Source of the DNA: Burkholderiaceae bacterium
Lineage (GTDB): Bacteria; Pseudomonadota; Gammaproteobacteria; Burkholderiales; Burkholderiaceae_D
NCBI GenBank assembly: GCA_018261755.1
Contig: JAGTRJ010000018.1
Coordinates: 58,266 to 122,265 of the forward strand
Length of the DNA: 64,000 nt
Reading direction: 5' to 3'
Below the pieces are notes generated by a model, which saw nothing but the letters and a program-made list of their open reading frames with translations, was not told the origin of the DNA and made no database searches. Positions 1 to 64,000 of this stretch are shown in pieces; the stretch's first letter is position 1, and each line of letters opens with the position of its first letter. A program made the position numbers and the translations under genes.

Positions 1-1
1 G

Positions 2-622
2 AAAGTGGGCGGCACCGCGCTGCTCGGCTGGCTGGCAATGCTGATTCTGATTCCGGTGGTGCTGTTTTACCTCCTGCTGGACTGGCGCAAGCTGTTGCGC
101 ATCATTGTCGCCGCCGTGCCGCGCCGATGGACCCGGCGCACCGTCAGCATGGCCAGCGAGGTGGATGATTTGCTGGCGCAATACCTGCGAGGCCAGTTTC
201 TGGTGATGCTGGTGTTGTCGATATATTATTCGAGCGGGTTGGCGATTGCCGGTTTCGATATTGCATTGCCGGTCGGCATCATCACCGGCATGCTGGCATT
301 CGTGCCGTATGTCGGTTTTGGCATCGGGCTGGTGCTGGCGCTGATGGCAGGCATGCTGCAGTTCTCCGACTGGCAGGGTTTGATTGCGGTGGCATTCGTT
401 TATGGCGGCGGGCAGATTCTGGAAGGTTTTTTCCTGACGCCGAAGCTGGTGGGCGAGCGTATCGGACTGCATCCGCTGGTGGTCATCTTCGCCTTGCTGG
501 CGTTTGGCCAGCTGTTCGGCTTTGTTGGCGTGCTGCTGGCGCTGCCTTCGTCGGCGATTCTGTCGGTGGCATTCCGTCATTTGCAGGCGCACTATATCAA
601 GAGCGAGTTTTACAATTCATGA
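2..622 (+). CDS. AI-2E family transporter (PerM-like permease), 3' part only
   Basis: The last 206 codons or so of a polytopic membrane protein are present; the 5' end lies outside the window, so the GTG at 5 is not evidence of a start. Several hydrophobic segments occur, including two long ones near the end, with a conserved-looking stretch reading LTPKLVGERIGLHPL followed by a hydrophobic hairpin. This matches the C-terminal half of the AI-2E exporter/PerM family (PF01594). Members are inner-membrane proteins, some exporting small molecules or ions; the substrate cannot be told here. In Burkholderiales a gene of this family commonly precedes hda, as it does here, with an 10 bp gap. Confidence 0.85.
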   Translation, partial: KVGGTALLGWLAMLILIPVVLFYLLLDWRKLLRIIVAAVPRRWTRRTVSMASEVDDLLAQYLRGQFLVMLVLSIYYSSGLAIAGFDIALPVGIITGMLAFVPYVGFGIGLVLALMAGMLQFSDWQGLIAVAFVYGGGQILEGFFLTPKLVGERIGLHPLVVIFALLAFGQLFGFVGVLLALPSSAILSVAFRHLQAHYIKSEFYNS

Positions 623-632
623 GCATTCAACC

Positions 633-1195
633 ATGCGGCAACTGTTGCTGGATTTAGGGGCGCAGGCGCCGCAAACTCTCGAAAAAGCCATCTGCTGCAC
701 GCACTGGCGCAAACCGGTTCGGCGCGCTACATTGCCGCCGATGCGGATATGGCCAGCTTTATCTGGTCACCGGAGGTCGATTTGTATCTGCTGGATGATT
801 GCGATCAACTGTCGCCTGGGGCGCAGGTGGCGGCATTCACGCTGTTCAACCTGGTGCGCGATAATGGCGCTTATCTGGTGGCGGCAGGCAACGATTCACC
901 GTCGGGTTTGCGGCTGCGCGACGATTTGCGCAGCCGCATCGCCTGGGGGCTGGCTTATCCGCTCCACCGGCTGACCGACGAAGATAAATTGACGGCGCTG
1001 ACGCAAATGGCGCAGGCGCGTGGCTTGATTCTGTCGCCGGCCGTGTTACCCTATCTGATTACGCATTGCGCGCGCGACATGCGCTCGCTGGCGGTGATGC
1101 TGGAGGCGCTGGACCGCTATTCGCTGGAAACGCGCCGCCCGATCACGCTGCCGCTGTTGCGTGAACGGATGCAACTCGAAGCGATGAACGAATGA
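633..1195 (+). pseudogene. hda: hda, DnaA regulatory inactivator, with internal deletion and frameshift
   Basis: Hda is a DnaA-like AAA+ protein that, with the DNA-bound sliding clamp, stimulates hydrolysis of DnaA-ATP. The ATG at 633 opens a frame reading MRQLLLDLGAQAPQTLE, a normal Hda N-terminus with the clamp-binding QLLLDL motif. At about 680-685 the frame changes: from 683 another frame reads KSHLLHALAQTG and continues as a normal Hda C-terminal part to the stop at 1195, with Walker-B-like LYLLDDCDQL and the DnaA-like lid. The roughly 35-40 residues expected between, including most of the P-loop, are absent; only the final KS of Walker A remains. Either the gene is broken by a small deletion or the sequence has an assembly error. 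The stop overlaps the next start by ATGA, so the 3' context is normal. Confidence 0.8.
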
Positions 1196-1872
1196 TGAAC
1201 AACCTGGCCCTGTTTGATCTAGACCATACTCTGCTGCCACTCGATTCCGATTATGAGTGGGGGCAGTTCCTGACGCGCATTGGCGCGGTCGAGCCGGAAG
1301 AATTCGCGCGCAAGAATGAAGTGTTTTTCGGGCAGTATCAGGCAGGTACGCTGAATCCGGTCGAATATCTTGAATTCGCGCTCGGCACGCTGGCGCGTTT
1401 CTCGCGCAGTCAGCTCGATGCATGGCATGAGCAGTTCATGGCGGAAGTGATCCTGCCGTCGATTGCACCGTCGGCGCGAGAACTGGTTGGTCGTCATCAC
1501 GACAGCGGCGACCTGCTCGCGATCATCACCGCCACCAACCGTTTCGTGACCGAACCGATTGCGCGTGAATTTGGTGTGATGCATTTGCTGGCTCCGGAGC
1601 CGGAAGTGACGCCGGAGCGGGAAATTACCGGTCGGTTGTCCGGCAACCCGACCTTTGGTCCGGGCAAGGTCACGCGGCTGCACGAATGGCTGGATGAAAT
1701 CGGCCGCCCGCTTGGCAGTTTCGCGCAAAGCCATTTTTACAGCGATTCGCAAAATGACATTCCGTTGCTGTCGATTGTCACCCATCCGGTCGCTACCAAT
1801 CCGAACGCAAGGCTGGAAGCACATGCACGGCAGCAGGGGTGGCCGTTGCTGAAACTATTCGACGAGAAATGA
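1192..1872 (+). CDS. HAD-IB family hydrolase (SerB-like phosphatase)
   Basis: A 226-residue cytoplasmic phosphatase of the haloacid dehalogenase superfamily. Motif I is FDLDHTLLPLDSD near residues 7-19, with the nucleophile and acid Asp pair. Motif II is ITATNRFVTEP and motifs III/IV are YSDSQNDIPLL. The C-terminal NPNARLEAHA resembles the conserved PDxxLxxxA end of phosphoserine-phosphatase-like HAD-IB proteins. The substrate is not certain; the family includes SerB and hydrolases of unknown specificity found next to hda and pcnB in Burkholderiales. The ATGATG start at 1192 overlaps the end of hda, and the 3' end overlaps pcnB by ATGA, so it lies inside a translationally coupled operon. Confidence 0.85.
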   Translation: MMNNLALFDLDHTLLPLDSDYEWGQFLTRIGAVEPEEFARKNEVFFGQYQAGTLNPVEYLEFALGTLARFSRSQLDAWHEQFMAEVILPSIAPSARELVGRHHDSGDLLAIITATNRFVTEPIAREFGVMHLLAPEPEVTPEREITGRLSGNPTFGPGKVTRLHEWLDEIGRPLGSFAQSHFYSDSQNDIPLLSIVTHPVATNPNARLEAHARQQGWPLLKLFDEK

Positions 1873-3254
1873 TTAAGAAGTTGATTCGCAAGCTGCTCCG
1901 CAAGGGCAAGGATGGCGCGCCTGAGTTGCGCACCGAGCCGGTGGTTATTGATGCGGCAGAACATCGCATCGATCCGGCGCGGGTGTCGGGCAATGCGCGG
2001 CGCGTGACACAGACGCTGCAGGATGCCGGTTTCAAGGCATTCGTCGTTGGCGGTGCGGTGCGCGATTTGCTGCTGGGCGTGACGCCGAAGGATTTCGATG
2101 TTGCGACGAATGCAACGCCGGAACAGGTGCGGCGCCTGTTCAAGCGTGCATTCCTGATCGGCAAGCGTTTCCAGATCGTGCACGTGATGTTCGGTCAGGA
2201 CGTGATCGAGGTGACTACGTTCCGCGGCGCATCGAATGACGATGCGAAAAAGGATGAACACGGCCGCGTGCTGCGCGACAATACCTTTGGTGCCCAGCAT
2301 GAGGATGCGGCGCGACGCGATTTCACCGTGAACGCGATGTATTACGATCCGGCGACGCAAACCGTGCTCGATTATCACGGCGGCATGGCTGATTTGCGCC
2401 AGAAAGTATTGCGCATCATCGGCATGCCGGAGCAGCGCTATCGCGAAGACCCGATCCGTATGCTGCGCGTGGTGCGCTTTGCCGCCAAGCTCGGATTTTC
2501 GATCGATGCGGCCAGCCGCGCGCCGATTCCGGTGATGGCGTCATTGATCGATAACGTGCCGGCCGCGCGCGTGTTCGATGAAATGCTTAAGCTGCTGCTG
2601 GGAGGCAATGCGATGGATTGCCTGCACCAGTTGCGTCAGGAGGGCTTGCATCACGGTTTGCTACCGCTGCTGGATGTGGTGCTGGAGCAGCCGCTGGGTG
2701 AAAAATTCGTTTCACTGGCATTGTCGGCAACAGACGAGCGCATCCTGGCGGGCAAGCCGGTATCGCCGGGTTTTCTGTTCGCTGCGCTGCTGTGGCATCA
2801 GGTGCTGGAAAAGTGGTCTGATTACCGCGCTGGCGGCGAATACCCGATTCCGGCCTTGCATCTGGCTGCGGACGACGTGCTGGAAGCGCAGACGGAAAAG
2901 CTGGCGCTGCAGCGCAAGATTACGTCGGACATGCGCGAAATCTGGGCCTTGCAGCCGCGTTTTGAACGCCGCTCCGGCAGGACGCCATACAGGCTGGTCG
3001 AGCATCAGCGTTTCCGCGCCGGCTACGATTTCCTGCTGCTGCGCTGCGAATCGGGCGAGATCGATGTCGATATCGGCGAATGGTGGACCGCGTTCCTGCA
3101 GGGTGACAACGCCGATCGCGAAGCGCTGCTGGCGAAAAAGAACAAGCCAGGAGCGGAGGGCGCTGCGGCAGCGAAGAAACGCCCGTCGCGGCGCGGAGGA
3201 CGTCGGCGCAGGAAGCCGGACGCGGATGTGTCTGCTGGCAACAGCGACGAATGA
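1869..3254 (+). CDS. pcnB: Poly(A) polymerase I
   Basis: A 461-residue template-independent RNA nucleotidyltransferase that adds 3' poly(A) tails and promotes RNA decay. The nucleotidyltransferase core is clear: FVVGGAVRDLLLGVTPKDFD near residues 57-76 contains the G-G and D-x-D catalytic signatures. RRDFTVNAMYYDP and EDPIRMLRVVRFAAKLGF follow, as in the PcnB/CCA class II family. The Arg/Lys-rich tail (KKRPSRRGGRRRRKP) is typical of PcnB rather than CCA-adding enzymes. The ATG at 1869 overlaps the preceding stop, which decides the start; an in-frame ATG-like codon upstream lies inside the HAD gene. The length is close to the E. coli protein. Confidence 0.93.
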   Translation: MIKKLIRKLLRKGKDGAPELRTEPVVIDAAEHRIDPARVSGNARRVTQTLQDAGFKAFVVGGAVRDLLLGVTPKDFDVATNATPEQVRRLFKRAFLIGKRFQIVHVMFGQDVIEVTTFRGASNDDAKKDEHGRVLRDNTFGAQHEDAARRDFTVNAMYYDPATQTVLDYHGGMADLRQKVLRIIGMPEQRYREDPIRMLRVVRFAAKLGFSIDAASRAPIPVMASLIDNVPAARVFDEMLKLLLGGNAMDCLHQLRQEGLHHGLLPLLDVVLEQPLGEKFVSLALSATDERILAGKPVSPGFLFAALLWHQVLEKWSDYRAGGEYPIPALHLAADDVLEAQTEKLALQRKITSDMREIWALQPRFERRSGRTPYRLVEHQRFRAGYDFLLLRCESGEIDVDIGEWWTAFLQGDNADREALLAKKNKPGAEGAAAAKKRPSRRGGRRRRKPDADVSAGNSDE

Positions 3255-3742
3255 ACGCGAAAGCGGTCATCGCCTACATCGGATTGGGCGCCAACCTGGG
3301 TGACGCGGCCGGCAACGTGAGGCGCGCGCTGGTGCGTTTGGGGCAATTGCCGCAGACCGAATTGAGTGCGCAGTCATCGCTGTTTCGTACCGCGCCGGTT
3401 GATGCCGATGGCGACGATTACGTGAACGCGGTGGCGCAGCTCACGACCCGTCTGGCACCGCAGGCGCTGTTGCGTGAACTGCAAGCGATCGAAAACGATT
3501 TCGGGCGCGAGCGTCCTTACCCGAATGCGCCGCGAACGCTGGATCTGGATATCTTGCTGTATGGCGACCGGCAAATCACGTCGGACCAGCTGGTCGTGCC
3601 GCACCCGCGGCTGACCGAGCGCGCATTCGCGCTGATTCCGCTGCTGCAGCTCGACCCGTTGATTGCGATTCCCGGCAAGGGGCTGGCGCACGCGTTTGTG
3701 CCGGCGGTGGCGGGGCAGGGCATCCAGCAGATGGGGAAATAA
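3251..3742 (+). CDS. folK: 2-amino-4-hydroxy-6-hydroxymethyldihydropteridine diphosphokinase
   Basis: A 163-residue HPPK of folate synthesis, transferring pyrophosphate from ATP to 6-hydroxymethyl-dihydropterin. It begins with GLGANLGD and contains the family signature RPYPNAPRTLDLDILLYG, whose Asp pair binds Mg-ATP, then VPHPRLTERAFALIPL. The length is normal. The start overlaps pcnB by ATGA. The stop codon at 3740-3742 overlaps the first bases of interspersed repeat copy A, so the repeat abuts the gene. Confidence 0.94.
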   Translation: MNAKAVIAYIGLGANLGDAAGNVRRALVRLGQLPQTELSAQSSLFRTAPVDADGDDYVNAVAQLTTRLAPQALLRELQAIENDFGRERPYPNAPRTLDLDILLYGDRQITSDQLVVPHPRLTERAFALIPLLQLDPLIAIPGKGLAHAFVPAVAGQGIQQMGK

Positions 3743-3811
3743 TACTGGGTGGGGTATTTGCAGGTGGCGGCGGAAATTGTGGCCTGGCGCATTGTTTTTA
3801 ATGTATACCCC
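3741..3811 (+). repeat. Interspersed intergenic repeat, copy A
   Basis: First of eight related copies. Hairpin AATAC (3741-3745) / GTATT (3754-3758) has an 8-nt G-rich loop, inverted relative to the C-rich loop of most copies. A middle part containing GTGGCCTGGCG follows, then GTTTTTAATG and terminal TATACCCC (3804-3811). It lies between folK and the DUF486 gene, both on +, and begins inside the folK stop codon. Confidence 0.7.
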
Positions 3812-3834
3812 GCCATTTCTATCAAAAATCACGG

Positions 3835-4191
3835 ATGATTGCGATGCAGATTCCCGTCATAGTTCAGACTGCTGGCCTGTTGATTCTGTCGAACGTGTTC
3901 ATGACCGTCGCCTGGTATGGTCATTTGAAGAATCTGTCGAGCAAGGCGTGGTGGGTGGCCGCCATCGTCAGTTGGGGCATTGCGCTGTTCGAGTACATGC
4001 TGCAAGTGCCTGCCAATCGCATCGGCTACACGCATTACAGTCTGGCACAGCTGAAAATCATGCAGGAAGTGATTACACTGTCGCTATTCGTGCCGTTTGC
4101 GATGCTGTACATGAAAGAACCGTTCAAGCTGGATTACGTCTGGGCAGGGTTGTGCCTGGTCGGCGCGGTGTATTTCATTTTCCGTTCATAA
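3835..4191 (+). CDS. DUF486 (DMT-like) small membrane protein
   Basis: A 118-residue protein with four predicted hydrophobic segments. It matches the DUF486 family of small drug/metabolite-transporter-like membrane proteins, with conserved-looking FMTVAWYGHLK near the N-terminus and the central QVPANRIGY motif. The function of the family is not established. The ATG at 3835 and a second in-frame ATG at 3844 are both possible; neither has a strong ribosome-binding site. It follows repeat copy A by 23 bp and precedes panB by 46 bp on the same strand. Confidence 0.82.
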   Translation: MIAMQIPVIVQTAGLLILSNVFMTVAWYGHLKNLSSKAWWVAAIVSWGIALFEYMLQVPANRIGYTHYSLAQLKIMQEVITLSLFVPFAMLYMKEPFKLDYVWAGLCLVGAVYFIFRS

Positions 4192-4237
4192 CAGAAGCCG
4201 CAGCGCGGCATGACACCATCATTCTGGAGAAGCAAAC

Positions 4238-5050
4238 ATGGCAAGTTACCTGCAGGAACGCAAGTCGATCACCGTACCCGACCTGAACCTGCTCAAGAGC
4301 CGCGGCGAAAAAATTACGATGCTGACCTGTTACGACGCGAGCTTTGCCGCGCTGATGGACAGCGCCGGGGTCGAAACGCTGCTGGTGGGCGATTCGCTCG
4401 GCATGGTATGTCAGGGGCGGGATTCGACCTTGCCGGTGACTGTGGACGAAGTCGCCTATCATACAGCCAGCGTCGCGCGCGGCAACAAGACTGCGCTGCT
4501 GCTGGCCGACATGCCGTTCGGCAGCTATGCCACGCCGCAGGCAGCGTTCGATAACGCCGTCAAGCTGATGCAGGCCGGGGCGCAGATGGTGAAGATTGAA
4601 GGCGGCAGCTGGCTGGCCGACACGGTACGCTTCCTGACCGAGCGCGCGGTGCCGGTATGCGCGCATCTGGGCCTGACGCCGCAGTCGGTGCACCAGTTCG
4701 GCGGCTACAAGGTGCAGGGCAAGACGGTCGAAGGCGCTGAAAGGCTGAAGGCCGATGCACTGGCATTGCAACAGGCCGGGGCCAGCCTCGTGGTGCTGGA
4801 AGCGATCCCGGCCGCGCTGGGGTGCGAGGTGACCGACATGCTGTCGATGCCGACGATTGGCATCGGCGCCGGGCCGGATTGTTCCGGCCAGGTGCTGGTG
4901 ATGCATGACATGCTGGGCGTATTTCCCGGCAGGAAGCCGCGCTTCGTGAAAAATTTCATGCAAGGCCAGGCCAGTATCGATGCGGCGGTGAAAGCCTACG
5001 TCGCGGCAGTCAAGGATGGTACTTTCCCGGCGCCGGAGCACTGCTTCTAG
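4238..5050 (+). CDS. panB: 3-methyl-2-oxobutanoate hydroxymethyltransferase
   Basis: A 270-residue enzyme making ketopantoate from 2-oxoisovalerate and methylene-tetrahydrofolate, the first committed step of pantothenate/CoA synthesis. The sequence shows [16 protein letters not shown] (metal ligand Asp near residue 52), ADMPFGSY and VKIEGG, the last two carrying further metal-site residues, and the [17 protein letters not shown] signature. The start is preceded by CTGGAGAAGC, a good Shine-Dalgarno. panC, which often adjoins panB, is not in the window. Confidence 0.95.
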
Positions 5051-5058
5051 GAGCGGAT

Positions 5059-5769
5059 ATGGCATTGAACGCATCCATCGGCGAAGCCTTTCAGTTGCTG
5101 TTTTCCGGCGATGCGGTACTGTGGGGCATCATCTGGGTTTCGCTGAAAACCTCGGTGCTGGGGCTGGCGCTCGCAACGCCGCTGACGGTACTGGCCGGCT
5201 ACTGGCTGGCGACGCATGATTTCCGCGGCAGGGGGCTGGTGATCTGGCTGTTGCAGGCATCGCTGTCGATGCCGACCGTGCTGATTGGCCTGCTGCTGTA
5301 CATGCTGCTGTCGCGGCAAGGGCCGCTGGGCATGCTGCACATGCTGTTTTCGCAAACCGGCGTGATTGCCGGGCAAGTGCTGATTGCGTTGCCGGTGCTG
5401 CTGGCGTTCACGCTGTCGGCGGTGCAGGCGGCTGATCCGCGCATAGCGGAAACAGCGGTCACGCTCGGCGCATCGCGCTGGCGCGTGATGCTGACCGTGC
5501 TGCATGAAGTGCGCTTTGGTGTGATGGCGGCGATCATCAACGGTTTCGGCCGCGCGATTTCCGAAGTTGGCTGCGCGATGATGGTCGGCGGCAACATCGC
5601 CAGTGAAACGCGCACGATTACCACCGCGATTGCGCTGGAAACGAGCAAGGGCGAATTTGCGCAGGGCATCGCGCTTGGCATTTTGCTGATCTCGGTTGCG
5701 CTGGTGATCAATGCCGCGCTGATGCTGTTGCAGGGCGAGGCGCGCAATACCGGAGTGATTGCGCAATGA
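5059..5769 (+). CDS. tupB: ABC transporter permease, tungstate (TupB)-like
   Basis: A 236-residue inner-membrane permease with about five or six hydrophobic segments and the cytoplasmic EAA-type coupling loop (AETAVTLGASRWRVMLTVLHE near residues 132-152). ISEVGCAMMVGGNIASETRTITTAI is characteristic of the TupB/WtpB tungstate/molybdate branch. It is followed with a 4-base overlap by the ATPase gene and then by a Mop-domain gene, which supports oxyanion transport. No periplasmic binding protein is adjacent. The exact oxyanion is inferred from family resemblance. Confidence 0.82.
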   Translation: MALNASIGEAFQLLFSGDAVLWGIIWVSLKTSVLGLALATPLTVLAGYWLATHDFRGRGLVIWLLQASLSMPTVLIGLLLYMLLSRQGPLGMLHMLFSQTGVIAGQVLIALPVLLAFTLSAVQAADPRIAETAVTLGASRWRVMLTVLHEVRFGVMAAIINGFGRAISEVGCAMMVGGNIASETRTITTAIALETSKGEFAQGIALGILLISVALVINAALMLLQGEARNTGVIAQ

Positions 5770-6467
5770 CGCCATTGCTCCTGCTGCGCGGCATCAGCAA
5801 GCGTTTCGGGGCGCGGCTGCTGTTCGAGATTGATGAACTGGCGATCGAGGCTGGCAGCGCAACGGTGCTGACTGGTCCGAACGGCAGCGGTAAAAGCACC
5901 TTGCTGCGCATCCTCGGCGGGCTGGATACGGCCGACATCGCTCAGGCCGAATTTCACGGTCAGCCGTTGTCATTCTCGCCCTATCCGAAAATGCTGCGCG
6001 AGGCAGTCGTCTATGTGCATCAGCACCCTGTGATGTTTTCGACCAGCGTTGCCGGCAATATCGCTTACGGGCTGAAGTTGCGCGGCGTTTCTGGTCCGGC
6101 GTTGGCGCGGCAGGTGGACGAAGCGATGGAATGGGCCGGGGTGACGCACCTGCGCGAACACCGGCCGGACACCTTGTCTGGCGGCGAGAAGCAGCGCGTC
6201 GCGCTGGCGCGCGCCAAGGTGCTGCTGCCGGATCTGCTGCTGCTGGATGAGCCGACCTCCAGCCTTGACGGCAAGGCGCGGGAACAGGTGGTCGCTCTGA
6301 TCCCCGACTTGATCCGGGCTGGCTGCAGCGTGGTGATGGCGTCGCACGACCAAGACTTGGGTAAACAGCCCGCCATGCGCCATCTCGAACTGCGCGACGG
6401 GCACATGACATCGGACAAATCCGATGCAATTCCTTCGGCTATACTCCGGACGATTTCCCCCCACTGA
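5766..6467 (+). CDS. tupC: ABC transporter ATP-binding protein, tungstate (TupC)-like
   Basis: A 233-residue ABC ATPase. Walker A is GPNGSGKST (about residues 38-46), the Q-loop region is VVYVHQHPVMF, the signature is LSGGEKQRVALARA, Walker B is LLLLDEPTSSLD, and the switch His is in MASHDQDL. The start overlaps the permease stop. It has no C-terminal TOBE domain; instead a separate Mop-type protein is encoded 15 bp downstream. It would drive uptake of tungstate or molybdate through the upstream permease. Confidence 0.85.
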   Translation: MTPLLLLRGISKRFGARLLFEIDELAIEAGSATVLTGPNGSGKSTLLRILGGLDTADIAQAEFHGQPLSFSPYPKMLREAVVYVHQHPVMFSTSVAGNIAYGLKLRGVSGPALARQVDEAMEWAGVTHLREHRPDTLSGGEKQRVALARAKVLLPDLLLLDEPTSSLDGKAREQVVALIPDLIRAGCSVVMASHDQDLGKQPAMRHLELRDGHMTSDKSDAIPSAILRTISPH

Positions 6468-6482
6468 ACCAAGGAGAACGCC

Positions 6483-6692
6483 ATGCGACTCAGCGCACGA
6501 AACCAGCTTGAAGGCATCATCCGTTCCATCCATGAAGGCCCGGTCAATTCCGAAATCGGGATCGAAGTCGCTCCTGCCGTGCTGGTGCATGCGCAGATCA
6601 GCACCGCTTCAGTCAAGCGGTTGCAGCTGGAAATTGGCAAGAAAGCATACGCGATCATCAAAACCGATTCGGTGATGGTCGGGGTTGATTGA
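6483..6692 (+). CDS. Mop-domain molybdopterin/molybdate-binding protein (molbindin)
   Basis: A 69-residue single-domain protein beginning MRLSARNQLEG, the hallmark start of Mop/TOBE oxyanion-binding domains, followed by IGIEVAPAVLVHAQISTASV and an AYAIIKTDSVMVGVD end. Free-standing molbindins oligomerise and bind molybdate or tungstate in the cytoplasm, as store or homeostatic buffer. CCAAGGAGAACGCC gives a strong ribosome-binding site. Its position directly after the Tup-like transporter supports a joint role in Mo/W uptake and buffering. Confidence 0.88.
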   Translation: MRLSARNQLEGIIRSIHEGPVNSEIGIEVAPAVLVHAQISTASVKRLQLEIGKKAYAIIKTDSVMVGVD

Positions 6693-6747
6693 CAAGAGAG
6701 ACGAAGATGCAGGCAGACAGTAGCGTTCAGCCGGAGGTGTGCCAGAC

Positions 6748-7965
6748 ATGATCGGTGCGCTTGACGTCCGGACGGTTTCATTCGTCGGCATGGTTGCCGG
6801 CATTTCACTGTCAGTCGTGATGGTGCTGAACTGGCAGGTGCAAAGGCGCCAGCCGGGCGTGGCCTGGTGGGCGCTGGCCTATGTTTTGGGTTCGCTGGGC
6901 CTGATTATTACCGGGCTGCGCAACATTCTGCCGGACTTTTTGTCGATCGTGCTGGGCAATGTGCTGCTGGATGGATTCATTTGCCTGAACTGGGTCGGCA
7001 TACGGCGCTTTGTCGGTAAAACAGCCATCCCCTGGTTGGCGGCCGGAGCGCTGTTGGCGGCGCATCTGTGCTTCAACCTGTATTACGTCATCATTGCACC
7101 TGACATTGCTGCGAGGGTTATCGGTTTTTGCCTGTTTCATGCGGTGCTGTCCGTGCTGTGCGCGGCGGAACTGCTGCGCGATATCCATCGCGTGCGGGAA
7201 AGTGCCGTCTACGCCGTGATCGGCGGCATTTTTACTACACATGCCCTCTTCAACGGGGTGCGCATCGCCGTGACCGTTCACGGGCGCTCAATCGAAGATT
7301 TGCTGACGGCCGGCCCGATTCATCGATTTGCCTTTGTCGAAGGCGTGGTTTTGTCGGTGATGCTGGCCTGCTGTCTGATCATCGTCAGCAACCAGCGTCT
7401 GCGACTGTCGCTGGAGGAACACAAAGAGAGGTTGGAGAAGCTGGCGCTGACGGATACCCTGAGCGGATTGAGCAACCGTCGCCATTTCATTGAGTGCGCA
7501 TCGCGAGAGATTGAACGCGCACGCCGTTACAACCGGCCGCTGGCGCTAATCATGCTCGACATCGACCATTTTAAGAACGTCAATGACAGTTATGGCCATC
7601 AGTGTGGCGATGAAGTCATCAAGTCGATTGGGCATACCTTGCGCGCCGGTCTGCGCGAGCAGGATGTCATCAGCCGCATCGGTGGCGAGGAATTCGCGAT
7701 TCTGATGCCGGAAACCTCAGGTGAAAAGGCGACTGAAGCCGCCGAACGACTGCGCGAATTGCAGCAAGCCGCGCGGGTCATCTGCTGCAATGACGTGAAA
7801 ATTGGCTGTACCGCCAGTTTTGGCGTGACTGAACTGAATGCTGGCGATGCCACCATTTACGACATGCTGCCGCGCGCCGACAAGGCGATGTATGCAGCAA
7901 AGAATGCAGGGCGTAATTGCGTGGTCAGTGCTGAAATCGCTGCGCCAGCGGCGGTGAAGGATTGA
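6748..7965 (+). CDS. Membrane-bound diguanylate cyclase (GGDEF)
   Basis: About 405 residues. The first 220 are six or seven hydrophobic segments of an undefined membrane sensor domain. A short linker (LRLSLEEHKERLEKLALTD) leads to a GGDEF domain beginning LTDTLSGLSNRRHF. The active-site motif is GGEEF, and an inhibitory-site RxxD (REQD) lies five residues before it, so both synthesis of cyclic-di-GMP and product inhibition are plausible. The ATG at 6748 is preferred over the in-frame GTG at 6739 because the CCGGAGG at 6731-6737 sits about 10 bp before it. Convergent with the carbonic anhydrase gene. Confidence 0.9.
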   Translation: MIGALDVRTVSFVGMVAGISLSVVMVLNWQVQRRQPGVAWWALAYVLGSLGLIITGLRNILPDFLSIVLGNVLLDGFICLNWVGIRRFVGKTAIPWLAAGALLAAHLCFNLYYVIIAPDIAARVIGFCLFHAVLSVLCAAELLRDIHRVRESAVYAVIGGIFTTHALFNGVRIAVTVHGRSIEDLLTAGPIHRFAFVEGVVLSVMLACCLIIVSNQRLRLSLEEHKERLEKLALTDTLSGLSNRRHFIECASREIERARRYNRPLALIMLDIDHFKNVNDSYGHQCGDEVIKSIGHTLRAGLREQDVISRIGGEEFAILMPETSGEKATEAAERLRELQQAARVICCNDVKIGCTASFGVTELNAGDATIYDMLPRADKAMYAAKNAGRNCVVSAEIAAPAAVKD

Positions 7966-7997
7966 GCGCGGTTGCCGGCTCAGCGACCGTTTTGTGC

Positions 7998-8684
7998 TTA
8001 CTCTTCTGTTGGCGTTTCCTTGTAACGAGCCAGGCTTTGTTCGAGTTTGGTCGAAATCTCATCGTTCGAACTGATGGTCATGCCGAGGTCGCGGATCAGG
8101 CCATCATGCACGCCATAGGCCCAGCCATGAATGGTCAGTTCCTGACCGCGCAGCCATGCATCCTGCACGATGGTCGAACGGCAGACATTGATCGCTGATT
8201 CGATGACATTGATTTCGCACAGCCGGTCGTAACGTGCCTGTGCTGGCAGCGTTTCGCCGAGGTAGCGCTCGTATTTCTGATGTGTATCCTGAATGTGCCG
8301 CAGCCAGTTGTCGGCCAGCCCGATGCGCTGCTTCATCAGCGCGACATGCACGCCTGAGCAGTTGTAGTGGCCGGAAACGATGATATGGCGCACCCGCAGC
8401 ACATCGACGGCGAATTGCAGCACCGACAGAAAGCTCAGGTCGGAATGCGACACCACGTTCGCGACGTTGCGGTGAACGAAGATGTCGCCTGGCAGCAGGT
8501 TGGTAATTTGCGTCGATGGCACACGGCTATCGGAACAGCCGATCCAGAAATACTTCGGCAATTGTTGTGTGACCAGCCGTTTGAAATAATCCGGATCTTC
8601 GGCCACCATTTCGGCAGCCCAGTCGCGGTTGCGCAGCAGCAGTTGTTCCAGATGAATGTCGTTCGGGTCGAAATCGGTTGTCAT
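7998..8684 (-). CDS. can: Beta-class carbonic anhydrase
   Basis: A 228-residue zinc enzyme interconverting CO2 and bicarbonate. The zinc site is intact: Cys50-x-Asp52-x-Arg54 in GCSDSR, then His106 and Cys109 in SGHYNCSG (numbering from the ATG at 8684). PGDIFVHRNVANVV and the C-terminal IHGWAYGVHDGLIRDL are typical. A six-codon longer form would need a TTG start at 8702; neither start has a good Shine-Dalgarno, so ATG is chosen. It is monocistronic, downstream of the dnaJ terminator. Confidence 0.93.
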   Translation of the reverse strand: MTTDFDPNDIHLEQLLLRNRDWAAEMVAEDPDYFKRLVTQQLPKYFWIGCSDSRVPSTQITNLLPGDIFVHRNVANVVSHSDLSFLSVLQFAVDVLRVRHIIVSGHYNCSGVHVALMKQRIGLADNWLRHIQDTHQKYERYLGETLPAQARYDRLCEINVIESAINVCRSTIVQDAWLRGQELTIHGWAYGVHDGLIRDLGMTISSNDEISTKLEQSLARYKETPTEE

Positions 8685-8788
8685 TGGGTATTCGCTTGGC
8701 AACGGATGCCAGGAGTGGTGGACAAAGCAGGGTTTTCCTCAACTCCGCATTCTGACATTTTCCAAGCCATCGGAAAACCGTTTTTTGC

Positions 8789-8823
8789 AAAAAAAAGCCG
8801 CTGTCCTGCAGGTACAGCGGCTT
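8789..8823 (-). terminator. Intrinsic terminator of dnaJ
   Basis: A perfect 10-bp stem (AAGCCGCTGT at 8795-8804, ACAGCGGCTT at 8814-8823) with a 9-nt loop is followed, in the minus direction, by a run of eight T. It lies about 22 bp beyond the dnaJ stop and separates the chaperone operon from the carbonic anhydrase gene. Confidence 0.9.
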
Positions 8824-8845
8824 GGGATTTTGGATGGGGCGGCCG

Positions 8846-9985
8846 TTATTCGAAAAACTCCTTCACGCGGCTTTTCCATGATTTGCTGCCGCCATTCGGG
8901 CTATGCCGATCGCCACCTTCCTGCATCAGTTTTTCCAGTTCCTGCAGCAGTTCCTTTTGCCGGTCGGTCAGCTTGACCGGGGTTTCTACCGCGACATGGC
9001 AGAACAGATCGCCGACACGGCTTGAGCGCACGCCCTTGATACCCTTGCCGCGCAGGCGGAATACCTTGCCGGTCTGGGTGCCTTCTGGCACCGTGAACGC
9101 AACCTTGCCGCCGAGCGTCGGCACTTCGATGTCGCCGCCGAGTGCCGCCTTCGCGAACGAAATCGGCATTTCGCAGTGCAGGTCGTCACCGTCGCGCTGA
9201 AAAATAGAATGCGGCTTGATGTGCACTTCGACGTACAGGTCGCCCGGCGGGCCGCCATTTTGTCCCGGTTCGCCATTGCCGGACGAACGGATACGCATGC
9301 CGTCGTCGATGCCGGCCGGAATTTTCACTTCCAGCGTCTTGTTGCGCTTGATCTTGCCCGCGCCGCTGCATGCGGGACACGGTTCGGTAATGATCTGTCC
9401 CTTGCCCTGGCATGTCGGGCAGGTTTGCTGGATGCTGAAGAAACCTTGCTGCATCCGAACCTGACCGTGGCCGTTACAGGTGGTGCAGGTGACTGGCGAT
9501 GTGCCTGGTTTGGCACCGCTGCCGTGACAGGCTTCGCAGTTATCCCAGGAGGGCACGCGGATGGTGGTGTCAAAGCCGTTCGCCGCCTGCTCGAGCGAAA
9601 TCTCCAGGTTGTAGCGCAGGTCGGCGCCGCGGTACATTTGCGGTCCGCCACTGCGGCCACGGCCGCCGCCGAAGATGTCGCCGAAGATGTCGCCGAACGC
9701 ATCGGCAAAACCGCCGCCATGGAAGCCGCCGGCACCGCCACCGCCCATGCCGCCTTCGAGGCCGGCGTGGCCATAACGATCGTAGGCTTCGCGTTTTTGC
9801 GGATCGGACAGGACATCGTTCGCTTCGTTGATTTCCTTGAACTTTTCCTCGGCCGCCTTTTTGTTGTCCGGATTGCGATCAGGATGGTGCTTCATCGCCA
9901 TCTTGCGATACGCCTTCTTGATCTCGTCCTCGGACGCGCCTTTCGCTATGCCCAGCACTTCGTAATAATCGCGCTTTGTTGCCAT
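8846..9985 (-). CDS. dnaJ: Chaperone DnaJ (Hsp40)
   Basis: A 379-residue co-chaperone that delivers substrates to DnaK and stimulates its ATPase. The N-terminal J domain has the HPD triad at 34-36. A Gly/Phe-rich linker follows at about 75-115 ([13 protein letters not shown]). Four CxxCxGxG zinc-binding repeats come next ([32 protein letters not shown]), then the C-terminal substrate-binding domain. Full length for class I DnaJ. It is last in the grpE-dnaK-dnaJ group and is followed by an intrinsic terminator. Confidence 0.97.
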
Positions 9986-10056
9986 TTTTGTTACCCGGTT
10001 GTTGATGCGAAAACGCCGGGCGGTGCGACCGCCATGCGATCACGCCCGTCCGGCGG

Positions 10057-10084
10057 GTCGTTGCGGCGACAGCGCCGCAACGAC
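10057..10084. other. Strong hairpin in dnaK-dnaJ spacer
   Basis: A perfect 12-bp inverted repeat (10057-10068 and 10073-10084, arms GTCGTTGCGGCG / CGCCGCAACGAC) closes a 4-nt ACAG loop, 15 bp past the dnaK stop. No T-run follows, so it is not an ordinary terminator. A second weaker GC-rich fold (about 10014-10055) lies next to it. It probably acts on the mRNA, as an RNA-processing, 3'-end-protecting or partial-termination element giving unequal dnaK and dnaJ levels. Confidence 0.7.
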
Positions 10085-10099
10085 AGGTTTGCTGCAGTC

Positions 10100-12037
<1,938 letters not shown>

Positions 12038-12125
12038 GTTATTTCCTTTCAATGCCTTGATATTGTTGTCCGGCGGAACCGGAGCGATTGTTGGCTATAT
12101 TGCGCTGGTTTTGTTTATTTCAAGC

Positions 12126-12671
12126 TTATTTTGCTGCGGCCACTGTCACGATGGCCGGGCGCAGCAGCCGATCGGCGATCATGTAGCCTTTTTGCAGCAC
12201 ATCAACCACGGTATTGGCTTCCTGCTCGGCGGGTACGGCCGAAATCGCCTGATGTTTCATCGGGTCGAGCTTTTCACCTTTTTCCGGCAACACTTCGGTC
12301 AGACGGTTTTTTTCGAAGGCGGACGACAGCTGCTTCAGCGTCATCTCGACGCCTTCCTTCAGCGATTCGATCGACGGAGTCTCGACTTTTAGCGCCATTT
12401 CCAGGCTGTCCTTGACCGCAACCATTGATTCGGCAAAGCCCTCGATGGCGAACTTGTGCGCCTTGGCGATGTCTTCCTGCGCGCGGCGGCGGATGTTTTC
12501 GCTTTCGGCACGGGCGCGCAGCCAGGCATCTTCCATTTCAGCAGCTTTCTTTTCCGCCTGGCTCAATTGCTCGGCCAGCGTTATGCCTTCCTGCGGCAGC
12601 GTGAATTCCGGCGTTGCCGGTTGTGCGGTTTCGGCGTTCTGCTCGCCCGTTTTTTCTGCTTCTGCTTGCAT
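12126..12671 (-). CDS. grpE: Nucleotide exchange factor GrpE
   Basis: A 181-residue protein that releases ADP from DnaK. An acidic, low-complexity N-terminus is followed by a long coiled-coil ([20 protein letters not shown]) and the family core [21 protein letters not shown]. The beta-domain near the C-terminus has [26 protein letters not shown]. The ATG at 12671 has GGAG upstream, so the TTG one codon earlier is not needed. A sigma-32-type promoter precedes it at 12714-12742. Confidence 0.96.
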
Positions 12672-12713
12672 CAATCAATCTCCAACTGTCGGGTACGTTG
12701 TCTTAATTTTGGT

Positions 12714-12742
12714 TAAATGGGGGTGCCGCTTGCGATTTCAAG
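12714..12742 (-). promoter_or_regulatory. Sigma-32 (RpoH) heat-shock promoter of grpE-dnaKJ
   Basis: On the minus strand CTTGAAA (12736-12742), a 13-nt spacer and CCCCATTTA (12714-12722) match the RpoH consensus CTTGAAA/CCCCAT-T almost perfectly. It ends about 43 bp before the grpE ATG. No CIRCE element is seen here, so this operon appears to be under sigma-32 control. Confidence 0.88.
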
Positions 12743-12879
12743 GGCTTTTTTGCGTGTTGCCTGCAGGGGATGCGAATGTTGCAAATCATTACATTTTGTG
12801 GGTGGATCTTTCCCTTCCGCGGACTAACATGAAAGTACCGGCAGAAAATGGTTTTTCAACCTGCAACAAGGAGGTCATC

Positions 12880-12990
12880 ATGAAACTCCCGCTCATCACC
12901 GCAGGCTTTGTGACGATGTATGCCTTGCTGGCGACAGCGTGGCTGTGCTACGCCGGGATGCGGCACGTACAGTTGATCAGCCTGTTCTAG
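12880..12990 (+). CDS. 36-residue single-span membrane peptide, unknown function
   Basis: The ATG at 12880 is preceded immediately by AAGGAGGTCATC, the strongest Shine-Dalgarno in the window. The 36 residues start MKLPLITAGFVTMYALLATA and form one hydrophobic segment (about residues 4-25), ending in a short polar tail GMRHVQLISLF. It lies between the divergent grpE promoter and the end of hemH, which is convergent. I do not recognise the family. The strong ribosome-binding site and sensible membrane topology argue that it is real; its position back to back with the heat-shock promoter is noted without implying a role. Confidence 0.6.
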   Translation: MKLPLITAGFVTMYALLATAWLCYAGMRHVQLISLF

Positions 12991-13018
12991 CGTGTTCGCG
13001 GCAACTGCTTCGCAAGGG

Positions 13019-14125
13019 CTAAACCCTTGCGTGCGCGGTGCTGGTTCGCAGCAACCCCCCTTTCGGTTCGGCTGTTTTGCTTGCCATCGTCGGCCAGCCG
13101 AGCAGGTTTTCTTCGGCAATTTGCGCCAATGCGTGCATCCAGGCGTTTGAATCGTTCAGGCACGGAATGTAGTGAAATTCCCGGCCGCCGGCGGTCAGGA
13201 ACGTTTGCTGCCCTTCGATGGCGATTTCTTCCAGCGTTTCCAGACAATCGGCGGTAAAGCCGGGGCAGATGACGTCAACCCGTCCGGCACCTTCGCGCGC
13301 CAGCCTTTCCAGCATGGCGGCGGTATATGGTTCCAGCCACTGTGCCCGGCCGAATCGCGACTGGAATGAAATCGCCCATTGTTGCGCCGACAGGCCAAGC
13401 TGTTCCGCCAGCAGCTTGGCGGTTGTCTGGCACTGGTCGTGATACGGATCACCCAGCATGCGCGTTTTTTGCGGCATGCCGTGAAAGCTGATCAGCAGCC
13501 GATCGGGGCGGCCATTTGCATCCCAGTGCGCAAACACAGCATCGCGCAATGCGCCGATATAACGTTCATGATCATGGTACTGCTTCACCAGCCGCAGTTC
13601 CGGCACATTGCGCAACCGTGCGCAATGTGCGAACACGGCATCGAAAATCGACGCCGTGGTGGCTGAGCAGTATTGCGGCAATGCCGGCAGGATCAGGATG
13701 CGGTCGCAGCCGTCCTGCTTCAGTTGTTCAAGTGCCGATGGCAGCGACGGTTTACCATAGCGCATCGCATGGACGACTTGCACGTCATGACCCCGCTCGC
13801 CCAGATAGCCGCGCAAGAGTTTTGCCTGTTTTTGCGTGTGCAGTAGCTGCGGCGAGCCATCCTTGGTCCAGATCGACGCATATTTCCGAGCCGATTTTCC
13901 GGCCCGGAATGGCAGGATGGCGCCATTGAGGACGAACCACCAGAAGAAGCGCGGCACTTCGATCATGCGCCGATCCGACAGGAATTGCTTCAGATAACGG
14001 CGTACTGCGGCAGGAGTTGGCGCGTCCGGCGTGCCGAGGTTGACTAGCACAACGGCAATTTTGGATTCGGCGTCGGGATTGGTGGGAGGTTCCGGAAGGA
14101 AAGACATGGTTTCAACGGCATTCAT
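13019..14125 (-). CDS. hemH: Ferrochelatase
   Basis: A 368-residue enzyme inserting Fe2+ into protoporphyrin IX, the last step of heme synthesis. The N-terminal VLVNLGTPDAPTPAAVRRYL, LLISFHGMPQKT (metal-binding His) and VICPGFTADCLETLEEI are diagnostic. The C-terminal 20-25 residues are basic and polar, usual for betaproteobacterial forms. The ATG at 14125 is used; an in-frame ATG at 14107 would remove six residues. Repeat copy B separates it from recN upstream. Confidence 0.95.
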   Translation of the reverse strand: MNAVETMSFLPEPPTNPDAESKIAVVLVNLGTPDAPTPAAVRRYLKQFLSDRRMIEVPRFFWWFVLNGAILPFRAGKSARKYASIWTKDGSPQLLHTQKQAKLLRGYLGERGHDVQVVHAMRYGKPSLPSALEQLKQDGCDRILILPALPQYCSATTASIFDAVFAHCARLRNVPELRLVKQYHDHERYIGALRDAVFAHWDANGRPDRLLISFHGMPQKTRMLGDPYHDQCQTTAKLLAEQLGLSAQQWAISFQSRFGRAQWLEPYTAAMLERLAREGAGRVDVICPGFTADCLETLEEIAIEGQQTFLTAGGREFHYIPCLNDSNAWMHALAQIAEENLLGWPTMASKTAEPKGGLLRTSTAHARV

Positions 14126-14157
14126 CGCGGCCTGATACGGCCTGTACGGCTGAAATT

Positions 14158-14224
14158 ATACTAGAGAGAGTATGTTTTTTACCCGCGGAATGTCTGGATG
14201 AACCAGATATTTGGGGCATATACT
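14158..14224 (+). repeat. Interspersed intergenic repeat, copy B (diverged)
   Basis: ATACT (14158-14162) / AGTAT (14169-14173) hairpin with 6-nt loop AGAGAG, then GTTTTTTACCCGCGGAA resembling copy E. An internal TCTGG-ATGAA-CCAGA hairpin follows, and the end is GCATATACTTC in place of TATACCCC. It fills the gap between recN and hemH (both on -), abutting the recN stop. Confidence 0.55.
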
Positions 14225-14228
14225 TCGG

Positions 14229-15881
14229 TCATTGTCGGGAAAGCATCTCTTTCGCGTGCTGTCGGGTGGTGGCGGTGATTTCGACCCCGCCTAGCATGCG
14301 TGCGATTTCCTCCACGCGCGCGGTATCGTCCAGCATGCCGATGCGCGACAGCGGACGCCCGCTGTCGTCGATCTGTTTCGCCACCTGGAAATGGCGTGCC
14401 GCCTGACTGGCGACTTGCGGCAGGTGCGTAACACACAGCACTTGCCGCGCATCGCCAAGCCGTCGCAGCAACCGACCGACGACTTCGGCCACCGCGCCGC
14501 CTATGCCGCTGTCCACTTCGTCGAAAATCAGCGTCGGGGTTGCGGTTGCTTGCGATGCGATGACGGAAATCGCCAGCGCAATTCGCGCCAGTTCGCCGCC
14601 GGAAGCGATTTTCGCCAGTGGGCGCAGCGCGGTGCCAGCATGGCCGGCGACGGTGAATTCGACCTGTTCTAAGCCATGTGCGCTCGGTTCGCACGGCTGC
14701 AGTTCGACCGCGAAACGGCCACCTTCCATGCTCAGATTCTGCATAGCCGCCGTCACCGCCGCGCCCAGTTCCGAGGCTGCGAGGGCGCGAGCCGCCGACA
14801 GTTTTTGTGCCAGCTGGGCGTAGGCTTTTCTGGCGGCATGTTCCTGCGCGCGCAGCGATTCTATGTTGCCGGCTTGCGTCAGTTGCGCCAGTTGTTCGGA
14901 CAGTTGCGCCAATTCGTCCGGCAAGGATTCCGGTGCAATGCGGAACTTGCGCGCCGCCGAATGCAGCGCATCCATTCGCGCTTCGACCTCATGCAGCCGC
15001 TGCGGGTCGAGCTCGGTTTTCGATAGATAATTGTTCAGCGTGTACGCCGCCTCCTGCAACTGGATGCGCGCAGATTCAAGAAATTCCAGCACAGGTTTCA
15101 GGTTGTCATCCACATCAGACAGGCGCGACAGTTTCTGGTGCAGTAGAAACAGTCGCGAAATCAGCGGCTGGTCGGAGTCGGCCAGGATGGTGATCGCTTC
15201 CTGTGCGCCGGCCATCAGGCTGGCGGCGTGCGACAGGCGGTTGTGTTCCTGCGTGATATCACCCCATTCACCAGCGGTCGGCGCGAGTCGTTCGAGTTCG
15301 CCCACTTGCCATTCGAGGTGCTCGCGCTGCGCCGCATGGGTTCTTGCGTTTGCCTCGAATTCATTGCATTGCCTGACCAGCGTTTGCCACGCGCGATAGG
15401 CGGAGGCGACTTCGGCCGTCTGTGTTTGCAGGCTGGCGTGCCGGTCGAGCAATGCGCGCTGGCTGTCGGTTCTCAGCAGCGACTGGTGCGCATGCTGGCC
15501 GTGGATATCGACCAGCAGTTCGCCCAGTTCGCGCAATTGCATGGCGGAAGCGGCAATGCCGTTGATGAACCCGCGCGAACGGCCGGTGCTGTCAATCACG
15601 CGGCGCAGCAGTACGCAGCCGTCATCACCGGTGAATTCGTTTTCGGCCAGCCACGCGTCAATCAGGCCGCTGCTGGCGAATTCCGCGCTGATGTCGGCGC
15701 GTGTCGCGCCTTCGCGCACGGCAGTGGAATCGCCGCGTCCGCCGAGCGCCAGCGCCAGCGCGTCAATCAGGATCGATTTGCCTGCGCCGGTTTCGCCGGT
15801 CAGCACGGAAAAGCCGTGGCTGAAATCCAGTTCCAGCGTATCGACGATGACGAAATCGCGGATTGAAAGCGTGCGCAGCAT
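14229..15881 (-). CDS. recN: DNA repair protein RecN
   Basis: A 550-residue SMC-like ATPase acting early in double-strand-break repair. Walker A is GETGAGKS (about residues 29-36). A long central coiled-coil region follows, and the C-terminal head has IASGGELARIALAI (signature) and LIFDEVDSGIGG (Walker B). The length matches E. coli RecN. It starts 12 bp after the nadK stop, so nadK-recN are probably cotranscribed; repeat copy B follows the stop. Confidence 0.96.
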   Translation of the reverse strand: MLRTLSIRDFVIVDTLELDFSHGFSVLTGETGAGKSILIDALALALGGRGDSTAVREGATRADISAEFASSGLIDAWLAENEFTGDDGCVLLRRVIDSTGRSRGFINGIAASAMQLRELGELLVDIHGQHAHQSLLRTDSQRALLDRHASLQTQTAEVASAYRAWQTLVRQCNEFEANARTHAAQREHLEWQVGELERLAPTAGEWGDITQEHNRLSHAASLMAGAQEAITILADSDQPLISRLFLLHQKLSRLSDVDDNLKPVLEFLESARIQLQEAAYTLNNYLSKTELDPQRLHEVEARMDALHSAARKFRIAPESLPDELAQLSEQLAQLTQAGNIESLRAQEHAARKAYAQLAQKLSAARALAASELGAAVTAAMQNLSMEGGRFAVELQPCEPSAHGLEQVEFTVAGHAGTALRPLAKIASGGELARIALAISVIASQATATPTLIFDEVDSGIGGAVAEVVGRLLRRLGDARQVLCVTHLPQVASQAARHFQVAKQIDDSGRPLSRIGMLDDTARVEEIARMLGGVEITATTRQHAKEMLSRQ

Positions 15882-15893
15882 GGGCGGATGCGG

Positions 15894-16796
15894 TCAGTAA
15901 CCCCAGTCGATCGGCTGGCGCACGCGCCGGCCTTCGTTCCAGTGCAGCTTGTCGCGTAGCGTATCGTAATAGCTCCAGCCGCGCGGATGCAGGAAAGTGG
16001 CAAAGCACTTCGAGCGGCGGATGATGATGCGGTCGCCATTGCTGACGCTGGCGAACGATTGCGAATCGAAGTTAATGTTCGGGAAGCGCGCCTCGACGAT
16101 CTCGACCATGATTTCGCTCTTGTCTGGCACCACGATCGGCCGGTTCGATAACGCGTGAGGCGCGATGGCCGCCAGCACGATGCCATCGAGGTTCGGGTGC
16201 AGCAGCGGCCCGCCGGCGGACAGCGCATACGCGGTCGAGCCGGTCGGGGTGGCGATCACCAGCCCGTCCGAGCGCTGGCTGTACATGAAGTGGCCGTCGA
16301 CCGTGACGCACAGTTCGATCATGCCGGCTCCGGCGCCGCGCGACACGACGATGTCGTTGAATGCGATCGCTTGGTGGATTTTTTCCTCGTCGCGGTAAAT
16401 CGTGCCTTCGAGCAGGCTGCGCTTTTCCGACTGGAACTTGCCTTCGAGAATATCGGACAGGACCGGAATCATCCGGTCGAGCGGAATATCGGCCATGAAA
16501 CCGAGCCGGCCGTGGTTGATGCCGATCAGCGGTACGCCGTAGGGCGCGAGCTGACGCGCGATGCCGAGCATCGTACCGTCGCCGCCGACGACGATGGCGG
16601 CATCCGCAGTCTTGCCGATTTCATCCAGTTGCATTACTGGCAGCTTCAGCGGCGCGGCATTTTCTGCCGTTTCCGATTCATACGCCACATGATGGCCGGT
16701 GCCTTGCAGGAAATCGGCAATTTTTGCCAGCGATTGCATCACGCTGCTGGTGTATCGCCGGCCGACGAGGGCGAAGGTCAATCTTTTGGCTTGCAT
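15894..16796 (-). CDS. nadK: NAD kinase
   Basis: A 300-residue enzyme phosphorylating NAD to NADP. VVGGDGTMLGIAR contains the GGDGT nucleotide-binding signature. GINHGRLGFMADI, TPTGSTAYALSAGGPLLHP and the C-terminal core are typical of bacterial NadK. The ATG at 16796 is chosen; an upstream TTG extension lacks a ribosome-binding site. It is divergent from hrcA across a 406-bp gap that contains repeat copy C and otherwise nothing I can name. Confidence 0.95.
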   Translation of the reverse strand: MQAKRLTFALVGRRYTSSVMQSLAKIADFLQGTGHHVAYESETAENAAPLKLPVMQLDEIGKTADAAIVVGGDGTMLGIARQLAPYGVPLIGINHGRLGFMADIPLDRMIPVLSDILEGKFQSEKRSLLEGTIYRDEEKIHQAIAFNDIVVSRGAGAGMIELCVTVDGHFMYSQRSDGLVIATPTGSTAYALSAGGPLLHPNLDGIVLAAIAPHALSNRPIVVPDKSEIMVEIVEARFPNINFDSQSFASVSNGDRIIIRRSKCFATFLHPRGWSYYDTLRDKLHWNEGRRVRQPIDWGY

Positions 16797-17070
16797 GTCG
16801 AAACTGGAGCGAAAGTGAAACAACGGTAACGGAACTTCGGCGCAACCAGCACGTCACCATGCGGTCGCGCGCGGCTGCTTTGCAGAACTTCCCATAGGGG
16901 AGATTACACCATAAATGGCCGCGGGCAAAAAATTGCGCTTAAAAAGTCTTTCCGACCAGAGTGCGCATCCGGCAGAAACGGGTGCTCGCAAAATGGTAAG
17001 ATGGTCGTCATATTTTCTGGCTGGTCATGCGCGTCGGGTTGTGGGTGGCGTGCTGTTTTTTTGATTTTTT

Positions 17071-17149
17071 GCGGGAGTATGCGGTCAAACCATTTGGTTG
17101 GGCCAAATATTTCGCGGTGGTTTTTGCATACCCTGGTGAGTATATTTTT
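17071..17149 (-). repeat. Interspersed intergenic repeat, copy C
   Basis: In minus orientation: AAATATACTCACCAGGGTATG at the hrcA-proximal end, then AAAAACCACCGCG. A long imperfect hairpin follows with AACC-ATTT-GGTT at its apex (about 17087-17100), then GCATACTCCCGC. It closely parallels copy H. It sits in the 406-bp nadK/hrcA divergent gap, ending 54 bp before the hrcA ATG, so it may overlap hrcA promoter signals. The rest of that gap (16797-17070) shows no gene. Confidence 0.6.
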
Positions 17150-17202
17150 GAGGTTCCGGCGCCTGCTGCCGGCGTTCAGACGGCAGGAGTGAGCGGGAAC
17201 GG

Positions 17203-18255
17203 ATGCAACAGATGACGCAGACGAACACAAAACCGATGCAGCTCGAACCACGGGCGCAGACCTTGCTCAAGACGCTGGTCGAGCGGTATATCGCCGAAGG
17301 CCAGCCGGTAGGTTCGCGCGCGCTGTCAAAACTTTCCGGGCTGGATTTGTCGCCAGCGACGATCCGCAACATCATGTCGGATCTGGAGGAGATGGGGTTC
17401 ATTGCCAGCCCGCACACGTCCGCCGGCCGTATCCCGACCCCGCGCGGCTACCGCATCTTCGTCGATACACTGTTGACAGTGCAGCAGATCGACCACAACC
17501 GGGTCGAATCGGCATTGCAGCCGAAATCGTCTGATCAGCCGGGGCGGATCATTCAGAACGCGGCGCAACTGCTATCGTCTCTGTCGCACTTCGCCGGTGT
17601 GGTGCTGACGCCGCGGCATGAATCGCTGTTTCGGCAGATTGAATTCCTGCGGTTGTCGGAAAAGCGCATCCTGCTGGTGGTGGTCGATCCGGCCGGCAAT
17701 GTGCACAACCGGCTGCTGCTGACCGATGCCGATTATTCTCCGTCGCAATTGGTGCAGGCGGCGAACTACATCAACGCGAATTTTAGCGGCCAGAGCTTCG
17801 AGCAGGTGCGGCAAAAACTGCAGACTGAGTTGCGCGAATTACGCGACGACATGACACGCCTGATGCAGGCGGCAATCGAAGTCGGCAGCGAGGCGGTTGT
17901 GGACAGTGGCGATGAAGTCGTGATTTCGGGCGAGAAGAATTTGCTGTCGGTAACTGATCTGGCGCAGGATATGGGCTCGCTGCGCAAGATGTTCGACATT
18001 TTCGAGCAGAAAACCGGCCTGCTGCAGCTGCTCGACGTCTCCAGCAAGGCTTCCGGCGTGCAGATTTTCATCGGTGGCGAATCGCAACTGGTGCCGATGG
18101 AAGACATGAGCGTGGTTACCGCGCCGTACAAGGTGAACGACCGCATTGTCGGCACGCTGGGCGTGATTGGCCCGACGCGGATGGCGTACGAGCGCGTGAT
18201 TCCAATCGTCGACATCACCGCCAAGCTGCTGTCGAGCGCGTTAAGTCAGCAGTAA
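17203..18255 (+). CDS. hrcA: Heat-inducible transcription repressor HrcA
   Basis: A 350-residue repressor that binds CIRCE and depends on GroE for activity. The N-terminal winged helix carries [31 protein letters not shown], followed by [20 protein letters not shown], the family hallmark. The GAF-like middle and C-terminal [23 protein letters not shown](AY) match. GGAG lies upstream of the ATG at 17203. A CIRCE operator is found at 48990-49016 before groES, but none is seen in front of hrcA itself. Confidence 0.96.
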
Positions 18256-18279
18256 TTGCCCTGGCGCACACCAGGATGC

Positions 18280-18309
18280 AAAAAAGCCCCGTCAAGCGGG
18301 GCTTTTTTT
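18280..18309. terminator. Bidirectional terminator between hrcA and csp
   Basis: GCCCCG (18286-18291) / CGGGGC (18297-18302) stem with a 5-nt loop, flanked by six A on the left and seven T on the right, so it can terminate both the + gene hrcA and the - gene csp. Confidence 0.92.
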
Positions 18310-18327
18310 ACCAGTCAAGCGCCTGAT

Positions 18328-18531
18328 TTAGATCGGCTTGATGTTGGTTGCTTGCGGGCCTTTTTGCCCCATGCCGGACACAAAGCTCACTTTTTGGCCT
18401 TCTGCCAGCGATTTGAAGCCTTCTGCGCGGATTTCCGAGAAGTGCGCAAACAAATCCTTGCCGCCGGCATCAGCGGTGATGAAGCCAAAACCCTTGGCGT
18501 CGTTGAACCATTTAACAGTACCTGTTTCCAT
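18328..18531 (-). CDS. Cold-shock-domain protein (CspA family)
   Basis: A 67-residue nucleic-acid-binding protein. [18 protein letters not shown] contains RNP1 (KGFGFI), and DLFAHFSEI supplies RNP2-like residues. It acts as an RNA chaperone; whether it is cold-induced or constitutive cannot be told from the protein. AAAGGAAAACATA precedes the ATG. The leader is long (see 18532-18683), which is typical of cspA-type regulated genes. Confidence 0.95.
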
Positions 18532-18683
18532 TATGTTTTCCTTTGGAACGATGAAGAAGAATGGGCTAATGCCCGGTGTACAAGATAATCAAGGGAAACT
18601 ACATGGAACAGTGGAACCGCTTTGAGGAGGCACAACGATGTACTTGGAGAACTTGCTTGATGATATTGTTGCCGGCAATTATA
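18532..18683 (-). promoter_or_regulatory. Long 5' leader and -10 box of the csp gene
   Basis: A perfect TATAAT (minus strand, 18678-18683) is the only strong -10 box between pyrF and csp; no good -35 is seen at the right spacing. It implies a leader of about 140 nt, the size of cspA-type cold-responsive leaders. The leader structure was not resolved. Confidence 0.5.
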
Positions 18684-18784
18684 CGCGAAATAACCGTTTG
18701 CGCTTGAACGGGTTTGCTGGAGCGCGCCAATAACTTCACCGGCCGTTTGGGCGATGCTGAAATTGGCGCATGTGCAGTGCGCAT

Positions 18785-19618
18785 TCAGTTGCGGTAGCTG
18801 TTGATGGCGTCGCAGGTCGCGGCTGCCACGCGGCGCGCGGCCTGCGCGAAATCCTCGCCCGCTTCCGGCTTCGCATACAGGATGGCGCGCGACGAGTTGA
18901 TCATCATGCCGGTGCCATCGGATGATTTGCCTGCGGCCACGGTTGCCTGGATGTCGCCGCCCTGCGCGCCGATGCCGGGCACCAGCAGCGGCAGGTCGCA
19001 CACGATGGAGCGCACTTCCGCCAGTTCGCGCGGGAAGGTCGCGCCGACCACCAGCGCGCACTGGCCGTTGCTGTTCCATTCTTCCGCTACCAGCCGCGCG
19101 ACGTGCTGGTACAGCGGCACCGGTTTTTCCTGGCCGCCGACCATCAGGAATTGCAGATCCGAACCGCCCGGGTTCGACGTGCGGCACAGGATGATCGCGC
19201 CGCGATCCTTCCATTCGAGGAAGGGCGCAATCGTGTCATAGCCCATGTACGGGTTCAGCGTGACCGCATCGGCGTTGTAGCGTTCGAATGCTTCGCGCGC
19301 ATACTGTTCGGCGGTGGCGCCGATGTCGCCGCGTTTCGCGTCCAGAATCAGCGGGATTTGCGGATGTTTTTCGCGCAGGTAGCCGCAAATCGCTTCGAGC
19401 TGATCCTCGGCTCGAAGCGCGGCGAAATAGGCGATTTGCGGCTTGAACGCGCACGCGAACGGCGCGGTCGCATCGACGATGGCTTTGCAGAACTCAAACA
19501 CGCCGTCTGGCTTGCCTTGCAGATGCGCCGGGAAGCGTTTGATATCGGGGTCGAGGCCAACGCACAAAAGCGAGTTGTTTGCCTTCCATGCGGCGGAAAG
19601 TTTGTCGATGAAAGTCAT
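18785..19618 (-). CDS. pyrF: Orotidine-5'-phosphate decarboxylase (type 2)
   Basis: A 277-residue enzyme converting OMP to UMP in pyrimidine synthesis. [14 protein letters not shown] near the N-terminus, catalytic [16 protein letters not shown] (D-x-K-x-x-D) and [11 protein letters not shown] (phosphate loop) identify the longer PyrF branch found in Burkholderiales and actinobacteria, rather than the 230-residue enteric form. AGGAAACC precedes the ATG. It is monocistronic as far as seen, with the csp gene downstream. Confidence 0.94.
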
Positions 19619-19709
19619 GATGGTTTCCTGTTGAAGTGTTGCCGGTGCATGGTCTTCGCATGCCGGCGCATTGGTCGCATATTTTACCGCGCCGTGCTAT
19701 CGTAAGACC

Positions 19710-20591
19710 ATGACTTCGTTCTCGCGCAAAGACCTTTTCCTGCTGGCACTTTTAACGCTGTGCTGGGGATTCAACTGGCCGATCATGAAAATCGGCGTCA
19801 CCCATTATCCGCCGCTGGCGTTCCGCATTCTGGGCATGGCGGGTGCATTGCCGGTGCTGTGGCTGGCAGCGCGGATGCAGGGCATGCCGCTGGCGATATC
19901 GCGGCATCATGTCATGCCGCTGATCCGGTTGTCGATTCCGAACGTGCTGCTGTGGAACCTGTTCATGATCATGGGCATCACGACGTTATCGTCCGGCCGT
20001 TCGGCGATCCTGGGTTACACGATGCCGGTGTGGGCGGTGCTGTTCGGGCTGGTGTTGTACCGCGAACAGCCGAACCGGATTGGATGGTTCGGCATCGTGT
20101 GCGCCTTCGTTGGCACGCTGCTGCTGTTGTCGAGCGAATTCAGCAAGATTTCCGGCCAGCCGCTAGGCAGCGTGCTGATGCTGCTGGGCGCTGCGTCGTG
20201 GGGCTATGGCACGCTGCGGATGAAGCGCGCGCAGGTTGACTTGCCGACGATTGCGATGACATTCTGGATGGTGCTGTTTTCCACCTTGGTGTTGTTTTTC
20301 TGTTCAGCATTGTTCGAATATGCGGACTGGTGCCTGCCGACCCCGATGCAGTGGGCGGCCATTGCCTATAATGCATTGCTCGTGTTCGGTTTTGCCTTTG
20401 TTGTCTGGTTCCGTCTGGCGCGCACGCTGCCGCCGGTGGCGTCCAGCCTGTCGGTGATGATGATTCCGGTGGTGGGCGTTTTTTCCGGCGCGTGGATGCT
20501 GGGTGAAACGCCGCATTGGCAGGATTATGGCGCGATGGCGCTGATTCTGGTGTCGCTGGCGACGGTGCTGGTGTCGCCGAAAAAGGCATGA
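19710..20591 (+). CDS. EamA/DMT family transporter
   Basis: About 293 residues with roughly ten hydrophobic segments arranged as two EamA repeats. CWGFNWPIMKIGVTHYPPLAFRI starts the first, and a second begins near LGAASWGYGTL. The C-terminal half contains SVMMIPVVGVFSGAWMLGE, typical of the drug/metabolite transporter superfamily. The substrate is unknown. The ATG at 19710 is chosen because the preceding in-frame stretch is not hydrophobic; the ribosome-binding site is weak. Divergent from pyrF. Confidence 0.85.
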   Translation: MTSFSRKDLFLLALLTLCWGFNWPIMKIGVTHYPPLAFRILGMAGALPVLWLAARMQGMPLAISRHHVMPLIRLSIPNVLLWNLFMIMGITTLSSGRSAILGYTMPVWAVLFGLVLYREQPNRIGWFGIVCAFVGTLLLLSSEFSKISGQPLGSVLMLLGAASWGYGTLRMKRAQVDLPTIAMTFWMVLFSTLVLFFCSALFEYADWCLPTPMQWAAIAYNALLVFGFAFVVWFRLARTLPPVASSLSVMMIPVVGVFSGAWMLGETPHWQDYGAMALILVSLATVLVSPKKA

Positions 20592-20631
20592 ACCTGCGGG
20601 ATGGTTTTTTCAATTTTCGTATGAGGATGGC

Positions 20632-21234
20632 ATGATGAAACAACTGTTCAAATGGCTGCTGATGGCAGCATTCGCTTCCACGCTGAGCGCGTGCGGCTAC
20701 AACGATTTCCAGTCGAAGGACGAAGCCAGCAAGGCGGCCTGGGCCGAGGTGCTGAACCAGTACCAGCGTCGCGCCGATCTGATTCCGAATCTGGTGAACA
20801 CGGTCAAGGGCTATGCGGCGCACGAGAAGGAAACCCTTGAGGCGGTGATCAAGGCGCGTTCGGCTGCGACCAGCTTCCAGATCACGCCGGAAGTGCTGAA
20901 CAACCCGGAGGCGTTCAAGAAATTCCAGCAAGTGCAGGGCGAACTGTCGTCGGCGTTGTCGCGCCTGATGGCGGTGTCCGAGCGTTATCCCGATTTGAAA
21001 GCGAACCAGAATTTCCGCGATCTGGCGGCGCAGCTTGAAGGCACCGAAAACCGGATTGCGGTCGCGCGCCAGCGCTACATCAAGACGATCGAGAGCTACA
21101 ACGTGCTGACGCGCCAGTTCCCGAGCAACCTGACGGCGATGATGTTCGGCTACAAGGTCAAGCCGTCGTTCACGGTCGAGAACGAGAAGGAAGTTTCGAC
21201 CGCGCCGAAGGTTGATTTCGGCGGCAAGAAATAA
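20632..21234 (+). CDS. lemA: LemA family lipoprotein
   Basis: A 200-residue LemA-type protein. The N-terminus MMKQLFKWLLMAAFASTLSAC is a lipoprotein signal with lipobox LSAC. The LemA core follows: NQYQRRADLIPNLVNTVKGYA, then helical segments and YNVLTRQFPSNLTAMMFGYK. LemA proteins are membrane-attached helical proteins of poorly defined role, repeatedly found beside TPM-domain genes as here. Confidence 0.9.
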   Translation: MMKQLFKWLLMAAFASTLSACGYNDFQSKDEASKAAWAEVLNQYQRRADLIPNLVNTVKGYAAHEKETLEAVIKARSAATSFQITPEVLNNPEAFKKFQQVQGELSSALSRLMAVSERYPDLKANQNFRDLAAQLEGTENRIAVARQRYIKTIESYNVLTRQFPSNLTAMMFGYKVKPSFTVENEKEVSTAPKVDFGGKK

Positions 21235-21264
21235 TCCGGCCATTACCGGCGGAAGGCGGGCGCG

Positions 21265-22047
21265 ATGCTGCGTTTACTAACGGGATTCCTGCTGGCGCTG
21301 CTGTTATCCACGGCGGCGGCGCAGGATTTCGCTCCCATTCCGCCGCTCAAAAGCCGCGTGACCGATCAGGCCGGCATGCTCAAGCCGGAACAGCGCGCGG
21401 CGCTGGAAAACACCTTGAAGGCGCATGAAGCGAAAACCGGCAACCAGGTGGCGGTGCTGCTGGTGAAAAGCACGGCGCCGGAAGTGATCGAACAGTACGG
21501 CATCCGCGTGGCTGAAGCATGGAAGCTCGGCCGCAAGGGCGTGGATGACGGCGTGATCCTGATTATCGCGAAAGACAACACGCGCGACCTGCGCCGGATG
21601 CGGCTTGAAATCGGCCGCGGCGCCGAAGGGGTGATACCTGACGTGCGGGCGAAGCAGATTCTGCAGGACATCATCGCGCCGAAATTCCGCGAAAACGACT
21701 TTTACGGCGGCTTGAATGCCGGCGTCGAGGCGATTCATGCGTTGCTGAGCAAGGAACCGTTCCCCGAGCCGTCGAAAGCACGCGCGGCAACCGGCGCCGA
21801 TATGCCGACATGGGTGGTCGTGCTGGTGCTGCTGGTGCCGTTTCTGGTCATCATCGCCATCGTGGTGACGATCCGGCGCGCAATGAACCGGGTTCACGGT
21901 GACGGCTGGGGGCGTTCGTCCGGTGTGTTCCTGGGCGGCGGCAGCGATTGGGGCGGCTGGAGCAGCGGCGGGGGCGGTTCCGACGGCGGCGGATTTTCCG
22001 GCGGCGGTGGCGATTTTGGCGGCGGCGGCGCGTCGGGAGATTGGTGA
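21265..22047 (+). CDS. TPM-domain membrane protein (YgcG-like)
   Basis: A 260-residue protein. A signal peptide (MLRLLTGFLLALLLSTAAAQ) is followed by a TPM domain (about residues 30-165, with VTDQAGMLKPEQRAALENTL and DDGVILIIAKDNTRDLR). One transmembrane segment (about 174-198) and a glycine/serine-rich tail of GGGSDGGGF type follow. TPM domains have been linked to photosystem repair phosphatase activity in plants; the bacterial role is unsettled. It lies 30 bp after lemA and overlaps the next gene by one base (TGATG). Confidence 0.88.
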   Translation: MLRLLTGFLLALLLSTAAAQDFAPIPPLKSRVTDQAGMLKPEQRAALENTLKAHEAKTGNQVAVLLVKSTAPEVIEQYGIRVAEAWKLGRKGVDDGVILIIAKDNTRDLRRMRLEIGRGAEGVIPDVRAKQILQDIIAPKFRENDFYGGLNAGVEAIHALLSKEPFPEPSKARAATGADMPTWVVVLVLLVPFLVIIAIVVTIRRAMNRVHGDGWGRSSGVFLGGGSDWGGWSSGGGGSDGGGFSGGGGDFGGGGASGDW

Positions 22048-22547
22048 TGGGAACGGTTTCGCGCCTGATGCGGCATCTGCTGACGACTTCTTCCGCTGGC
22101 AAGCGCGCCTTTCCGTCAGCAAGCCTGCGCGCGATTGAGGCCGCGATTGCCGATGGCGAGGCCAAGCACCGGGCCGAAGTGTCTTTCATCATCGAACATT
22201 CGCTGCCACTGTATGAATTGCTGCGCCGCACTGGCACGCGCCAGCGCGCGCTAGACCTGTTTGCTCGATACCGTGTGTGGGATACCGAGGAAAATTGCGG
22301 CGTGCTGCTGTACCTGAATCTGGCAGACCGCAAGCTGGAAATTGTGGCCGACCGCGGCGTGGCCGGCCAGATCGGGAGTGACGACTGGAATGCCGTTTGC
22401 CAGACAATGACGCAGGGATTCGCGCAAGACGAATTCCACCACAGTTCGCTGGCGGCGCTGGCGCAACTGAACGCGCTGCTGGCATCGCACTATCCTGCTG
22501 GCAGCGAACGCGTTAATCAGCTTTCAGATAAGCCCATCTTGCTGTAA
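22047..22547 (+). CDS. Second TPM-domain protein
   Basis: A 166-residue protein without signal peptide. The N-terminal helix region has FPSASLRAIEAAIADGEAKHRAEVSFIIEHSLPL, and the TPM core includes YRVWDTEENCGVLLYLNLADRKLEIVADRGV. It matches the cytoplasmic TPM-domain partner commonly encoded after lemA and a YgcG-like gene. The ATG at 22047 overlaps the preceding stop (TGATG), indicating translational coupling. Function unknown. Confidence 0.82.
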   Translation: MGTVSRLMRHLLTTSSAGKRAFPSASLRAIEAAIADGEAKHRAEVSFIIEHSLPLYELLRRTGTRQRALDLFARYRVWDTEENCGVLLYLNLADRKLEIVADRGVAGQIGSDDWNAVCQTMTQGFAQDEFHHSSLAALAQLNALLASHYPAGSERVNQLSDKPILL

Positions 22548-22662
22548 TGTGTCTGTTTCGACACAGTATTGACATGGTAGTGCATATTATTGTTGCGATT
22601 GCGCAATGTTTTGTGTGAGTTGACGCTCTACACTGGGCGTCCATTGTCGGCTGGAAAAGGAA

Positions 22663-24375
22663 ATGCAAAAGTTTTCGTTGAGATATCAGCTGGTTTTGCC
22701 GTTCGTTTTTCTGGTGCTGCTGGTGCCGGCGACCGTCGGCTGGATGCTGTTCGACGCGGGGTCAAAAGCAGTCAATTCGCTGACGCGCCGCGTGCTGACC
22801 GATGTTGCGCTGCGCATCAATGAAGCGACCAGCCAGCATCTGGACGCGGCAATGAACGTGCTCAACAACTTTGCCCCCGAGCCGGGCTTGAAGGCGGCTG
22901 GCCAGTCATTCTCGAACGACCTTTCCTGGCTGGAGCATCGCGTCTGGGCGATTTCCGGCCTGTATCCGCAAGCGGGAAACTATACCTATTTTGGCGGCGC
23001 TGATGGTCGCTTCATTGGCCTGTACCGAGTCAACAGCTACATCAATGAGTTGTACCTGCGGGAGCCGAATGCTTCGAAGCGCACAATCTACGCCGTATCC
23101 GGCCCCGGCGGTCGCACCGCGGTGCTGAGATCCGATGATTACGACCCGCGCGCGCGGCCATGGTATGCGCCGGCGGCGGAGCAAACGGCGCCTGTCTGGT
23201 CATCGGTGTACAGTGATTTCACTTCAAAAAAGCCGACGCTGACCGTGGCCAAGTCGATACGCCGGGCTGATGGGGTGGTCGCTGGCGTGGTCGCGGTCGA
23301 TGTCGAACTGAAGGCGCTGACCGATTTCCTCGATGGTTTGACCATTAGCAAGAACGGTTTTGCGTTCGTGATGGATGGTTCCGGGCAGATGGTTGCCAGT
23401 TCGAATAACGAGGAATTGCATGAGCAGCAGGGCGGGCTGTCGAAGCGCTTCCTGGCGAGCGAGATGAAATCGCCGCTGATCAAATCTGCCGCCGAAAGCG
23501 TGATGGCGTGGAAAGCGCAGGCCGGCAAGGGGGGGCAGGAACCGTTTTCGACCACTCTTGAAACCGCTGTCGGCTTGGTCGAAGTGGCTGCTTCTCCATT
23601 GGGCGAAAAGCACGGGCTGGACTGGGTGACGGTCGTGGTTGCGCCGCGCGCCGATTTCCTTGGCGGCGTGACACGCAGTTTCAACGCCAGCATCAACTTT
23701 GCCGTCGTTTGTATCGGGCTGGCGCTCTTGATCGGGATGCTGATCATCAACCGTGTGCTGCGCGACATCCACGCGCTGAACACGGCGGTGCAAAAGATCG
23801 GCATCGGCGAGCCGGTGCGTGATCTCGATATTCACCGCCGCGATGAAATCGGACAGCTGGCGCGCTCGTTCAACGAAATGGAACACAACCTGCGCACCGA
23901 CCGGCTAACCGGCGTGTACAACCGGGAATTCCTGTTTACCCGACTGCGGCTGCTACGGCAGCTGGCGGGTGAATCGGCGCAGCCACCAGCATTTGCCTTG
24001 CTGTTCATCGATCTGGACGATTTCAAGCCGGTCAATGATCGTTTCGGTCACGGCGCCGGCGACCGGGTGCTGCAGGCGGTGTCGGAACGGCTGAAGGCGG
24101 CGACCCGCTCGTCCGATATCGTTGTCCGCTACGGCGGCGATGAATTTGTCGTGCTGCTGGGCGATGTCAGCACTTATGCGCAGGTGGCGGTGGCGATTGA
24201 CAATATCCGCGCCAGTGTCGAACAGACAATCGCGCTGGAGCAGGGCGAGATTGGCGCCAGCATTTCCATCGGCTGGGCGATTTTTCCGGAAGATGGCAAC
24301 GATGCGGAAACACTGCTGAAAACCGCCGACGAGCGGATGTTCGGCGCCAAGAAGTCGCGCAAGGCGGCGGCCTGA
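22663..24375 (+). CDS. Sensor diguanylate cyclase (Cache-HAMP-GGDEF)
   Basis: A 570-residue membrane enzyme. An N-terminal transmembrane helix (about 10-30) is followed by a periplasmic Cache-type sensor (about 35-340, with DYDPRARPWYAPA and IYAVSGPGGRTAV). A second transmembrane helix (about 345-362), a HAMP segment and a GGDEF domain from about 408 complete it. The active site is GGDEF intact and the I-site RSSD lies five residues upstream, so it should make cyclic-di-GMP with feedback control. GGAAAAGGAAATGC gives a good ribosome-binding site. Followed by repeat copy D. Confidence 0.9.
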   Translation: MQKFSLRYQLVLPFVFLVLLVPATVGWMLFDAGSKAVNSLTRRVLTDVALRINEATSQHLDAAMNVLNNFAPEPGLKAAGQSFSNDLSWLEHRVWAISGLYPQAGNYTYFGGADGRFIGLYRVNSYINELYLREPNASKRTIYAVSGPGGRTAVLRSDDYDPRARPWYAPAAEQTAPVWSSVYSDFTSKKPTLTVAKSIRRADGVVAGVVAVDVELKALTDFLDGLTISKNGFAFVMDGSGQMVASSNNEELHEQQGGLSKRFLASEMKSPLIKSAAESVMAWKAQAGKGGQEPFSTTLETAVGLVEVAASPLGEKHGLDWVTVVVAPRADFLGGVTRSFNASINFAVVCIGLALLIGMLIINRVLRDIHALNTAVQKIGIGEPVRDLDIHRRDEIGQLARSFNEMEHNLRTDRLTGVYNREFLFTRLRLLRQLAGESAQPPAFALLFIDLDDFKPVNDRFGHGAGDRVLQAVSERLKAATRSSDIVVRYGGDEFVVLLGDVSTYAQVAVAIDNIRASVEQTIALEQGEIGASISIGWAIFPEDGNDAETLLKTADERMFGAKKSRKAAA

Positions 24376-24390
24376 ACCCGGCTGCGGCGC

Positions 24391-24509
24391 CAAAATAACT
24401 GACCCAATCATCAGTTGGGTTCAGTTAGGTCGAAAAGTATACCCCCTGCAGTATTTTTAAACAGTCAGCAAATATGTGGCCCGGCGGCATATTTTGATCA
24501 TATACCCCC
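24391..24509 (+). repeat. Interspersed intergenic repeat, copy D (extended form)
   Basis: The upstream module AAAATAACTGACCCAA with its mirrored TTGGGTTCAGT forms a hairpin (24398-24425). The core follows: GTATACCCCCTGCAGTAT (24437-24454), TTTTTAAACAG, and AAATATG/CATATTT (24470-24494) enclosing TGGCCCGGCGG. It ends TCATATACCCCC. It lies in the convergent gap between the diguanylate cyclase and dacB. The remaining about 95 bp up to the dacB stop show no gene. Confidence 0.72.
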
Positions 24510-24605
24510 AAAAATATTTCGATCTGGCTGTTGCTGCCGGGGTCGCGCTGCCAGCGCACGCCGGCAGCCAGCGGCGTTGGCGCTGAACGATGATCGCCAG
24601 CGGGT

Positions 24606-26024
24606 TCAGCCGCTGGTGTACACCCACTCCAGCAGCGCATCCAGCGCCGGGCGGCCGGCGCCGGCGTTCGGGTGGTTGATGAAGCAGACCACCACGTAGC
24701 GTTTGCCGGAGGCTGCCAGCACGTAACCGGCCATCGTGCGTACATCCTTGAGCGAGCCGGTCTTGATGTGCGCGTGGCCGGCCACGCCTTTTTGCTGCAC
24801 GCGCGTGCGCATCGTGCCGTCCTGCCCGGCCAGCGGCAGCGACGAGATGAATTCCGGCATCAACGGCGAACGCCAGGCCGCCTGCAGCAGCTTGCCCATC
24901 GTGCCGGCTGAAATGCGTTCGTTGCGCGACAGGCCGGAACCGTTCTCGATCACCAGTTCCGGTGCCGCGATGCCCCTGGCGGCCAGCCATGCCTTGACCG
25001 CTTCCGCCCCTCGTTCCGGCCGCGCCGGTGAGCCGTTTTGCAGCGCGATCGCCAGCAGCAGTTGCCGCGTCATCACGTTGTTGCTGAACTTGTTGATGTC
25101 ACGGATGATTTCCGGCACGGTAGGCGAAGTCCATTCGGTGATTTGCCGCGCATTTGGCGGCGTGGCGCCGCTGGTGACGCTGCCATTGAATGTGCCGCCG
25201 GCGTCATGCCACATCTGGCGGAAGGTGGCGGCGAAATACTGATCAGGCGTTAGCGCGTGCGCATGCACGAACCAGGTTTTGTCGCCGCAAGCGGTCGGGT
25301 AGCTGCCGTTGAAGCGAGCGCCGCTGGCGTCGAAATCCAGCGCCAGTTGCTGTTTCCAGCTGTTGCAGTCGCCATCGGCCAGCGCTGGCGCGGTAACCGG
25401 GAAGCCTGCCAGCGGCGGGTCGAGCCGCACCTGCACGCCATTGCCGGCGTCGTTCGGCGCGAAACCGAATTGCAGCGTGCGGTAGTTCAATAGCAGCGCA
25501 TCCGGTCCGGCGTTATAAGCTTTGTCCGGCGCGCCATCAAACGCGGCCGCGTCGAACGGCAGTTCGGCGAAGGCGGTGCGATCGAGCACCAACTGGCCGC
25601 GAATGTCGCGGATGCCTTGCGCGCGCACTTGGCGCAGCAGCAGCCACAGGTGCTCCATCATGAATTTCGGGTCGCCGCTGCCGCGGAAGATCAGGTCACC
25701 ATTCAGCGTGCCGTTTATCAGGCGGCCGGTCGCCAGCACCTGCGTTTTCCAGCTATGGGTCGGGCCGAGCAATTCCAGCGCGGCATGGGTCGTCACCAGC
25801 TTCATGGTCGAGGCCGGGCTGAATGGCTGCTTGGCGTTGATTGAAATCCACGCGGCGCGGCTGCCGACTTCCTGCACTAGTGTGGCGGTCGCTTTCACCG
25901 GGATTTTCGCGCGCCGCAGTTCGCTTTCGACTTCATACGGCAGCCCCTGTTGCGCCAGCGCGCAGACGGGAAGCAGGAACAGCAGTGCGGCGAACAGGCG
26001 GCGGGCAGGACTGGAAAGGTTCAT
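24606..26024 (-). CDS. dacB: D-alanyl-D-alanine carboxypeptidase/endopeptidase (PBP4 family)
   Basis: A 472-residue periplasmic peptidoglycan hydrolase of peptidase family S13. The signal peptide ends ...CALA near residue 24. The catalytic SxxK is Ser72-x-x-Lys75 in FSPASTMKLVTTHA, a SNN motif is in INKFSNNVMTRQL, and KTG is in HAHIKTGSLKD. It trims or cleaves D-Ala cross-bridges. It is the last of four closely spaced minus-strand genes and starts 10 bp after the DUF350 gene. Confidence 0.93.
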   Translation of the reverse strand: MNLSSPARRLFAALLFLLPVCALAQQGLPYEVESELRRAKIPVKATATLVQEVGSRAAWISINAKQPFSPASTMKLVTTHAALELLGPTHSWKTQVLATGRLINGTLNGDLIFRGSGDPKFMMEHLWLLLRQVRAQGIRDIRGQLVLDRTAFAELPFDAAAFDGAPDKAYNAGPDALLLNYRTLQFGFAPNDAGNGVQVRLDPPLAGFPVTAPALADGDCNSWKQQLALDFDASGARFNGSYPTACGDKTWFVHAHALTPDQYFAATFRQMWHDAGGTFNGSVTSGATPPNARQITEWTSPTVPEIIRDINKFSNNVMTRQLLLAIALQNGSPARPERGAEAVKAWLAARGIAAPELVIENGSGLSRNERISAGTMGKLLQAAWRSPLMPEFISSLPLAGQDGTMRTRVQQKGVAGHAHIKTGSLKDVRTMAGYVLAASGKRYVVVCFINHPNAGAGRPALDALLEWVYTSG

Positions 26025-26034
26025 GGGGAGAAGT

Positions 26035-26412
26035 TCAATAACTGATGCAGATCGCGTTCAGGATACCGATCGCGACCGAGATCGTAAACAGCAGGATTGC
26101 CGGTGCGATATGGCCGGCTTCGATGTCCGGCACGAAGCGCCGCAGCAGGCGGAACACGATCAGTTGCACCACGCCGGTGATCGCGGCCCAGATCACCATT
26201 TCGATCAGGTCGTGGGTGAAGAAAATGGCGGAAGCGAGCGGCAGCGTGAAACCGAGGATGGCGCCACCGAAGGTGATGGCGGCGGCGATGTTGTTGTTCG
26301 CGATTTCGGCGAATTCATCGTACGGCGTGATTTTGGCGTAAATGAACATGAACACGGTCAGCAGCACGATGGCGGCGGCGAAATAGCTGATGAAGGCGAC
26401 GATGGCGTCCAT
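26035..26412 (-). CDS. DUF350 membrane protein (YjfL-like)
   Basis: A 125-residue protein with four hydrophobic segments. ITPYDEFAEIANNNIAAAITFGGAILGFTLPL is the DUF350 family signature. Function unknown; the family is commonly encoded beside glutathionylspermidine-synthase-like genes, as here with a 2-bp gap. Confidence 0.88.
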   Translation of the reverse strand: MDAIVAFISYFAAAIVLLTVFMFIYAKITPYDEFAEIANNNIAAAITFGGAILGFTLPLASAIFFTHDLIEMVIWAAITGVVQLIVFRLLRRFVPDIEAGHIAPAILLFTISVAIGILNAICISY

Positions 26413-26414
26413 GG

Positions 26415-27539
26415 TTATTCCTTGTCAAAGTAATGCGGAACGAAGTTGCTCAGATTGGTCGTGATTGGCTGCCCGTCTTCGCGGATGCCCATGCCGGCGG
26501 CGCTGTCATGCACCACCCAGCAGCCGACCACCGGATAGCGGCCGTCATGGCTTTTCAGTTGGCACAGCGCCTGATAGATGTGGCCTTCCGCGCCGTACGG
26601 CCCGCCGTCATGCGCGATGGTGTGGCCGTTTTCGACCAGTTCGATGTTCGCCCCCTCGCGCGAATACAGCGGCTTTTTCGCATACGACGACAGTTTCCCC
26701 GGCTGGAAATAGGCTGGCAGCAGGTTCGGGTGGCCGGGATACATTTCCCACAGGATCGGCAGCAGTCCCTTGCACGACAGCACCGCCTTCCACAACGGTT
26801 CGATGAAGCGCGTGCTGGCTTCGGCCACATGCGCGCCGAATTCCTCGCGCAGCATGAATTCCCACGGGTAAAGCTTGAACAACGCGGCGATGGGCTGTTC
26901 GTCCAGATCGACAAAGGTACTTCGATCGTCCGACCAGCCGATGTCCTCGACATAAATATGCTTCACCTCGAATCCGGCTTGCGCCGCGGTATCCATCAGG
27001 TAGGTGGCGCAGACCCAGTCTTCCTCGTTTTCAGCCAGCGACGCGAAGTGGATGGTGTCGATGCCCGGGCCGAACTGCTTCCAGCGCGCTACCAGTTTTT
27101 CGTGTAGCGAATTGAACTGATCGGCCTGCGGTAATTTTTCTTCCAGCCAGTACCACTGCGCGACCGCCGCTTCGAGCAATGAAGTCGGGGTATCGGCGTT
27201 GTATTCGAGCAGCTTCGGCGGCGCGCTGCCGTCGTAGGCGAAATCGAACCGGCCATACAGGTGGAAATCGCGGCGCGCGAACGAGGCCGCAATCGGCTGC
27301 CAGAACGCGGGCGGAATGCCAAGGTCGGCAAAGCGGTTGTGGTCGATCACGTATTGCACCGCTTGCAGGCACATTTTATGCAGCGTTTCGGTGGCGGCTT
27401 CCAGTTCATCCACTTCAGCCGCAGTGAAGCGATAGCAGACGTTTTCGTTCCAGTAATTGTCGAGCGCATGAAATGACAGACCGATATCTTCCAGTTTGCT
27501 GGCGTAATCCGGGCGCGGTTCGATGGCCAGGCGCTGCAT
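26415..27539 (-). CDS. Glutathionylspermidine synthase family protein (YgiC/YjfC-like)
   Basis: A 374-residue ATP-grasp protein. Typical stretches are YNADTPTSLLEAAVAQWYWLE, LYPWEFMLREEFG, EPLWKAVLSCKGLLPILWEMYPGHPNLLPAYF and EGHIYQALCQL. It resembles the synthetase half of Gss but has no amidase domain; the homologues YgiC and YjfC are peptide-ligase-like with unproven substrate. GGAGGCTGAAC precedes the ATG at 27539, which fixes the start; the open frame continues upstream without meaning. It starts 2 bp after the upstream gene's stop. Confidence 0.88.
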   Translation of the reverse strand: MQRLAIEPRPDYASKLEDIGLSFHALDNYWNENVCYRFTAAEVDELEAATETLHKMCLQAVQYVIDHNRFADLGIPPAFWQPIAASFARRDFHLYGRFDFAYDGSAPPKLLEYNADTPTSLLEAAVAQWYWLEEKLPQADQFNSLHEKLVARWKQFGPGIDTIHFASLAENEEDWVCATYLMDTAAQAGFEVKHIYVEDIGWSDDRSTFVDLDEQPIAALFKLYPWEFMLREEFGAHVAEASTRFIEPLWKAVLSCKGLLPILWEMYPGHPNLLPAYFQPGKLSSYAKKPLYSREGANIELVENGHTIAHDGGPYGAEGHIYQALCQLKSHDGRYPVVGCWVVHDSAAGMGIREDGQPITTNLSNFVPHYFDKE

Positions 27540-27541
27540 GT

Positions 27542-27982
27542 TCAGCCTCCGCCGGAAATGCCATGCGCGGTGCCGCCGAAACCGCCGCGCGAAGTGTGGC
27601 CGCCGCCGATATGGCCGGTCGTTTTGCCGATGGAAGTCGCGCCACGGACATGGCCGAGCATCGTGTGCGTGCTGGTCGCCTTCGTGGCAATGCCGGCGCG
27701 CAGGTGCGAATTCGGCAGCGGGCGCGAGCTGCCATCCGGTTCGAGCGCGATGGGATAGCCGCCGGTGTGATGCCAGTAATAGCGCGGGCCGCGATAACCG
27801 CGGCCGGATTTTTCCGGCTGGCAATCGCGCTCGTCGCGGCCCCAGTCGTTCAGGCAGTCTTCGCGGCTGGCATACGTGTGCTGCCGGATTTCGGTTTGCG
27901 TGGCTTGTTCGCTCTGGCTGCAGCCGACCATGAGCGAAAGGCTGCCGAGCAGGATCAGCGGCACCTGGCGGGATTTTTTCAT
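27542..27982 (-). CDS. YgiB/DUF1190-like lipoprotein
   Basis: A 146-residue protein with a lipoprotein signal (MKKSRQVPLILLGSLSLMVGC, lipobox MVGC). A short Cys-containing region (YASREDCLNDWGRDERDCQ) and a long Gly/His/Ser/Thr-rich tail (GGHTSRGGFGGTAHGISGGG) follow. This is the YgiB family pattern, and YgiB-YgiC neighbours are standard. GAAGGAATGCC gives a good ribosome-binding site. First gene of the four-gene run to dacB; role unknown, envelope-localised by inference. Confidence 0.82.
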   Translation of the reverse strand: MKKSRQVPLILLGSLSLMVGCSQSEQATQTEIRQHTYASREDCLNDWGRDERDCQPEKSGRGYRGPRYYWHHTGGYPIALEPDGSSRPLPNSHLRAGIATKATSTHTMLGHVRGATSIGKTTGHIGGGHTSRGGFGGTAHGISGGG

Positions 27983-28134
27983 GGCATTCCTTCAATGCTG
28001 ATTGACGGAAGTATACGTGTCAAACCAGAGGCAATGGCGATGTGGGGTGAAATTCGCGTGAGAGGTCGCCGTGTTGCGACGGCGATACCTGGGCCGGTTA
28101 AGTCATCCTGGACTTGCTTGCAGTCGATTTTTCT

Positions 28135-28166
28135 AATTGAGAATAATTCCCATTGTCATGTTATAG
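28135..28166 (+). promoter_or_regulatory. Fur box and promoter of feoAB
   Basis: AATTGAGAATAATTCCCATT (28135-28154) resembles the 19-bp Fur box, GATAATGATAATCATTATC type, with hexamer-like units. It overlaps a likely sigma-70 promoter, TTGAGA (28137-28142), 18-nt spacer, TTATAG (28161-28166). Iron-loaded Fur bound here would block transcription of the iron(II) transporter. Confidence 0.7.
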
Positions 28167-28196
28167 TGGCACCATAAATCGATTTTGGAGTGTTCG

Positions 28197-28481
28197 ATGT
28201 CAGCAAAAAATTCACCGCTCCCGCGCCATCTGGCGTTGCTGAAAAGGGGCGATAGCGCGGTCGTAACCGGCCTGATGGAAGCCGGCGACGATGCCGAGGA
28301 AGCAGCGATCCGTCTGCGCCTGCTGGAACTCGGTTTTTCGCCGGGCGAGGTGGTGCGCGTTGTGGCAGAATCTTTTCCCGCGCGTGATCCGATGGCAGTG
28401 CGCATCGGCAATACCACATTTGCGTTGCGCCGGCGCGAGGCTGCGCTGATTCGCATTGCGCAGGACAAGGTGGTCGCATGA
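28197..28481 (+). CDS. feoA: Ferrous iron transport protein FeoA
   Basis: A 94-residue SH3-like cytoplasmic protein required by FeoB. LRLLELGFSPGEVVRVV and DPMAVRIGNTTFALRRREAALI are the FeoA core. GGAG eight bases before the ATG at 28197 decides the start. It overlaps feoB by ATGA and lies 43 bp after the Fur box. Confidence 0.93.
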   Translation: MSAKNSPLPRHLALLKRGDSAVVTGLMEAGDDAEEAAIRLRLLELGFSPGEVVRVVAESFPARDPMAVRIGNTTFALRRREAALIRIAQDKVVA

Positions 28482-30385
28482 TGGAAACGGCACAAACAAT
28501 ACAAACGATGCAAACTATGCGTATTGCGCTGGTTGGCAACCCGAACTGCGGCAAGACGGCGCTGTTCAACCGGCTGACCGGCGCGCGGCAGAAGGTGGCG
28601 AACTACGCCGGCGTGACGGTCGAGCGCAAGGAAGGCCGGTTCACGTCGCTGAATGGAACCAGCTTCGAAGTCATCGACCTCCCGGGCGCGTACAGCCTGA
28701 ATGCAATGACGCCGGACGAAGTGATTACGCGCGATGCGCTGTCCGGCACGCTGGCGGGCGAGTCGTTGCCGGACGTGATCGTGCTGGTGGCGGATGCAAC
28801 CAACCTGCGGCTGAATCTGCGTCTCGCGCTCGAAGTCGCGCGGCTGAAGCGGCCGATGGTGCTGGCGCTGAACATGATGGACGTGGCGCAAAAGCGCGGC
28901 TTGCAGATCGACGTGGAAAAACTGCGGGCCGAACTCGGCATGCCAGTGGTGGAAACGATCGCGGTCGAATCCGGCGGCGCCGACGAACTGGTGGCGCAAC
29001 TGGAATCAATGCGTGAATCGGCGCTCGATAGTTTGCGTCCGGCGCCGTGCGCAGCGCCGCTGTTGCCGGATACGCCGTCCACGATGGAAGCGATGCACCG
29101 CGATGTGCGCCGCATCCTTGATTTGTGCATCAGGAACAGCGGGCAGAAATCGTCCTTCGGCGATCGGCTGGATGCGGTGGTGCTGCACCCGGTGCTCGGT
29201 TACGTGATCCTGTCGGCGCTGCTGTTTCTGGTGTTTCAGGCGGTATTTAGCTGGTCAAAATGGCCGATGGATCAAATCAAGGCCGGCGTCGATGGACTTG
29301 GCGTGCTGGTGACTGAATCGATGGCCGAAGGCGTGCTGCGCAGTCTGCTGGTCGATGGCATCCTGTCCGGCGTCGGTAGCGTGCTGGTGTTCTTGCCGCA
29401 AATCCTGATCCTGTTCCTGTTCATTCTGGCGCTGGAAGAATCCGGCTATCTGCCGCGCGCGGCCTTCCTGCTGGATCGGCTGATGGGCAGCGTCGGCCTG
29501 TCTGGACGGGCGTTTATTCCGCTGCTGTCGAGTTTCGCCTGCGCGGTGCCCGGGATCATGGCGACGCGCACGATCCAGAATCCACGCGACCGGCTGGCGA
29601 CGATCATGATCGCGCCGCTGATGACTTGCTCGGCGCGGCTGCCGGTGTATGCGCTGGTGATCGGCGCCTTCATTCCGGAAACCGATGTTGGCATATTCAA
29701 TTTGCAGGGGCTGGTGCTGTTCGCGCTCTACGTTGCCGGCATCGTGTCGGCGATGGCGGTCGCCTATGTGTTCAAGCGCACCTTTGGCCGCAACCGGCAC
29801 GCGCCGCTGATGCTGGAACTGCCAAACTATCACTGGCCGAACCTGCGCAGTCTCGCGCTCGGCCTGTGGGAACGGGCGCGGATTTTCGTCACCCGCGTCG
29901 GCACGATCATTCTGGCGCTGATGGTGGTGCTGTGGTTCCTGTCATCATTCCCGGCGCCGCCGGACGGCGCCACCGGACCGGCCATCCAGTATAGTCTGGC
30001 GGGGCAGATCGGCCGCTTGCTGGAAACCGTGTTCCGTCCGATTGGTTTCAACTGGCAGATTGCGATTGCACTGATTCCGGGCATGGCGGCGCGCGAAGTG
30101 GCTGTCGGCGCGCTCGGCACCGTGTATGCGCTGTCTGCCACGGGTGAGGAACTGTCGGTGATGCTGACGCCGATGATCGCGGCCAGTTGGTCGCTGCCAA
30201 CCGCGCTGTCGCTGCTGGCATGGTACGTGTTCGCGCCGCAGTGCATCTCGACCATTGTGACAGTCAAGCGCGAAACGAATTCGTGGAAACCTGCCGTGGC
30301 GATGCTGGTCTACATGTTTGCGCTGGCATACCTGGCTGCGTTCGCGGTGTACCAGATTGCATCCAGCGTGCTGGGAGGTGCATGA
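28478..30385 (+). CDS. feoB: Ferrous iron transporter FeoB
   Basis: A 635-residue inner-membrane Fe2+ transporter with an N-terminal G domain. G1 is GNPNCGKT (20-27), G3 is DLPGAYSL, and a NMMD G4-like motif occurs near residue 130. A helical spacer and about eight membrane helices follow, including two Gate motifs (VFLPQILILFLFILALEESGYLPRAAFL, and the second around GMAAREVAVGALGTVY). Translationally coupled to feoA, and its stop overlaps the third gene of the operon. Confidence 0.96.
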   Translation: MMETAQTIQTMQTMRIALVGNPNCGKTALFNRLTGARQKVANYAGVTVERKEGRFTSLNGTSFEVIDLPGAYSLNAMTPDEVITRDALSGTLAGESLPDVIVLVADATNLRLNLRLALEVARLKRPMVLALNMMDVAQKRGLQIDVEKLRAELGMPVVETIAVESGGADELVAQLESMRESALDSLRPAPCAAPLLPDTPSTMEAMHRDVRRILDLCIRNSGQKSSFGDRLDAVVLHPVLGYVILSALLFLVFQAVFSWSKWPMDQIKAGVDGLGVLVTESMAEGVLRSLLVDGILSGVGSVLVFLPQILILFLFILALEESGYLPRAAFLLDRLMGSVGLSGRAFIPLLSSFACAVPGIMATRTIQNPRDRLATIMIAPLMTCSARLPVYALVIGAFIPETDVGIFNLQGLVLFALYVAGIVSAMAVAYVFKRTFGRNRHAPLMLELPNYHWPNLRSLALGLWERARIFVTRVGTIILALMVVLWFLSSFPAPPDGATGPAIQYSLAGQIGRLLETVFRPIGFNWQIAIALIPGMAAREVAVGALGTVYALSATGEELSVMLTPMIAASWSLPTALSLLAWYVFAPQCISTIVTVKRETNSWKPAVAMLVYMFALAYLAAFAVYQIASSVLGGA

Positions 30386-30687
30386 TGCAGCAGGCGATCG
30401 TCGCCTTGATCGTGGCGGCAGCGTTCTGGGCCGTGGTCAAACGCTATACGCCACCGCCATTGCGCCGCCGGTGCCGCTCGTTGCTGGCAAAGAGCGCACG
30501 GCACGCTGGCTGGCGCTGGCTGGAAAACAGGCTGAACCTGCCGGCGCAGGCAGCGGCCAGTTCGTGCGCCGATGGTTGCGGTTCCTGCGGCGGCTGCGGG
30601 CCTGTTGCTGCCAAATCGGATGTGCATCCACCTGATGTTACGCAGACGATTTCGCTGGATGCGTTAAAGCAAAGCATGCGGCGCTAG
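30382..30687 (+). CDS. Cys-rich small membrane protein after feoB (DUF6587-like)
   Basis: About 100 residues. An N-terminal hydrophobic helix (MMQQAIVALIVAAAFWAVV) is followed by an Arg-rich stretch and then a Cys/Gly cluster, SSCADGCGSCGGCG, able to bind metal or an Fe-S centre. It overlaps the feoB stop, so it is the third feo gene. In betaproteobacteria this position holds a short DUF6587-type protein rather than enteric FeoC; a role in FeoB maturation or iron sensing is inference from position. Confidence 0.72.
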   Translation: MMQQAIVALIVAAAFWAVVKRYTPPPLRRRCRSLLAKSARHAGWRWLENRLNLPAQAAASSCADGCGSCGGCGPVAAKSDVHPPDVTQTISLDALKQSMRR

Positions 30688-30698
30688 CCAGGGATAAA

Positions 30699-30723
30699 AA
30701 AACGCCCCAATCCGGGGCGTTTT
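30699..30723. terminator. Bidirectional terminator after the feo operon
   Basis: AAAACGCCCC (30699-30708) and GGGGCGTTTT (30714-30723) form a 10-bp stem with a 5-nt loop, with extra A on the left. It serves the + feo operon and the - gene at 30739-31059. Confidence 0.9.
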
Positions 30724-30738
30724 CATTTGTGGGAATTC

Positions 30739-31059
30739 TTAACCGAGTTCCAGCGATTTCTGTCCTTCCGGCGACAGCAGGTCGTGCGTTTCCGGCCGTT
30801 TTTTCATGTAGTTGATGAATACCTGGCACACAGGCGTGACCGACAGCCCGCGTTCGCGCGCGGAGGCGAGGCAGGTTGATGCCAGTTGGCCGGCGAGGCC
30901 GCGGCCTTGCAGCGCATCGGGTACGGTCGTGTGTTCGAACGTGATGGTCTTGCCATCGAGCTTGTATTCGACCTTGGCCATGTGGCCTTCGATTTCGGTT
31001 TCGAAACGGTTCGCTGCCGGGTTATCGCGGATGACCGGTGCCGTGCTTGTTTCGCTCAT
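30739..31059 (-). CDS. Small GNAT-like N-acetyltransferase (YidJ/Acetyltransf_CG type)
   Basis: A 106-residue protein. The central TVPDALQGRGLAGQLASTCLA has the acetyl-CoA-binding Q/RxxGxG/A loop, and a late VCQVFINYMKKRPE is the Cys-containing motif of the reduced acetyltransferase family PF14542. The substrate is unknown. AAGGAGAAAAAATC gives a strong ribosome-binding site. The region upstream to copA holds about 135 bp without any recognised feature. Confidence 0.85.
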   Translation of the reverse strand: MSETSTAPVIRDNPAANRFETEIEGHMAKVEYKLDGKTITFEHTTVPDALQGRGLAGQLASTCLASARERGLSVTPVCQVFINYMKKRPETHDLLSPEGQKSLELG

Positions 31060-31194
31060 GATTTTTTCTCCTTGTTGATATGAAGATCGGGGTTCATCCA
31101 GAGGCGTAGGGTGCGGCGGGTTTGCTTTGTCGCCGCATCGTGAAACCAGTGTAACCGAGGTAAAAAAATCGCGTATTCCATGCAGGCATTGGGG

Positions 31195-33630
31195 TTATTC
31201 GCCACGACGCGGTCGCCAGCGTTTGAGCAAGAGCGAATTCGTTACCACACTGACGCTGCTGAATGCCATCGCAGCGCCGGCGATGACAGGATTGAGCCAG
31301 CCGAGCGCCGCCAGCGGAATGCTGACCACGTTGTAGATGAATGCCCAGCCGAGGTTTTGCTGGATTTTGCGGTAAGTCCTTTGCGAAATGTCGATCGCAT
31401 CGGCCACCAGCGCCGGGTCGCCGCGCATCAGCGTGATGCCGGCGGCGTGCATCGCGACATCGGTACCGGTTGACATCGCGATGCCGACATCGGCTGCCGC
31501 CAGCGCCGGCGCATCGTTGATGCCGTCGCCGACCATCGCTACCGTGCCGCGTGCCTTAAGTTCCGCCACCGTATTTGCCTTGTCGCCTGGCAGCACTTCG
31601 GCGCGGAATTCGTCGATGCCGGCCGCCTTGGCCACTGCCTGCGCGCTGCCGGGATTGTCGCCGGTCAGCATCACCGAGGCGATGCCCATCGCGCGCAGCC
31701 GCGCGATGGCGCCAGCGGCAGATGGTTTCAGCGCATCGCCAAATGCCAGCAGGCCCGCCAGTTCGATGCCGTCAGCCGTCTGCACCGCCAGCCACGACAC
31801 GGTACGGCCGGCGCGTTCGTGCTGCGCCGCCAGCGCGGTGTAATCGGTCAGCGTGATGCCTAGTTCCAGCATCAGGCGCTGGCTGCCGAGAAAGACATTT
31901 TTTCCCTCGACGCTGGCCATCACGCCTTTGCCAGGAATCGCTTTCGCTTCGGTTGCCGGCAATGGCGTGATGCCGCGCTTCTGCGCTTTTTCCTGCACTG
32001 CGATGGCCAGCGGATGGTTGCTGTACTGCTGCACCGCGCAAGCCAGTTGCAGCAACTGAAATTCGGTTGTCGGCGCAATGGCGACGATCGCGGTCACGGT
32101 CGGCCTGCCTTCGGTCAGCGTGCCGGTCTTGTCGAACGCGACCGTGGCGATGCCGTGCGCTGTTTCCAGTGCTTCCGCGTCCTTGATCAGGATGCCGTGA
32201 CGCGCCGCAGCGCCGGTGCCAACCATGATCGAGGTCGGGGTCGCCAGTCCGAGCGCGCACGGGCAGGCGATCACCTGCACCGCGACCGCGTTCAGCAGCG
32301 CCTGCTGCCAGTCGCCGCTCAACAAGCCCCAGCCAACGAAGGTGACGAGCGAAATCAGCAGCACCACCGGCACGAACACCGCGCTCACCTTGTCCACCAG
32401 TCGCTGGATTGGCGCCTTCACCGCTTGCGCATCTTCGACCATGCGGATGATTTGCGACAGCATCGTTTCCGCGCCGATGGCGGTGGTTTCAACCAGCAGC
32501 AGGCCATCGGCATTCACCGCGCCGCCGGTGACCGCATCGCCGACGGTTTTCGATACCGGCAGGCTCTCGCCGGTCAGCAGCGATTCGTCCAGATGGCTGC
32601 TGCCTTCGATGATCTTGCCATCGACCGGCACGCGCTCGCCCGGACGGATGATGACGATATCGCCGCTGCGCACGTCGGCAATCGGCATTTCCGTTTCGAT
32701 GCCGTCGCGCCGCACGGTAGCGACTGTCGCGCGCAAGGCTTCCAGCGCGCGGATCGCGTCCAGCGTCTGCCGTTTCGCGCGCTGCTCCAGCCATCGACCA
32801 AGAAGCACCAGCGTGATGATCACCGCTGACGATTCGAAATACAGGTGCGGTGCGTGGCTGCCGTGATGCGTCAGCAACAGGTACAGCGACAAGCCGTAAG
32901 CGGAACTGGTGCCAAGCGCGACCAGCAAATCCATGTTGCCGGACAGCGCTTTCGCCGCTTTCCAGCCGGCGCGGTAGAACGGCGCGCCGAGCCAGAACTG
33001 TACCGGCGTTGCCAGCAGCAACTGCAGCCAGCCGGGCAGCATCCAGTCCTGCCCGAACAGCAGGCCGACCATTGGCGCCACCAGCGGCAGCGTGAACAGT
33101 GCCGATGCCGCCACCGGCCACCAGCCGGGCAGCGACGATGCCGGCGCGGCTGGCGGCGGCGCCTCGGATGCGACGTGCGCGCCATAACCGGCTTTTTCAA
33201 CCGCTGCGATCAGCGCGGTCGCGCCGGTGCCGGCAATTGTTTTCACCTGCGCCTTGTTCGTTGCCAGGTTGACCGCCGCATCCAGCACGCCGGGCGCGGA
33301 TTTTAGCGCCTTCTCGACCCGCATCACGCACGATGCGCACGTCATGCCATCGATCGCCAGCGTGACCGTTTCATCCGGCACGCCGTAGCCGGCCTTTTGC
33401 ACCGCTGCCGCCAGTGCGGCAATATCGACATCGGCAGACGCCTGCACGGTCGCCTTGCCAGTGGCTAGATTGACCGCCGTGCCTTCGACGCCGGGCACGG
33501 CCGCCAGCGCCTTTTCAACTCGCGCCACGCACGACGCGCAACTGATGCCCTCGACCGGAAAGCTGATATTGCCCGTAGGCCGGATGTCATTATTCACTTG
33601 TTGTGCCATTTCGCTGTATGCTTTATCCAT
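31195..33630 (-). CDS. copA: Copper(I)-translocating P1B-type ATPase
   Basis: Up to 811 residues. Two N-terminal heavy-metal-binding domains have CASC at 31-34 and 98-101. About eight membrane helices follow, with the intramembrane [11 protein letters not shown], the phosphorylation loop [13 protein letters not shown] and [10 protein letters not shown]. The last helices carry [12 protein letters not shown] and [15 protein letters not shown], as in Cu+ pumps. It exports Cu+ from the cytoplasm. The start may be the ATG at 33630 or the one seven codons later at 33609. It is divergent from the copZ-like gene with only about 50 bp between. Confidence 0.93.
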
Positions 33631-33683
33631 CGCTTGTTGTTATCATGCCCGATATCGGGAACCAATGCTTGCGGGAGAAAATC

Positions 33684-33884
33684 ATGCTCAAATTTCACGT
33701 AGAAGACATGAGTTGCGGTCATTGTGCTGGTGCAATCACGAAGGCGGTCAAGGAAGCTGATCCGGGGACAGAAGTCATCATTGATCTGGCCACGCACACG
33801 GTGCAGATCGAAGGCGCGGCCGACGTCAACAAGGTGCAGCAGGCGATACGTGAAGCCGGTTACACCCCGTTAGCGCAGGCTTGA
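33684..33884 (+). CDS. copZ: Copper chaperone-like heavy-metal-associated protein
   Basis: A 66-residue single HMA domain, MLKFHVEDMSCGHCAGAITKAV, with the metal-binding pair in MSCGHC. The CGHC form with a central His is the CopZ variant common in betaproteobacteria. GGGAG lies before the ATG at 33684. It is divergent from copA, to which it probably delivers Cu+. No CueR-type operator palindrome was recognised in the short shared promoter gap. Confidence 0.88.
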   Translation: MLKFHVEDMSCGHCAGAITKAVKEADPGTEVIIDLATHTVQIEGAADVNKVQQAIREAGYTPLAQA

Positions 33885-33920
33885 TGCTGCCGGCACCCGC
33901 TTGCGGACGCCGTTTTAAAA

Positions 33921-33998
33921 CCAAAAAATACTCGGGGTAGTATTTTTTAACCGCCGCGGAAGTTCCGGCGGAAGCCCTGTTTTTAAGCATATACCCCC
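33921..33998 (+). repeat. Interspersed intergenic repeat, copy E
   Basis: An 8-bp hairpin AAAATACT (33925-33932) / AGTATTTT (33939-33946) with 6-nt loop CGGGGT, then a strong CCGCC...GGCGG hairpin with inner GGAA/TTCC (about 33951-33971). The element ends TGTTTTTAAGCATATACCCCC. It lies in the convergent gap between copZ and the YeeE-like gene. Confidence 0.7.
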
Positions 33999-34022
33999 AC
34001 CAATCTGCCGCTTTTGCAGGTG

Positions 34023-34442
34023 TTACCGGCTGCTCCAGCGGTCGAACCACGCGAATAGCACCATGCCGGCGAACATGCCGCCGACAAACACCAGCGCTTG
34101 CCGCACGCCCGAGCCGAGCAGCACGATTGCCGGGCCGGGGCAGATGCCCGCCAGCCCCCAGCCGATGCCGAACAGCGCGCTGCCGATCAGCAACCGCCGG
34201 TCGAGCTTGCGGTTGGCAGGAATCTGCATCTGAAATCCGAGCAGTGAGGTTGCGCGCCGCCCGCCCAGGCGAAAGGCGATGTAGCCGACCGCGATCGCGC
34301 CCACCATCACCAGCGCCAGCGACGGATCCCAGCTGCCAGCCAGGTCGAGAAACCCCAGCACCTTGGCCGGATTGCCCATGCCAGACAAGATCAGCCCAAA
34401 GCCGAACAGCAACCCGGCGAGCAAAGAAATCAGCATTGACAT
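34023..34442 (-). CDS. YeeE/YedE-like membrane protein, C-terminal half type (DUF6691)
   Basis: A 139-residue protein with four hydrophobic segments: FGFGLILSGMGNPAKVLGFLDLAGSWDPSLALVMVGA, then GIGWGLAGICPGPAIVLLG with the conserved Cys-Pro-Gly. It pairs with the following-upstream gene to make the two halves of the YeeE/YedE fold, implicated in thiosulfate or other sulfur-compound transport. It lies 21 bp downstream of its partner. Confidence 0.85.
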   Translation of the reverse strand: MSMLISLLAGLLFGFGLILSGMGNPAKVLGFLDLAGSWDPSLALVMVGAIAVGYIAFRLGGRRATSLLGFQMQIPANRKLDRRLLIGSALFGIGWGLAGICPGPAIVLLGSGVRQALVFVGGMFAGMVLFAWFDRWSSR

Positions 34443-34463
34443 GGCATTCTCCTTGTTCAGATT

Positions 34464-34895
34464 TCAGACGAGCAGGTGGCGCACCACGTAAACCGTGGCG
34501 AAGCCGAATCCCATGAAGGTCAGCGTGGCTGCAATCGAGCGCGGCGACAGGCGCGACAGGCCGCACACGCCATGTCCGCTGGTGCAGCCGGAACCGAGCC
34601 GCGTGCCGAATCCGACCAGTAGGCCGGCCGCTAGCAGCACTGGCCAGCTGGCATCGAGCTGACTGGACGGCAATTGGCCAAACAGCAGCCACAGCATCGG
34701 CGCCGCCAGCAGGCCGATGACGAAGGCCGCACGCCAGCGGGTGTCGCCCGCCTTAATGTGCAGCAGGCCGCTGACGATGCCGCTGATGCCGGCAATCCGC
34801 CCCAGCCCGAACAGCATCAGAGCCACCGCCAGCCCGATCAGTAAGCCGCCACCGAGCGCGTGCCACGGGGTGAAATGCAGCCAGTCGATAGTCAT
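34464..34895 (-). CDS. YeeE/YedE-like membrane protein, N-terminal half type
   Basis: A 143-residue protein with four or five hydrophobic segments. [23 protein letters not shown] carries the conserved Cys-containing motif ([10 protein letters not shown]) thought to handle sulfur substrates in this family. The start overlaps the end of the repressor gene upstream by four bases. With the second half at 34023-34442 it would form one sulfur-compound permease. Confidence 0.87.
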
Positions 34896-35221
34896 GCTTG
34901 TTCTCCTGTCGGGCAGTACAGACCATACAGTGTGTTCAGGATCGCCAGCACCTTGTCATCGGCGATCGAATAGTAAATCCGCTTGCCGTCGCGCCGCGTG
35001 TTCACCAGCCCTTCGTTGCGCAGCACACCCAATTGCTGTGACAGCGTCGGCTGGTGCACGTCGAGCAGTGCTTCCAGTTCGCTGACCGATTTTTCCCCCT
35101 GGCTCAATTGGCACAGGATCAGCAGCCGGTCTTCATTCGCCAATGCGCGCAGCGCGGCGGTTGCCTGACCGGCGGCGGCGCGCATCAAGGCGATATCCAG
35201 TTGAGTGCATTCGGTGGTCAT
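34892..35221 (-). CDS. ArsR-family repressor of BigR/SqrR (persulfide-sensing) type
   Basis: A 109-residue winged-helix protein. Cys37 (LLILCQLSQGEKSVSEL) and Cys103 (LYGLYC near the end) are 66 residues apart, the spacing of the sensing pair in SqrR (41/107) and BigR (42/108). The recognition helix is in QPTLSQQLGVLRNEGLVNTRRDGKRIYYSI. GGAGGAACAA before the ATG at 35221 fixes the start. A 7-6-7 palindrome lies 32 bp upstream. Persulfide formation between the Cys pair would relieve repression of the sulfur genes; this is inference from family and residues. Confidence 0.85.
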   Translation of the reverse strand: MTTECTQLDIALMRAAAGQATAALRALANEDRLLILCQLSQGEKSVSELEALLDVHQPTLSQQLGVLRNEGLVNTRRDGKRIYYSIADDKVLAILNTLYGLYCPTGEQA

Positions 35222-35243
35222 TTGTTCCTCCGTAAAAAATCTG

Positions 35244-35293
35244 CTTGCGGATATTATATGACACGATATAATGTAAATCAATATAACGTTTTC
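35244..35293. promoter_or_regulatory. Operator palindrome with overlapping divergent promoters
   Basis: ATTATAT (35253-35259), GACACG, ATATAAT (35266-35272) is a perfect 7-bp inverted repeat with a 6-bp spacer. On +, TTGCGG (35245-35250) and TATAAT (35267-35272) are 16 bp apart. On -, TTGATT and TATAAT (35253-35258) are 17 bp apart. The palindrome thus covers both -10 boxes, as expected for the BigR-type repressor controlling itself, the YeeE pair and the divergent oxidoreductase. Confidence 0.75.
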
Positions 35294-35366
35294 ACATTTG
35301 CTTATTCCATCGAAATCCAGTCAATCACAATCGGACCCATAGAAACAAAAGGACATAAGGAACAAC

Positions 35367-37019
35367 ATGAAACCCATGCAAATAGTGGTTATTGGCGGCG
35401 TCGCCGCTGGTGCATCGTTCGCGGCGCGCGCTCGGCGTCTGAGTGAATCGGCGCAGATCACGGTGATTGAACGCGGGCCGGACGTGTCGTTCGCGAACTG
35501 CGGCTTGCCGTATCACATTGGCGGCGAAATCCCAGTGCGCGACGTGCTGGCGGTGCAGACCCCGGCCAGCCTGAAGGCGCTGCTGAATGTCGATGTGCGC
35601 GTGCGCACCGAAGCGATGCAAATTGATCGCGAAAACAGGCGCGTGCTGGTGCGCGATGTAGAAAGCGGGCAAAGCGAATGGCTAACTTACGACAAGCTGA
35701 TGCTGGCGCCGGGCGCGGCGCCGCGCGTGTCGAAACTGCCCGGTGTTGGCGATCCGCGCGTGTTCACGTTGCGCAATCTGGCCGACATGGATCGGATTGG
35801 CGCGGCCGCGAATGCCGGCATGCGGGCGGTGGTGGTCGGCGCCGGTTTCATCGGGCTGGAAATGGCCGAGCAATTGCACCACAAGGGCTTGACGGTCGAG
35901 GTGGTGCAGATAGGTTCGCAAGTGTTGCCGCAGATCGATGCCAAGCTGGCACTGCTGTTGGAAAACGAACTGCTGCACCACGACATCAAGCTGCACCTGA
36001 ACGATCAGGTCGTGCGCTTCGATGGTCGGGATGATGCGCTGCATTGTCAGCTCGCATCCGGCAAGGCGCTGGATGCAGATTTCGTTGTGCTGTCGATCGG
36101 GGTCGAGCCGGAAACAAAACTGGCCAGAGATGCCGGGCTGACGCTGGGCGCGCGCGGCCATATCGTGGTCAACGATTTCATGCAGACGTCGGATGCCGAT
36201 ATTTACGCCGCCGGCGATGCGATCGAAACGCGCGACCGCGTGTTCGGCGACCAGGTGAACGTACCGCTGGGCGGACCGGCCAACCGGCAGGGACGCGTGG
36301 CGGCCGATCATGTGTTCATGCAGGACAAGGCACGGCCGTATCCGGGCTCGGTTGCGACCGCGATCGTGCGCGTGTTCGGCGTTGCCGCCGGCAGCACCGG
36401 CTGGACCGAGGACCGGCTGCAAAAGGCCGGGCGCGACTATCGCGCGGTGACGGTCAACGATTACCAGCACGCGACCTACTTCCCCGGCGCGATGCCGCTG
36501 ACGCTGAAGATTTTGTGGGATACGCAAACGGGCGAGCTGCTCGGCGGGCAGGCGGCCGGGCATGATGGCGTGGACAAGCGGCTCGACGTGCTGGCGACCG
36601 CGATTGCCGGCAAGCTGACGGTCGAGGATCTGGCGCATCTGGAGCTGGCGTATGCGCCGCCGTTCGGCTCGGCCAAGGATATCGTCAACCTGGCCGGCTT
36701 TGCCGCCGGCAACCAGCGTGACGGGCTGGTGGAAACGGTGACCGAACTGCCGGCCGATGCTTCGGTGCAAATCATCGACGTGCGCGGCAAACCGATGGCC
36801 GATGCGAATCCGGTGCCGGGCGCGGTCAACATCCCGATGCCGACCTTGCGCGCAAACCTTGAGCGGCTCGACAAGAACCGGCCGGTGGTGACTGTGTGCG
36901 CGATGGGCAAGAACAGCTATTTCGCCTCGCGCGTGCTCAAGCAGAATGGCTTCGACGTGAAAAGCCTCGACGGCGGTGTGAAAATGCTGATCAATCCGCG
37001 CAATCCGGCCAAGGTGTGA
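35367..37019 (+). CDS. CoA-disulfide reductase / persulfide reductase with C-terminal rhodanese domain
   Basis: A 550-residue flavoprotein. The N-terminal FAD motif VVIGGVAAGASFAARARRL and Cys45 in SFANCGLPYH are the signature of CoA-disulfide reductases. The NAD-binding AVVVGAGFIGLEMAE and the second FAD motif DIYAAGDAIETRD follow. Residues about 465-550 are a rhodanese domain with active Cys511 in TVCAMGKNSY. Such fusions reduce CoA-persulfide or polysulfide with NAD(P)H. AAGGAACAAC precedes the ATG. Divergent from the repressor-YeeE operon, across the shared operator. Confidence 0.92.
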   Translation: MKPMQIVVIGGVAAGASFAARARRLSESAQITVIERGPDVSFANCGLPYHIGGEIPVRDVLAVQTPASLKALLNVDVRVRTEAMQIDRENRRVLVRDVESGQSEWLTYDKLMLAPGAAPRVSKLPGVGDPRVFTLRNLADMDRIGAAANAGMRAVVVGAGFIGLEMAEQLHHKGLTVEVVQIGSQVLPQIDAKLALLLENELLHHDIKLHLNDQVVRFDGRDDALHCQLASGKALDADFVVLSIGVEPETKLARDAGLTLGARGHIVVNDFMQTSDADIYAAGDAIETRDRVFGDQVNVPLGGPANRQGRVAADHVFMQDKARPYPGSVATAIVRVFGVAAGSTGWTEDRLQKAGRDYRAVTVNDYQHATYFPGAMPLTLKILWDTQTGELLGGQAAGHDGVDKRLDVLATAIAGKLTVEDLAHLELAYAPPFGSAKDIVNLAGFAAGNQRDGLVETVTELPADASVQIIDVRGKPMADANPVPGAVNIPMPTLRANLERLDKNRPVVTVCAMGKNSYFASRVLKQNGFDVKSLDGGVKMLINPRNPAKV

Positions 37020-37060
37020 CGGCTGGCAAGTCACCAGAGGAGCGGGCAATGCGGTAAAAT

Positions 37061-37179
37061 GCGAAGCTTGATCGGAGCCGCTTCGCGCTTCCCAAAGGGC
37101 AAGCGCAGGTTGGCGAATCCGATGACAGAAGGCTGCGGGGCTGGATGAATCACTCGAATCCGGCCCCTTTTCTTTTTTG
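37061..37179 (+). ncRNA. Candidate structured RNA or attenuator ending in an intrinsic terminator
   Basis: Between two + genes lie consecutive folds: GCGAAGC/GCTTCGC (37061-37086, perfect 7-bp stem) and CGCTT-CCC-AAA-GGG-AAGCG (37086-37105). A terminator hairpin GGGGCTGGAT/ATCCGGCCCC (37137-37167) with TTTTCTTTTTTT follows. A TAAAAT at 37055-37060 could be a -10 box, without a good -35. A tiny frame, ATG 37122 to TGA 37148 (8 codons), lies across the left arm of the terminator. It could be a small RNA, a conditional terminator for the ABC-F gene 100 bp downstream, or only the 3' end of the upstream transcript. Confidence 0.45.
37137..37179 (+). terminator. Intrinsic terminator upstream of the ABC-F gene
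   Basis: A 10-bp stem (37137-37146 and 37158-37167, one G-T pair) with an 11-nt loop and a T-rich tract TTTTCTTTTTT. It is 118 bp after the oxidoreductase stop and about 100 bp before the ABC-F start. Confidence 0.85.
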
Positions 37180-37280
37180 CGTCATGAGCCGCCGGCAGGC
37201 AGGCGTTGTGTGCGCAAAGGCAGCCCTGGTCAATCAGCATAGAGAAATCGAGCTAAACGCTCAATCGCATAAGGTTACCC

Positions 37281-38882
37281 GTGTTATCTACCGCAAATAT
37301 TACGATGCAGTTCGGCGCCAAGCCGCTGTTTGAAAACATTTCCGTCAAGTTTGGCGACGGCAACCGCTATGGCCTGATCGGTGCGAATGGCTGCGGTAAA
37401 TCCACCTTCATGAAAATCCTCGGCGGCGATCTGGAATCGTCTGGCGGCACGGTGATGCTGGATCAGAATGAGCGGCTGGGCAAGCTGCGCCAGGATCAGT
37501 TTGCGTTCGAGGACATGCGTGTGCTCGATGTGGTGATGATGGGGCACACCGAGATGTGGGCGGCGATGTCGGAGCGCGATGCGATTTATGCCAACCCGGA
37601 TGCGACCGACGACGATTACATGAAGGCGGCCGAGCTGGAAGCGAAATTCGCCGAATACGACGGTTACACCGCTGAAGCGCGCGCCGGCGAACTGCTGCTG
37701 GGCGCCGGGGTGGATATCAGCCTGCACAATGGCCCGATGAGTGCGGTCGCGCCCGGCTGGAAACTGCGTGTGCTGCTGGCGCAGGCGCTGTTTTCCGACC
37801 CGCACATCCTGCTCTTGGACGAGCCGACCAACAACCTCGACATTCACACCATCCGCTGGCTGGAAAACCTGCTGAACGAGCGCAATTCGACCATGATCAT
37901 CATTTCGCATGATCGCCATTTCCTGAACCAGGTCTGCACCCACATGGCCGACATGGATTACGGCACGCTAAAAATCTATCCCGGCAACTACGACGACTAC
38001 ATGCTGGCATCGGCGCAGGCGCGCGAGCAGCAGCAGGCGGCCAATGCGCGGGCGAAGGAACGGGTAGCCGAGTTGCAGGAATTCGTCAGCCGTTTTTCGG
38101 CCAACAAATCGAAAGCGCGGCAGGCTACTTCACGTGCGAAACAGATCGAGAAGATTAAGGTTGAGGATCTGGTGCCGTCGAGCCGGGCCAATCCGTTCAT
38201 CCGTTTTGACGGCGGCAAGAAACTGCACCGGCTGGCGGTTGAAGTGCAAGGCATTTCGAAAGCGTACGACCGCCCCATTTTTACCAATTTCAGCCTCGCC
38301 ATCGAAGCGGGCGAGAAGGTAGCGATCATCGGCGCGAATGGCGCCGGCAAGACCACGCTGTTGCGCTCCATCGGCGATGCGGCTTGCGGCCTGCACGTTG
38401 ACAGCGGCATGGTGAAATGGGCCGAAAATGCGAATGTCGGCTACATGGCGCAAGATTTGAGCGAAGAATTCGAGGCCAACCTGGATCTGACAGACTGGAT
38501 GGGGCGGTGGACGCAGGAAGGCGACGATGATCAGGCGGTGCGCTCCATCCTCGGTCGGCTGCTGTTTTCCGGTGACGAGGTCAAGAAATCGGTCAACGTG
38601 CTGTCCGGCGGAGAAAAGGGGCGTATGCTTTACGGCAAGCTGATGCTGGGGCGGCACAACGTGATGCTGCTGGACGAACCGACCAACCACATGGACATGG
38701 AAACCATCGAATCGCTGAACATCGCGCTGGAAAAATATGCCGGCACGCTGATCTTCGTTTCGCACGACCGTGAATTCGTCTCCTCGCTGGCAACGCGCAT
38801 TCTCGAAGTGAAGCCGGAAGGCATCGTCGATTTCCGTGGCAGCTACGACGAATATCTGGCGAGCCAGGGCATCGACGCTTGA
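37281..38882 (+). CDS. ABC-F family ATPase (YbiT-like translation factor)
   Basis: A 533-residue soluble protein with two ABC domains and no membrane region. Domain 1 has Walker [10 protein letters not shown] and [11 protein letters not shown]; its signature is the degenerate VAPGWK form known in YbiT. A charged linker with [21 protein letters not shown] follows (P-site tRNA interaction motif region). Domain 2 has [25 protein letters not shown] and [14 protein letters not shown] proteins act on stalled ribosomes. The GTG start at 37281 has AAGG six bases upstream. Whether the preceding terminator regulates it is open. Confidence 0.92.
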
Positions 38883-38972
38883 CGGGGTTGCGGCGGATTC
38901 CGGTTCGGGGGTGAGTGGCGCCCGCTGCCACGTTACAATAGCGCCATCTTCGTTACCGTCAGGAGTAGCAGA

Positions 38973-40526
38973 TTGCTGACCCCGAACTTCATTGCGCCCG
39001 CCCATTTTGATGACCCCGCCGCTGCGCTGGCGCAGGTGCGCGCCATTTACCACGATGCCGTCAGCCACCTGCGCGATCGTTTTCAGCGTTTCCTGAATGG
39101 CGAGCGTTTCGCGATGCGGGTGCGCGCGCATTATCCGTACCTGCGGCTGAAGACTGACGAGGTGGCGCTATCCGACACCAGTCTGGCTTACGGTTTTCTG
39201 GCTGATCCGGGCGTGTATGAGACGACGCTGACGCGGCCCGATATTTTCGCGAATTACTATCTGGAACAATTTCGCCTGCTGCTGGAAAACCATCCGGGGA
39301 TGTTGCTCGAAATCGGCGTCAGCCAGCAGCCGATTCCGATCCATTTCTCGTTCGAGGAGCAGGATCACATCGAAGGCAGCCTGAGCATCGAGCAGCGCGC
39401 GGCCATGCGCGGCCTGTTCGATTTGCCAGACCTGACCGCGATGGAAGACGCGATCGCCAATGGCAACTGGGAGCCGGTCGCCGATCAGCCGAAGCCGTTG
39501 TCGTTGTTTACCGCGCCGCGGGTCGATCTGTCGCTGCAGCGGTTGCGGCACTATACCGGCACCGCCGCCAGCCATTTCCAGAAGTTCGTGCTATTCACCA
39601 ACTATCAGTTTTACATCGACGAATTCGTCAAGCAGGGGCGCGAGATCATGGCGCGTTCGCTCGATCCGACGACGCCCAAGTCGCAGGATGGCTATGTCGC
39701 CTTTGTCGAACCGGGCAATCTGGTGACGCGCCGCGCCGGGCTGGCCGCGCCGGCGCAGGACGGTGACAATCCGCCGCTGCCGCGCGCGCCGCAAATGCCG
39801 GCGTACCACCTGATTCGAGAAGATGGCTGCGGCATCACGATGGTCAACATCGGCGTCGGCCCGGCGAATGCGAAAAACATCACCGACCACATCGCCGTGC
39901 TGCGGCCGCATGCGTGGCTGATGCTTGGCCATTGCGCCGGCTTGCGCAATACGCAGCAATTGGGCGATTACGTGCTGGCGCACGCCTATGTGCGCGACGA
40001 CCATGTGCTGGACGAAGATTTGCCGCACTGGGTGCCGGTGCCGGCGCTGGCGGAAATCCAGATCGCGCTGCAAAATGCAGTGGCCGATGTGCTCGGCGTC
40101 AGCGCGGAAAATCTGAAGCAGGTGATGCGGACGGGTACGGTGGCGACGACCGACAACCGCAATTGGGAACTGCTGCCGCATGAAAAGCGCCTGAGCCAGA
40201 GTCGGGCGATTGCGCTCGACATGGAAAGCGCGACCATTGCCGCCAACGGTTTCCGTTTCCGCGTGCCGTATGGCACCCTGCTGTGCGTCAGCGACAAGCC
40301 GCTGCATGGCGAAATCAAGCTGCCGGGCATGGCGGATCAGTTTTACCGCCAGCGCGTCAGCCAGCACATGCAGGTCGGCATCCGCGCGGTCGAACTGCTG
40401 CGGCAGCGAGGCGGCGAGCATCTGCACAGCCGCAAGGGCGGCGCACATTCTGCCAGCGGTTTTACGCTAGCGCGGGCAGATTCCTGTGCTGGCGGATGGT
40501 GTTTCGTTCCGTGGCAGGCTAGTTAG
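38973..40526 (+). CDS. amn: AMP nucleosidase
   Basis: A 517-residue enzyme splitting AMP into adenine and ribose 5-phosphate. The N-terminal DUF4423-like region (ARVRAIYHDAV..., FLADPGVYETTLTRPDIFANYY) and the nucleosidase half (ITMVNIGVGPANAKNITDHIAVLRPHAWLMLGHCAGLR, ALDMESATIAANGFRFRVPYGTLLCVSDKPLHGEIKLPG) are intact. The TTG start at 38973 has AGGAG nine bases before it. The last roughly 28 residues after LHSRK do not look like the usual family C-terminus and run up to repeat copy F, so the 3' end may have been replaced by a rearrangement or frameshift. Confidence 0.9.
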   Translation: MLTPNFIAPAHFDDPAAALAQVRAIYHDAVSHLRDRFQRFLNGERFAMRVRAHYPYLRLKTDEVALSDTSLAYGFLADPGVYETTLTRPDIFANYYLEQFRLLLENHPGMLLEIGVSQQPIPIHFSFEEQDHIEGSLSIEQRAAMRGLFDLPDLTAMEDAIANGNWEPVADQPKPLSLFTAPRVDLSLQRLRHYTGTAASHFQKFVLFTNYQFYIDEFVKQGREIMARSLDPTTPKSQDGYVAFVEPGNLVTRRAGLAAPAQDGDNPPLPRAPQMPAYHLIREDGCGITMVNIGVGPANAKNITDHIAVLRPHAWLMLGHCAGLRNTQQLGDYVLAHAYVRDDHVLDEDLPHWVPVPALAEIQIALQNAVADVLGVSAENLKQVMRTGTVATTDNRNWELLPHEKRLSQSRAIALDMESATIAANGFRFRVPYGTLLCVSDKPLHGEIKLPGMADQFYRQRVSQHMQVGIRAVELLRQRGGEHLHSRKGGAHSASGFTLARADSCAGGWCFVPWQAS

Positions 40527-40647
40527 GTCAAAATAAATGACTGGAAAGTCGTTTTGGGTCAATAAGCCTGAAAAATATACTCCGCCCAGTATTTAAAAAC
40601 AGCCACCAAATATGTGGCCTGGCGGCGTATTTTGACTATATACCCCC
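40527..40647 (+). repeat. Interspersed intergenic repeat, copy F (extended form)
   Basis: Upstream module AAATAAATGACT...GGGTCAATAAGCCTG (40530-40570). The core ATACT (40577-40581), loop CCGCCC, AGTAT (40588-40592) follows, then TTAAAAACAGCCACC and AAATATG/CGTATTT enclosing TGGCCTGGCGG. It ends CTATATACCCCC (40647). It starts right after the amn stop and lies in the convergent gap before the GGDEF/EAL gene; 40648-40813 shows no gene. Confidence 0.75.
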
Positions 40648-40813
40648 GACATTTTGGTTGTGCAGTTGAAAAGGCCGACGGCGCATGCTCGCGCTGACGC
40701 TGTCATTTCAGCTCTGGCCTCAAGCATGCTGGGACAGGCTCCGGCTGGAATCCGGTGTCATTGCTGTGGTGTTTACGACCAACGCCGCTGGGCCTCAAGC
40801 CTGCGGCGGCGGG

Positions 40814-43210
40814 CTAGAGCAGGCTGGGCTGGCTGGCGTCGGATGCGTCTTCCTGCGCGCCGGTCTTGCTGGCGAACAGGGTCGTCACCTTTTCAGGCAC
40901 CATCGGCCGGTGGAAGTAGTACCCCTGATATTGCGTGCAGCCGTGCGCTTCGAGGAACACCGCCTGCGCCAGATCTTCAACCCCTTCGGCCAGCACGTCG
41001 AGCTTCAGCGAATGCGCCATCGCGATGATGGTCGAAACGATTTTGGCGTTTTCACTGTCTTGCGGCAGGTTGTGCAGGAACACCTTGTCGATCTTCAGTT
41101 CGTCCAGCGGCAACAGCTTGAGCTTGCCAAGCGACGAGTGGCCGGTGCCGAAATCGTCGATCGAGATTTTCACCCCCATGCCCTTGAGCGAATTCAGGAT
41201 CGAAATCGCCAGCGATTCGCGCTCCATGATCGCGCTTTCGGTCACTTCGACGGTCAGGTTCGTCGGCGCCAGTCCGCTGCGCGCGAGCGAAGCGGCGATC
41301 GTTTCGACCAGCTCCGGCCGCAATTGCCGCGCCGAAACGTTGACCGCGACCTGCATGTCAGGCAGGCCGGCTTCCTTCCATGCGCGTGCCTGCTGGCAGG
41401 CGGTATCGATCACCCAGTCGCCAATCGGGATGATCAAGCCGTTTTCTTCGGCGAACGGGATGAAGCGGTCGGGGGGGATCATCTTGCCGTCGGCGCGTTG
41501 CCAGCGCAGCAGCGCTTCGACGCCAAAAATCTGCCCGTTCTGGTTGACCTGCGGCTGGTAGTGCAGCAGGAATTCATCCGCTTCGAGCGCGCGCCGCAAC
41601 TGGCCGCCGATTTCCAGCCGTTGCTGCGCTGCGGCGGTCAGGTCGGCGGTGTAGAAGTGGAACAGCGTCCGCCCGCGTTTTTTGGCTTCATACATCGCGG
41701 TGTCGGCATTGCGCATCATCTGTACCGGGTCGCCGGCATCGTCGGGAAACAGGCTGATGCCGATGGTTGCGCTGGAATACACTTCGGCCCCATTGCTGAG
41801 CTGGAACGGCGTGCGCAGCGTATCGAGCAGATGGTGCGCGTAGCCGACCAGCGATTCGCGCTCGTAGGCATCGAACGTCAACAGCGCGAATTCGTCGCTG
41901 CCAAGGCGCGCGAGCACGTCGCCGTCGCGTTTGTGCTGCGACAGTCGCTCGACGATCGACAGCAGCAGTGCATCGCCTACGGTATGGCCGTAGCTGTCGT
42001 TCACGTTCTTGAAGTAGTCGATATCGATCAGGAACAGCGCCAGCGGGCGCCGTTCGAGCCGCGCCTTGGCCATCATGCCGCCCAGCTTTTCCATCAAATA
42101 GAAGCGGTTCGGCAGCCTGGTCAGCGCATCGTGCTTGGCCAGATATTCGTAGCGCGCCTGGCTTTCCGCCACCAGACGCTCGCTTTCCAGCAGGCGCCGG
42201 TATTCGGCCAGCAGCAGCCGCTGGCGCAATACCGATAGCAGCAGGTTCAGCATGCCGGCCGCCAGCACCGCATAGCGCACAGCAGGCAGCGTATTCGGTG
42301 TCAGCAGGACCACCAGAATCGACAGCGCCGCCAGCGTCACGATGAACAGCGGCAGCATCCGCAGCGTGCCTTCGCACAGACGGTCGAAATGCGGCGAGCG
42401 ATCCAGTCGGGTGCGCCAGGTCATCGCGCCGGCGGCAAGCATCAGCATCGCGGGTGAAAACAGTGCATTGACCAGCGCGCCGTTGGTCAGCGCATCATCA
42501 AGCGTGAGCGAATTCCACCACATCCACAGTCCGCCCAGCGCCGCCAGCCCGCCCAGTGTGCAAATCCACGGCCAGTCCGGGCGCATCCGCAGATGCAGCA
42601 CCGTCAGCGCGCCGAGGAAGGCGGCCGACAGCAGGAACAGCGGGAAGGCGGTCAGCAGCAACAGCGACAGGCCATTGACGTCGCTGCTGCGTGGCAGGTA
42701 GACCGCAAAAGTCAGCGACAGGATCAGCAGCACCATGCTGGCCAGATCGAGCATCGCCGGACGCATCTGCCGTGGCTCCAGCTGGTCGCGCAACGCGGTG
42801 TAAAGCCCGATGGTGAAACATGCGCCGAGCAGCAAGCTGACATAGGCGCTGAACGGGAAATTCTGCTGGGTGTCGATGAACGAGCCGATGATCGGCAGCA
42901 GGCTCAGGTAATGGTACAGATCCGGCAGCGACAGCCAGCCCAGCAGTGCTTCCAGATTCCACAGCCATTGGCCCAGACAGGCGGCCAACAGGCCGAATGC
43001 GAACCAGCGGCGGGTGCGCTGTTCGCGCGGGTTGGCGGCGCGCGCGCCAAGCCAGCCAAGGATAGCGGCGGCGGTGAATGACACCGTCCAGTGCAGATTG
43101 TCGAGCAGCATCAGCCCGCCCTGCTGATTGAGGAATACTGAGCCAAGCAGCAGCGCCGCAACCAGCACGCTGCTGCCGTACAGCAGCGAAAGGGCAAAAC
43201 GAGGCATCAT
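40814..43210 (-). CDS. Membrane GGDEF/EAL cyclic-di-GMP enzyme
   Basis: About 798 residues. The N-terminal 340 hold some nine or ten hydrophobic segments of an unclassified sensor. A GGDEF domain begins at LTRLPNRFYLME; its site reads GSDEF instead of GGDEF, with an I-site-like RDGD five residues before, so cyclase activity may be reduced. The EAL domain has EALLRW and DDFGTGHSSLGKLKLLPLDELKID, all catalytic-looking, so phosphodiesterase activity is likely. The ATG at 43210 is chosen; the frame stays open to a GTG at 43324 but without a ribosome-binding site. Confidence 0.88.
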   Translation of the reverse strand: MMPRFALSLLYGSSVLVAALLLGSVFLNQQGGLMLLDNLHWTVSFTAAAILGWLGARAANPREQRTRRWFAFGLLAACLGQWLWNLEALLGWLSLPDLYHYLSLLPIIGSFIDTQQNFPFSAYVSLLLGACFTIGLYTALRDQLEPRQMRPAMLDLASMVLLILSLTFAVYLPRSSDVNGLSLLLLTAFPLFLLSAAFLGALTVLHLRMRPDWPWICTLGGLAALGGLWMWWNSLTLDDALTNGALVNALFSPAMLMLAAGAMTWRTRLDRSPHFDRLCEGTLRMLPLFIVTLAALSILVVLLTPNTLPAVRYAVLAAGMLNLLLSVLRQRLLLAEYRRLLESERLVAESQARYEYLAKHDALTRLPNRFYLMEKLGGMMAKARLERRPLALFLIDIDYFKNVNDSYGHTVGDALLLSIVERLSQHKRDGDVLARLGSDEFALLTFDAYERESLVGYAHHLLDTLRTPFQLSNGAEVYSSATIGISLFPDDAGDPVQMMRNADTAMYEAKKRGRTLFHFYTADLTAAAQQRLEIGGQLRRALEADEFLLHYQPQVNQNGQIFGVEALLRWQRADGKMIPPDRFIPFAEENGLIIPIGDWVIDTACQQARAWKEAGLPDMQVAVNVSARQLRPELVETIAASLARSGLAPTNLTVEVTESAIMERESLAISILNSLKGMGVKISIDDFGTGHSSLGKLKLLPLDELKIDKVFLHNLPQDSENAKIVSTIIAMAHSLKLDVLAEGVEDLAQAVFLEAHGCTQYQGYYFHRPMVPEKVTTLFASKTGAQEDASDASQPSLL

Positions 43211-43677
43211 GCCGCGGCAACGCCTGCAGGCAAGCGTGTCTGGTGATGCAAGAAAAAATACATCGACGGTATGTGTTGGTAAGGAATCACGAGGATTGAT
43301 GTTGTTGCCATGCAGCAGCCGCACGCAATGGCATAAGCATGATTCAGGCCAGTTGCGTGTGGATGTGGGGTAATATTTCCACAGGGAAACAGTATTCTAC
43401 AGGCAAATACGTTTTTGGCAAAGATGAAAGCCGATTATAAACATCAACGGCTATGGATTCGGCTGCTGTGCTGACGGGGATGATTGCATGCGCCAAGCAT
43501 GGTTTGGCAAATCATTACTGGCAGGCGCGTCGCAAATGATTCTCATGTGCAACCTTTCTCGTTGACAACGAATTTTGATGGGCGCAAGATCAATATCCAT
43601 TCGTATCAGGAAACGCAAGGAGTAACCAGTCACACCACTGCCGCAAACCTTTTTAACCCCCATCCGAGGTGGCATTC
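43211..43677. other. 467-bp divergent intergenic region with a possible Fur box
   Basis: No gene is recognised between the GGDEF/EAL gene and the autotransporter. ATGATTCTCAT at 43536-43546 resembles the centre of a Fur box (ATGATAATCAT). TTGACA at 43562-43567 with CAAGAT 17 bp downstream is a weak candidate promoter for the autotransporter. Both are tentative. Confidence 0.35.
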
Positions 43678-46491
43678 ATGCAAAACAACAATAATCGGCC
43701 TGTATCATGCACCGCGTTTCGCCTCATACCGCTTGCAGCCCTGATCGCCGCGCTCTTTGCGCCAGCCGCGCAAGCAACCAGTTTTGTGATTGCCAACGGC
43801 GAAACCGTTACCACCCCTCAGTTGCTGAAAGATGATGAAACCGGCGTGGTTCAGGCGGGTGGCGCCATCAATACCATCGGCCCTGGCATCCTGGCCTCCG
43901 GCATCAACAACACCGTCAGCAACAATGGCACGATTTCGACCAAGGGAGATCGCTCGGCCGGTATTGACGCCAGAAGTCTCAACATCAGTATTGCCAACAG
44001 CGGTTCGATTTCAACCGCGGGGAATTACGCTTGCGGCATTCGTTCGAACAGCGATACTGTCAACGCCGTCGTCAGCAACAGCGGCTCGATTTCAACCAAG
44101 GGCACGTATGGCTACGGCATTTATTCGGAGGGGGCCGGCGCTACCATTGTCAATAGTGGATCAATTTCAACCACGGCCAATATGAGTTATGGCATTTATT
44201 CAGAGGGCGACAATGCCAGCATCACCAATCGGGGCAGCATTTCAACCTCGGAATTTGCCGCGGATGGCATCGGTTCAGACGGTGCCAATGCCATCATCAC
44301 CAACACGGGATCCATTTCGACCACGGGGCGAAGTCACGGCATCAGCTTAACCAACGTCAATGCGACAGTTGTCAACAGCGGTTCGATCCTGACCACGGCT
44401 GATAATGCCCATGGCATCGTTTCAATGGGCGACCATGCTGCCGTCACCAACAGCGGTTCCATCACGACCAAAGGTTCGCGGGCATTTGGCATCGGTGCCG
44501 ATGGCGTCAATACCATCCTCACCAACAGCGGAGCCATTTCGACCGCCGGAATTGCCGCGTATGGCATTTCTTCAGCCGGCGCCAATGCCAGTATCACCAG
44601 CAGCGGCGCCATCTCGACCGCGGGCAAAAGAGCGCACGGCATTTACTCTGTCGGCGCGAATGCCACCGTCATCAACAGCAAATCGATCTCGACCACGGGT
44701 ACTGCGAGTGCGGGTATTGCCGCCGAAGGTGATAACACCACGGTCATCAACCATGGCACGATTTCGACCACGGGTGAAGGCGCGCCTGGCATTGCTTCAA
44801 GCGGGATTAACGCCACGCTCACCAACAACGGCACGATTTCGACCGCAGGCGAGGGCATGTTATCAATGGGTGATAACAGCGTCATCACCAACAATGGCAC
44901 GATTTTGGCTGCGGACGGGATGGCACCAGCCATGGTTTCAATCGGCGCCAATACCATCCTCACCAACAAGGGAGGCATTTCGGTATCCGGATTTGCCGTC
45001 GATGGCATTTTCTCGTCAGGCGCAAATATCGGCATTGCCAATAGTGGCTCGATCTCGGTCAATGGAAATTATGCCTATGGCATTTACGCCCATGGCGCCA
45101 ATGCTACCGTCACCAACAGCGGTTCGATTTCGATCAAAGGAAATAACAGCTACGCCATCAATTCAGATGGCGCCAACGCCAGCATTACCAACAGCGGCAG
45201 CATTGCGGTCACCGGGCCCAGCAGTGCCGGCATCAACGTCATTGCCGGCGGTAACAACGTCATCAACGTCAGCGGCAGTGTGATGGCGACTGGTTTGGCC
45301 ACGCAGGCGATCGTCGGCGCGGACGGCAATGAAACACTGAACCTGCTGCGCGGCGCAAGAATCGTCGGCGCCATCGATCTGGGCGCAGGCGCCAACACGG
45401 TGAACGTCACTGCCAGCGGCGCGATGCCATCGTCCACTATCGGCATTGGCAGCACTGGCGGCACGCTGGTCATCAACAGGAATGGCGGCGACGCGCTGGC
45501 GTTCGTGAAAGGCAGCACTATTGCGATGGTGGATACGACCAACATCACCGCAGCGCAAACCTCCATCGGCTCGGTCTCATCCGGCATCTTCCAGGCCGTC
45601 AACCGGCAACTGAACCGCGCGCCGGTTGTGGACGGCGGGGCGAATGGTACGCAACCGAATGCCACGCAAGCTAACGGATGGGGGCAGATGTTCGGCAAAT
45701 ACGCTAAGCATGGCAGCAGCGGTGCCGCGCTGTCGTTTGGCGATCATACCTACGGCGTGATTGGCGGTTACGAACAGCGCATTGGCGAATATCGCGCCGG
45801 CGTCTTTGGCGGCGCGGCCCAGTCAAGGGTGGATACCGAGCGCAACTCGGCCAGCACGGACAGCAATGCCGCCTTTGTCGGTGTTTATGGTCAATACGCC
45901 AAGGATAACTGGGTATTCAATGGCGCGCTGGCGCTAGGTTATTCCCACCACAATGGCGACCGGCGCGTGCTCGATAACTTGTACGGCAATCAAACGGCTG
46001 CGGCGGATTATCACGGCTGGTTTCTAAGCCCTTCGGTTGCGGTCATGCGAATTTTCGACCGGGGCAGCGGTTTCAGTTGGCGTCCATCGGCCGAATTGAA
46101 CTATACCTATGGCCGTCTGGGCAGTTATAGCGAGAACGGCACCACGCGTTCCAATTTGTCCGTGGGCAGCAGAGCCGCACAGGTGCTCAACACCCGGCTG
46201 CAACTGGCCGCGCGTCAGGATTTTGCCGACAAGAAGGGTGACGTCGAGTGGCGCGGCGGCCTGAGTCATACTCGCTATGGGGACGATACGGTTGCAATGG
46301 CGCTGCAGGGGGCTGGCAGCACGCGCTATGGCATGACGGGCACCGGCAACGTCACCGGCCCCTATCTCGGCGCAAGAGGGCGCATGCAATGGAAACCGTC
46401 CCTCAGCCTTGTCGGCGATGTGGAATTCTTCCACGCCAACAACAGCAACCGTTCCATCACCGCTTATCTCGGTCTGGAATACCGGTTTTGA
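43678..46491 (+). CDS. Autotransporter with about 18 tandem beta-helix repeats
   Basis: A 937-residue type V secreted protein. The signal peptide ends about residue 33 (FAPAAQA). From about residue 75 to 520 the passenger consists of roughly 18 repeats of about 24-25 residues, of the type TNSGSISTTG-x-x-AYGIYS-x-GANATI, predicting a right-handed beta-helix. A linker (about 560-650) and a C-terminal beta-barrel of about 270 residues follow (MFGKYAKHGSSGAALSFGDHTYGVIGGYE, ending YLGLEYRF with the terminal Phe). The ATG at 43678 with GAGG eight bases upstream is preferred over GTG 43669. Likely surface-displayed; a role in adhesion or autoaggregation is inference. Confidence 0.9.
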   Translation: MQNNNNRPVSCTAFRLIPLAALIAALFAPAAQATSFVIANGETVTTPQLLKDDETGVVQAGGAINTIGPGILASGINNTVSNNGTISTKGDRSAGIDARSLNISIANSGSISTAGNYACGIRSNSDTVNAVVSNSGSISTKGTYGYGIYSEGAGATIVNSGSISTTANMSYGIYSEGDNASITNRGSISTSEFAADGIGSDGANAIITNTGSISTTGRSHGISLTNVNATVVNSGSILTTADNAHGIVSMGDHAAVTNSGSITTKGSRAFGIGADGVNTILTNSGAISTAGIAAYGISSAGANASITSSGAISTAGKRAHGIYSVGANATVINSKSISTTGTASAGIAAEGDNTTVINHGTISTTGEGAPGIASSGINATLTNNGTISTAGEGMLSMGDNSVITNNGTILAADGMAPAMVSIGANTILTNKGGISVSGFAVDGIFSSGANIGIANSGSISVNGNYAYGIYAHGANATVTNSGSISIKGNNSYAINSDGANASITNSGSIAVTGPSSAGINVIAGGNNVINVSGSVMATGLATQAIVGADGNETLNLLRGARIVGAIDLGAGANTVNVTASGAMPSSTIGIGSTGGTLVINRNGGDALAFVKGSTIAMVDTTNITAAQTSIGSVSSGIFQAVNRQLNRAPVVDGGANGTQPNATQANGWGQMFGKYAKHGSSGAALSFGDHTYGVIGGYEQRIGEYRAGVFGGAAQSRVDTERNSASTDSNAAFVGVYGQYAKDNWVFNGALALGYSHHNGDRRVLDNLYGNQTAAADYHGWFLSPSVAVMRIFDRGSGFSWRPSAELNYTYGRLGSYSENGTTRSNLSVGSRAAQVLNTRLQLAARQDFADKKGDVEWRGGLSHTRYGDDTVAMALQGAGSTRYGMTGTGNVTGPYLGARGRMQWKPSLSLVGDVEFFHANNSNRSITAYLGLEYRF
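43915..45240 (+). repeat. Coding tandem repeat array in the autotransporter
   Basis: About 18 imperfect units of 72-75 bp encode the passenger repeats. Recurring words such as ACCAACAGCGG, ATTTCGACCAC and GGCATTTATTC are shared between units, with drift in spacing and one shortened unit near 44835-44900. Such arrays can change copy number by recombination or slippage. Confidence 0.85.
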
Positions 46492-46796
46492 CAAGCGGAT
46501 GTTGTCTGGCACTTGAAGCGAGCGTTTTCTGGAGCGTCTCGTAGCGTGGCTCGTTTTGTGATGCCTACCTCATTTGCCTTTCATAAAGGCAGGCTTGCGG
46601 CGCGTGCATTAGAAAATTCATGAGGCAGGACAAGCCGGCTTAGATGAATGGGTGGCGTCGCATTGTAATGCAACCTATCGCGTGCTAAATTGCTCTAACT
46701 GCAACTTTGTGGGGCGTGGCAAAAGCTTGAGAATCGAGCGTCATCTGGCAATCAGTCCGGGTTCGGTCAATACCACCATCATGCGGGAGGCATTGT
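46492..46796. other. 305-bp intergenic region
   Basis: It separates the autotransporter and the lipoprotein gene. A GCCTTT-CAT-AAAGGC hairpin near 46576-46592 lacks a following T-run; nothing else is recognised. It looks more AT-rich than the average of the window. Confidence 0.4.
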
Positions 46797-48863
46797 ATGT
46801 ACAAGGCACTTCGTCATTACGTTTTGCAGATTCCGGCAATATGCGTTGTGTTCTTTGCGCTCTCGGGGTGTGGCGGTGGCTACCATGAGGATAAGACCGG
46901 GGCGTCAGACATAAACCGGTTCTCGTACGCCAGTCTTGCAGAAAACAACTATATGAGCCATGCAGCGGCGCAGCCGCCAGAGGATATTTTTGCAGACGTA
47001 AGGCACTTTGAACTCATGCGGGTGGACGCTCCAACAATGTCGTTTTCGGCGCCAAACGACAAGCCATATGTTGTTTACCAACCGGCGTATGCATCGCTTG
47101 CTGTAAAGGCGCAACCGGTTTCCATGAATGCTATGCCGGGAGCGGGTATCGCTGGGTTCAAGCCTATCAGAGATATTCCTGCCGAGTGCCAGGGAATGAT
47201 GGGTGAGGCGCTGCAAGCATGCATTGAAAATGCGAATCCACAGGGGCTTGCCGCGCAGGACGCATCACCGCATACCTCACATTTTGACGCAAATGCGTTG
47301 CGCGCCTTGCTCGGGAGTACATTTGAGGAAAAACTGATCGGAAAAATCATCGACTCCAATCTGGCGCATATTGATAGCAGAACGCGTGCGCAGATGATTG
47401 CAAAATTATCGGATTACATCAATGACAGTCCTGCGCATCAATCACTGGATTTGAGCAAATTCGATCTTTTCGACCGGAGTGGATTTTCTCTCAGTGAAGT
47501 TACTTTCACTGACGGCAGCCGCGGCGATGTCAATCGGGATGGCAGGTTGGAACAGCACACGACCGTGATTCTTAAAATCAGCAAAAAACTTCCGTACCGC
47601 CGCAGTGCGCATCACAGAATTGACACAGCTCGGCAAAAGCTGTCTGGTCTGGTTCCAGAGGAAAGCTATTTGTTCAACCTAAGGGTCTTTATTCATTTGA
47701 ACAATCTCGGCGAATTGCGAGCCAGGTCACCGTCTGGCACGCAGTTGACGGCCGATGATGCGATGGCGCGGCTGGATGAAATATGGAAGGCGAGATGGAT
47801 AAACAAATCGATGGATGCCAACATCCTTAAAAAAATTGTTGAGAGTCCTGATTTGATACCCTGGAAAAGTAGTGAATATGCGATGTCGTTTCAAGTATCA
47901 CCCAAAGACATAACCCAATCACTGGTGCCGGCCATGGTGGCCGCCATGGAATCCGGAGACACGGAAACCTATCACGCCATTGACCAGCACATCAATGCGC
48001 AAACAGCCATTGTTACTGGCAGTGGCATTCTGCAGCGGAATGCGCCGAATTTGGGTAATGCCGGTGCCGGTGTAAATGTTTTCTTCCAGGTCAGCCAGCC
48101 ACGACCAAAGGCAGCCTCAGGAGACATTTCCAGCTTCGAGTATGGCATGTTCGATGCATCGGGCAACAGGGTGGCCATCCGGGATCCGGCAACTGGCAAT
48201 CTCATCCTCGGCGGCGAGGCCGGCGTTGTGGCGGCAAACGCGGCATCTGCGGTGCAACCGATGAAATGGACCAAGGCGGGAGCCTGTCTGGATGACAAAA
48301 GTGATTGGGCCTATTGGCCATCCCGGGCACGGACAGGCCAGTTCGGGCGCGGAATCAACTGGATCGCGACTGAAATGCTCCTGCATAACCAGGTTGCCGA
48401 TTACAAGAACATTCACTGGTATCAAAGTCTGGAAAAATCCGCCATACAGGTGGCCGTAAAAGGCGGCATGTGGGTTCTTGCCAACTATTTGAAGGTTCAG
48501 TGGGGGGCGGCCGGAAAGATGCCGGACAATTCCGATTATGTGCTTCTTTATATCTATGAAGTGGCACTTCCCACTATTCATGAACTGTTAAGTGACAGTT
48601 CCGGCACGCATGGGAAAACGGTCGATATTGCGGGTTACTCGTATCAGATCGATGCGAAGGTCATTCGTTTCTTTCTTGAGGCGAAACTCTATGCAAAAAA
48701 TGCGACATTCATGCAAAAAACCAAGGCTGTCGTCGGTGGTGTGGTGCTCGGCTTCATTATTGATCGCGTATCAGACGGTGTCGGCCAATCGCTGGATACG
48801 ACGTTGACGGGGTGGCAGGATTATTCCGATGGCAGCCACAAGGGGTGCTTCAAGTTTGACTGA
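46797..48863 (+). CDS. Large lipoprotein of unknown function
   Basis: A 688-residue protein I do not recognise. It begins MYKALRHYVLQIPAICVVFF with lipobox ALSGCG, so it is probably an acylated envelope protein. GGGAGG lies eight bases before the ATG. Residues 244-252, DVNRDGRLE, match a calcium-binding EF-hand/dockerin-type loop. A hydrophobic stretch near 658-672 (AVVGGVVLGFIIDRV) could be amphipathic or membrane-inserting. The codon use looks more AT-rich than its neighbours, consistent with acquisition. It follows the autotransporter on the same strand, but the 305-bp gap leaves cotranscription uncertain. Confidence 0.75.
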   Translation: MYKALRHYVLQIPAICVVFFALSGCGGGYHEDKTGASDINRFSYASLAENNYMSHAAAQPPEDIFADVRHFELMRVDAPTMSFSAPNDKPYVVYQPAYASLAVKAQPVSMNAMPGAGIAGFKPIRDIPAECQGMMGEALQACIENANPQGLAAQDASPHTSHFDANALRALLGSTFEEKLIGKIIDSNLAHIDSRTRAQMIAKLSDYINDSPAHQSLDLSKFDLFDRSGFSLSEVTFTDGSRGDVNRDGRLEQHTTVILKISKKLPYRRSAHHRIDTARQKLSGLVPEESYLFNLRVFIHLNNLGELRARSPSGTQLTADDAMARLDEIWKARWINKSMDANILKKIVESPDLIPWKSSEYAMSFQVSPKDITQSLVPAMVAAMESGDTETYHAIDQHINAQTAIVTGSGILQRNAPNLGNAGAGVNVFFQVSQPRPKAASGDISSFEYGMFDASGNRVAIRDPATGNLILGGEAGVVAANAASAVQPMKWTKAGACLDDKSDWAYWPSRARTGQFGRGINWIATEMLLHNQVADYKNIHWYQSLEKSAIQVAVKGGMWVLANYLKVQWGAAGKMPDNSDYVLLYIYEVALPTIHELLSDSSGTHGKTVDIAGYSYQIDAKVIRFFLEAKLYAKNATFMQKTKAVVGGVVLGFIIDRVSDGVGQSLDTTLTGWQDYSDGSHKGCFKFD

Positions 48864-48961
48864 TTTCGCAGATATTGTGTTGGCAACCGGTGGCGGCCGC
48901 ATTCTTGTTGCCGCGATTGCTGACGTGGTAATTATGTCTGACAAAAATCTTCTCCGCTGCC

Positions 48962-49016
48962 CTTGAAAAACAGGGATGTCGCACCTATACTAGCACTCGC
49001 CAACGGAGAGTGCTAA
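48962..49016 (+). promoter_or_regulatory. groESL promoter with CIRCE operator
   Basis: TTGAAA (48963-48968), 17-bp spacer and TATACT (48986-48991) form a near-consensus sigma-70 promoter. CTTGAAA with CACCTAT 13 bp on could also be read weakly by sigma-32. The CIRCE inverted repeat CTAGCACTC (48990-48998), nine bases, GAGTGCTAA (49008-49016) overlaps the start region; it differs from consensus TTAGCACTC by one base. HrcA, encoded at 17203-18255, would repress here. Confidence 0.93.
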
Positions 49017-49105
49017 CGCGCTCTTGTTTTTATTCGATTCGGTCGCGGTCCAGGTTCGTGTGGGCCGCGTGAAATCAACAACCCATTGAATCAGAAGGAA
49101 TTTTT

Positions 49106-49396
49106 ATGAAACTTCGTCCTTTGTACGATCGCATCATCGTCAAACGCCTGGATCAGGAAACCAAGACCGCGTCCGGTATTGTGATTCCCGACGCCGCCGC
49201 TGAAAAGCCGGATCAAGGCGAGGTGCTGGCAGTTGGCACCGGTCGTGTTTCCGAGGATGGCAAGGTGCGCGAATTGACGGTGAAAGTGGGCGATCAGGTG
49301 CTGTTCGGCAAATATTCCGGTCAGGCCGTGAAAATGGATGGCCAGGAATATCTGGTCATGCGCGAAGACGACGTGATGGCGATTGTCCAGAAGTGA
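49106..49396 (+). CDS. groES: Co-chaperonin GroES
   Basis: A 96-residue heptameric lid of the GroEL chamber. [21 protein letters not shown], the mobile loop [18 protein letters not shown] and the C-terminal VLFGKYSGQ...EEYL-like stretch are typical. AGAAGGAA precedes the ATG. Controlled by the CIRCE/sigma-70 region about 90 bp upstream and cotranscribed with groEL. Confidence 0.97.
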
Positions 49397-49404
49397 TGCG
49401 AAGT

Positions 49405-49423
49405 CCATGCGCATCGCGCATGG
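49405..49423. other. Hairpin in groES-groEL spacer
   Basis: CCATGCG (49405-49411) / CGCATGG (49417-49423) is a perfect 7-bp stem with a 5-nt loop, 9 bp after the groES stop, with another GC-rich fold (CCCCGC...GCGGGG, about 49440-49455) downstream. No T-run, so not a terminator. Probably an mRNA-processing or stability element; in Agrobacterium the groESL transcript is cut at an intergenic stem-loop. Confidence 0.6.
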
Positions 49424-49490
49424 AGGCAAGCCGCGTCATCCCCGCATGGGCGGGGGCGACTTTCAGATGAGCAAATCAAACGAATTTTAG

Positions 49491-51140
<1,650 letters not shown>

Positions 51141-51275
51141 TTTGTTAGTCATTCAGCCTCCGACGAAGCCGCTTACTGCGTTGTGCATGGCCTTGCAGTA
51201 ATCACACTGTACTGGCCTGCTGTCATCTGCTTTGTATCCGGCCTCGTCGAATCCTGAACGCAAATGCTGCCAATA

Positions 51276-51309
51276 AAAAACCCGCAAGGCGCAAGCCTTG
51301 CGGGTTTTT
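51276..51309. terminator. Intrinsic terminator after groEL
   Basis: A perfect 15-bp stem (AAAAACCCGCAAGGC at 51276-51290 and its complement at 51295-51309) with a GCAA tetraloop, flanked by A and T runs, so it can work in both directions. It lies 135 bp after the groEL stop; nothing convincing is encoded between. Confidence 0.92.
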
Positions 51310-51426
51310 TTCGCTGGCGCAAAAGTCGTCGTTTGCATTGGGAAGAATATCCGTTATATTTTCGCCAGTGCCGGAACGCGCCACAAGTTGGCGCCTTCGT
51401 TCAACCCTCTTTCTGCGGGAGTCATC

Positions 51427-51741
51427 ATGACCTTCACCGAATCAGTCAAGACCTGCTTTTCCAAGTATGCCAATTTTAACGGGCGTGCATCCCGCTCCGA
51501 ATACTGGTGGTTTGCACTGTTTATCTTTGTGGTCGGCTTGATTCTCTCGATCATCAACCGCAATATCGCCAACGTGTTTTATCTCGGCACTCTGCTGCCG
51601 AGCATTGCGGTAGCCGCACGGCGATTACACGACACCAATCGCAGCGGCTGGCTGCAACTGATCATCCTGATTCCGGTGATTGGCTGGCTCATTCTGCTGT
51701 ATTTTTACGTGCAGGATGCCAGGGAGCCAAACCGCTTCTAA
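51427..51741 (+). CDS. DUF805 small membrane protein
   Basis: A 104-residue protein. The N-terminal CFSKYANFNGRASRSEYWWFALF is the DUF805 signature, followed by about three hydrophobic segments and LPSIAVAARRLHDTNRSGWLQL, also conserved. Function unknown; members are polytopic inner-membrane proteins. GCGGGAGTCATC before the ATG at 51427 decides the start against a longer open frame. Confidence 0.9.
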   Translation: MTFTESVKTCFSKYANFNGRASRSEYWWFALFIFVVGLILSIINRNIANVFYLGTLLPSIAVAARRLHDTNRSGWLQLIILIPVIGWLILLYFYVQDAREPNRF

Positions 51742-52020
51742 TAATGGCTTGTCGGCGTTGCGCGCTGGCCCCGTCACTTGTTACAAAATTGCAGCAAATC
51801 GCAGGGTGTTGAGGTAATATCAACGCAAATCGCTTGTTTCTGTTCGGACTATAGAAACGGCCATTCAATTGTTTGATGTGTAGGCCTGACGTCATCCGAC
51901 ATTGCTGCCTAATTGATGCAAGCGTCGGGGTGAAGTCAGACCACCACACTGCCAGTCCAGCAATACGCCCGTTTCAAGCATTTGCTGGTCTCAATATTTG
52001 CCAATCGGGGGGCGCAACGC

Positions 52021-52413
52021 ATGCTCAAGGCAGTAATCATCGACGAAAACGCCACCACGCGTGGCTTGTTGCAGACGATTCTGATGAACAATGGCTGGGA
52101 AGTGGTCGGGCACACCAACAGCAATGCGAAAGGCATGATGCTGGTGCAAAAATTCCAGCCGCATTTCGTCTGCATCGATATGGCGCAGATTGACGACGAG
52201 CTCGATATTTTGAATGCGATTCGCACCGAATGGCCGAAGACGCTGATTTTCCTGATTTCCAGCGCGCTTGATGCGGCGACCGTGCAACAGGCGGTGGCGC
52301 GCGGCGCGCACGGTTTTTTCCTGAAGCCGTTCAATCAGGCGACGGTGGCAAATACCATCCGTTCGGCTGTACTGCGGCTGGTGAAGGGGCAGCAGCCGGC
52401 AAAGACAGAATAG
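52021..52413 (+). CDS. Single-domain response regulator (receiver only)
   Basis: A 130-residue CheY-like receiver. Acidic pocket residue Asp8 is in VIIDEN, phospho-acceptor Asp53 in FVCIDMAQ, Ser80/Ser81 occupy the Thr/Ser position (LISSA), and Lys102 is in FFLKPFN. There is no output domain and no kinase nearby, so it probably acts by protein-protein interaction. A G-run (GGGGGGCGC) upstream of the ATG at 52021 serves as ribosome-binding site. The 279-bp gap before it holds nothing recognised. Confidence 0.88.
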   Translation: MLKAVIIDENATTRGLLQTILMNNGWEVVGHTNSNAKGMMLVQKFQPHFVCIDMAQIDDELDILNAIRTEWPKTLIFLISSALDAATVQQAVARGAHGFFLKPFNQATVANTIRSAVLRLVKGQQPAKTE

Positions 52414-52463
52414 TCGCCGCCTTTTCCGCTTTGTAAACCGCCATTCAGACGACGGAGCCGTGC

Positions 52464-52934
52464 ATGATTGATATCGACATTCCCGGCTTTCGCCGTTTGC
52501 AATTGGAACATCTGGTGCTCGATTTCAACGGCACGCTGGCGCTGGATGGCAAGCTGCTGCCGGGCGTGGCGGAAGCGCTGACGGCGTTGTCTTCATCGTT
52601 GCAGGTGCATGTGATCACGGCCGATACCTTCGGCGCGGCTGCCGGGCAGGTTGCCGGCCTGCCGCTGGCACTGAACGTGCTGCTGCTGCCGGATCAGGCG
52701 CAGGCGAAGCTCGATTATGTCGTCGGGCTTGGGGCTGAAGGCGTGGTGGCGATCGGCAATGGCCGCAATGACCGCAAGATGTTGCGCGGTGCCGCGGTTG
52801 GTATTGCGCTGGTGCAGAAGGAGGGCGGCGCGGCGCAGACACTGGCGAGTGCCGACATCATCTGCACCTCGATTCTGGACGCGCTCGATTTGCTGCGCTA
52901 CACAAAGCGGCTGACGGCAACGCTGCGTTCCTGA
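52464..52934 (+). CDS. HAD-superfamily protein (soluble P-type-ATPase-like, COG4087 type)
   Basis: A 156-residue protein resembling the free catalytic part of P-type ATPases. Motif I is LDFNGTLALDG, with Asn in place of the usual Lys after the nucleophile Asp. VITADTFG serves as motif II, and VVAIGNGRNDRKML gives the motif III/IV region with GNGxND. It probably has phosphatase activity; the substrate is unknown. It follows the response regulator by 50 bp on the same strand. Confidence 0.82.
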   Translation: MIDIDIPGFRRLQLEHLVLDFNGTLALDGKLLPGVAEALTALSSSLQVHVITADTFGAAAGQVAGLPLALNVLLLPDQAQAKLDYVVGLGAEGVVAIGNGRNDRKMLRGAAVGIALVQKEGGAAQTLASADIICTSILDALDLLRYTKRLTATLRS

Positions 52935-53053
52935 TGGCTGCAATGCCGGCGGCTTGCCGGTGACGTGGTTGGCGGCCAATCTGCCGCGGCGGATTTGACG
53001 CACGCAAATCGGGGCCGATAGAATGGCAGTCTTTGCCCTGCTTTTTCGTGCGA

Positions 53054-54400
53054 ATGCCGATGCCCACCACCGATCGCGAACCAGAAAACAGTACCGATAC
53101 CCATCACAATGCGCGCGTGAAAGCTGTGCTGGCATTTTGCCGCCGCTGGTATGCGTGGCTGGTAGCGCCGGTATTGATTGGGCTGGTTTGCGTCACGCTG
53201 GCGATGGCTTGCGATTATGTCGGCCACCTGAACCGGCTGCTGTTTGAACGGTATCCGCAGGCGCCGGTGTTGCTGCTGCCGCCGGGGTTCGTCCTGCTGG
53301 CGTATTTGGTGCAGCGTTTCTTTCGCGGCACGCAGGGCAGTGGAATCCCGCAGGCGATTGCCGCGCTCGAGGATCCCGAACCGAGCAAGAAGCACCATTT
53401 GCTGTCGCTGCGCATCCTGATCGGCAAGGCAATGCTGCTGGTCGGCGGCCTGTCGATCGGTGCCTCGATCGGGCGAGAAGGGCCGACCGTGCAGATAGGC
53501 GCCTCGCTGATGCATGCGTTTTACGGCCGTGGCAACGAACTGACCGCCGAAAACCGCCGGATGCTGATCATGGCCGGCGGCGCGGCCGGCATCGCGGCGG
53601 CTTTCAACACGCCTCTGGCGGGGGTGATGTTTGCGATTGAGGAACTGGGCAAGAAAGCGGTCTTCCGCGCATTCGGCCCGACTCTGCTGACGGTGATTCT
53701 GTCGGCGCTGGTGTCGCTGGCGCTGGTCGGGCACTACACCTATTTCGGTTCGACCGCCGCCATCATCGATACCCTGTCCGACATGCCGGCAGTGCTGTTT
53801 CTCGGGCTGGTCGGCGGTCTGGCTGGCGGAATTTTCAGCCGGCTGATGATCAAGATGCTGAGCAATCCGCCGGCGGTGCTGGCGCAGGTGGTGTTCAATC
53901 GTCCGCTGGTGTTTGCCGGCTACTGCGGCGCGTTGCTGGCGATACTCGGCATGCTGACCGACAATCTGGTGCTCGGCACCGGCTACGAGGCGACGCGCGC
54001 CACGCTGGCCAGCGATCACAGCCTGTATTCATGGTATTACGGGCTGGCCAAAATGGCTGCGACGCTACTGTCATCGATTAGTGGTATTCCAGGCGGCCTG
54101 TTCGCGCCGTCGCTTTCCGTTGGCGCGGGGCTGGGCGATTGCCTGTCGCATTGGTGGCCGGCGCTGGCGCCGCATGGCGTGATCGTGCTGCTGGTGATGG
54201 CGGCCTATCTGGCCGGTGTGACGCAGTCGCCGCTGACCTCGATCGTCATCACGATGGAAATGACCAATGGCCTGCACCTGCTATTGCCACTGATGATTGC
54301 CGCGCTGGTGGCAAGCTATGTGTCGAAGCTGCTCTGCCGCGAACCGCTGTACGATGCGTTGTCACAGAAATTCCTGCCGGTCGGTCAGCGGACATCGTGA
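53054..54400 (+). CDS. ClC-family chloride channel/antiporter
   Basis: About 448 residues with some ten to twelve membrane helices. Selectivity motifs are present: GSGIPQAIAAL, GREGPTVQIGA (gating glutamate Glu142) and GIPGGLFAPSLSVGA. Glu in FAIEELGKK corresponds to the inner proton-path glutamate of H+/Cl- exchangers, so an antiporter is more likely than a channel. No CBS domains. The start may be at 53054 or 53060; a longer open frame to 53033 is possible. Confidence 0.9.
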   Translation: MPMPTTDREPENSTDTHHNARVKAVLAFCRRWYAWLVAPVLIGLVCVTLAMACDYVGHLNRLLFERYPQAPVLLLPPGFVLLAYLVQRFFRGTQGSGIPQAIAALEDPEPSKKHHLLSLRILIGKAMLLVGGLSIGASIGREGPTVQIGASLMHAFYGRGNELTAENRRMLIMAGGAAGIAAAFNTPLAGVMFAIEELGKKAVFRAFGPTLLTVILSALVSLALVGHYTYFGSTAAIIDTLSDMPAVLFLGLVGGLAGGIFSRLMIKMLSNPPAVLAQVVFNRPLVFAGYCGALLAILGMLTDNLVLGTGYEATRATLASDHSLYSWYYGLAKMAATLLSSISGIPGGLFAPSLSVGAGLGDCLSHWWPALAPHGVIVLLVMAAYLAGVTQSPLTSIVITMEMTNGLHLLLPLMIAALVASYVSKLLCREPLYDALSQKFLPVGQRTS

Positions 54401-54601
54401 ACCGTGGTTGCGATGGGTTCCTGTCGCAAGCAGCTCGCCAGCAGGAAATCAGGGGTATGTGGAAAAAATTGCGTTTTGTGCGTTGTTTTTCAAGGTTTGC
54501 CCGAAATACTCCCTGTGGTTGAGCGGCAACAATATTTGACGTTCCGGTTTTCGGTGCCGCATACTAGGGATTTTTCCCGCCACTAACTCAAGGGTTTGAC
54601 G

Positions 54602-55222
54602 ATGAAGAATACCGGGGAACGGGCAGCGGTCGTGCTGCCTCCGAGTATTGCAGCAGCGTTTTTCCTGTCCGGCGCCGCCGGACTGATTTATCAAATCGCA
54701 TGGCAGCGCTTGCTGTTTGCGAATTTCGGCGTCGATATCGAATCGATCACGGTACTTGTCTCCGCCTTTATGCTTGGCCTGGGCGTCGGCGGTTATTTCG
54801 GCGGGCGCGTTGCCGACCGCTTCTTCAGCCAATCGTTGCTGCTGTTTTGCCTGTTCGAGGCTGTGATTGGTGTCTATGGTCTGGCCAGCCCGTTCATCAT
54901 CGACTGGACCGGTCGGCTCGGCGGCGACAGCGGCCTGCTGACCGTCGCCATCCTCAACTTTTTCAGCATCCTGCCGGCGACCGTGCTGATGGGCGGCACG
55001 CTGCCGATGCTGACCGCATGGCTGGCGAAAACGCCGAGCGGGGTCGGCAATGCGATTGGCGTGCTGTATTTCTGCAATACGCTCGGCGCGGCGATTGGCT
55101 GCTTTGCCACCGCGTTCGTGCTGTTCATTTTCATCGACCTGTACCAGGCCATCTGGCTGGCGGCTGCATGCAACTTCGTCGTCGCGATTCTCGCCTACAC
55201 GGAGGGACGCCGCCATGTCTGA
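54602..55222 (+). CDS. Spermidine-synthase-family membrane protein, N-terminal membrane half
   Basis: About 206 residues with six hydrophobic segments: FFLSGAAGLIYQIAWQRLLFANFG..., FMLGLGVGGYFGGR, then LPMLTAWLAK and NTLGAAIGCFATAFVL. These match the membrane part of fused MFS-like/spermidine-synthase proteins. It overlaps the next gene by 8 bp (55215-55222) in a different frame. The two products together would make the about 715-residue arrangement that is usually one protein. Confidence 0.78.
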   Translation: MKNTGERAAVVLPPSIAAAFFLSGAAGLIYQIAWQRLLFANFGVDIESITVLVSAFMLGLGVGGYFGGRVADRFFSQSLLLFCLFEAVIGVYGLASPFIIDWTGRLGGDSGLLTVAILNFFSILPATVLMGGTLPMLTAWLAKTPSGVGNAIGVLYFCNTLGAAIGCFATAFVLFIFIDLYQAIWLAAACNFVVAILAYTEGRRHV

Positions 55223-56741
55223 TCGCAACAAGGCATTGCTGCTGGCGTTCGTTTCCGGCCTGCTGAGCCTGGGAATGGAAATCGTCTGGACGCGGCTGGT
55301 GTCGTTCACGCATCACACCGTGCCGCAATCGTTCGCCTATGTGCTGTTCTGCTATCTGCTCGGCATCGCGCTTGGCGCCCAAGTAGGCAAGAAGGCTTGC
55401 GTTCGCAGCCAGGGCAGCGCCGAGGCCCTGTGGCGTGTGGCCGGGCAATCGCTGATCTGGTCGGCCGCGTTCGACGTCGCCGCCATCGCGCTGTATGCGG
55501 CGCTGCCGATGCACCCGTATCTCGATGCCGCCTACCTGCTGCTGGTGATCACCCTTTCCGCCGGCATCAAGGGCATCATCTTCCCGATCGTGCATTACAT
55601 CGGCTCGCTCAAGAGCGATGAAGAACTGGGCGCGTCGATTTCCAACATCTACGCCGCCAACGTGGCCGGCGCCACCATTGGCCCACTGTTCGTCGGCTTC
55701 GTGCTGCTCAATATCGCCACGCTGCAGCAGGCAATGCTGATTTGCGCGCTGGCGGCGATCGTCGTCTGGGCGCTGGTGTCGCGCCAGTCCACCGGCAAGA
55801 AGCATTTCACGCTGGCGCTGGTATCGGGCGCGGTGATGCTGGCGGCGATCGGACTGGCCGACCGCCACCTGCTGATTCGTGGCCTGGTCGAGCGCGAGGA
55901 TGGCCGCGGCACCAAGATCGAATTCATCAACGAAAGTCGGCACGGCACCATCCACGCGGTGCGCGACAAGGATGACGATCTGGTGGTGTATGGAGAAAAT
56001 CTGTACGACGGCAAGATCAACACCAGCCTGACGCACGACGTCAACGGCATGTTCCGCGTCTATGCGCTGGCGGCGATGCATCACAACCCGCGGCGCGTGC
56101 TGGTGATTGGCTTAAGCGGCGGCTCGTGGGTCGAAGTGCTGCGCCACTTCCCGCAAGTGCAAAGCATCGACGTGGTCGAAATCAACCCGAACTATCTCAA
56201 GCTGGTGAAAAGCCAGCCCGAAGTGGCGGCGCTGCTCGACGACCCGCGGGTGAAAATCCACATCACAGACGGCCGAAAATACATCCGCCAGCATCCGGAA
56301 AAATACGACCTGATCGTGATGAACACTACCTGGCACTGGCGCGCCTACAGCGTGCTGCTCTTGGGGCAGGATTTCATGACCGCACTCAGAAGCTCGCTCA
56401 ATCCCGGCGGCATGATGGCGTTCAACACCACCAGTTCGATGGACGTGTTCTACACCGCTTCGAAGGTGTTCCCGTTCGCCGGCCTGTACTCGAACTTTGT
56501 CTTCGCCAGCGACCACGACCTGCGGCCAAAATTGAAGGACAACGCGGCCCGCATCTATCAGGTGGCGATGGCGGTGTCCGGCAAATCGGCCAATGCGGAA
56601 GCGATAGCGGAAGCAGCGAACAATACCGCCACCAGGCCGATACAACTGGTGTCCGAAGTTGAGTTCAAGCGGCCGCCGGAGGTGGTGACCGAGAGGAACA
56701 TGATCACCGAGTATAAGTACGGCATGCCCTTCATCCACTGA
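55215..56741 (+). CDS. Spermidine-synthase-like protein with membrane N-terminus
   Basis: A 508-residue protein. The first about 210 residues are a second membrane repeat, AFVSGLLSLGMEIVWTRLVSF, parallel to the start of the upstream protein. A methyltransferase-like Rossmann domain then has VLVIGLSGGSWVEVLRHFP, IDVVEINPNY and ITDGRKYI. Where true spermidine synthases have an Asp-containing loop (DLIIxDxTDP), this one reads DLIVMNTTWHWRAYS, so aminopropyl transfer is unlikely. The real reaction is unknown. Translationally coupled to the upstream half. Confidence 0.8.
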   Translation: MSDRNKALLLAFVSGLLSLGMEIVWTRLVSFTHHTVPQSFAYVLFCYLLGIALGAQVGKKACVRSQGSAEALWRVAGQSLIWSAAFDVAAIALYAALPMHPYLDAAYLLLVITLSAGIKGIIFPIVHYIGSLKSDEELGASISNIYAANVAGATIGPLFVGFVLLNIATLQQAMLICALAAIVVWALVSRQSTGKKHFTLALVSGAVMLAAIGLADRHLLIRGLVEREDGRGTKIEFINESRHGTIHAVRDKDDDLVVYGENLYDGKINTSLTHDVNGMFRVYALAAMHHNPRRVLVIGLSGGSWVEVLRHFPQVQSIDVVEINPNYLKLVKSQPEVAALLDDPRVKIHITDGRKYIRQHPEKYDLIVMNTTWHWRAYSVLLLGQDFMTALRSSLNPGGMMAFNTTSSMDVFYTASKVFPFAGLYSNFVFASDHDLRPKLKDNAARIYQVAMAVSGKSANAEAIAEAANNTATRPIQLVSEVEFKRPPEVVTERNMITEYKYGMPFIH

Positions 56742-56860
56742 TTCCCGCCCGTGACGGCGCGATAGCGGCGTTGCGCGGCCTTGCCGTACATGCGTACTGT
56801 ATTCGGCTCGCGCGCCTGGCTCTCGCACTGGTATGGGCGGGAATGGGGAAGGCAGCCGGC

Positions 56861-56977
56861 TAAAATAACTGACCAAAATGAATTTCTGGTCAGTAAGGCT
56901 GAAAAATATACTCCAGCCAGTATCTGAAAACAGCCAGCAAAAACGTGGCCCAGCGCTATGTTTTTACTATATACCCC
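56861..56977 (+). repeat. Interspersed intergenic repeat, copy G (extended form)
   Basis: The upstream module hairpin ACTGACC (56868-56874) / GGTCAGT (56888-56894) is a perfect 7 bp. Then AAGGCTGAAAAATATACT, loop CCAGCC, AGTAT (to 56922). CTGAAAACAGCCAGC follows, then AAAAACG/TGTTTTT arms around TGGCCCAGCGC. It ends CTATATACCCC (56977). It lies in the convergent gap between the spermidine-synthase-like gene and the CDF gene. Confidence 0.76.
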
Positions 56978-56988
56978 GTCGTTTTTCG

Positions 56989-57921
56989 CTAAACAACATG
57001 CTCCGGCGCCAGCCGGCACAGGTTGCTGCCGCCTTCAAGCTCAATCTGGATGGTGGCGTGGTGGATGCGGAAGCGGTGTTCCAGTTCTTCCGCCAGTTGC
57101 GCCAGGAAGGCGTTGCCGGGGTGCGCGCCGGCAACGACCAAATGCGCGGTCAGCGCGGTTTCGGTGGTGCTCATGCCCCAGATGTGCAGGTCGTGCACTT
57201 CGGCCACTTCTGGCAGGCCGGCGAGGAAGGCGCGCACTTCAGCCGCGTCGATGTTGTGCGGCACGCCGTGCAGCGACAGCCGCAGCGATTGCTTGAGCAA
57301 ATCCCAGGTGCCGATGAAAATCACGGCGGCGACGATCAGGCTGATGACCGGATCGAGCCAGAGCCAGCCGGTCCATTTCATGCCGAAGCCGGCGGCGGCG
57401 ACGCCGAGCGAAACGGCTGCGTCGGCCACCATGTGCAGGAATGCGCCTTTGAGGTTGAGGTCATGTTCGTGGCCTTTCATCAGCATTAGCGCGGTGCCGA
57501 GGTTGATCACGAAACCGATCAGTGCCACCCAGATGATGATGTCTTCATTCACTGGCGACGGTTGCGACAGCCGGTGCAGCGCTTCCCACACGATGACGCC
57601 AATCGCGACCAAGAGCAGCATCGCGTTGGCCAGCGCCGCCAGAATGGTCGAACCGCGCAGGCCGTAGGTGAAGCGCGGGCTTGGCAGGCGGCGCGCCAGC
57701 AGCAGCGCGACCCAGGCGGCAACCAAGCCGATGACGTCGCTGAAATTGTGGCCGGCATCGGCCAGCAGCGAGAGCGAATTCGAATAGAAGCCGAACCCGG
57801 CTTCGACGATGACGAAGCCGAGGTTGAGCGCAACGCCAATCGCGAATGCGCGGCTGGTTGCGTCCACATGGCTGTGGTCATGGCCGTGGCCGCAGGAATG
57901 GTGATGATGGTGTTCGCTCAT
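56989..57921 (-). CDS. Cation diffusion facilitator (Zn/Co/Cd exporter)
   Basis: A 310-residue CDF transporter. The N-terminus is His-rich (MSEHHHHHSCGHGHDHSH, a metal-binding stretch). Six hydrophobic segments include LLADAGHNFSDVIGL (helix 2 HxxxD metal site) and FLHMVADAAVSLGV (helix 5). The C-terminal cytoplasmic domain carries VHDLHIWGMSTTETALTAHLVV. It resembles CzcD/ZitB. The ATG at 57921 is chosen as the typical start; the frame remains open for 65 more codons upstream, which do not look like protein. Confidence 0.9.
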   Translation of the reverse strand: MSEHHHHHSCGHGHDHSHVDATSRAFAIGVALNLGFVIVEAGFGFYSNSLSLLADAGHNFSDVIGLVAAWVALLLARRLPSPRFTYGLRGSTILAALANAMLLLVAIGVIVWEALHRLSQPSPVNEDIIIWVALIGFVINLGTALMLMKGHEHDLNLKGAFLHMVADAAVSLGVAAAGFGMKWTGWLWLDPVISLIVAAVIFIGTWDLLKQSLRLSLHGVPHNIDAAEVRAFLAGLPEVAEVHDLHIWGMSTTETALTAHLVVAGAHPGNAFLAQLAEELEHRFRIHHATIQIELEGGSNLCRLAPEHVV

Positions 57922-58002
57922 GGTGTTGTTCTGCCCGGTAAACATATTGAATATTTTGCAGCAAGGATTGTGCCGCAGTTGCGCCGATCTGTCATCGCGC
58001 TG

Positions 58003-58024
58003 GCTGACGCACTGATGCGTCAGC
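58003..58024. other. Perfect 9-4-9 inverted repeat upstream of the CDF gene
   Basis: GCTGACGCA (58003-58011), CTGA, TGCGTCAGC (58016-58024) lies in the 284-bp divergent gap between the CDF transporter (-) and gabD (+), about 80 bp before the CDF start. No T-run. It could be an operator or an RNA hairpin; no regulator gene is adjacent. Confidence 0.6.
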
Positions 58025-58205
58025 AGGAGAGGTTGGTTGTGGCTTGTTTGCCGAATCGCGAGCGTGCCGCTGCGGTGATTTGCGCTGCGGGCGTGAGCGA
58101 GTATCCTGTACGGCAAGAGGCGTGAACGCGGCAGCGTGGAGGGTACGGTAATTATCTATGCGCATGACCGGATCGTCGGCAACGTGAAAACGGAGGGGTG
58201 AAATC

Positions 58206-59654
58206 ATGAAGCAACTTGCGGATTCCGGATTATTCGTTCAGCGGGGGATGATTGGCGGCCAGTGGCTGCCGGCGCAAAGTGGGCGCGCCATTGCGGTGAA
58301 CAATCCCGCCACGGGCGATTGGCTTGGCAGCGTGCCTGATATGGGGCGCAGTGAAACGGCGCAGGCAATCGATGCCGCTGCCAAGGCTTTTCCGGCGTGG
58401 TCTGCTGCCAGTGCAAAGGAACGTTCGGCGTTGCTGCGACGCTGGTATGAACTGATGATGCTGGCGCAAGATGATCTGGCGCGCATCATGACGCTGGAAC
58501 AGGGCAAGCCGCTGGCAGAAGCGCGTGGAGAAATTGCGTATGGCGCCAGTTACATCGAATGGTTTGCCGAACAGGCGCGACGCATCAACGGTGACGTAAT
58601 ACCGGCGGCGCAGCGCGACCGGCGGATTGTCGTGCTGCGCCAGCCAATCGGGGTCTGCGCAGCAATTACGCCGTGGAATTTTCCCAACGCGATGCTGGCG
58701 CGCAAACTGGCGCCAGCGCTGGCGGCCGGCTGCACAATGGTTGTCAAGCCGGCCGAGCAGACGCCTTTTTCGGCGTTGGCAATGGGCGTGCTGGCCGAAC
58801 GGGCAGGCATTCCGCCGGGGGTGATCAACATCGTGACCGGTAATGCAGTTGAGATTGCCGCTGCGTTATCCGATGAGCCGACTGTGCGCGCGCTCAGTTT
58901 CACAGGTTCGACCGAGGTTGGCCGCAAGTTGATGCGGCAATCGGCTGATACGCTCAAGAAGCTGTCGCTGGAACTGGGCGGGAATGCGCCGTTCATAGTG
59001 TTCGACGATGCCAAACTGGATGCGGCGGTCGAGGGGGCAATGGCGGCCAAGTTCCGCAACAACGGCCAGACCTGTGTGTGCGCCAACCGGATTTTCGTGC
59101 ATGAACGGTTGCATGATGCGTTTTGCGACCGGCTGGCGGCACGCATCCGTGCGTTGCGCGTGGGGAACGGGCTTGAGCCGGGGGTAGATGTCGGGCCTCT
59201 GATTGATGAACGGGCAGTGACAAAAGTCGAACAGCACATCGCCGATGCGCTGGCGCAAGGGGCCACGCTGCTTGCCGGTGGCCAGCGCCTGGCCGGAAAT
59301 TTTTTCCAGCCAACGTTGCTGGCCGGGGTGACGCCAGCGATGCAGGTTGCGCGCGAAGAAACCTTCGGCCCGGTAGCGCCAGTGATCCGCTTTTCCGATG
59401 ACGACGAAGTGATCGGGATGGCGAACGATACCGAGTATGGCCTCGCGTCGTACTTCTACACGCAAAACCTGGCGCGCGGCTGGCGCGTGGCAGAACGGTT
59501 GGAATATGGCATTGTCGGCGTCAATACCGGCTTGATCTCGACGGCCGAGGCACCGTTTGGCGGGGTCAAGCAATCCGGCTTCGGCCGGGAAGGCTCGCAT
59601 TATGGTATTGATGAATACATCGAGCTGAAATATCTGTGCTTCGCGCTGGATTGA
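58206..59654 (+). CDS. gabD: Succinate-semialdehyde dehydrogenase [NAD(P)+]
   Basis: A 482-residue aldehyde dehydrogenase. Glu256 in LSLELGGNAPFIVF is the general base, Cys290 in NNGQTCVCANRIFVHE the nucleophile, and PWNFPNAMLARK is in the cofactor region. The C-terminal GVNTGLISTAEAPFGGVKQSGFGREGSHYGIDEY is characteristic of GabD. It oxidises succinate semialdehyde to succinate in GABA breakdown. CGGAGGGGTGAAATC gives a strong ribosome-binding site. gabT is not adjacent. Repeat copy H follows immediately. Confidence 0.92.
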   Translation: MKQLADSGLFVQRGMIGGQWLPAQSGRAIAVNNPATGDWLGSVPDMGRSETAQAIDAAAKAFPAWSAASAKERSALLRRWYELMMLAQDDLARIMTLEQGKPLAEARGEIAYGASYIEWFAEQARRINGDVIPAAQRDRRIVVLRQPIGVCAAITPWNFPNAMLARKLAPALAAGCTMVVKPAEQTPFSALAMGVLAERAGIPPGVINIVTGNAVEIAAALSDEPTVRALSFTGSTEVGRKLMRQSADTLKKLSLELGGNAPFIVFDDAKLDAAVEGAMAAKFRNNGQTCVCANRIFVHERLHDAFCDRLAARIRALRVGNGLEPGVDVGPLIDERAVTKVEQHIADALAQGATLLAGGQRLAGNFFQPTLLAGVTPAMQVAREETFGPVAPVIRFSDDDEVIGMANDTEYGLASYFYTQNLARGWRVAERLEYGIVGVNTGLISTAEAPFGGVKQSGFGREGSHYGIDEYIELKYLCFALD

Positions 59655-59657
59655 CGG

Positions 59658-59738
59658 AAAACCGCGGGTATATGGCTAAACCATGTCGTTAGGCCATATA
59701 TTCCGCGGTTTTTGAAATATACTGTGGGTAGTATATTT
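59658..59738 (-). repeat. Interspersed intergenic repeat, copy H
   Basis: In minus orientation, like copy C. The short hairpin has a perfect 9-bp stem AAATATACT (59715-59723) / AGTATATTT (59730-59738), loop GTGGGT. The long hairpin has AAAACCGCGG (59658-59667) / CCGCGGTTTT (59703-59712) with inner TATATGGC/GCCATATA, followed by T on the + strand, so it could also terminate gabD. Convergent gap between gabD and the GGDEF/EAL gene. Confidence 0.72.
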
Positions 59739-59768
59739 TTTGGGTTAAAAAGTGGTCCGCTGGCGTGT

Positions 59769-62700
59769 TCAGGCAGCCGGCGTACCGGGATCGGCTGCCG
59801 GCGCAGGCAGGCCGTTGCCTTTTTCCTTCAGCATCAGTTCGAAATCGGCCGCGTACAGCGGTTTCGAGAACAGCATCCCCTGGCCGTAATCGCAGCCGGC
59901 GGCAGCCAGCAGCGCGCGCTGGCTTTCGGTTTCGACTCCTTCGGCAATCACCTTGATGTCGAGCTTGTGCGCCATCACGATGATGGCTTCGCACAGCGCC
60001 AGATCGCTCGAATCCGGCGCCAGATTGCGCACGAACGACTGGTCGATCTTCAGGTAGTCGATGTCGAATTTCTTGATGTACGACAGCGATGAATAGCCGG
60101 TGCCGAAATCGTCGATCGCGACCTGCATGCCGGCATCGTGGAACGCCAGCAGTTGCGCGCTGACGCCGCTGCTGGCATCCATAAGCAGGCTTTCCGTGAT
60201 TTCCACCACGATGCCCTGACCGGGAACGCCGAGGCGGCGCATGAAATCGAACCAGGCTATGTGGCTGATGCCATTGTTGCGGAACTGGACCGGCGACATG
60301 TTGACGCTGATCTGGAATTCCGGATGGTGCGACTGGCGCCAGCGCAGCGCCTGCCGCGCCGCTTCGTGGAAAATCCAGTTGCCAAGGTCGGCGATGACGT
60401 CGATCTCCTCCGCGATGGCGATGAATTCGGCCGGGCTGATCAGGCCGCGCACCGGATGCATCCAGCGGATCAGCGATTCCGCCTTGTGGATTTCGCCGCT
60501 GTGCATATCGACGATCGGCTGATACACCACCTGGAACTGGTTGGCCGACAGCGCGCCGCGCAGATCGTTGATCAGCCGCAGCCGCACCTGCGCCGCCGCC
60601 TGCATCGACGAGGTGAAGTAGTTGCAGCGGTTGCGTCCATCCTTCTTGGCCGCATACATCGCCTGCTCGGCATTACGCAGCAGATCGTCGATATTGGCCG
60701 CGTCGTCCGGATAGATCGACACCCCCATGCTGGCGGTGACATAGACGGTTTCATTTTTCAGCCGGAACGGTTCCGAAATTCGCTTCAGGATGTCCTGCGC
60801 GATGTGCTCGATCAGGTTGAGGTTGTCCAGGCTGGCGAGGATGACGGTGAAATCATCGCCGCCCAGATGCGCGACGGTGTCGATCTCGCGCACCGCTTCC
60901 TTCAGCCGCTTCGCCACTTCCTGCAGCATGATGTCGCCCATGTCGTGGCCGAGCGTGTCGTTCACGTCCTTGAAGTGATCGAGGTCGAGCGACATCAGCG
61001 CCAGCGGCAGGCTGGTGTGACGCGAGGTGCTGATTTCCTGTTCGAGATGATCCAGGAACAGGTGACGGTTCGGCATGCCGGTCAGCGGATCGAAATTGGT
61101 CTGCTGCCACAGCTGCTGTTCCGCTTCCTTCTTCTTGGTGAAATCGGAGCACAGTTCGACATAGCGGTCGATGGTGCCATCTTCGTTGAAAATGGCGTTG
61201 ATGGTGATCCATGCCGGGTAAAGCTGGCCGTTCTTGCGTTTGTTCCAGATTTCCCCCTGCCAGCGGCCGGTGGTGTGCAGTGCGTGCCACATGGCCTGAT
61301 AGAACGCACGGTCTTGCCGGCCGGAGCTGAGGATGCTCGGATTCTTGCCGATGACTTCTTCCGCCGTGTAGCCGGTAATTCGTTCGAAGCCCGGGTTGAC
61401 CGCGATAATCTGGCCATTCGCATCGGTCACCATGATTGACTGGCTGCTGTGCTGATACACCATCGCCGCCAGCTGCTGTTTTTCTTCCGCCAGCTTGCGT
61501 TCGGTGATGTCGCGCCCGACGCCCAGCACGCCGATCAGTTCGCCGCTAGGCGTGCGCATCGGCATTTTGACCACTTCGAACAGTCCCTTGTGACCATCGC
61601 TGGCATAGGTGAGCCATTCCTCGAACGCCAGCGGTTTGTCTGCTTCGAGCGCCGCCATGTCGTCGGTGTGGAGTGCCTTGGCCGCATCTTCGCCGAGGAA
61701 TTGCTCCGCCGTCTTGCCGATCAATTCATCCTTTTTGGCGCCGATCAGGTGCTCGAATGCCGGATTGACCGCGAGGTACTTGCCATCGACGCTCTTTACC
61801 CGGATCAGATCGGGGATGGTGTCGAACAGAGTGCGCAGCCGCGCCTCGCTTTCAGTCAGACTCTGGTTGACCTGGGTCAGATCGCGCGTGCGCTCCTGCA
61901 CCATCTGCTCCAGATTTTCGCGGATGTTCTGCTCCACCAGTTGCGCACGCACCAGTCGCCAGATGCCGGCGAGGAACAGCGCCATCAGCAGCAATGCGCT
62001 GCCGAACAGCTTGATGTTGTACGCCACCATGCCGGCGTTGTATTCCCCGGTTGGCATCAGGTGGACCGATTTCCACGCATACTTGCCGCTTTCCAGCACC
62101 GCGATGCTCGGTGCGCGGATTTCGGTGCTGCCGGTACTGGTTTTCTGTCCTTCCAGCAGCGGATAGACGGTATCGAACGTCCACAGGCCGTCCGCGGTTT
62201 CGAACTGGCCTTCGTCCTCAGTCAGGATTTTTTTCCACGCCTCCGGATAGCGCTGCGCCATCGTCAATTCCTTGCGCCCGAACATGAAGCCGAATTCATC
62301 GGCTGCGCTTGGACCCTTCAGCCAGTAGCCGTCCTCGTTCACCAGCCAGGCAGAGCTTTTTCCGAGCCGTGACGACTGGCCAAAGCTCGCCAGCAAATCG
62401 GAGGCGAAATAATTGATCAGCAGGATGCCGCGCTTTTTGTTCTTGCTGTCGAACAGCGGCATGCCCAGCCGGATGGTCGGCTTGTAAGGAATTTCGATCT
62501 GGTTGTTTTCCACGTTCAGATCGAACGGCGAAACGAAGATTTCACCCGCATCGAGCTTGAATGTGTCGGAAAAGAAATAGCGTTCGTGCTTGTCCTGCAG
62601 TTCGCGCACGGGAACGACCACCGGTTTTGGTTTCGCATAATTGATGCGCAGCTTTTCCATTCCGTTTTCGTCGATCCAGCGGATTTTGTCGTACACCTGC

Positions 62701-63026
62701 TTGTTGTTCGAAAACGAAACCCAGTCGGTGGCCAGGTCATCAAGATGTTTCCTGCTCGGGGCGTCAAGCAATTGCGTCACGCCAACATCCTGCGCCAGAT
62801 AGCGCACGTCGCGGCTGATCCATTGCAGCGTGCGGCTGATGGATTCACCGCCGACCGCGACCGCCTGGCGCGCATCGAGTGCATGCTTCGTATGCAGCCG
62901 ATCCAGTTCAGTGCGTTGGATGAAAAACATGCTGATGCCAATCAGCAGCGCGATTGGCAGGAACAGGATCATGATGCGGGCAGGATGCCGCAGCGGAGAG
63001 GTTGGATCGCCCAGTGGAGTATTCAT
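59769..63026 (-). CDS. Sensor protein with PAS-PAS-GGDEF-EAL domains
   Basis: About 1085 residues. One transmembrane helix near residues 19-37 is followed by a large periplasmic Cache-type sensor (about 40-335) and a second helix near 345. Two PAS domains follow (LFDTIPDLIRVKSVDGKYLAVNP and IMVTDANGQIIAVNPGFERITGY), then a GGDEF domain with GGDDF and I-site REID, and an EAL domain. The EAL motif reads ESL in KAESLIRW, with DDFGTGYSSLSYIKKFDIDYLKID intact. It probably makes and/or breaks cyclic-di-GMP in response to a signal. The start at 63026 has no clear ribosome-binding site. Confidence 0.88.
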   Translation of the reverse strand: MNTPLGDPTSPLRHPARIMILFLPIALLIGISMFFIQRTELDRLHTKHALDARQAVAVGGESISRTLQWISRDVRYLAQDVGVTQLLDAPSRKHLDDLATDWVSFSNNKQVYDKIRWIDENGMEKLRINYAKPKPVVVPVRELQDKHERYFFSDTFKLDAGEIFVSPFDLNVENNQIEIPYKPTIRLGMPLFDSKNKKRGILLINYFASDLLASFGQSSRLGKSSAWLVNEDGYWLKGPSAADEFGFMFGRKELTMAQRYPEAWKKILTEDEGQFETADGLWTFDTVYPLLEGQKTSTGSTEIRAPSIAVLESGKYAWKSVHLMPTGEYNAGMVAYNIKLFGSALLLMALFLAGIWRLVRAQLVEQNIRENLEQMVQERTRDLTQVNQSLTESEARLRTLFDTIPDLIRVKSVDGKYLAVNPAFEHLIGAKKDELIGKTAEQFLGEDAAKALHTDDMAALEADKPLAFEEWLTYASDGHKGLFEVVKMPMRTPSGELIGVLGVGRDITERKLAEEKQQLAAMVYQHSSQSIMVTDANGQIIAVNPGFERITGYTAEEVIGKNPSILSSGRQDRAFYQAMWHALHTTGRWQGEIWNKRKNGQLYPAWITINAIFNEDGTIDRYVELCSDFTKKKEAEQQLWQQTNFDPLTGMPNRHLFLDHLEQEISTSRHTSLPLALMSLDLDHFKDVNDTLGHDMGDIMLQEVAKRLKEAVREIDTVAHLGGDDFTVILASLDNLNLIEHIAQDILKRISEPFRLKNETVYVTASMGVSIYPDDAANIDDLLRNAEQAMYAAKKDGRNRCNYFTSSMQAAAQVRLRLINDLRGALSANQFQVVYQPIVDMHSGEIHKAESLIRWMHPVRGLISPAEFIAIAEEIDVIADLGNWIFHEAARQALRWRQSHHPEFQISVNMSPVQFRNNGISHIAWFDFMRRLGVPGQGIVVEITESLLMDASSGVSAQLLAFHDAGMQVAIDDFGTGYSSLSYIKKFDIDYLKIDQSFVRNLAPDSSDLALCEAIIVMAHKLDIKVIAEGVETESQRALLAAAGCDYGQGMLFSKPLYAADFELMLKEKGNGLPAPAADPGTPAA

Positions 63027-63354
63027 CTGTTTTGGATAATAAAACAACCGTGGGGGAGTAGTGCTGTCACTGTAATACAGAACCCGTGCAGCAATCCAGC
63101 ATTGGCAGTGCAAAAAACGGTTTCCAGTTCGAAAAAAGGCGTCCGCTTGATGCAGAACAAATTTTGCGCATGATCGCCATTTTTCAGCTATGTCGTATTT
63201 GGCTGTTGAACTCTTTCAAATAAGCGGATGGCGCATGCGTTCGCTCGTGATGTTTGCGCTGGGATGACGAGGGATGCTGCCATCGAATGGGGTTCCGCAT
63301 CATAAAAAAAGCCGGCGTACGCACGCCGGCTTTGGTGAACATTGACTATTGGCG
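63027..63354. other. 328-bp intergenic region
   Basis: Between the chemotaxis receptor's stop and the GGDEF/EAL start, both on -. It holds the receptor terminator at 63304-63333; the rest presumably contains the promoter of the GGDEF/EAL gene, but no convincing boxes were found. Confidence 0.45.
63304..63333 (-). terminator. Intrinsic terminator of the chemotaxis receptor gene
   Basis: AAAGCCGGCGT (63308-63318) / ACGCCGGCTTT (63323-63333) forms an 11-bp stem with a 4-nt loop, followed on the minus strand by seven T. Confidence 0.9.
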
Positions 63355-63999
63355 TCAGAACTCTTCCCAGTCGTCGCCTTTGCCGGCCGCCGGCCTCGAC
63401 GCAGTAATCTGCGGCGCCTTCACAGGTGCCGCCGGCTTGCTCGCCGGCCGGATTATCGGTTTGGCCGCTGATTTTGTCGCAATGCGCCGGGCCGCTGGTG
63501 CAGCCGAGCCTGCGCCAGTCTTGAACACGCTTACGAGTTGCACCAGATTCGCAGCCTGATCCTGCAGCGATTCCGCCGCTGCCGCCGCTTCTTCCACCAG
63601 CGCCGCGTTCTGCTGCGTCACCTGATCCATTTGCACGATCGCCTGGTTCACCTGTTCGATGCCGTCGCTCTGTTCGCTGCTTGCGGCTGTGATTTCACCC
63701 ATGATGTCGTTCACGCGTTTGATGCTCGACACCACTTCTTCCATTGTCGTGCCAGCCTGTTCGACCAGCTTGCTGCCTTCGCCGACCTTGCCAACGGAAT
63801 CGTCGATCAGCGCCTTGATTTCCCGCGCCGCGGCCGCGCTGCGCTGCGCCAGACTACGCACTTCGGTTGCTACCACCGCGAAGCCGCGTCCCTGTTCTCC
63901 CGCGCGCGCTGCCTCGACCGCTGCATTCAGCGCCAAGATGTTGGTCTGGAATGCGATGCCGTCGATCACGTTGATGATGTCGGCCATCTTCTTCGACGA
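63355..63999 (-). CDS. Methyl-accepting chemotaxis protein, 3' part
   Basis: The window ends inside this gene; the visible 214 residues are the C-terminal signalling region. [41 protein letters not shown] is the conserved hairpin tip that contacts CheA and CheW, flanked by methylation helices. Pro/Ala/Lys-rich linker sequence leads to a C-terminal DDWEEF, which resembles the NWETF-type pentapeptide that tethers CheR and CheB. The ligand domain lies outside the window. Confidence 0.93.
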
Positions 64000-64000
64000 T

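What the first reader, a model, noticed from the sequence alone, without database searches (positions are those of the whole stretch)
3741..59738. A multicopy interspersed intergenic repeat family, eight copies in 64 kb
Seen: copies at 3741-3811(+), 14158-14224(+), 17071-17149(-), 24391-24509(+), 33921-33998(+), 40527-40647(+), 56861-56977(+) and 59658-59738(-). Common plan: a hairpin with ATACT/AGTAT-type arms and a 6-8 nt C- or G-rich loop, an A/T-rich joint (TTTAAAACAG type), a second hairpin often holding GTGGCC-x-GGCG, then TTTTTA and terminal ATATAC-CCC. Variation: the loop is inverted in copy A, the second hairpin is remade in E, C and H, and the terminal CCCC is lost in B. Arms are kept while sequence drifts, suggesting selection on structure. 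At this density a whole genome would hold hundreds. I cannot name the family. Candidates are REP/MITE elements mobilised in trans, or a multicopy small RNA; the betaproteobacterial toxic small RNA family in Rfam is the known class to compare first.
Basis: partly seen in the sequence, partly recalled or inferred. Interest (0 to 1): 0.85.

Follow-up and report, generated by a model that had tools for sequence, protein, structure and literature searches.

The report
Evenly spaced CsoR-family binding elements
The eight repeats belong to a family of an estimated 280 short intergenic DNA elements, lying on average every 8 kb along the chromosome and conserved site by site where tested, that are likely binding sites of one small CsoR-family protein predicted to organise the chromosome rather than sense metal.

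Summary
In detail: all eight copies are real, and 100 copies lie in the 860 kb of this genome that I read (about 280 by extrapolation). The interpretation changes. No helix covaries. What is kept is a DNA frame, ATAC-N8-GTAT-N46..48-ATACYC, in random orientation to genes, and it recurs in three genera. Between orthologous copies it hardly drifts (0 of 209 and 4 of 227 positions in two species pairs) while the rest drifts like nearby flanks. In this genome the copies are spaced more evenly than chance (CV 0.57 against 0.91). The frame tracks one gene, a 103-aa CsoR/RcnR-fold protein: 57 of 59 genomes with a frame match carry it; within one genus 24 of 26 carriers and 0 of 17 non-carriers have matches. 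The gene's promoter holds the same palindrome exactly in three genera and with one mismatch in a fourth, also in a species of this genus without dispersed copies. I read the family as binding sites of this protein, most likely used as a sequence-specific chromosome organiser. Binding and function are inferred, not shown; many genomes have the gene without an array. Rfam and RAYT/REP explanations were tested and not supported.

The parts
3736..3812 (+). copy A, 77-nt core; frame 3742-3810; G-rich loop
   Evidence: model R1 64.6 bits; exact frame
14152..14227 (+). copy B, core; palindrome ATACTAGAGAGAGTAT from 14158, right motif ATACTT (one frame mismatch)
   Evidence: 65.9 bits; site also occupied in sister species, frame there partly changed
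17073..17149 (-). copy C, core; frame 17075-17143; between NAD-kinase and hrcA genes (divergent)
   Evidence: 79.1 bits; also in sister species
24391..24509 (+). copy D, long form (upstream module plus core 24433-24509; frame 24439-24507); convergent genes
   Evidence: 83.4 bits; also in sister species
33922..33998 (+). copy E, core; frame 33928-33996
   Evidence: 71.1 bits; also in sister species
40527..40647 (+). copy F, long form (core 40571-40647; frame 40577-40645); convergent genes
   Evidence: 88.5 bits; also in sister species
56860..56978 (+). copy G, long form (core 56902-56978; frame 56908-56976); convergent genes
   Evidence: 81.4 bits; exact frame
59664..59740 (-). copy H, core; frame 59666-59734; convergent genes
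   Evidence: 78.7 bits; exact frame

Best explanation
The repeats are likely binding sites of a single CsoR/RcnR-fold DNA-binding protein (encoded at L236:1450-1758, on another contig), predicted to serve as a site-specific chromosome organiser whose sites lie on average every 8 kb. Shown here: the frame ATAC-N8-GTAT...ATACYC with near-fixed spacing; its recurrence in three genera; conservation of the frame at the orthologous sites compared, while the rest drifts; over-regular spacing in this genome; random orientation and placement between genes, often just behind stop codons; strong co-occurrence with the gene; and the same palindrome in the gene's own promoter in most genera examined. Inferred: that the protein binds the palindrome, and that the right-hand ATACYC is a further half-site about 57 bp from the palindrome centre, possibly reached by wrapping. 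Inferred more weakly: that the role is architectural (anchoring, domain borders) rather than control of single genes, since the sites avoid divergent promoters and the protein lacks one residue of the metal triad. The copies must once have spread by copying; the agent of that spread is unknown.
For: Frame: exact matches 232 in G000, 205 G001, 205 G014, 215 G078, with 0 in the reversed-pattern control in each of these four genomes. Only spacer 8 is enriched (99 against 1-7 for the other spacers from 4 to 13 in 860 kb), and 99 against a mean of 9 (range 0-21) for 11 permuted half-sites. Selection in place: G014/G078 orthologs 0 of 209 frame mismatches, rest of element 10.5%, flank within 60 nt 10.9%, P 8.2e-6 at half that flank rate; G000/G001 4 of 227, rest 25%, 2000 random 12-column sets never below 24 mismatches. 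Occupancy: 21 of 21 anchored G000/G001 sites, 19 of 19 G014 frames (18 distinct sites) in G078 and 18 of 18 in reverse. Spacing: CV 0.571 against means of 0.89-0.91 in 10,000 random placements under each of three nulls, none as low; eight candidate sets agree. Gene link: 57 of 59 frame-positive genomes carry the protein against 70 of 333 frame-negative, Fisher 3e-30; 20 of 20 genomes with at least 3 matches; in genus g33 24 of 26 against 0 of 17, Fisher 4e-10, and 21 of 23 against 0 of 13 among genomes at least 90% complete. Operator: exact ATAC-N8-GTAT within 200 nt upstream of the gene in 13 of 30 loci, at most one mismatch in 18 of 30; seven permuted half-sites exact in 0 of 30, with one mismatch in 0-4 of 30. 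CsoR/RcnR sites are G/C tracts flanked by TAC/GTA-type inverted repeats, RcnR TACT-G6-N-AGTA (PMC3902906, passages); many g33 loops are TACT-G6-AGTA or its reverse, and loop halves avoid self-complementarity in G000, G001, G034 (z -5.4, -4.0, -3.0). Fold: PF02583; InrS, CsoR and FrmR relatives in PDB by sequence and model. The protein is 100% identical between G000 and G001, where 0 of 92 other ortholog pairs reach 99% (median 93.5%).
Against: No binding was measured. The gene occurs without an exact frame match in 70 of 127 genomes that have it, including G002 of the same genus, so it is not sufficient. In genus g13 the loop is AT-rich and its halves show no such avoidance (z 0.0), unlike a classical CsoR/RcnR site. 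The gene's promoter lacks the palindrome in all 11 g29 loci and one g33 locus. In g13 the spacing result is mixed: CV 0.30-1.13 over five tracts, with one 52-kb gap. In g13 the outer flank, mostly genes, differs by only 4.4%; at half that rate P is 0.01, not 8e-6. Part of the G001 loci were fetched because they held a match, so 21 of 21 is not a fair sample; the G078 stretches compared were mostly chosen by synteny. Shared ancestry inflates the Fisher values, and 4 of the 17 gene-negative g33 genomes are under 75% complete. Foldseek E-values are weak (best 0.009, none under 0.001) although probabilities are 0.99-1.00. Even spacing could also come from insertion immunity.
Confidence: 0.58

Rival explanations
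1. An old non-autonomous mobile element (MITE/REPIN-like) with target immunity, now immobile; the CsoR-like protein merely recognises or restrains it.
For: Copies share 77-119 nt of consensus, and the long form (52 of 103 copies in G000, 29 of 49 in G001) looks like a lineage-specific expansion. Even spacing could reflect target immunity.
Against: No empty site among 21 anchored sites or among the 19 and 18 compared in g13; the frame is conserved in place in both species pairs, which a selfish relic does not need; no terminal inverted repeats seen in the aligned copies; one site (ispD-ispF gap) occupied in two genera; the only PF01797 match of G000 has a broken HUH motif.
Confidence: 0.2
2. 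Roadblocks at gene ends: the bound protein stops read-through or antisense transcription between neighbouring genes, without any chromosome-scale role.
For: 28 of 99 classified copies lie between convergent genes against 110 of 661 gaps; divergent gaps hold 9 of 99 against 104 of 661 (chi-square p 0.0037); 42 of 62 co-directional copies lie nearer the upstream stop than the downstream start.
Against: Only about one in seven gaps has an element, and the even spacing along the chromosome is not expected from need at single gene ends.
Confidence: 0.16
3. A very large conventional metal or stress regulon of a CsoR/RcnR repressor.
For: Palindrome resembles RcnR/CsoR sites; the gene is probably autoregulated.
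Against: Sites avoid divergent promoters and tend to sit behind stop codons; the His position of the metal triad (taken from the aligned FrmR-like L231) is Ser/Ala/Thr in 16 of 16 orthologs aligned; none of eight neighbouring frames from six loci is a metal exporter by Pfam.
Confidence: 0.04
4. A multicopy structured small RNA.
For: Predicted hairpins in single copies.
Against: No covariation in the copies of four genomes; no Rfam match; random orientation to genes.
Confidence: 0.02

Closest known systems
CsoR/RcnR/FrmR/InrS operators and repressors (Pfam PF02583)
   Same: TAC/GTA-type inverted repeat around a G/C tract (in g1 and g33); a small all-helical protein of the CsoR fold; palindrome at the gene's own promoter.
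   Different: Hundreds of dispersed sites instead of a few; sites tend to lie behind genes, not at promoters; one residue of the metal triad missing; an extra half-site at near-fixed distance; g13 loops AT-rich.
REP/BIME and REPIN elements with RAYT transposases
   Same: Short, extragenic, hundreds of copies, long persistence, lineage-specific sequence.
   Different: The two end motifs lie in the same orientation; no co-occurrence with RAYT; spacing even, whereas REPINs are reported as randomly distributed in extragenic space (PMC3116915, abstract passage).
Sequence-specific chromosome-organising sites (matS/MatP, SlmA and Noc sites; recalled, not tested)
   Same: Many short palindromic sites of one protein spread over a chromosome.
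   Different: Those sites are shorter and follow other spatial patterns; none is a 70-bp composite bound by a CsoR-fold protein (from recall).
Neisseria dRS3/NIME repeats (recalled, not tested)
   Same: Intergenic repeat with an inverted repeat around an 8-nt spacer.
   Different: Different motif, phage-integration role, not linked to a CsoR-fold protein (from recall).

Membership tests
CsoR/RcnR protein family | PF02583 match and CsoR fold | tested here: met
   61.4 bits against cut-off 22.8; CsoR, FrmR, InrS and CstR chains are the top 20 Foldseek matches, probability 0.99-1.00, E 0.009-0.17. No NCBIfam member model reaches its cut-off.
CsoR/RcnR protein family | complete metal-ligand triad | tested here: not met
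   Cys49 kept in 16 of 16; His position aligned to L231 is Ser/Ala/Thr in 16 of 16; third position His in 15 of 16 (ligand roles recalled)
CsoR/RcnR operator (type 1) | AT-rich inverted repeat around an unbroken G/C tract of 3-8, spacing 6-9 | tested here: inconclusive
   met by most G034 and many g1 loops, not by g13 loops (AT-rich in 27 of 32) (definition)
REP/REPIN | two REPs in inverted orientation forming a hairpin | tested here: not met
   the two end motifs lie in the same orientation; no covarying helix
REP/REPIN | association with a RAYT gene | tested here: not met
   PF01797 gene in 6 of 7 and 10 of 10 genomes regardless of elements; those of carriers do not form a clade. One element does lie about 0.7-0.8 kb from the G000 RAYT-like gene, with another open frame between.
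MITE | terminal inverted repeats, target duplication, empty sites | tested here: not met
   no terminal inverted repeats in the aligned copies; no empty site found; target duplication not testable without empty sites
Rfam families, incl. betaproteobacterial toxic small RNA | covariance-model match | tested here: not met
   no match at any copy in the window at gathering or E<=5, nor at the element in 12 loci from three genera at gathering (12 of several hundred copies)
Nucleoid-organising protein and its sites | binding at the sites and effect on chromosome structure | not testable with these tools
   needs ChIP-seq and Hi-C; regular spacing found in G000, mixed in g13

The most novel reading that the evidence does not exclude
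A metal-sensor-fold repressor has become a site-specific chromosome organiser: its operator was combined with a third half-site into a 70-bp element, multiplied to 200-280 copies, and is now held by selection at near-regular 8-kb intervals, so that one protein lays an ordered grid over the bacterial chromosome in several genera.
Probability: 0.42. Interest if true: 0.96.

Novelty: categorically new. Interest (0 to 1): 0.9.

Why it matters
Intergenic repeats are usually filed as selfish or as leftover REPs. Here the copies behave as sites under selection, the set is spaced more evenly than chance in this genome, and a candidate protein is named. That makes a long-open question, whether interspersed repeats give a bacterial chromosome an ordered structure, testable with one ChIP-seq and one gene deletion. 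It would also be a new role for the CsoR/RcnR fold.

Tried and rejected
Structure: hairpins 1, 2 and 3, the long-form stem and a possible GGCYG/CAGCC stem were each tested by swapping arms between copies; the largest positive z among 20 tests in four genomes was 1.7, and 0.7 in the long-form tests. The per-column scan used 70 of 100 copies, those of exact length 77. Rfam: no match. RAYT: a PF01797 gene in 16 of 17 genomes, HUH motif broken in G000 and G001, tree without a carrier clade. The R1 model in 60 genomes found only G000 and G001, which would have suggested a two-species family; the frame pattern showed this to be due to divergence between genera. A single orthologous frame in g29 genomes was not followed further. 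Remnants in G002 at sites B and C were looked for by eye and not clearly found. Papers: ten searches listed nothing that describes this family by title or abstract start; I saw passages of PMC3902906 and PMC3116915, and all other papers only as listings.

Dropped rows: 2 of 21 ortholog pairs left the per-column test for gaps; one of 18 proteins in an alignment attempt failed to translate and was left out; 91 of 112 G000 copies had no anchored G001 counterpart in the sequences fetched; in g13, 5 of 41 G014 frames had broken alignments and 17 of 41, and 12 of 30 G078 frames, had no ortholog fetched.
Full report
The observation. A covariance model from the eight copies finds these eight in the window, at 64.6-88.5 bits, with the next match at 14.5. 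In 860,241 bases of the same genome (window plus 40 stretches) it finds 100 copies at E<=0.01, about 280 for 2.43 Mb by extrapolation. The sister species G001 (one of its contigs has the length of the CTSoil_108 contig L047) has 35 in 363,727 bases, two of them cut by stretch ends. At least 97 of the 100 copies overlap a called gene by 40 nt or less. No Rfam family matches a copy in the window or in 12 further loci.

What is conserved. In 70 gapless copies no nested helix stands out by covariation. Swapping arms between copies gives about the same pairing score as the true partners for every proposed stem in four genomes (largest positive z 1.7) and for the long-form module. What stands fast is sequence and spacing: ATAC-N8-GTAT, then 46-48 nt, then ATACYC. 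In G000, 96 of 103 such stretches have exactly the same length. ATAC-N8-GTAT occurs 99 times in 860 kb, while the other spacers from 4 to 13 give 1-7 and eleven permuted half-sites give 0-21, mean nine. Loop halves are anti-complementary (z -5.4, -4.0, -3.0 in G000, G001, G034; 0.0 in G014): in g1 and g33 the loop tends to be a C run or a G run on one strand, as in CsoR/RcnR operators.

A family across genera. Reduced to that frame, the family is not confined to two species. Exact matches: 232 in G000, 205 in G001, 205 and 215 in two g13 species, 17 in G034, with 0-1 per strand in the reversed control of any of the 100 genomes. Among 392 genomes of the family 59 have at least one match; 20 have three or more, in genera g1, g13 and g33. 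The interior differs between genera and the g13 loops are AT-rich. The ispD-ispF gap (genes named by eye) holds an element in both G000 and a g13 species.

Copies are under selection in place. At the anchored orthologous sites the element is present in both species: 21 of 21 for G000/G001 (part of the G001 loci had been fetched because they held a match), 19 of 19 frames, 18 distinct sites, from G014 to G078 and 18 of 18 in reverse (G078 stretches mostly chosen by synteny). In G014/G078 pairs the frame shows 0 mismatches in 209 positions (0 in 210 in reverse), the rest of the element 10.5%, the flank within 60 nt 10.9%, the outer flank 4.4%. In G000/G001 pairs it shows 4 in 227 against 25% in the rest (18% in the hairpin-2 columns), and 0 in 60 when only copies under 65 bits are used. 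Since one copy is chosen for an intact frame I tested against half the flank rate: P 8.2e-6 for g13 with the near flank and 0.01 with the outer flank; 1e-8 at a rate of 0.12 for g1. Of 24 copies scoring under 45 bits, 18 still have an intact frame, though the model itself rewards the frame.

Even spacing. In G000 the gaps between copies have CV 0.571; 10,000 random placements into intergenic gaps gave means of 0.89-0.91 (sd 0.08) under three weightings, none as low. Eight candidate sets of gaps, with tandem pairs merged, gave the same answer, and a longest gap of 20.6 kb against 33-37 kb expected. In g13 the picture is mixed: five tracts with CV 0.30-1.13 and one 52-kb gap. Orientation is random: neighbours agree in 46 of 92 cases. 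Copies favour convergent gaps (28 of 99 against 110 of 661 gaps) and avoid divergent ones (9 of 99 against 104 of 661).

The protein. The resemblance of the loop to CsoR/RcnR sites led me to PF02583. All 9 array carriers tested have a member; 3 of 11 others do. Searched in the same 392 genomes as the frame, the G000 protein has a homolog at E<=1e-6 in 127: 57 of 59 frame-positive genomes (misses: G240, and G270 which is 81% complete) and 70 of 333 frame-negative. Inside genus g33, 24 of 26 genomes with the gene have a match and 0 of 17 without it do; at 90% completeness or more, 21 of 23 and 0 of 13. The 200 nt upstream of the gene hold an exact ATAC-N8-GTAT in 13 of 30 loci (genera g1, g33, g66) and one with at most one mismatch in 18 (adding g13); the 12 without it are 11 g29 loci and one g33 locus. 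Seven permuted half-sites gave no exact hit, and 0-4 of 30 with one mismatch. G002, of the same genus (its 276,580-base contig has the length of that of L048, Oxalobacter sp. SURF_1), has the gene and this operator but no dispersed elements: 2 palindromes in 140 kb, at the control level. So the operator may have come first and the array later, and a gene without an array is common. The protein keeps the conserved Cys but not the following His of the metal triad in any of 16 orthologs (roles recalled). Its model has three helices, mean pLDDT 78.6, and matches FrmR, InrS and CsoR chains first. Eight neighbouring frames in six loci include no metal exporter by Pfam. The protein is identical between G000 and G001, whereas 0 of 92 other ortholog pairs reach 99%.

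Reading. A protein with hundreds of sites should be frozen in sequence, should keep its sites' contact bases while spacers drift, should occur wherever the arrays do, and could carry the site at its own promoter. The first three hold where tested; the fourth holds in g1, g33, g66 and nearly in g13, not in g29. Placement behind genes, random orientation, even spacing and the missing ligand point away from a metal regulon and towards chromosome organisation or read-through blocking. I commit to the first. Binding I put near 0.85, the architectural role given binding near 0.65-0.7. How the copies spread is not explained; the RAYT route is unlikely.

Limits. No binding or expression data; phylogenetic non-independence of the Fisher tests; my gene calls are from a home-made hexamer caller; spacing is tested on 35% of one genome; G014 stretches were in part chosen because they held matches.

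Noticed in passing
window 18279-18648 (-): cspA thermoregulator match, 78.7 bits against a cut-off of 78.
   Followed up: no
window 35395-35563 (-): Sub-threshold match to Vibrio antisense RNA AS7 (69.6 of 90 bits) inside a 550-aa open frame on the other strand; may reflect conserved coding sequence.
   Followed up: no
window 44056-45286: Degenerate repeat of mostly 75-nt period inside the 940-aa open frame 43669-46491.
   Followed up: no
L001:1378-2193 and L127: RAYT-like protein of G000 and G001 reads NQVH where most relatives in the tree read NHVH/NHFH or similar, so its HUH motif looks broken.
   Followed up: partly
L204-L207 and L209-L211: A single orthologous frame match downstream of a gene in several g29 genomes (PfkB-like by eye in L209); these genomes also carry the CsoR-like gene.
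   Followed up: partly
G078:C18 about 90.6-142.7 kb: 52-kb stretch without any element in an otherwise dense tract, perhaps an acquired island.
   Followed up: no
L069:18415 and 18576: Tandem pair of elements in the same orientation 161 nt apart; both positions are also occupied in G001.
   Followed up: no
L147:1252-1366 (-): TPP riboswitch close to a g33 element.
   Followed up: no
L250 and L253: A sensor histidine kinase gene (2CSK_N domain) lies next to the CsoR-like gene in both a g29 and a g33 locus.
   Followed up: no
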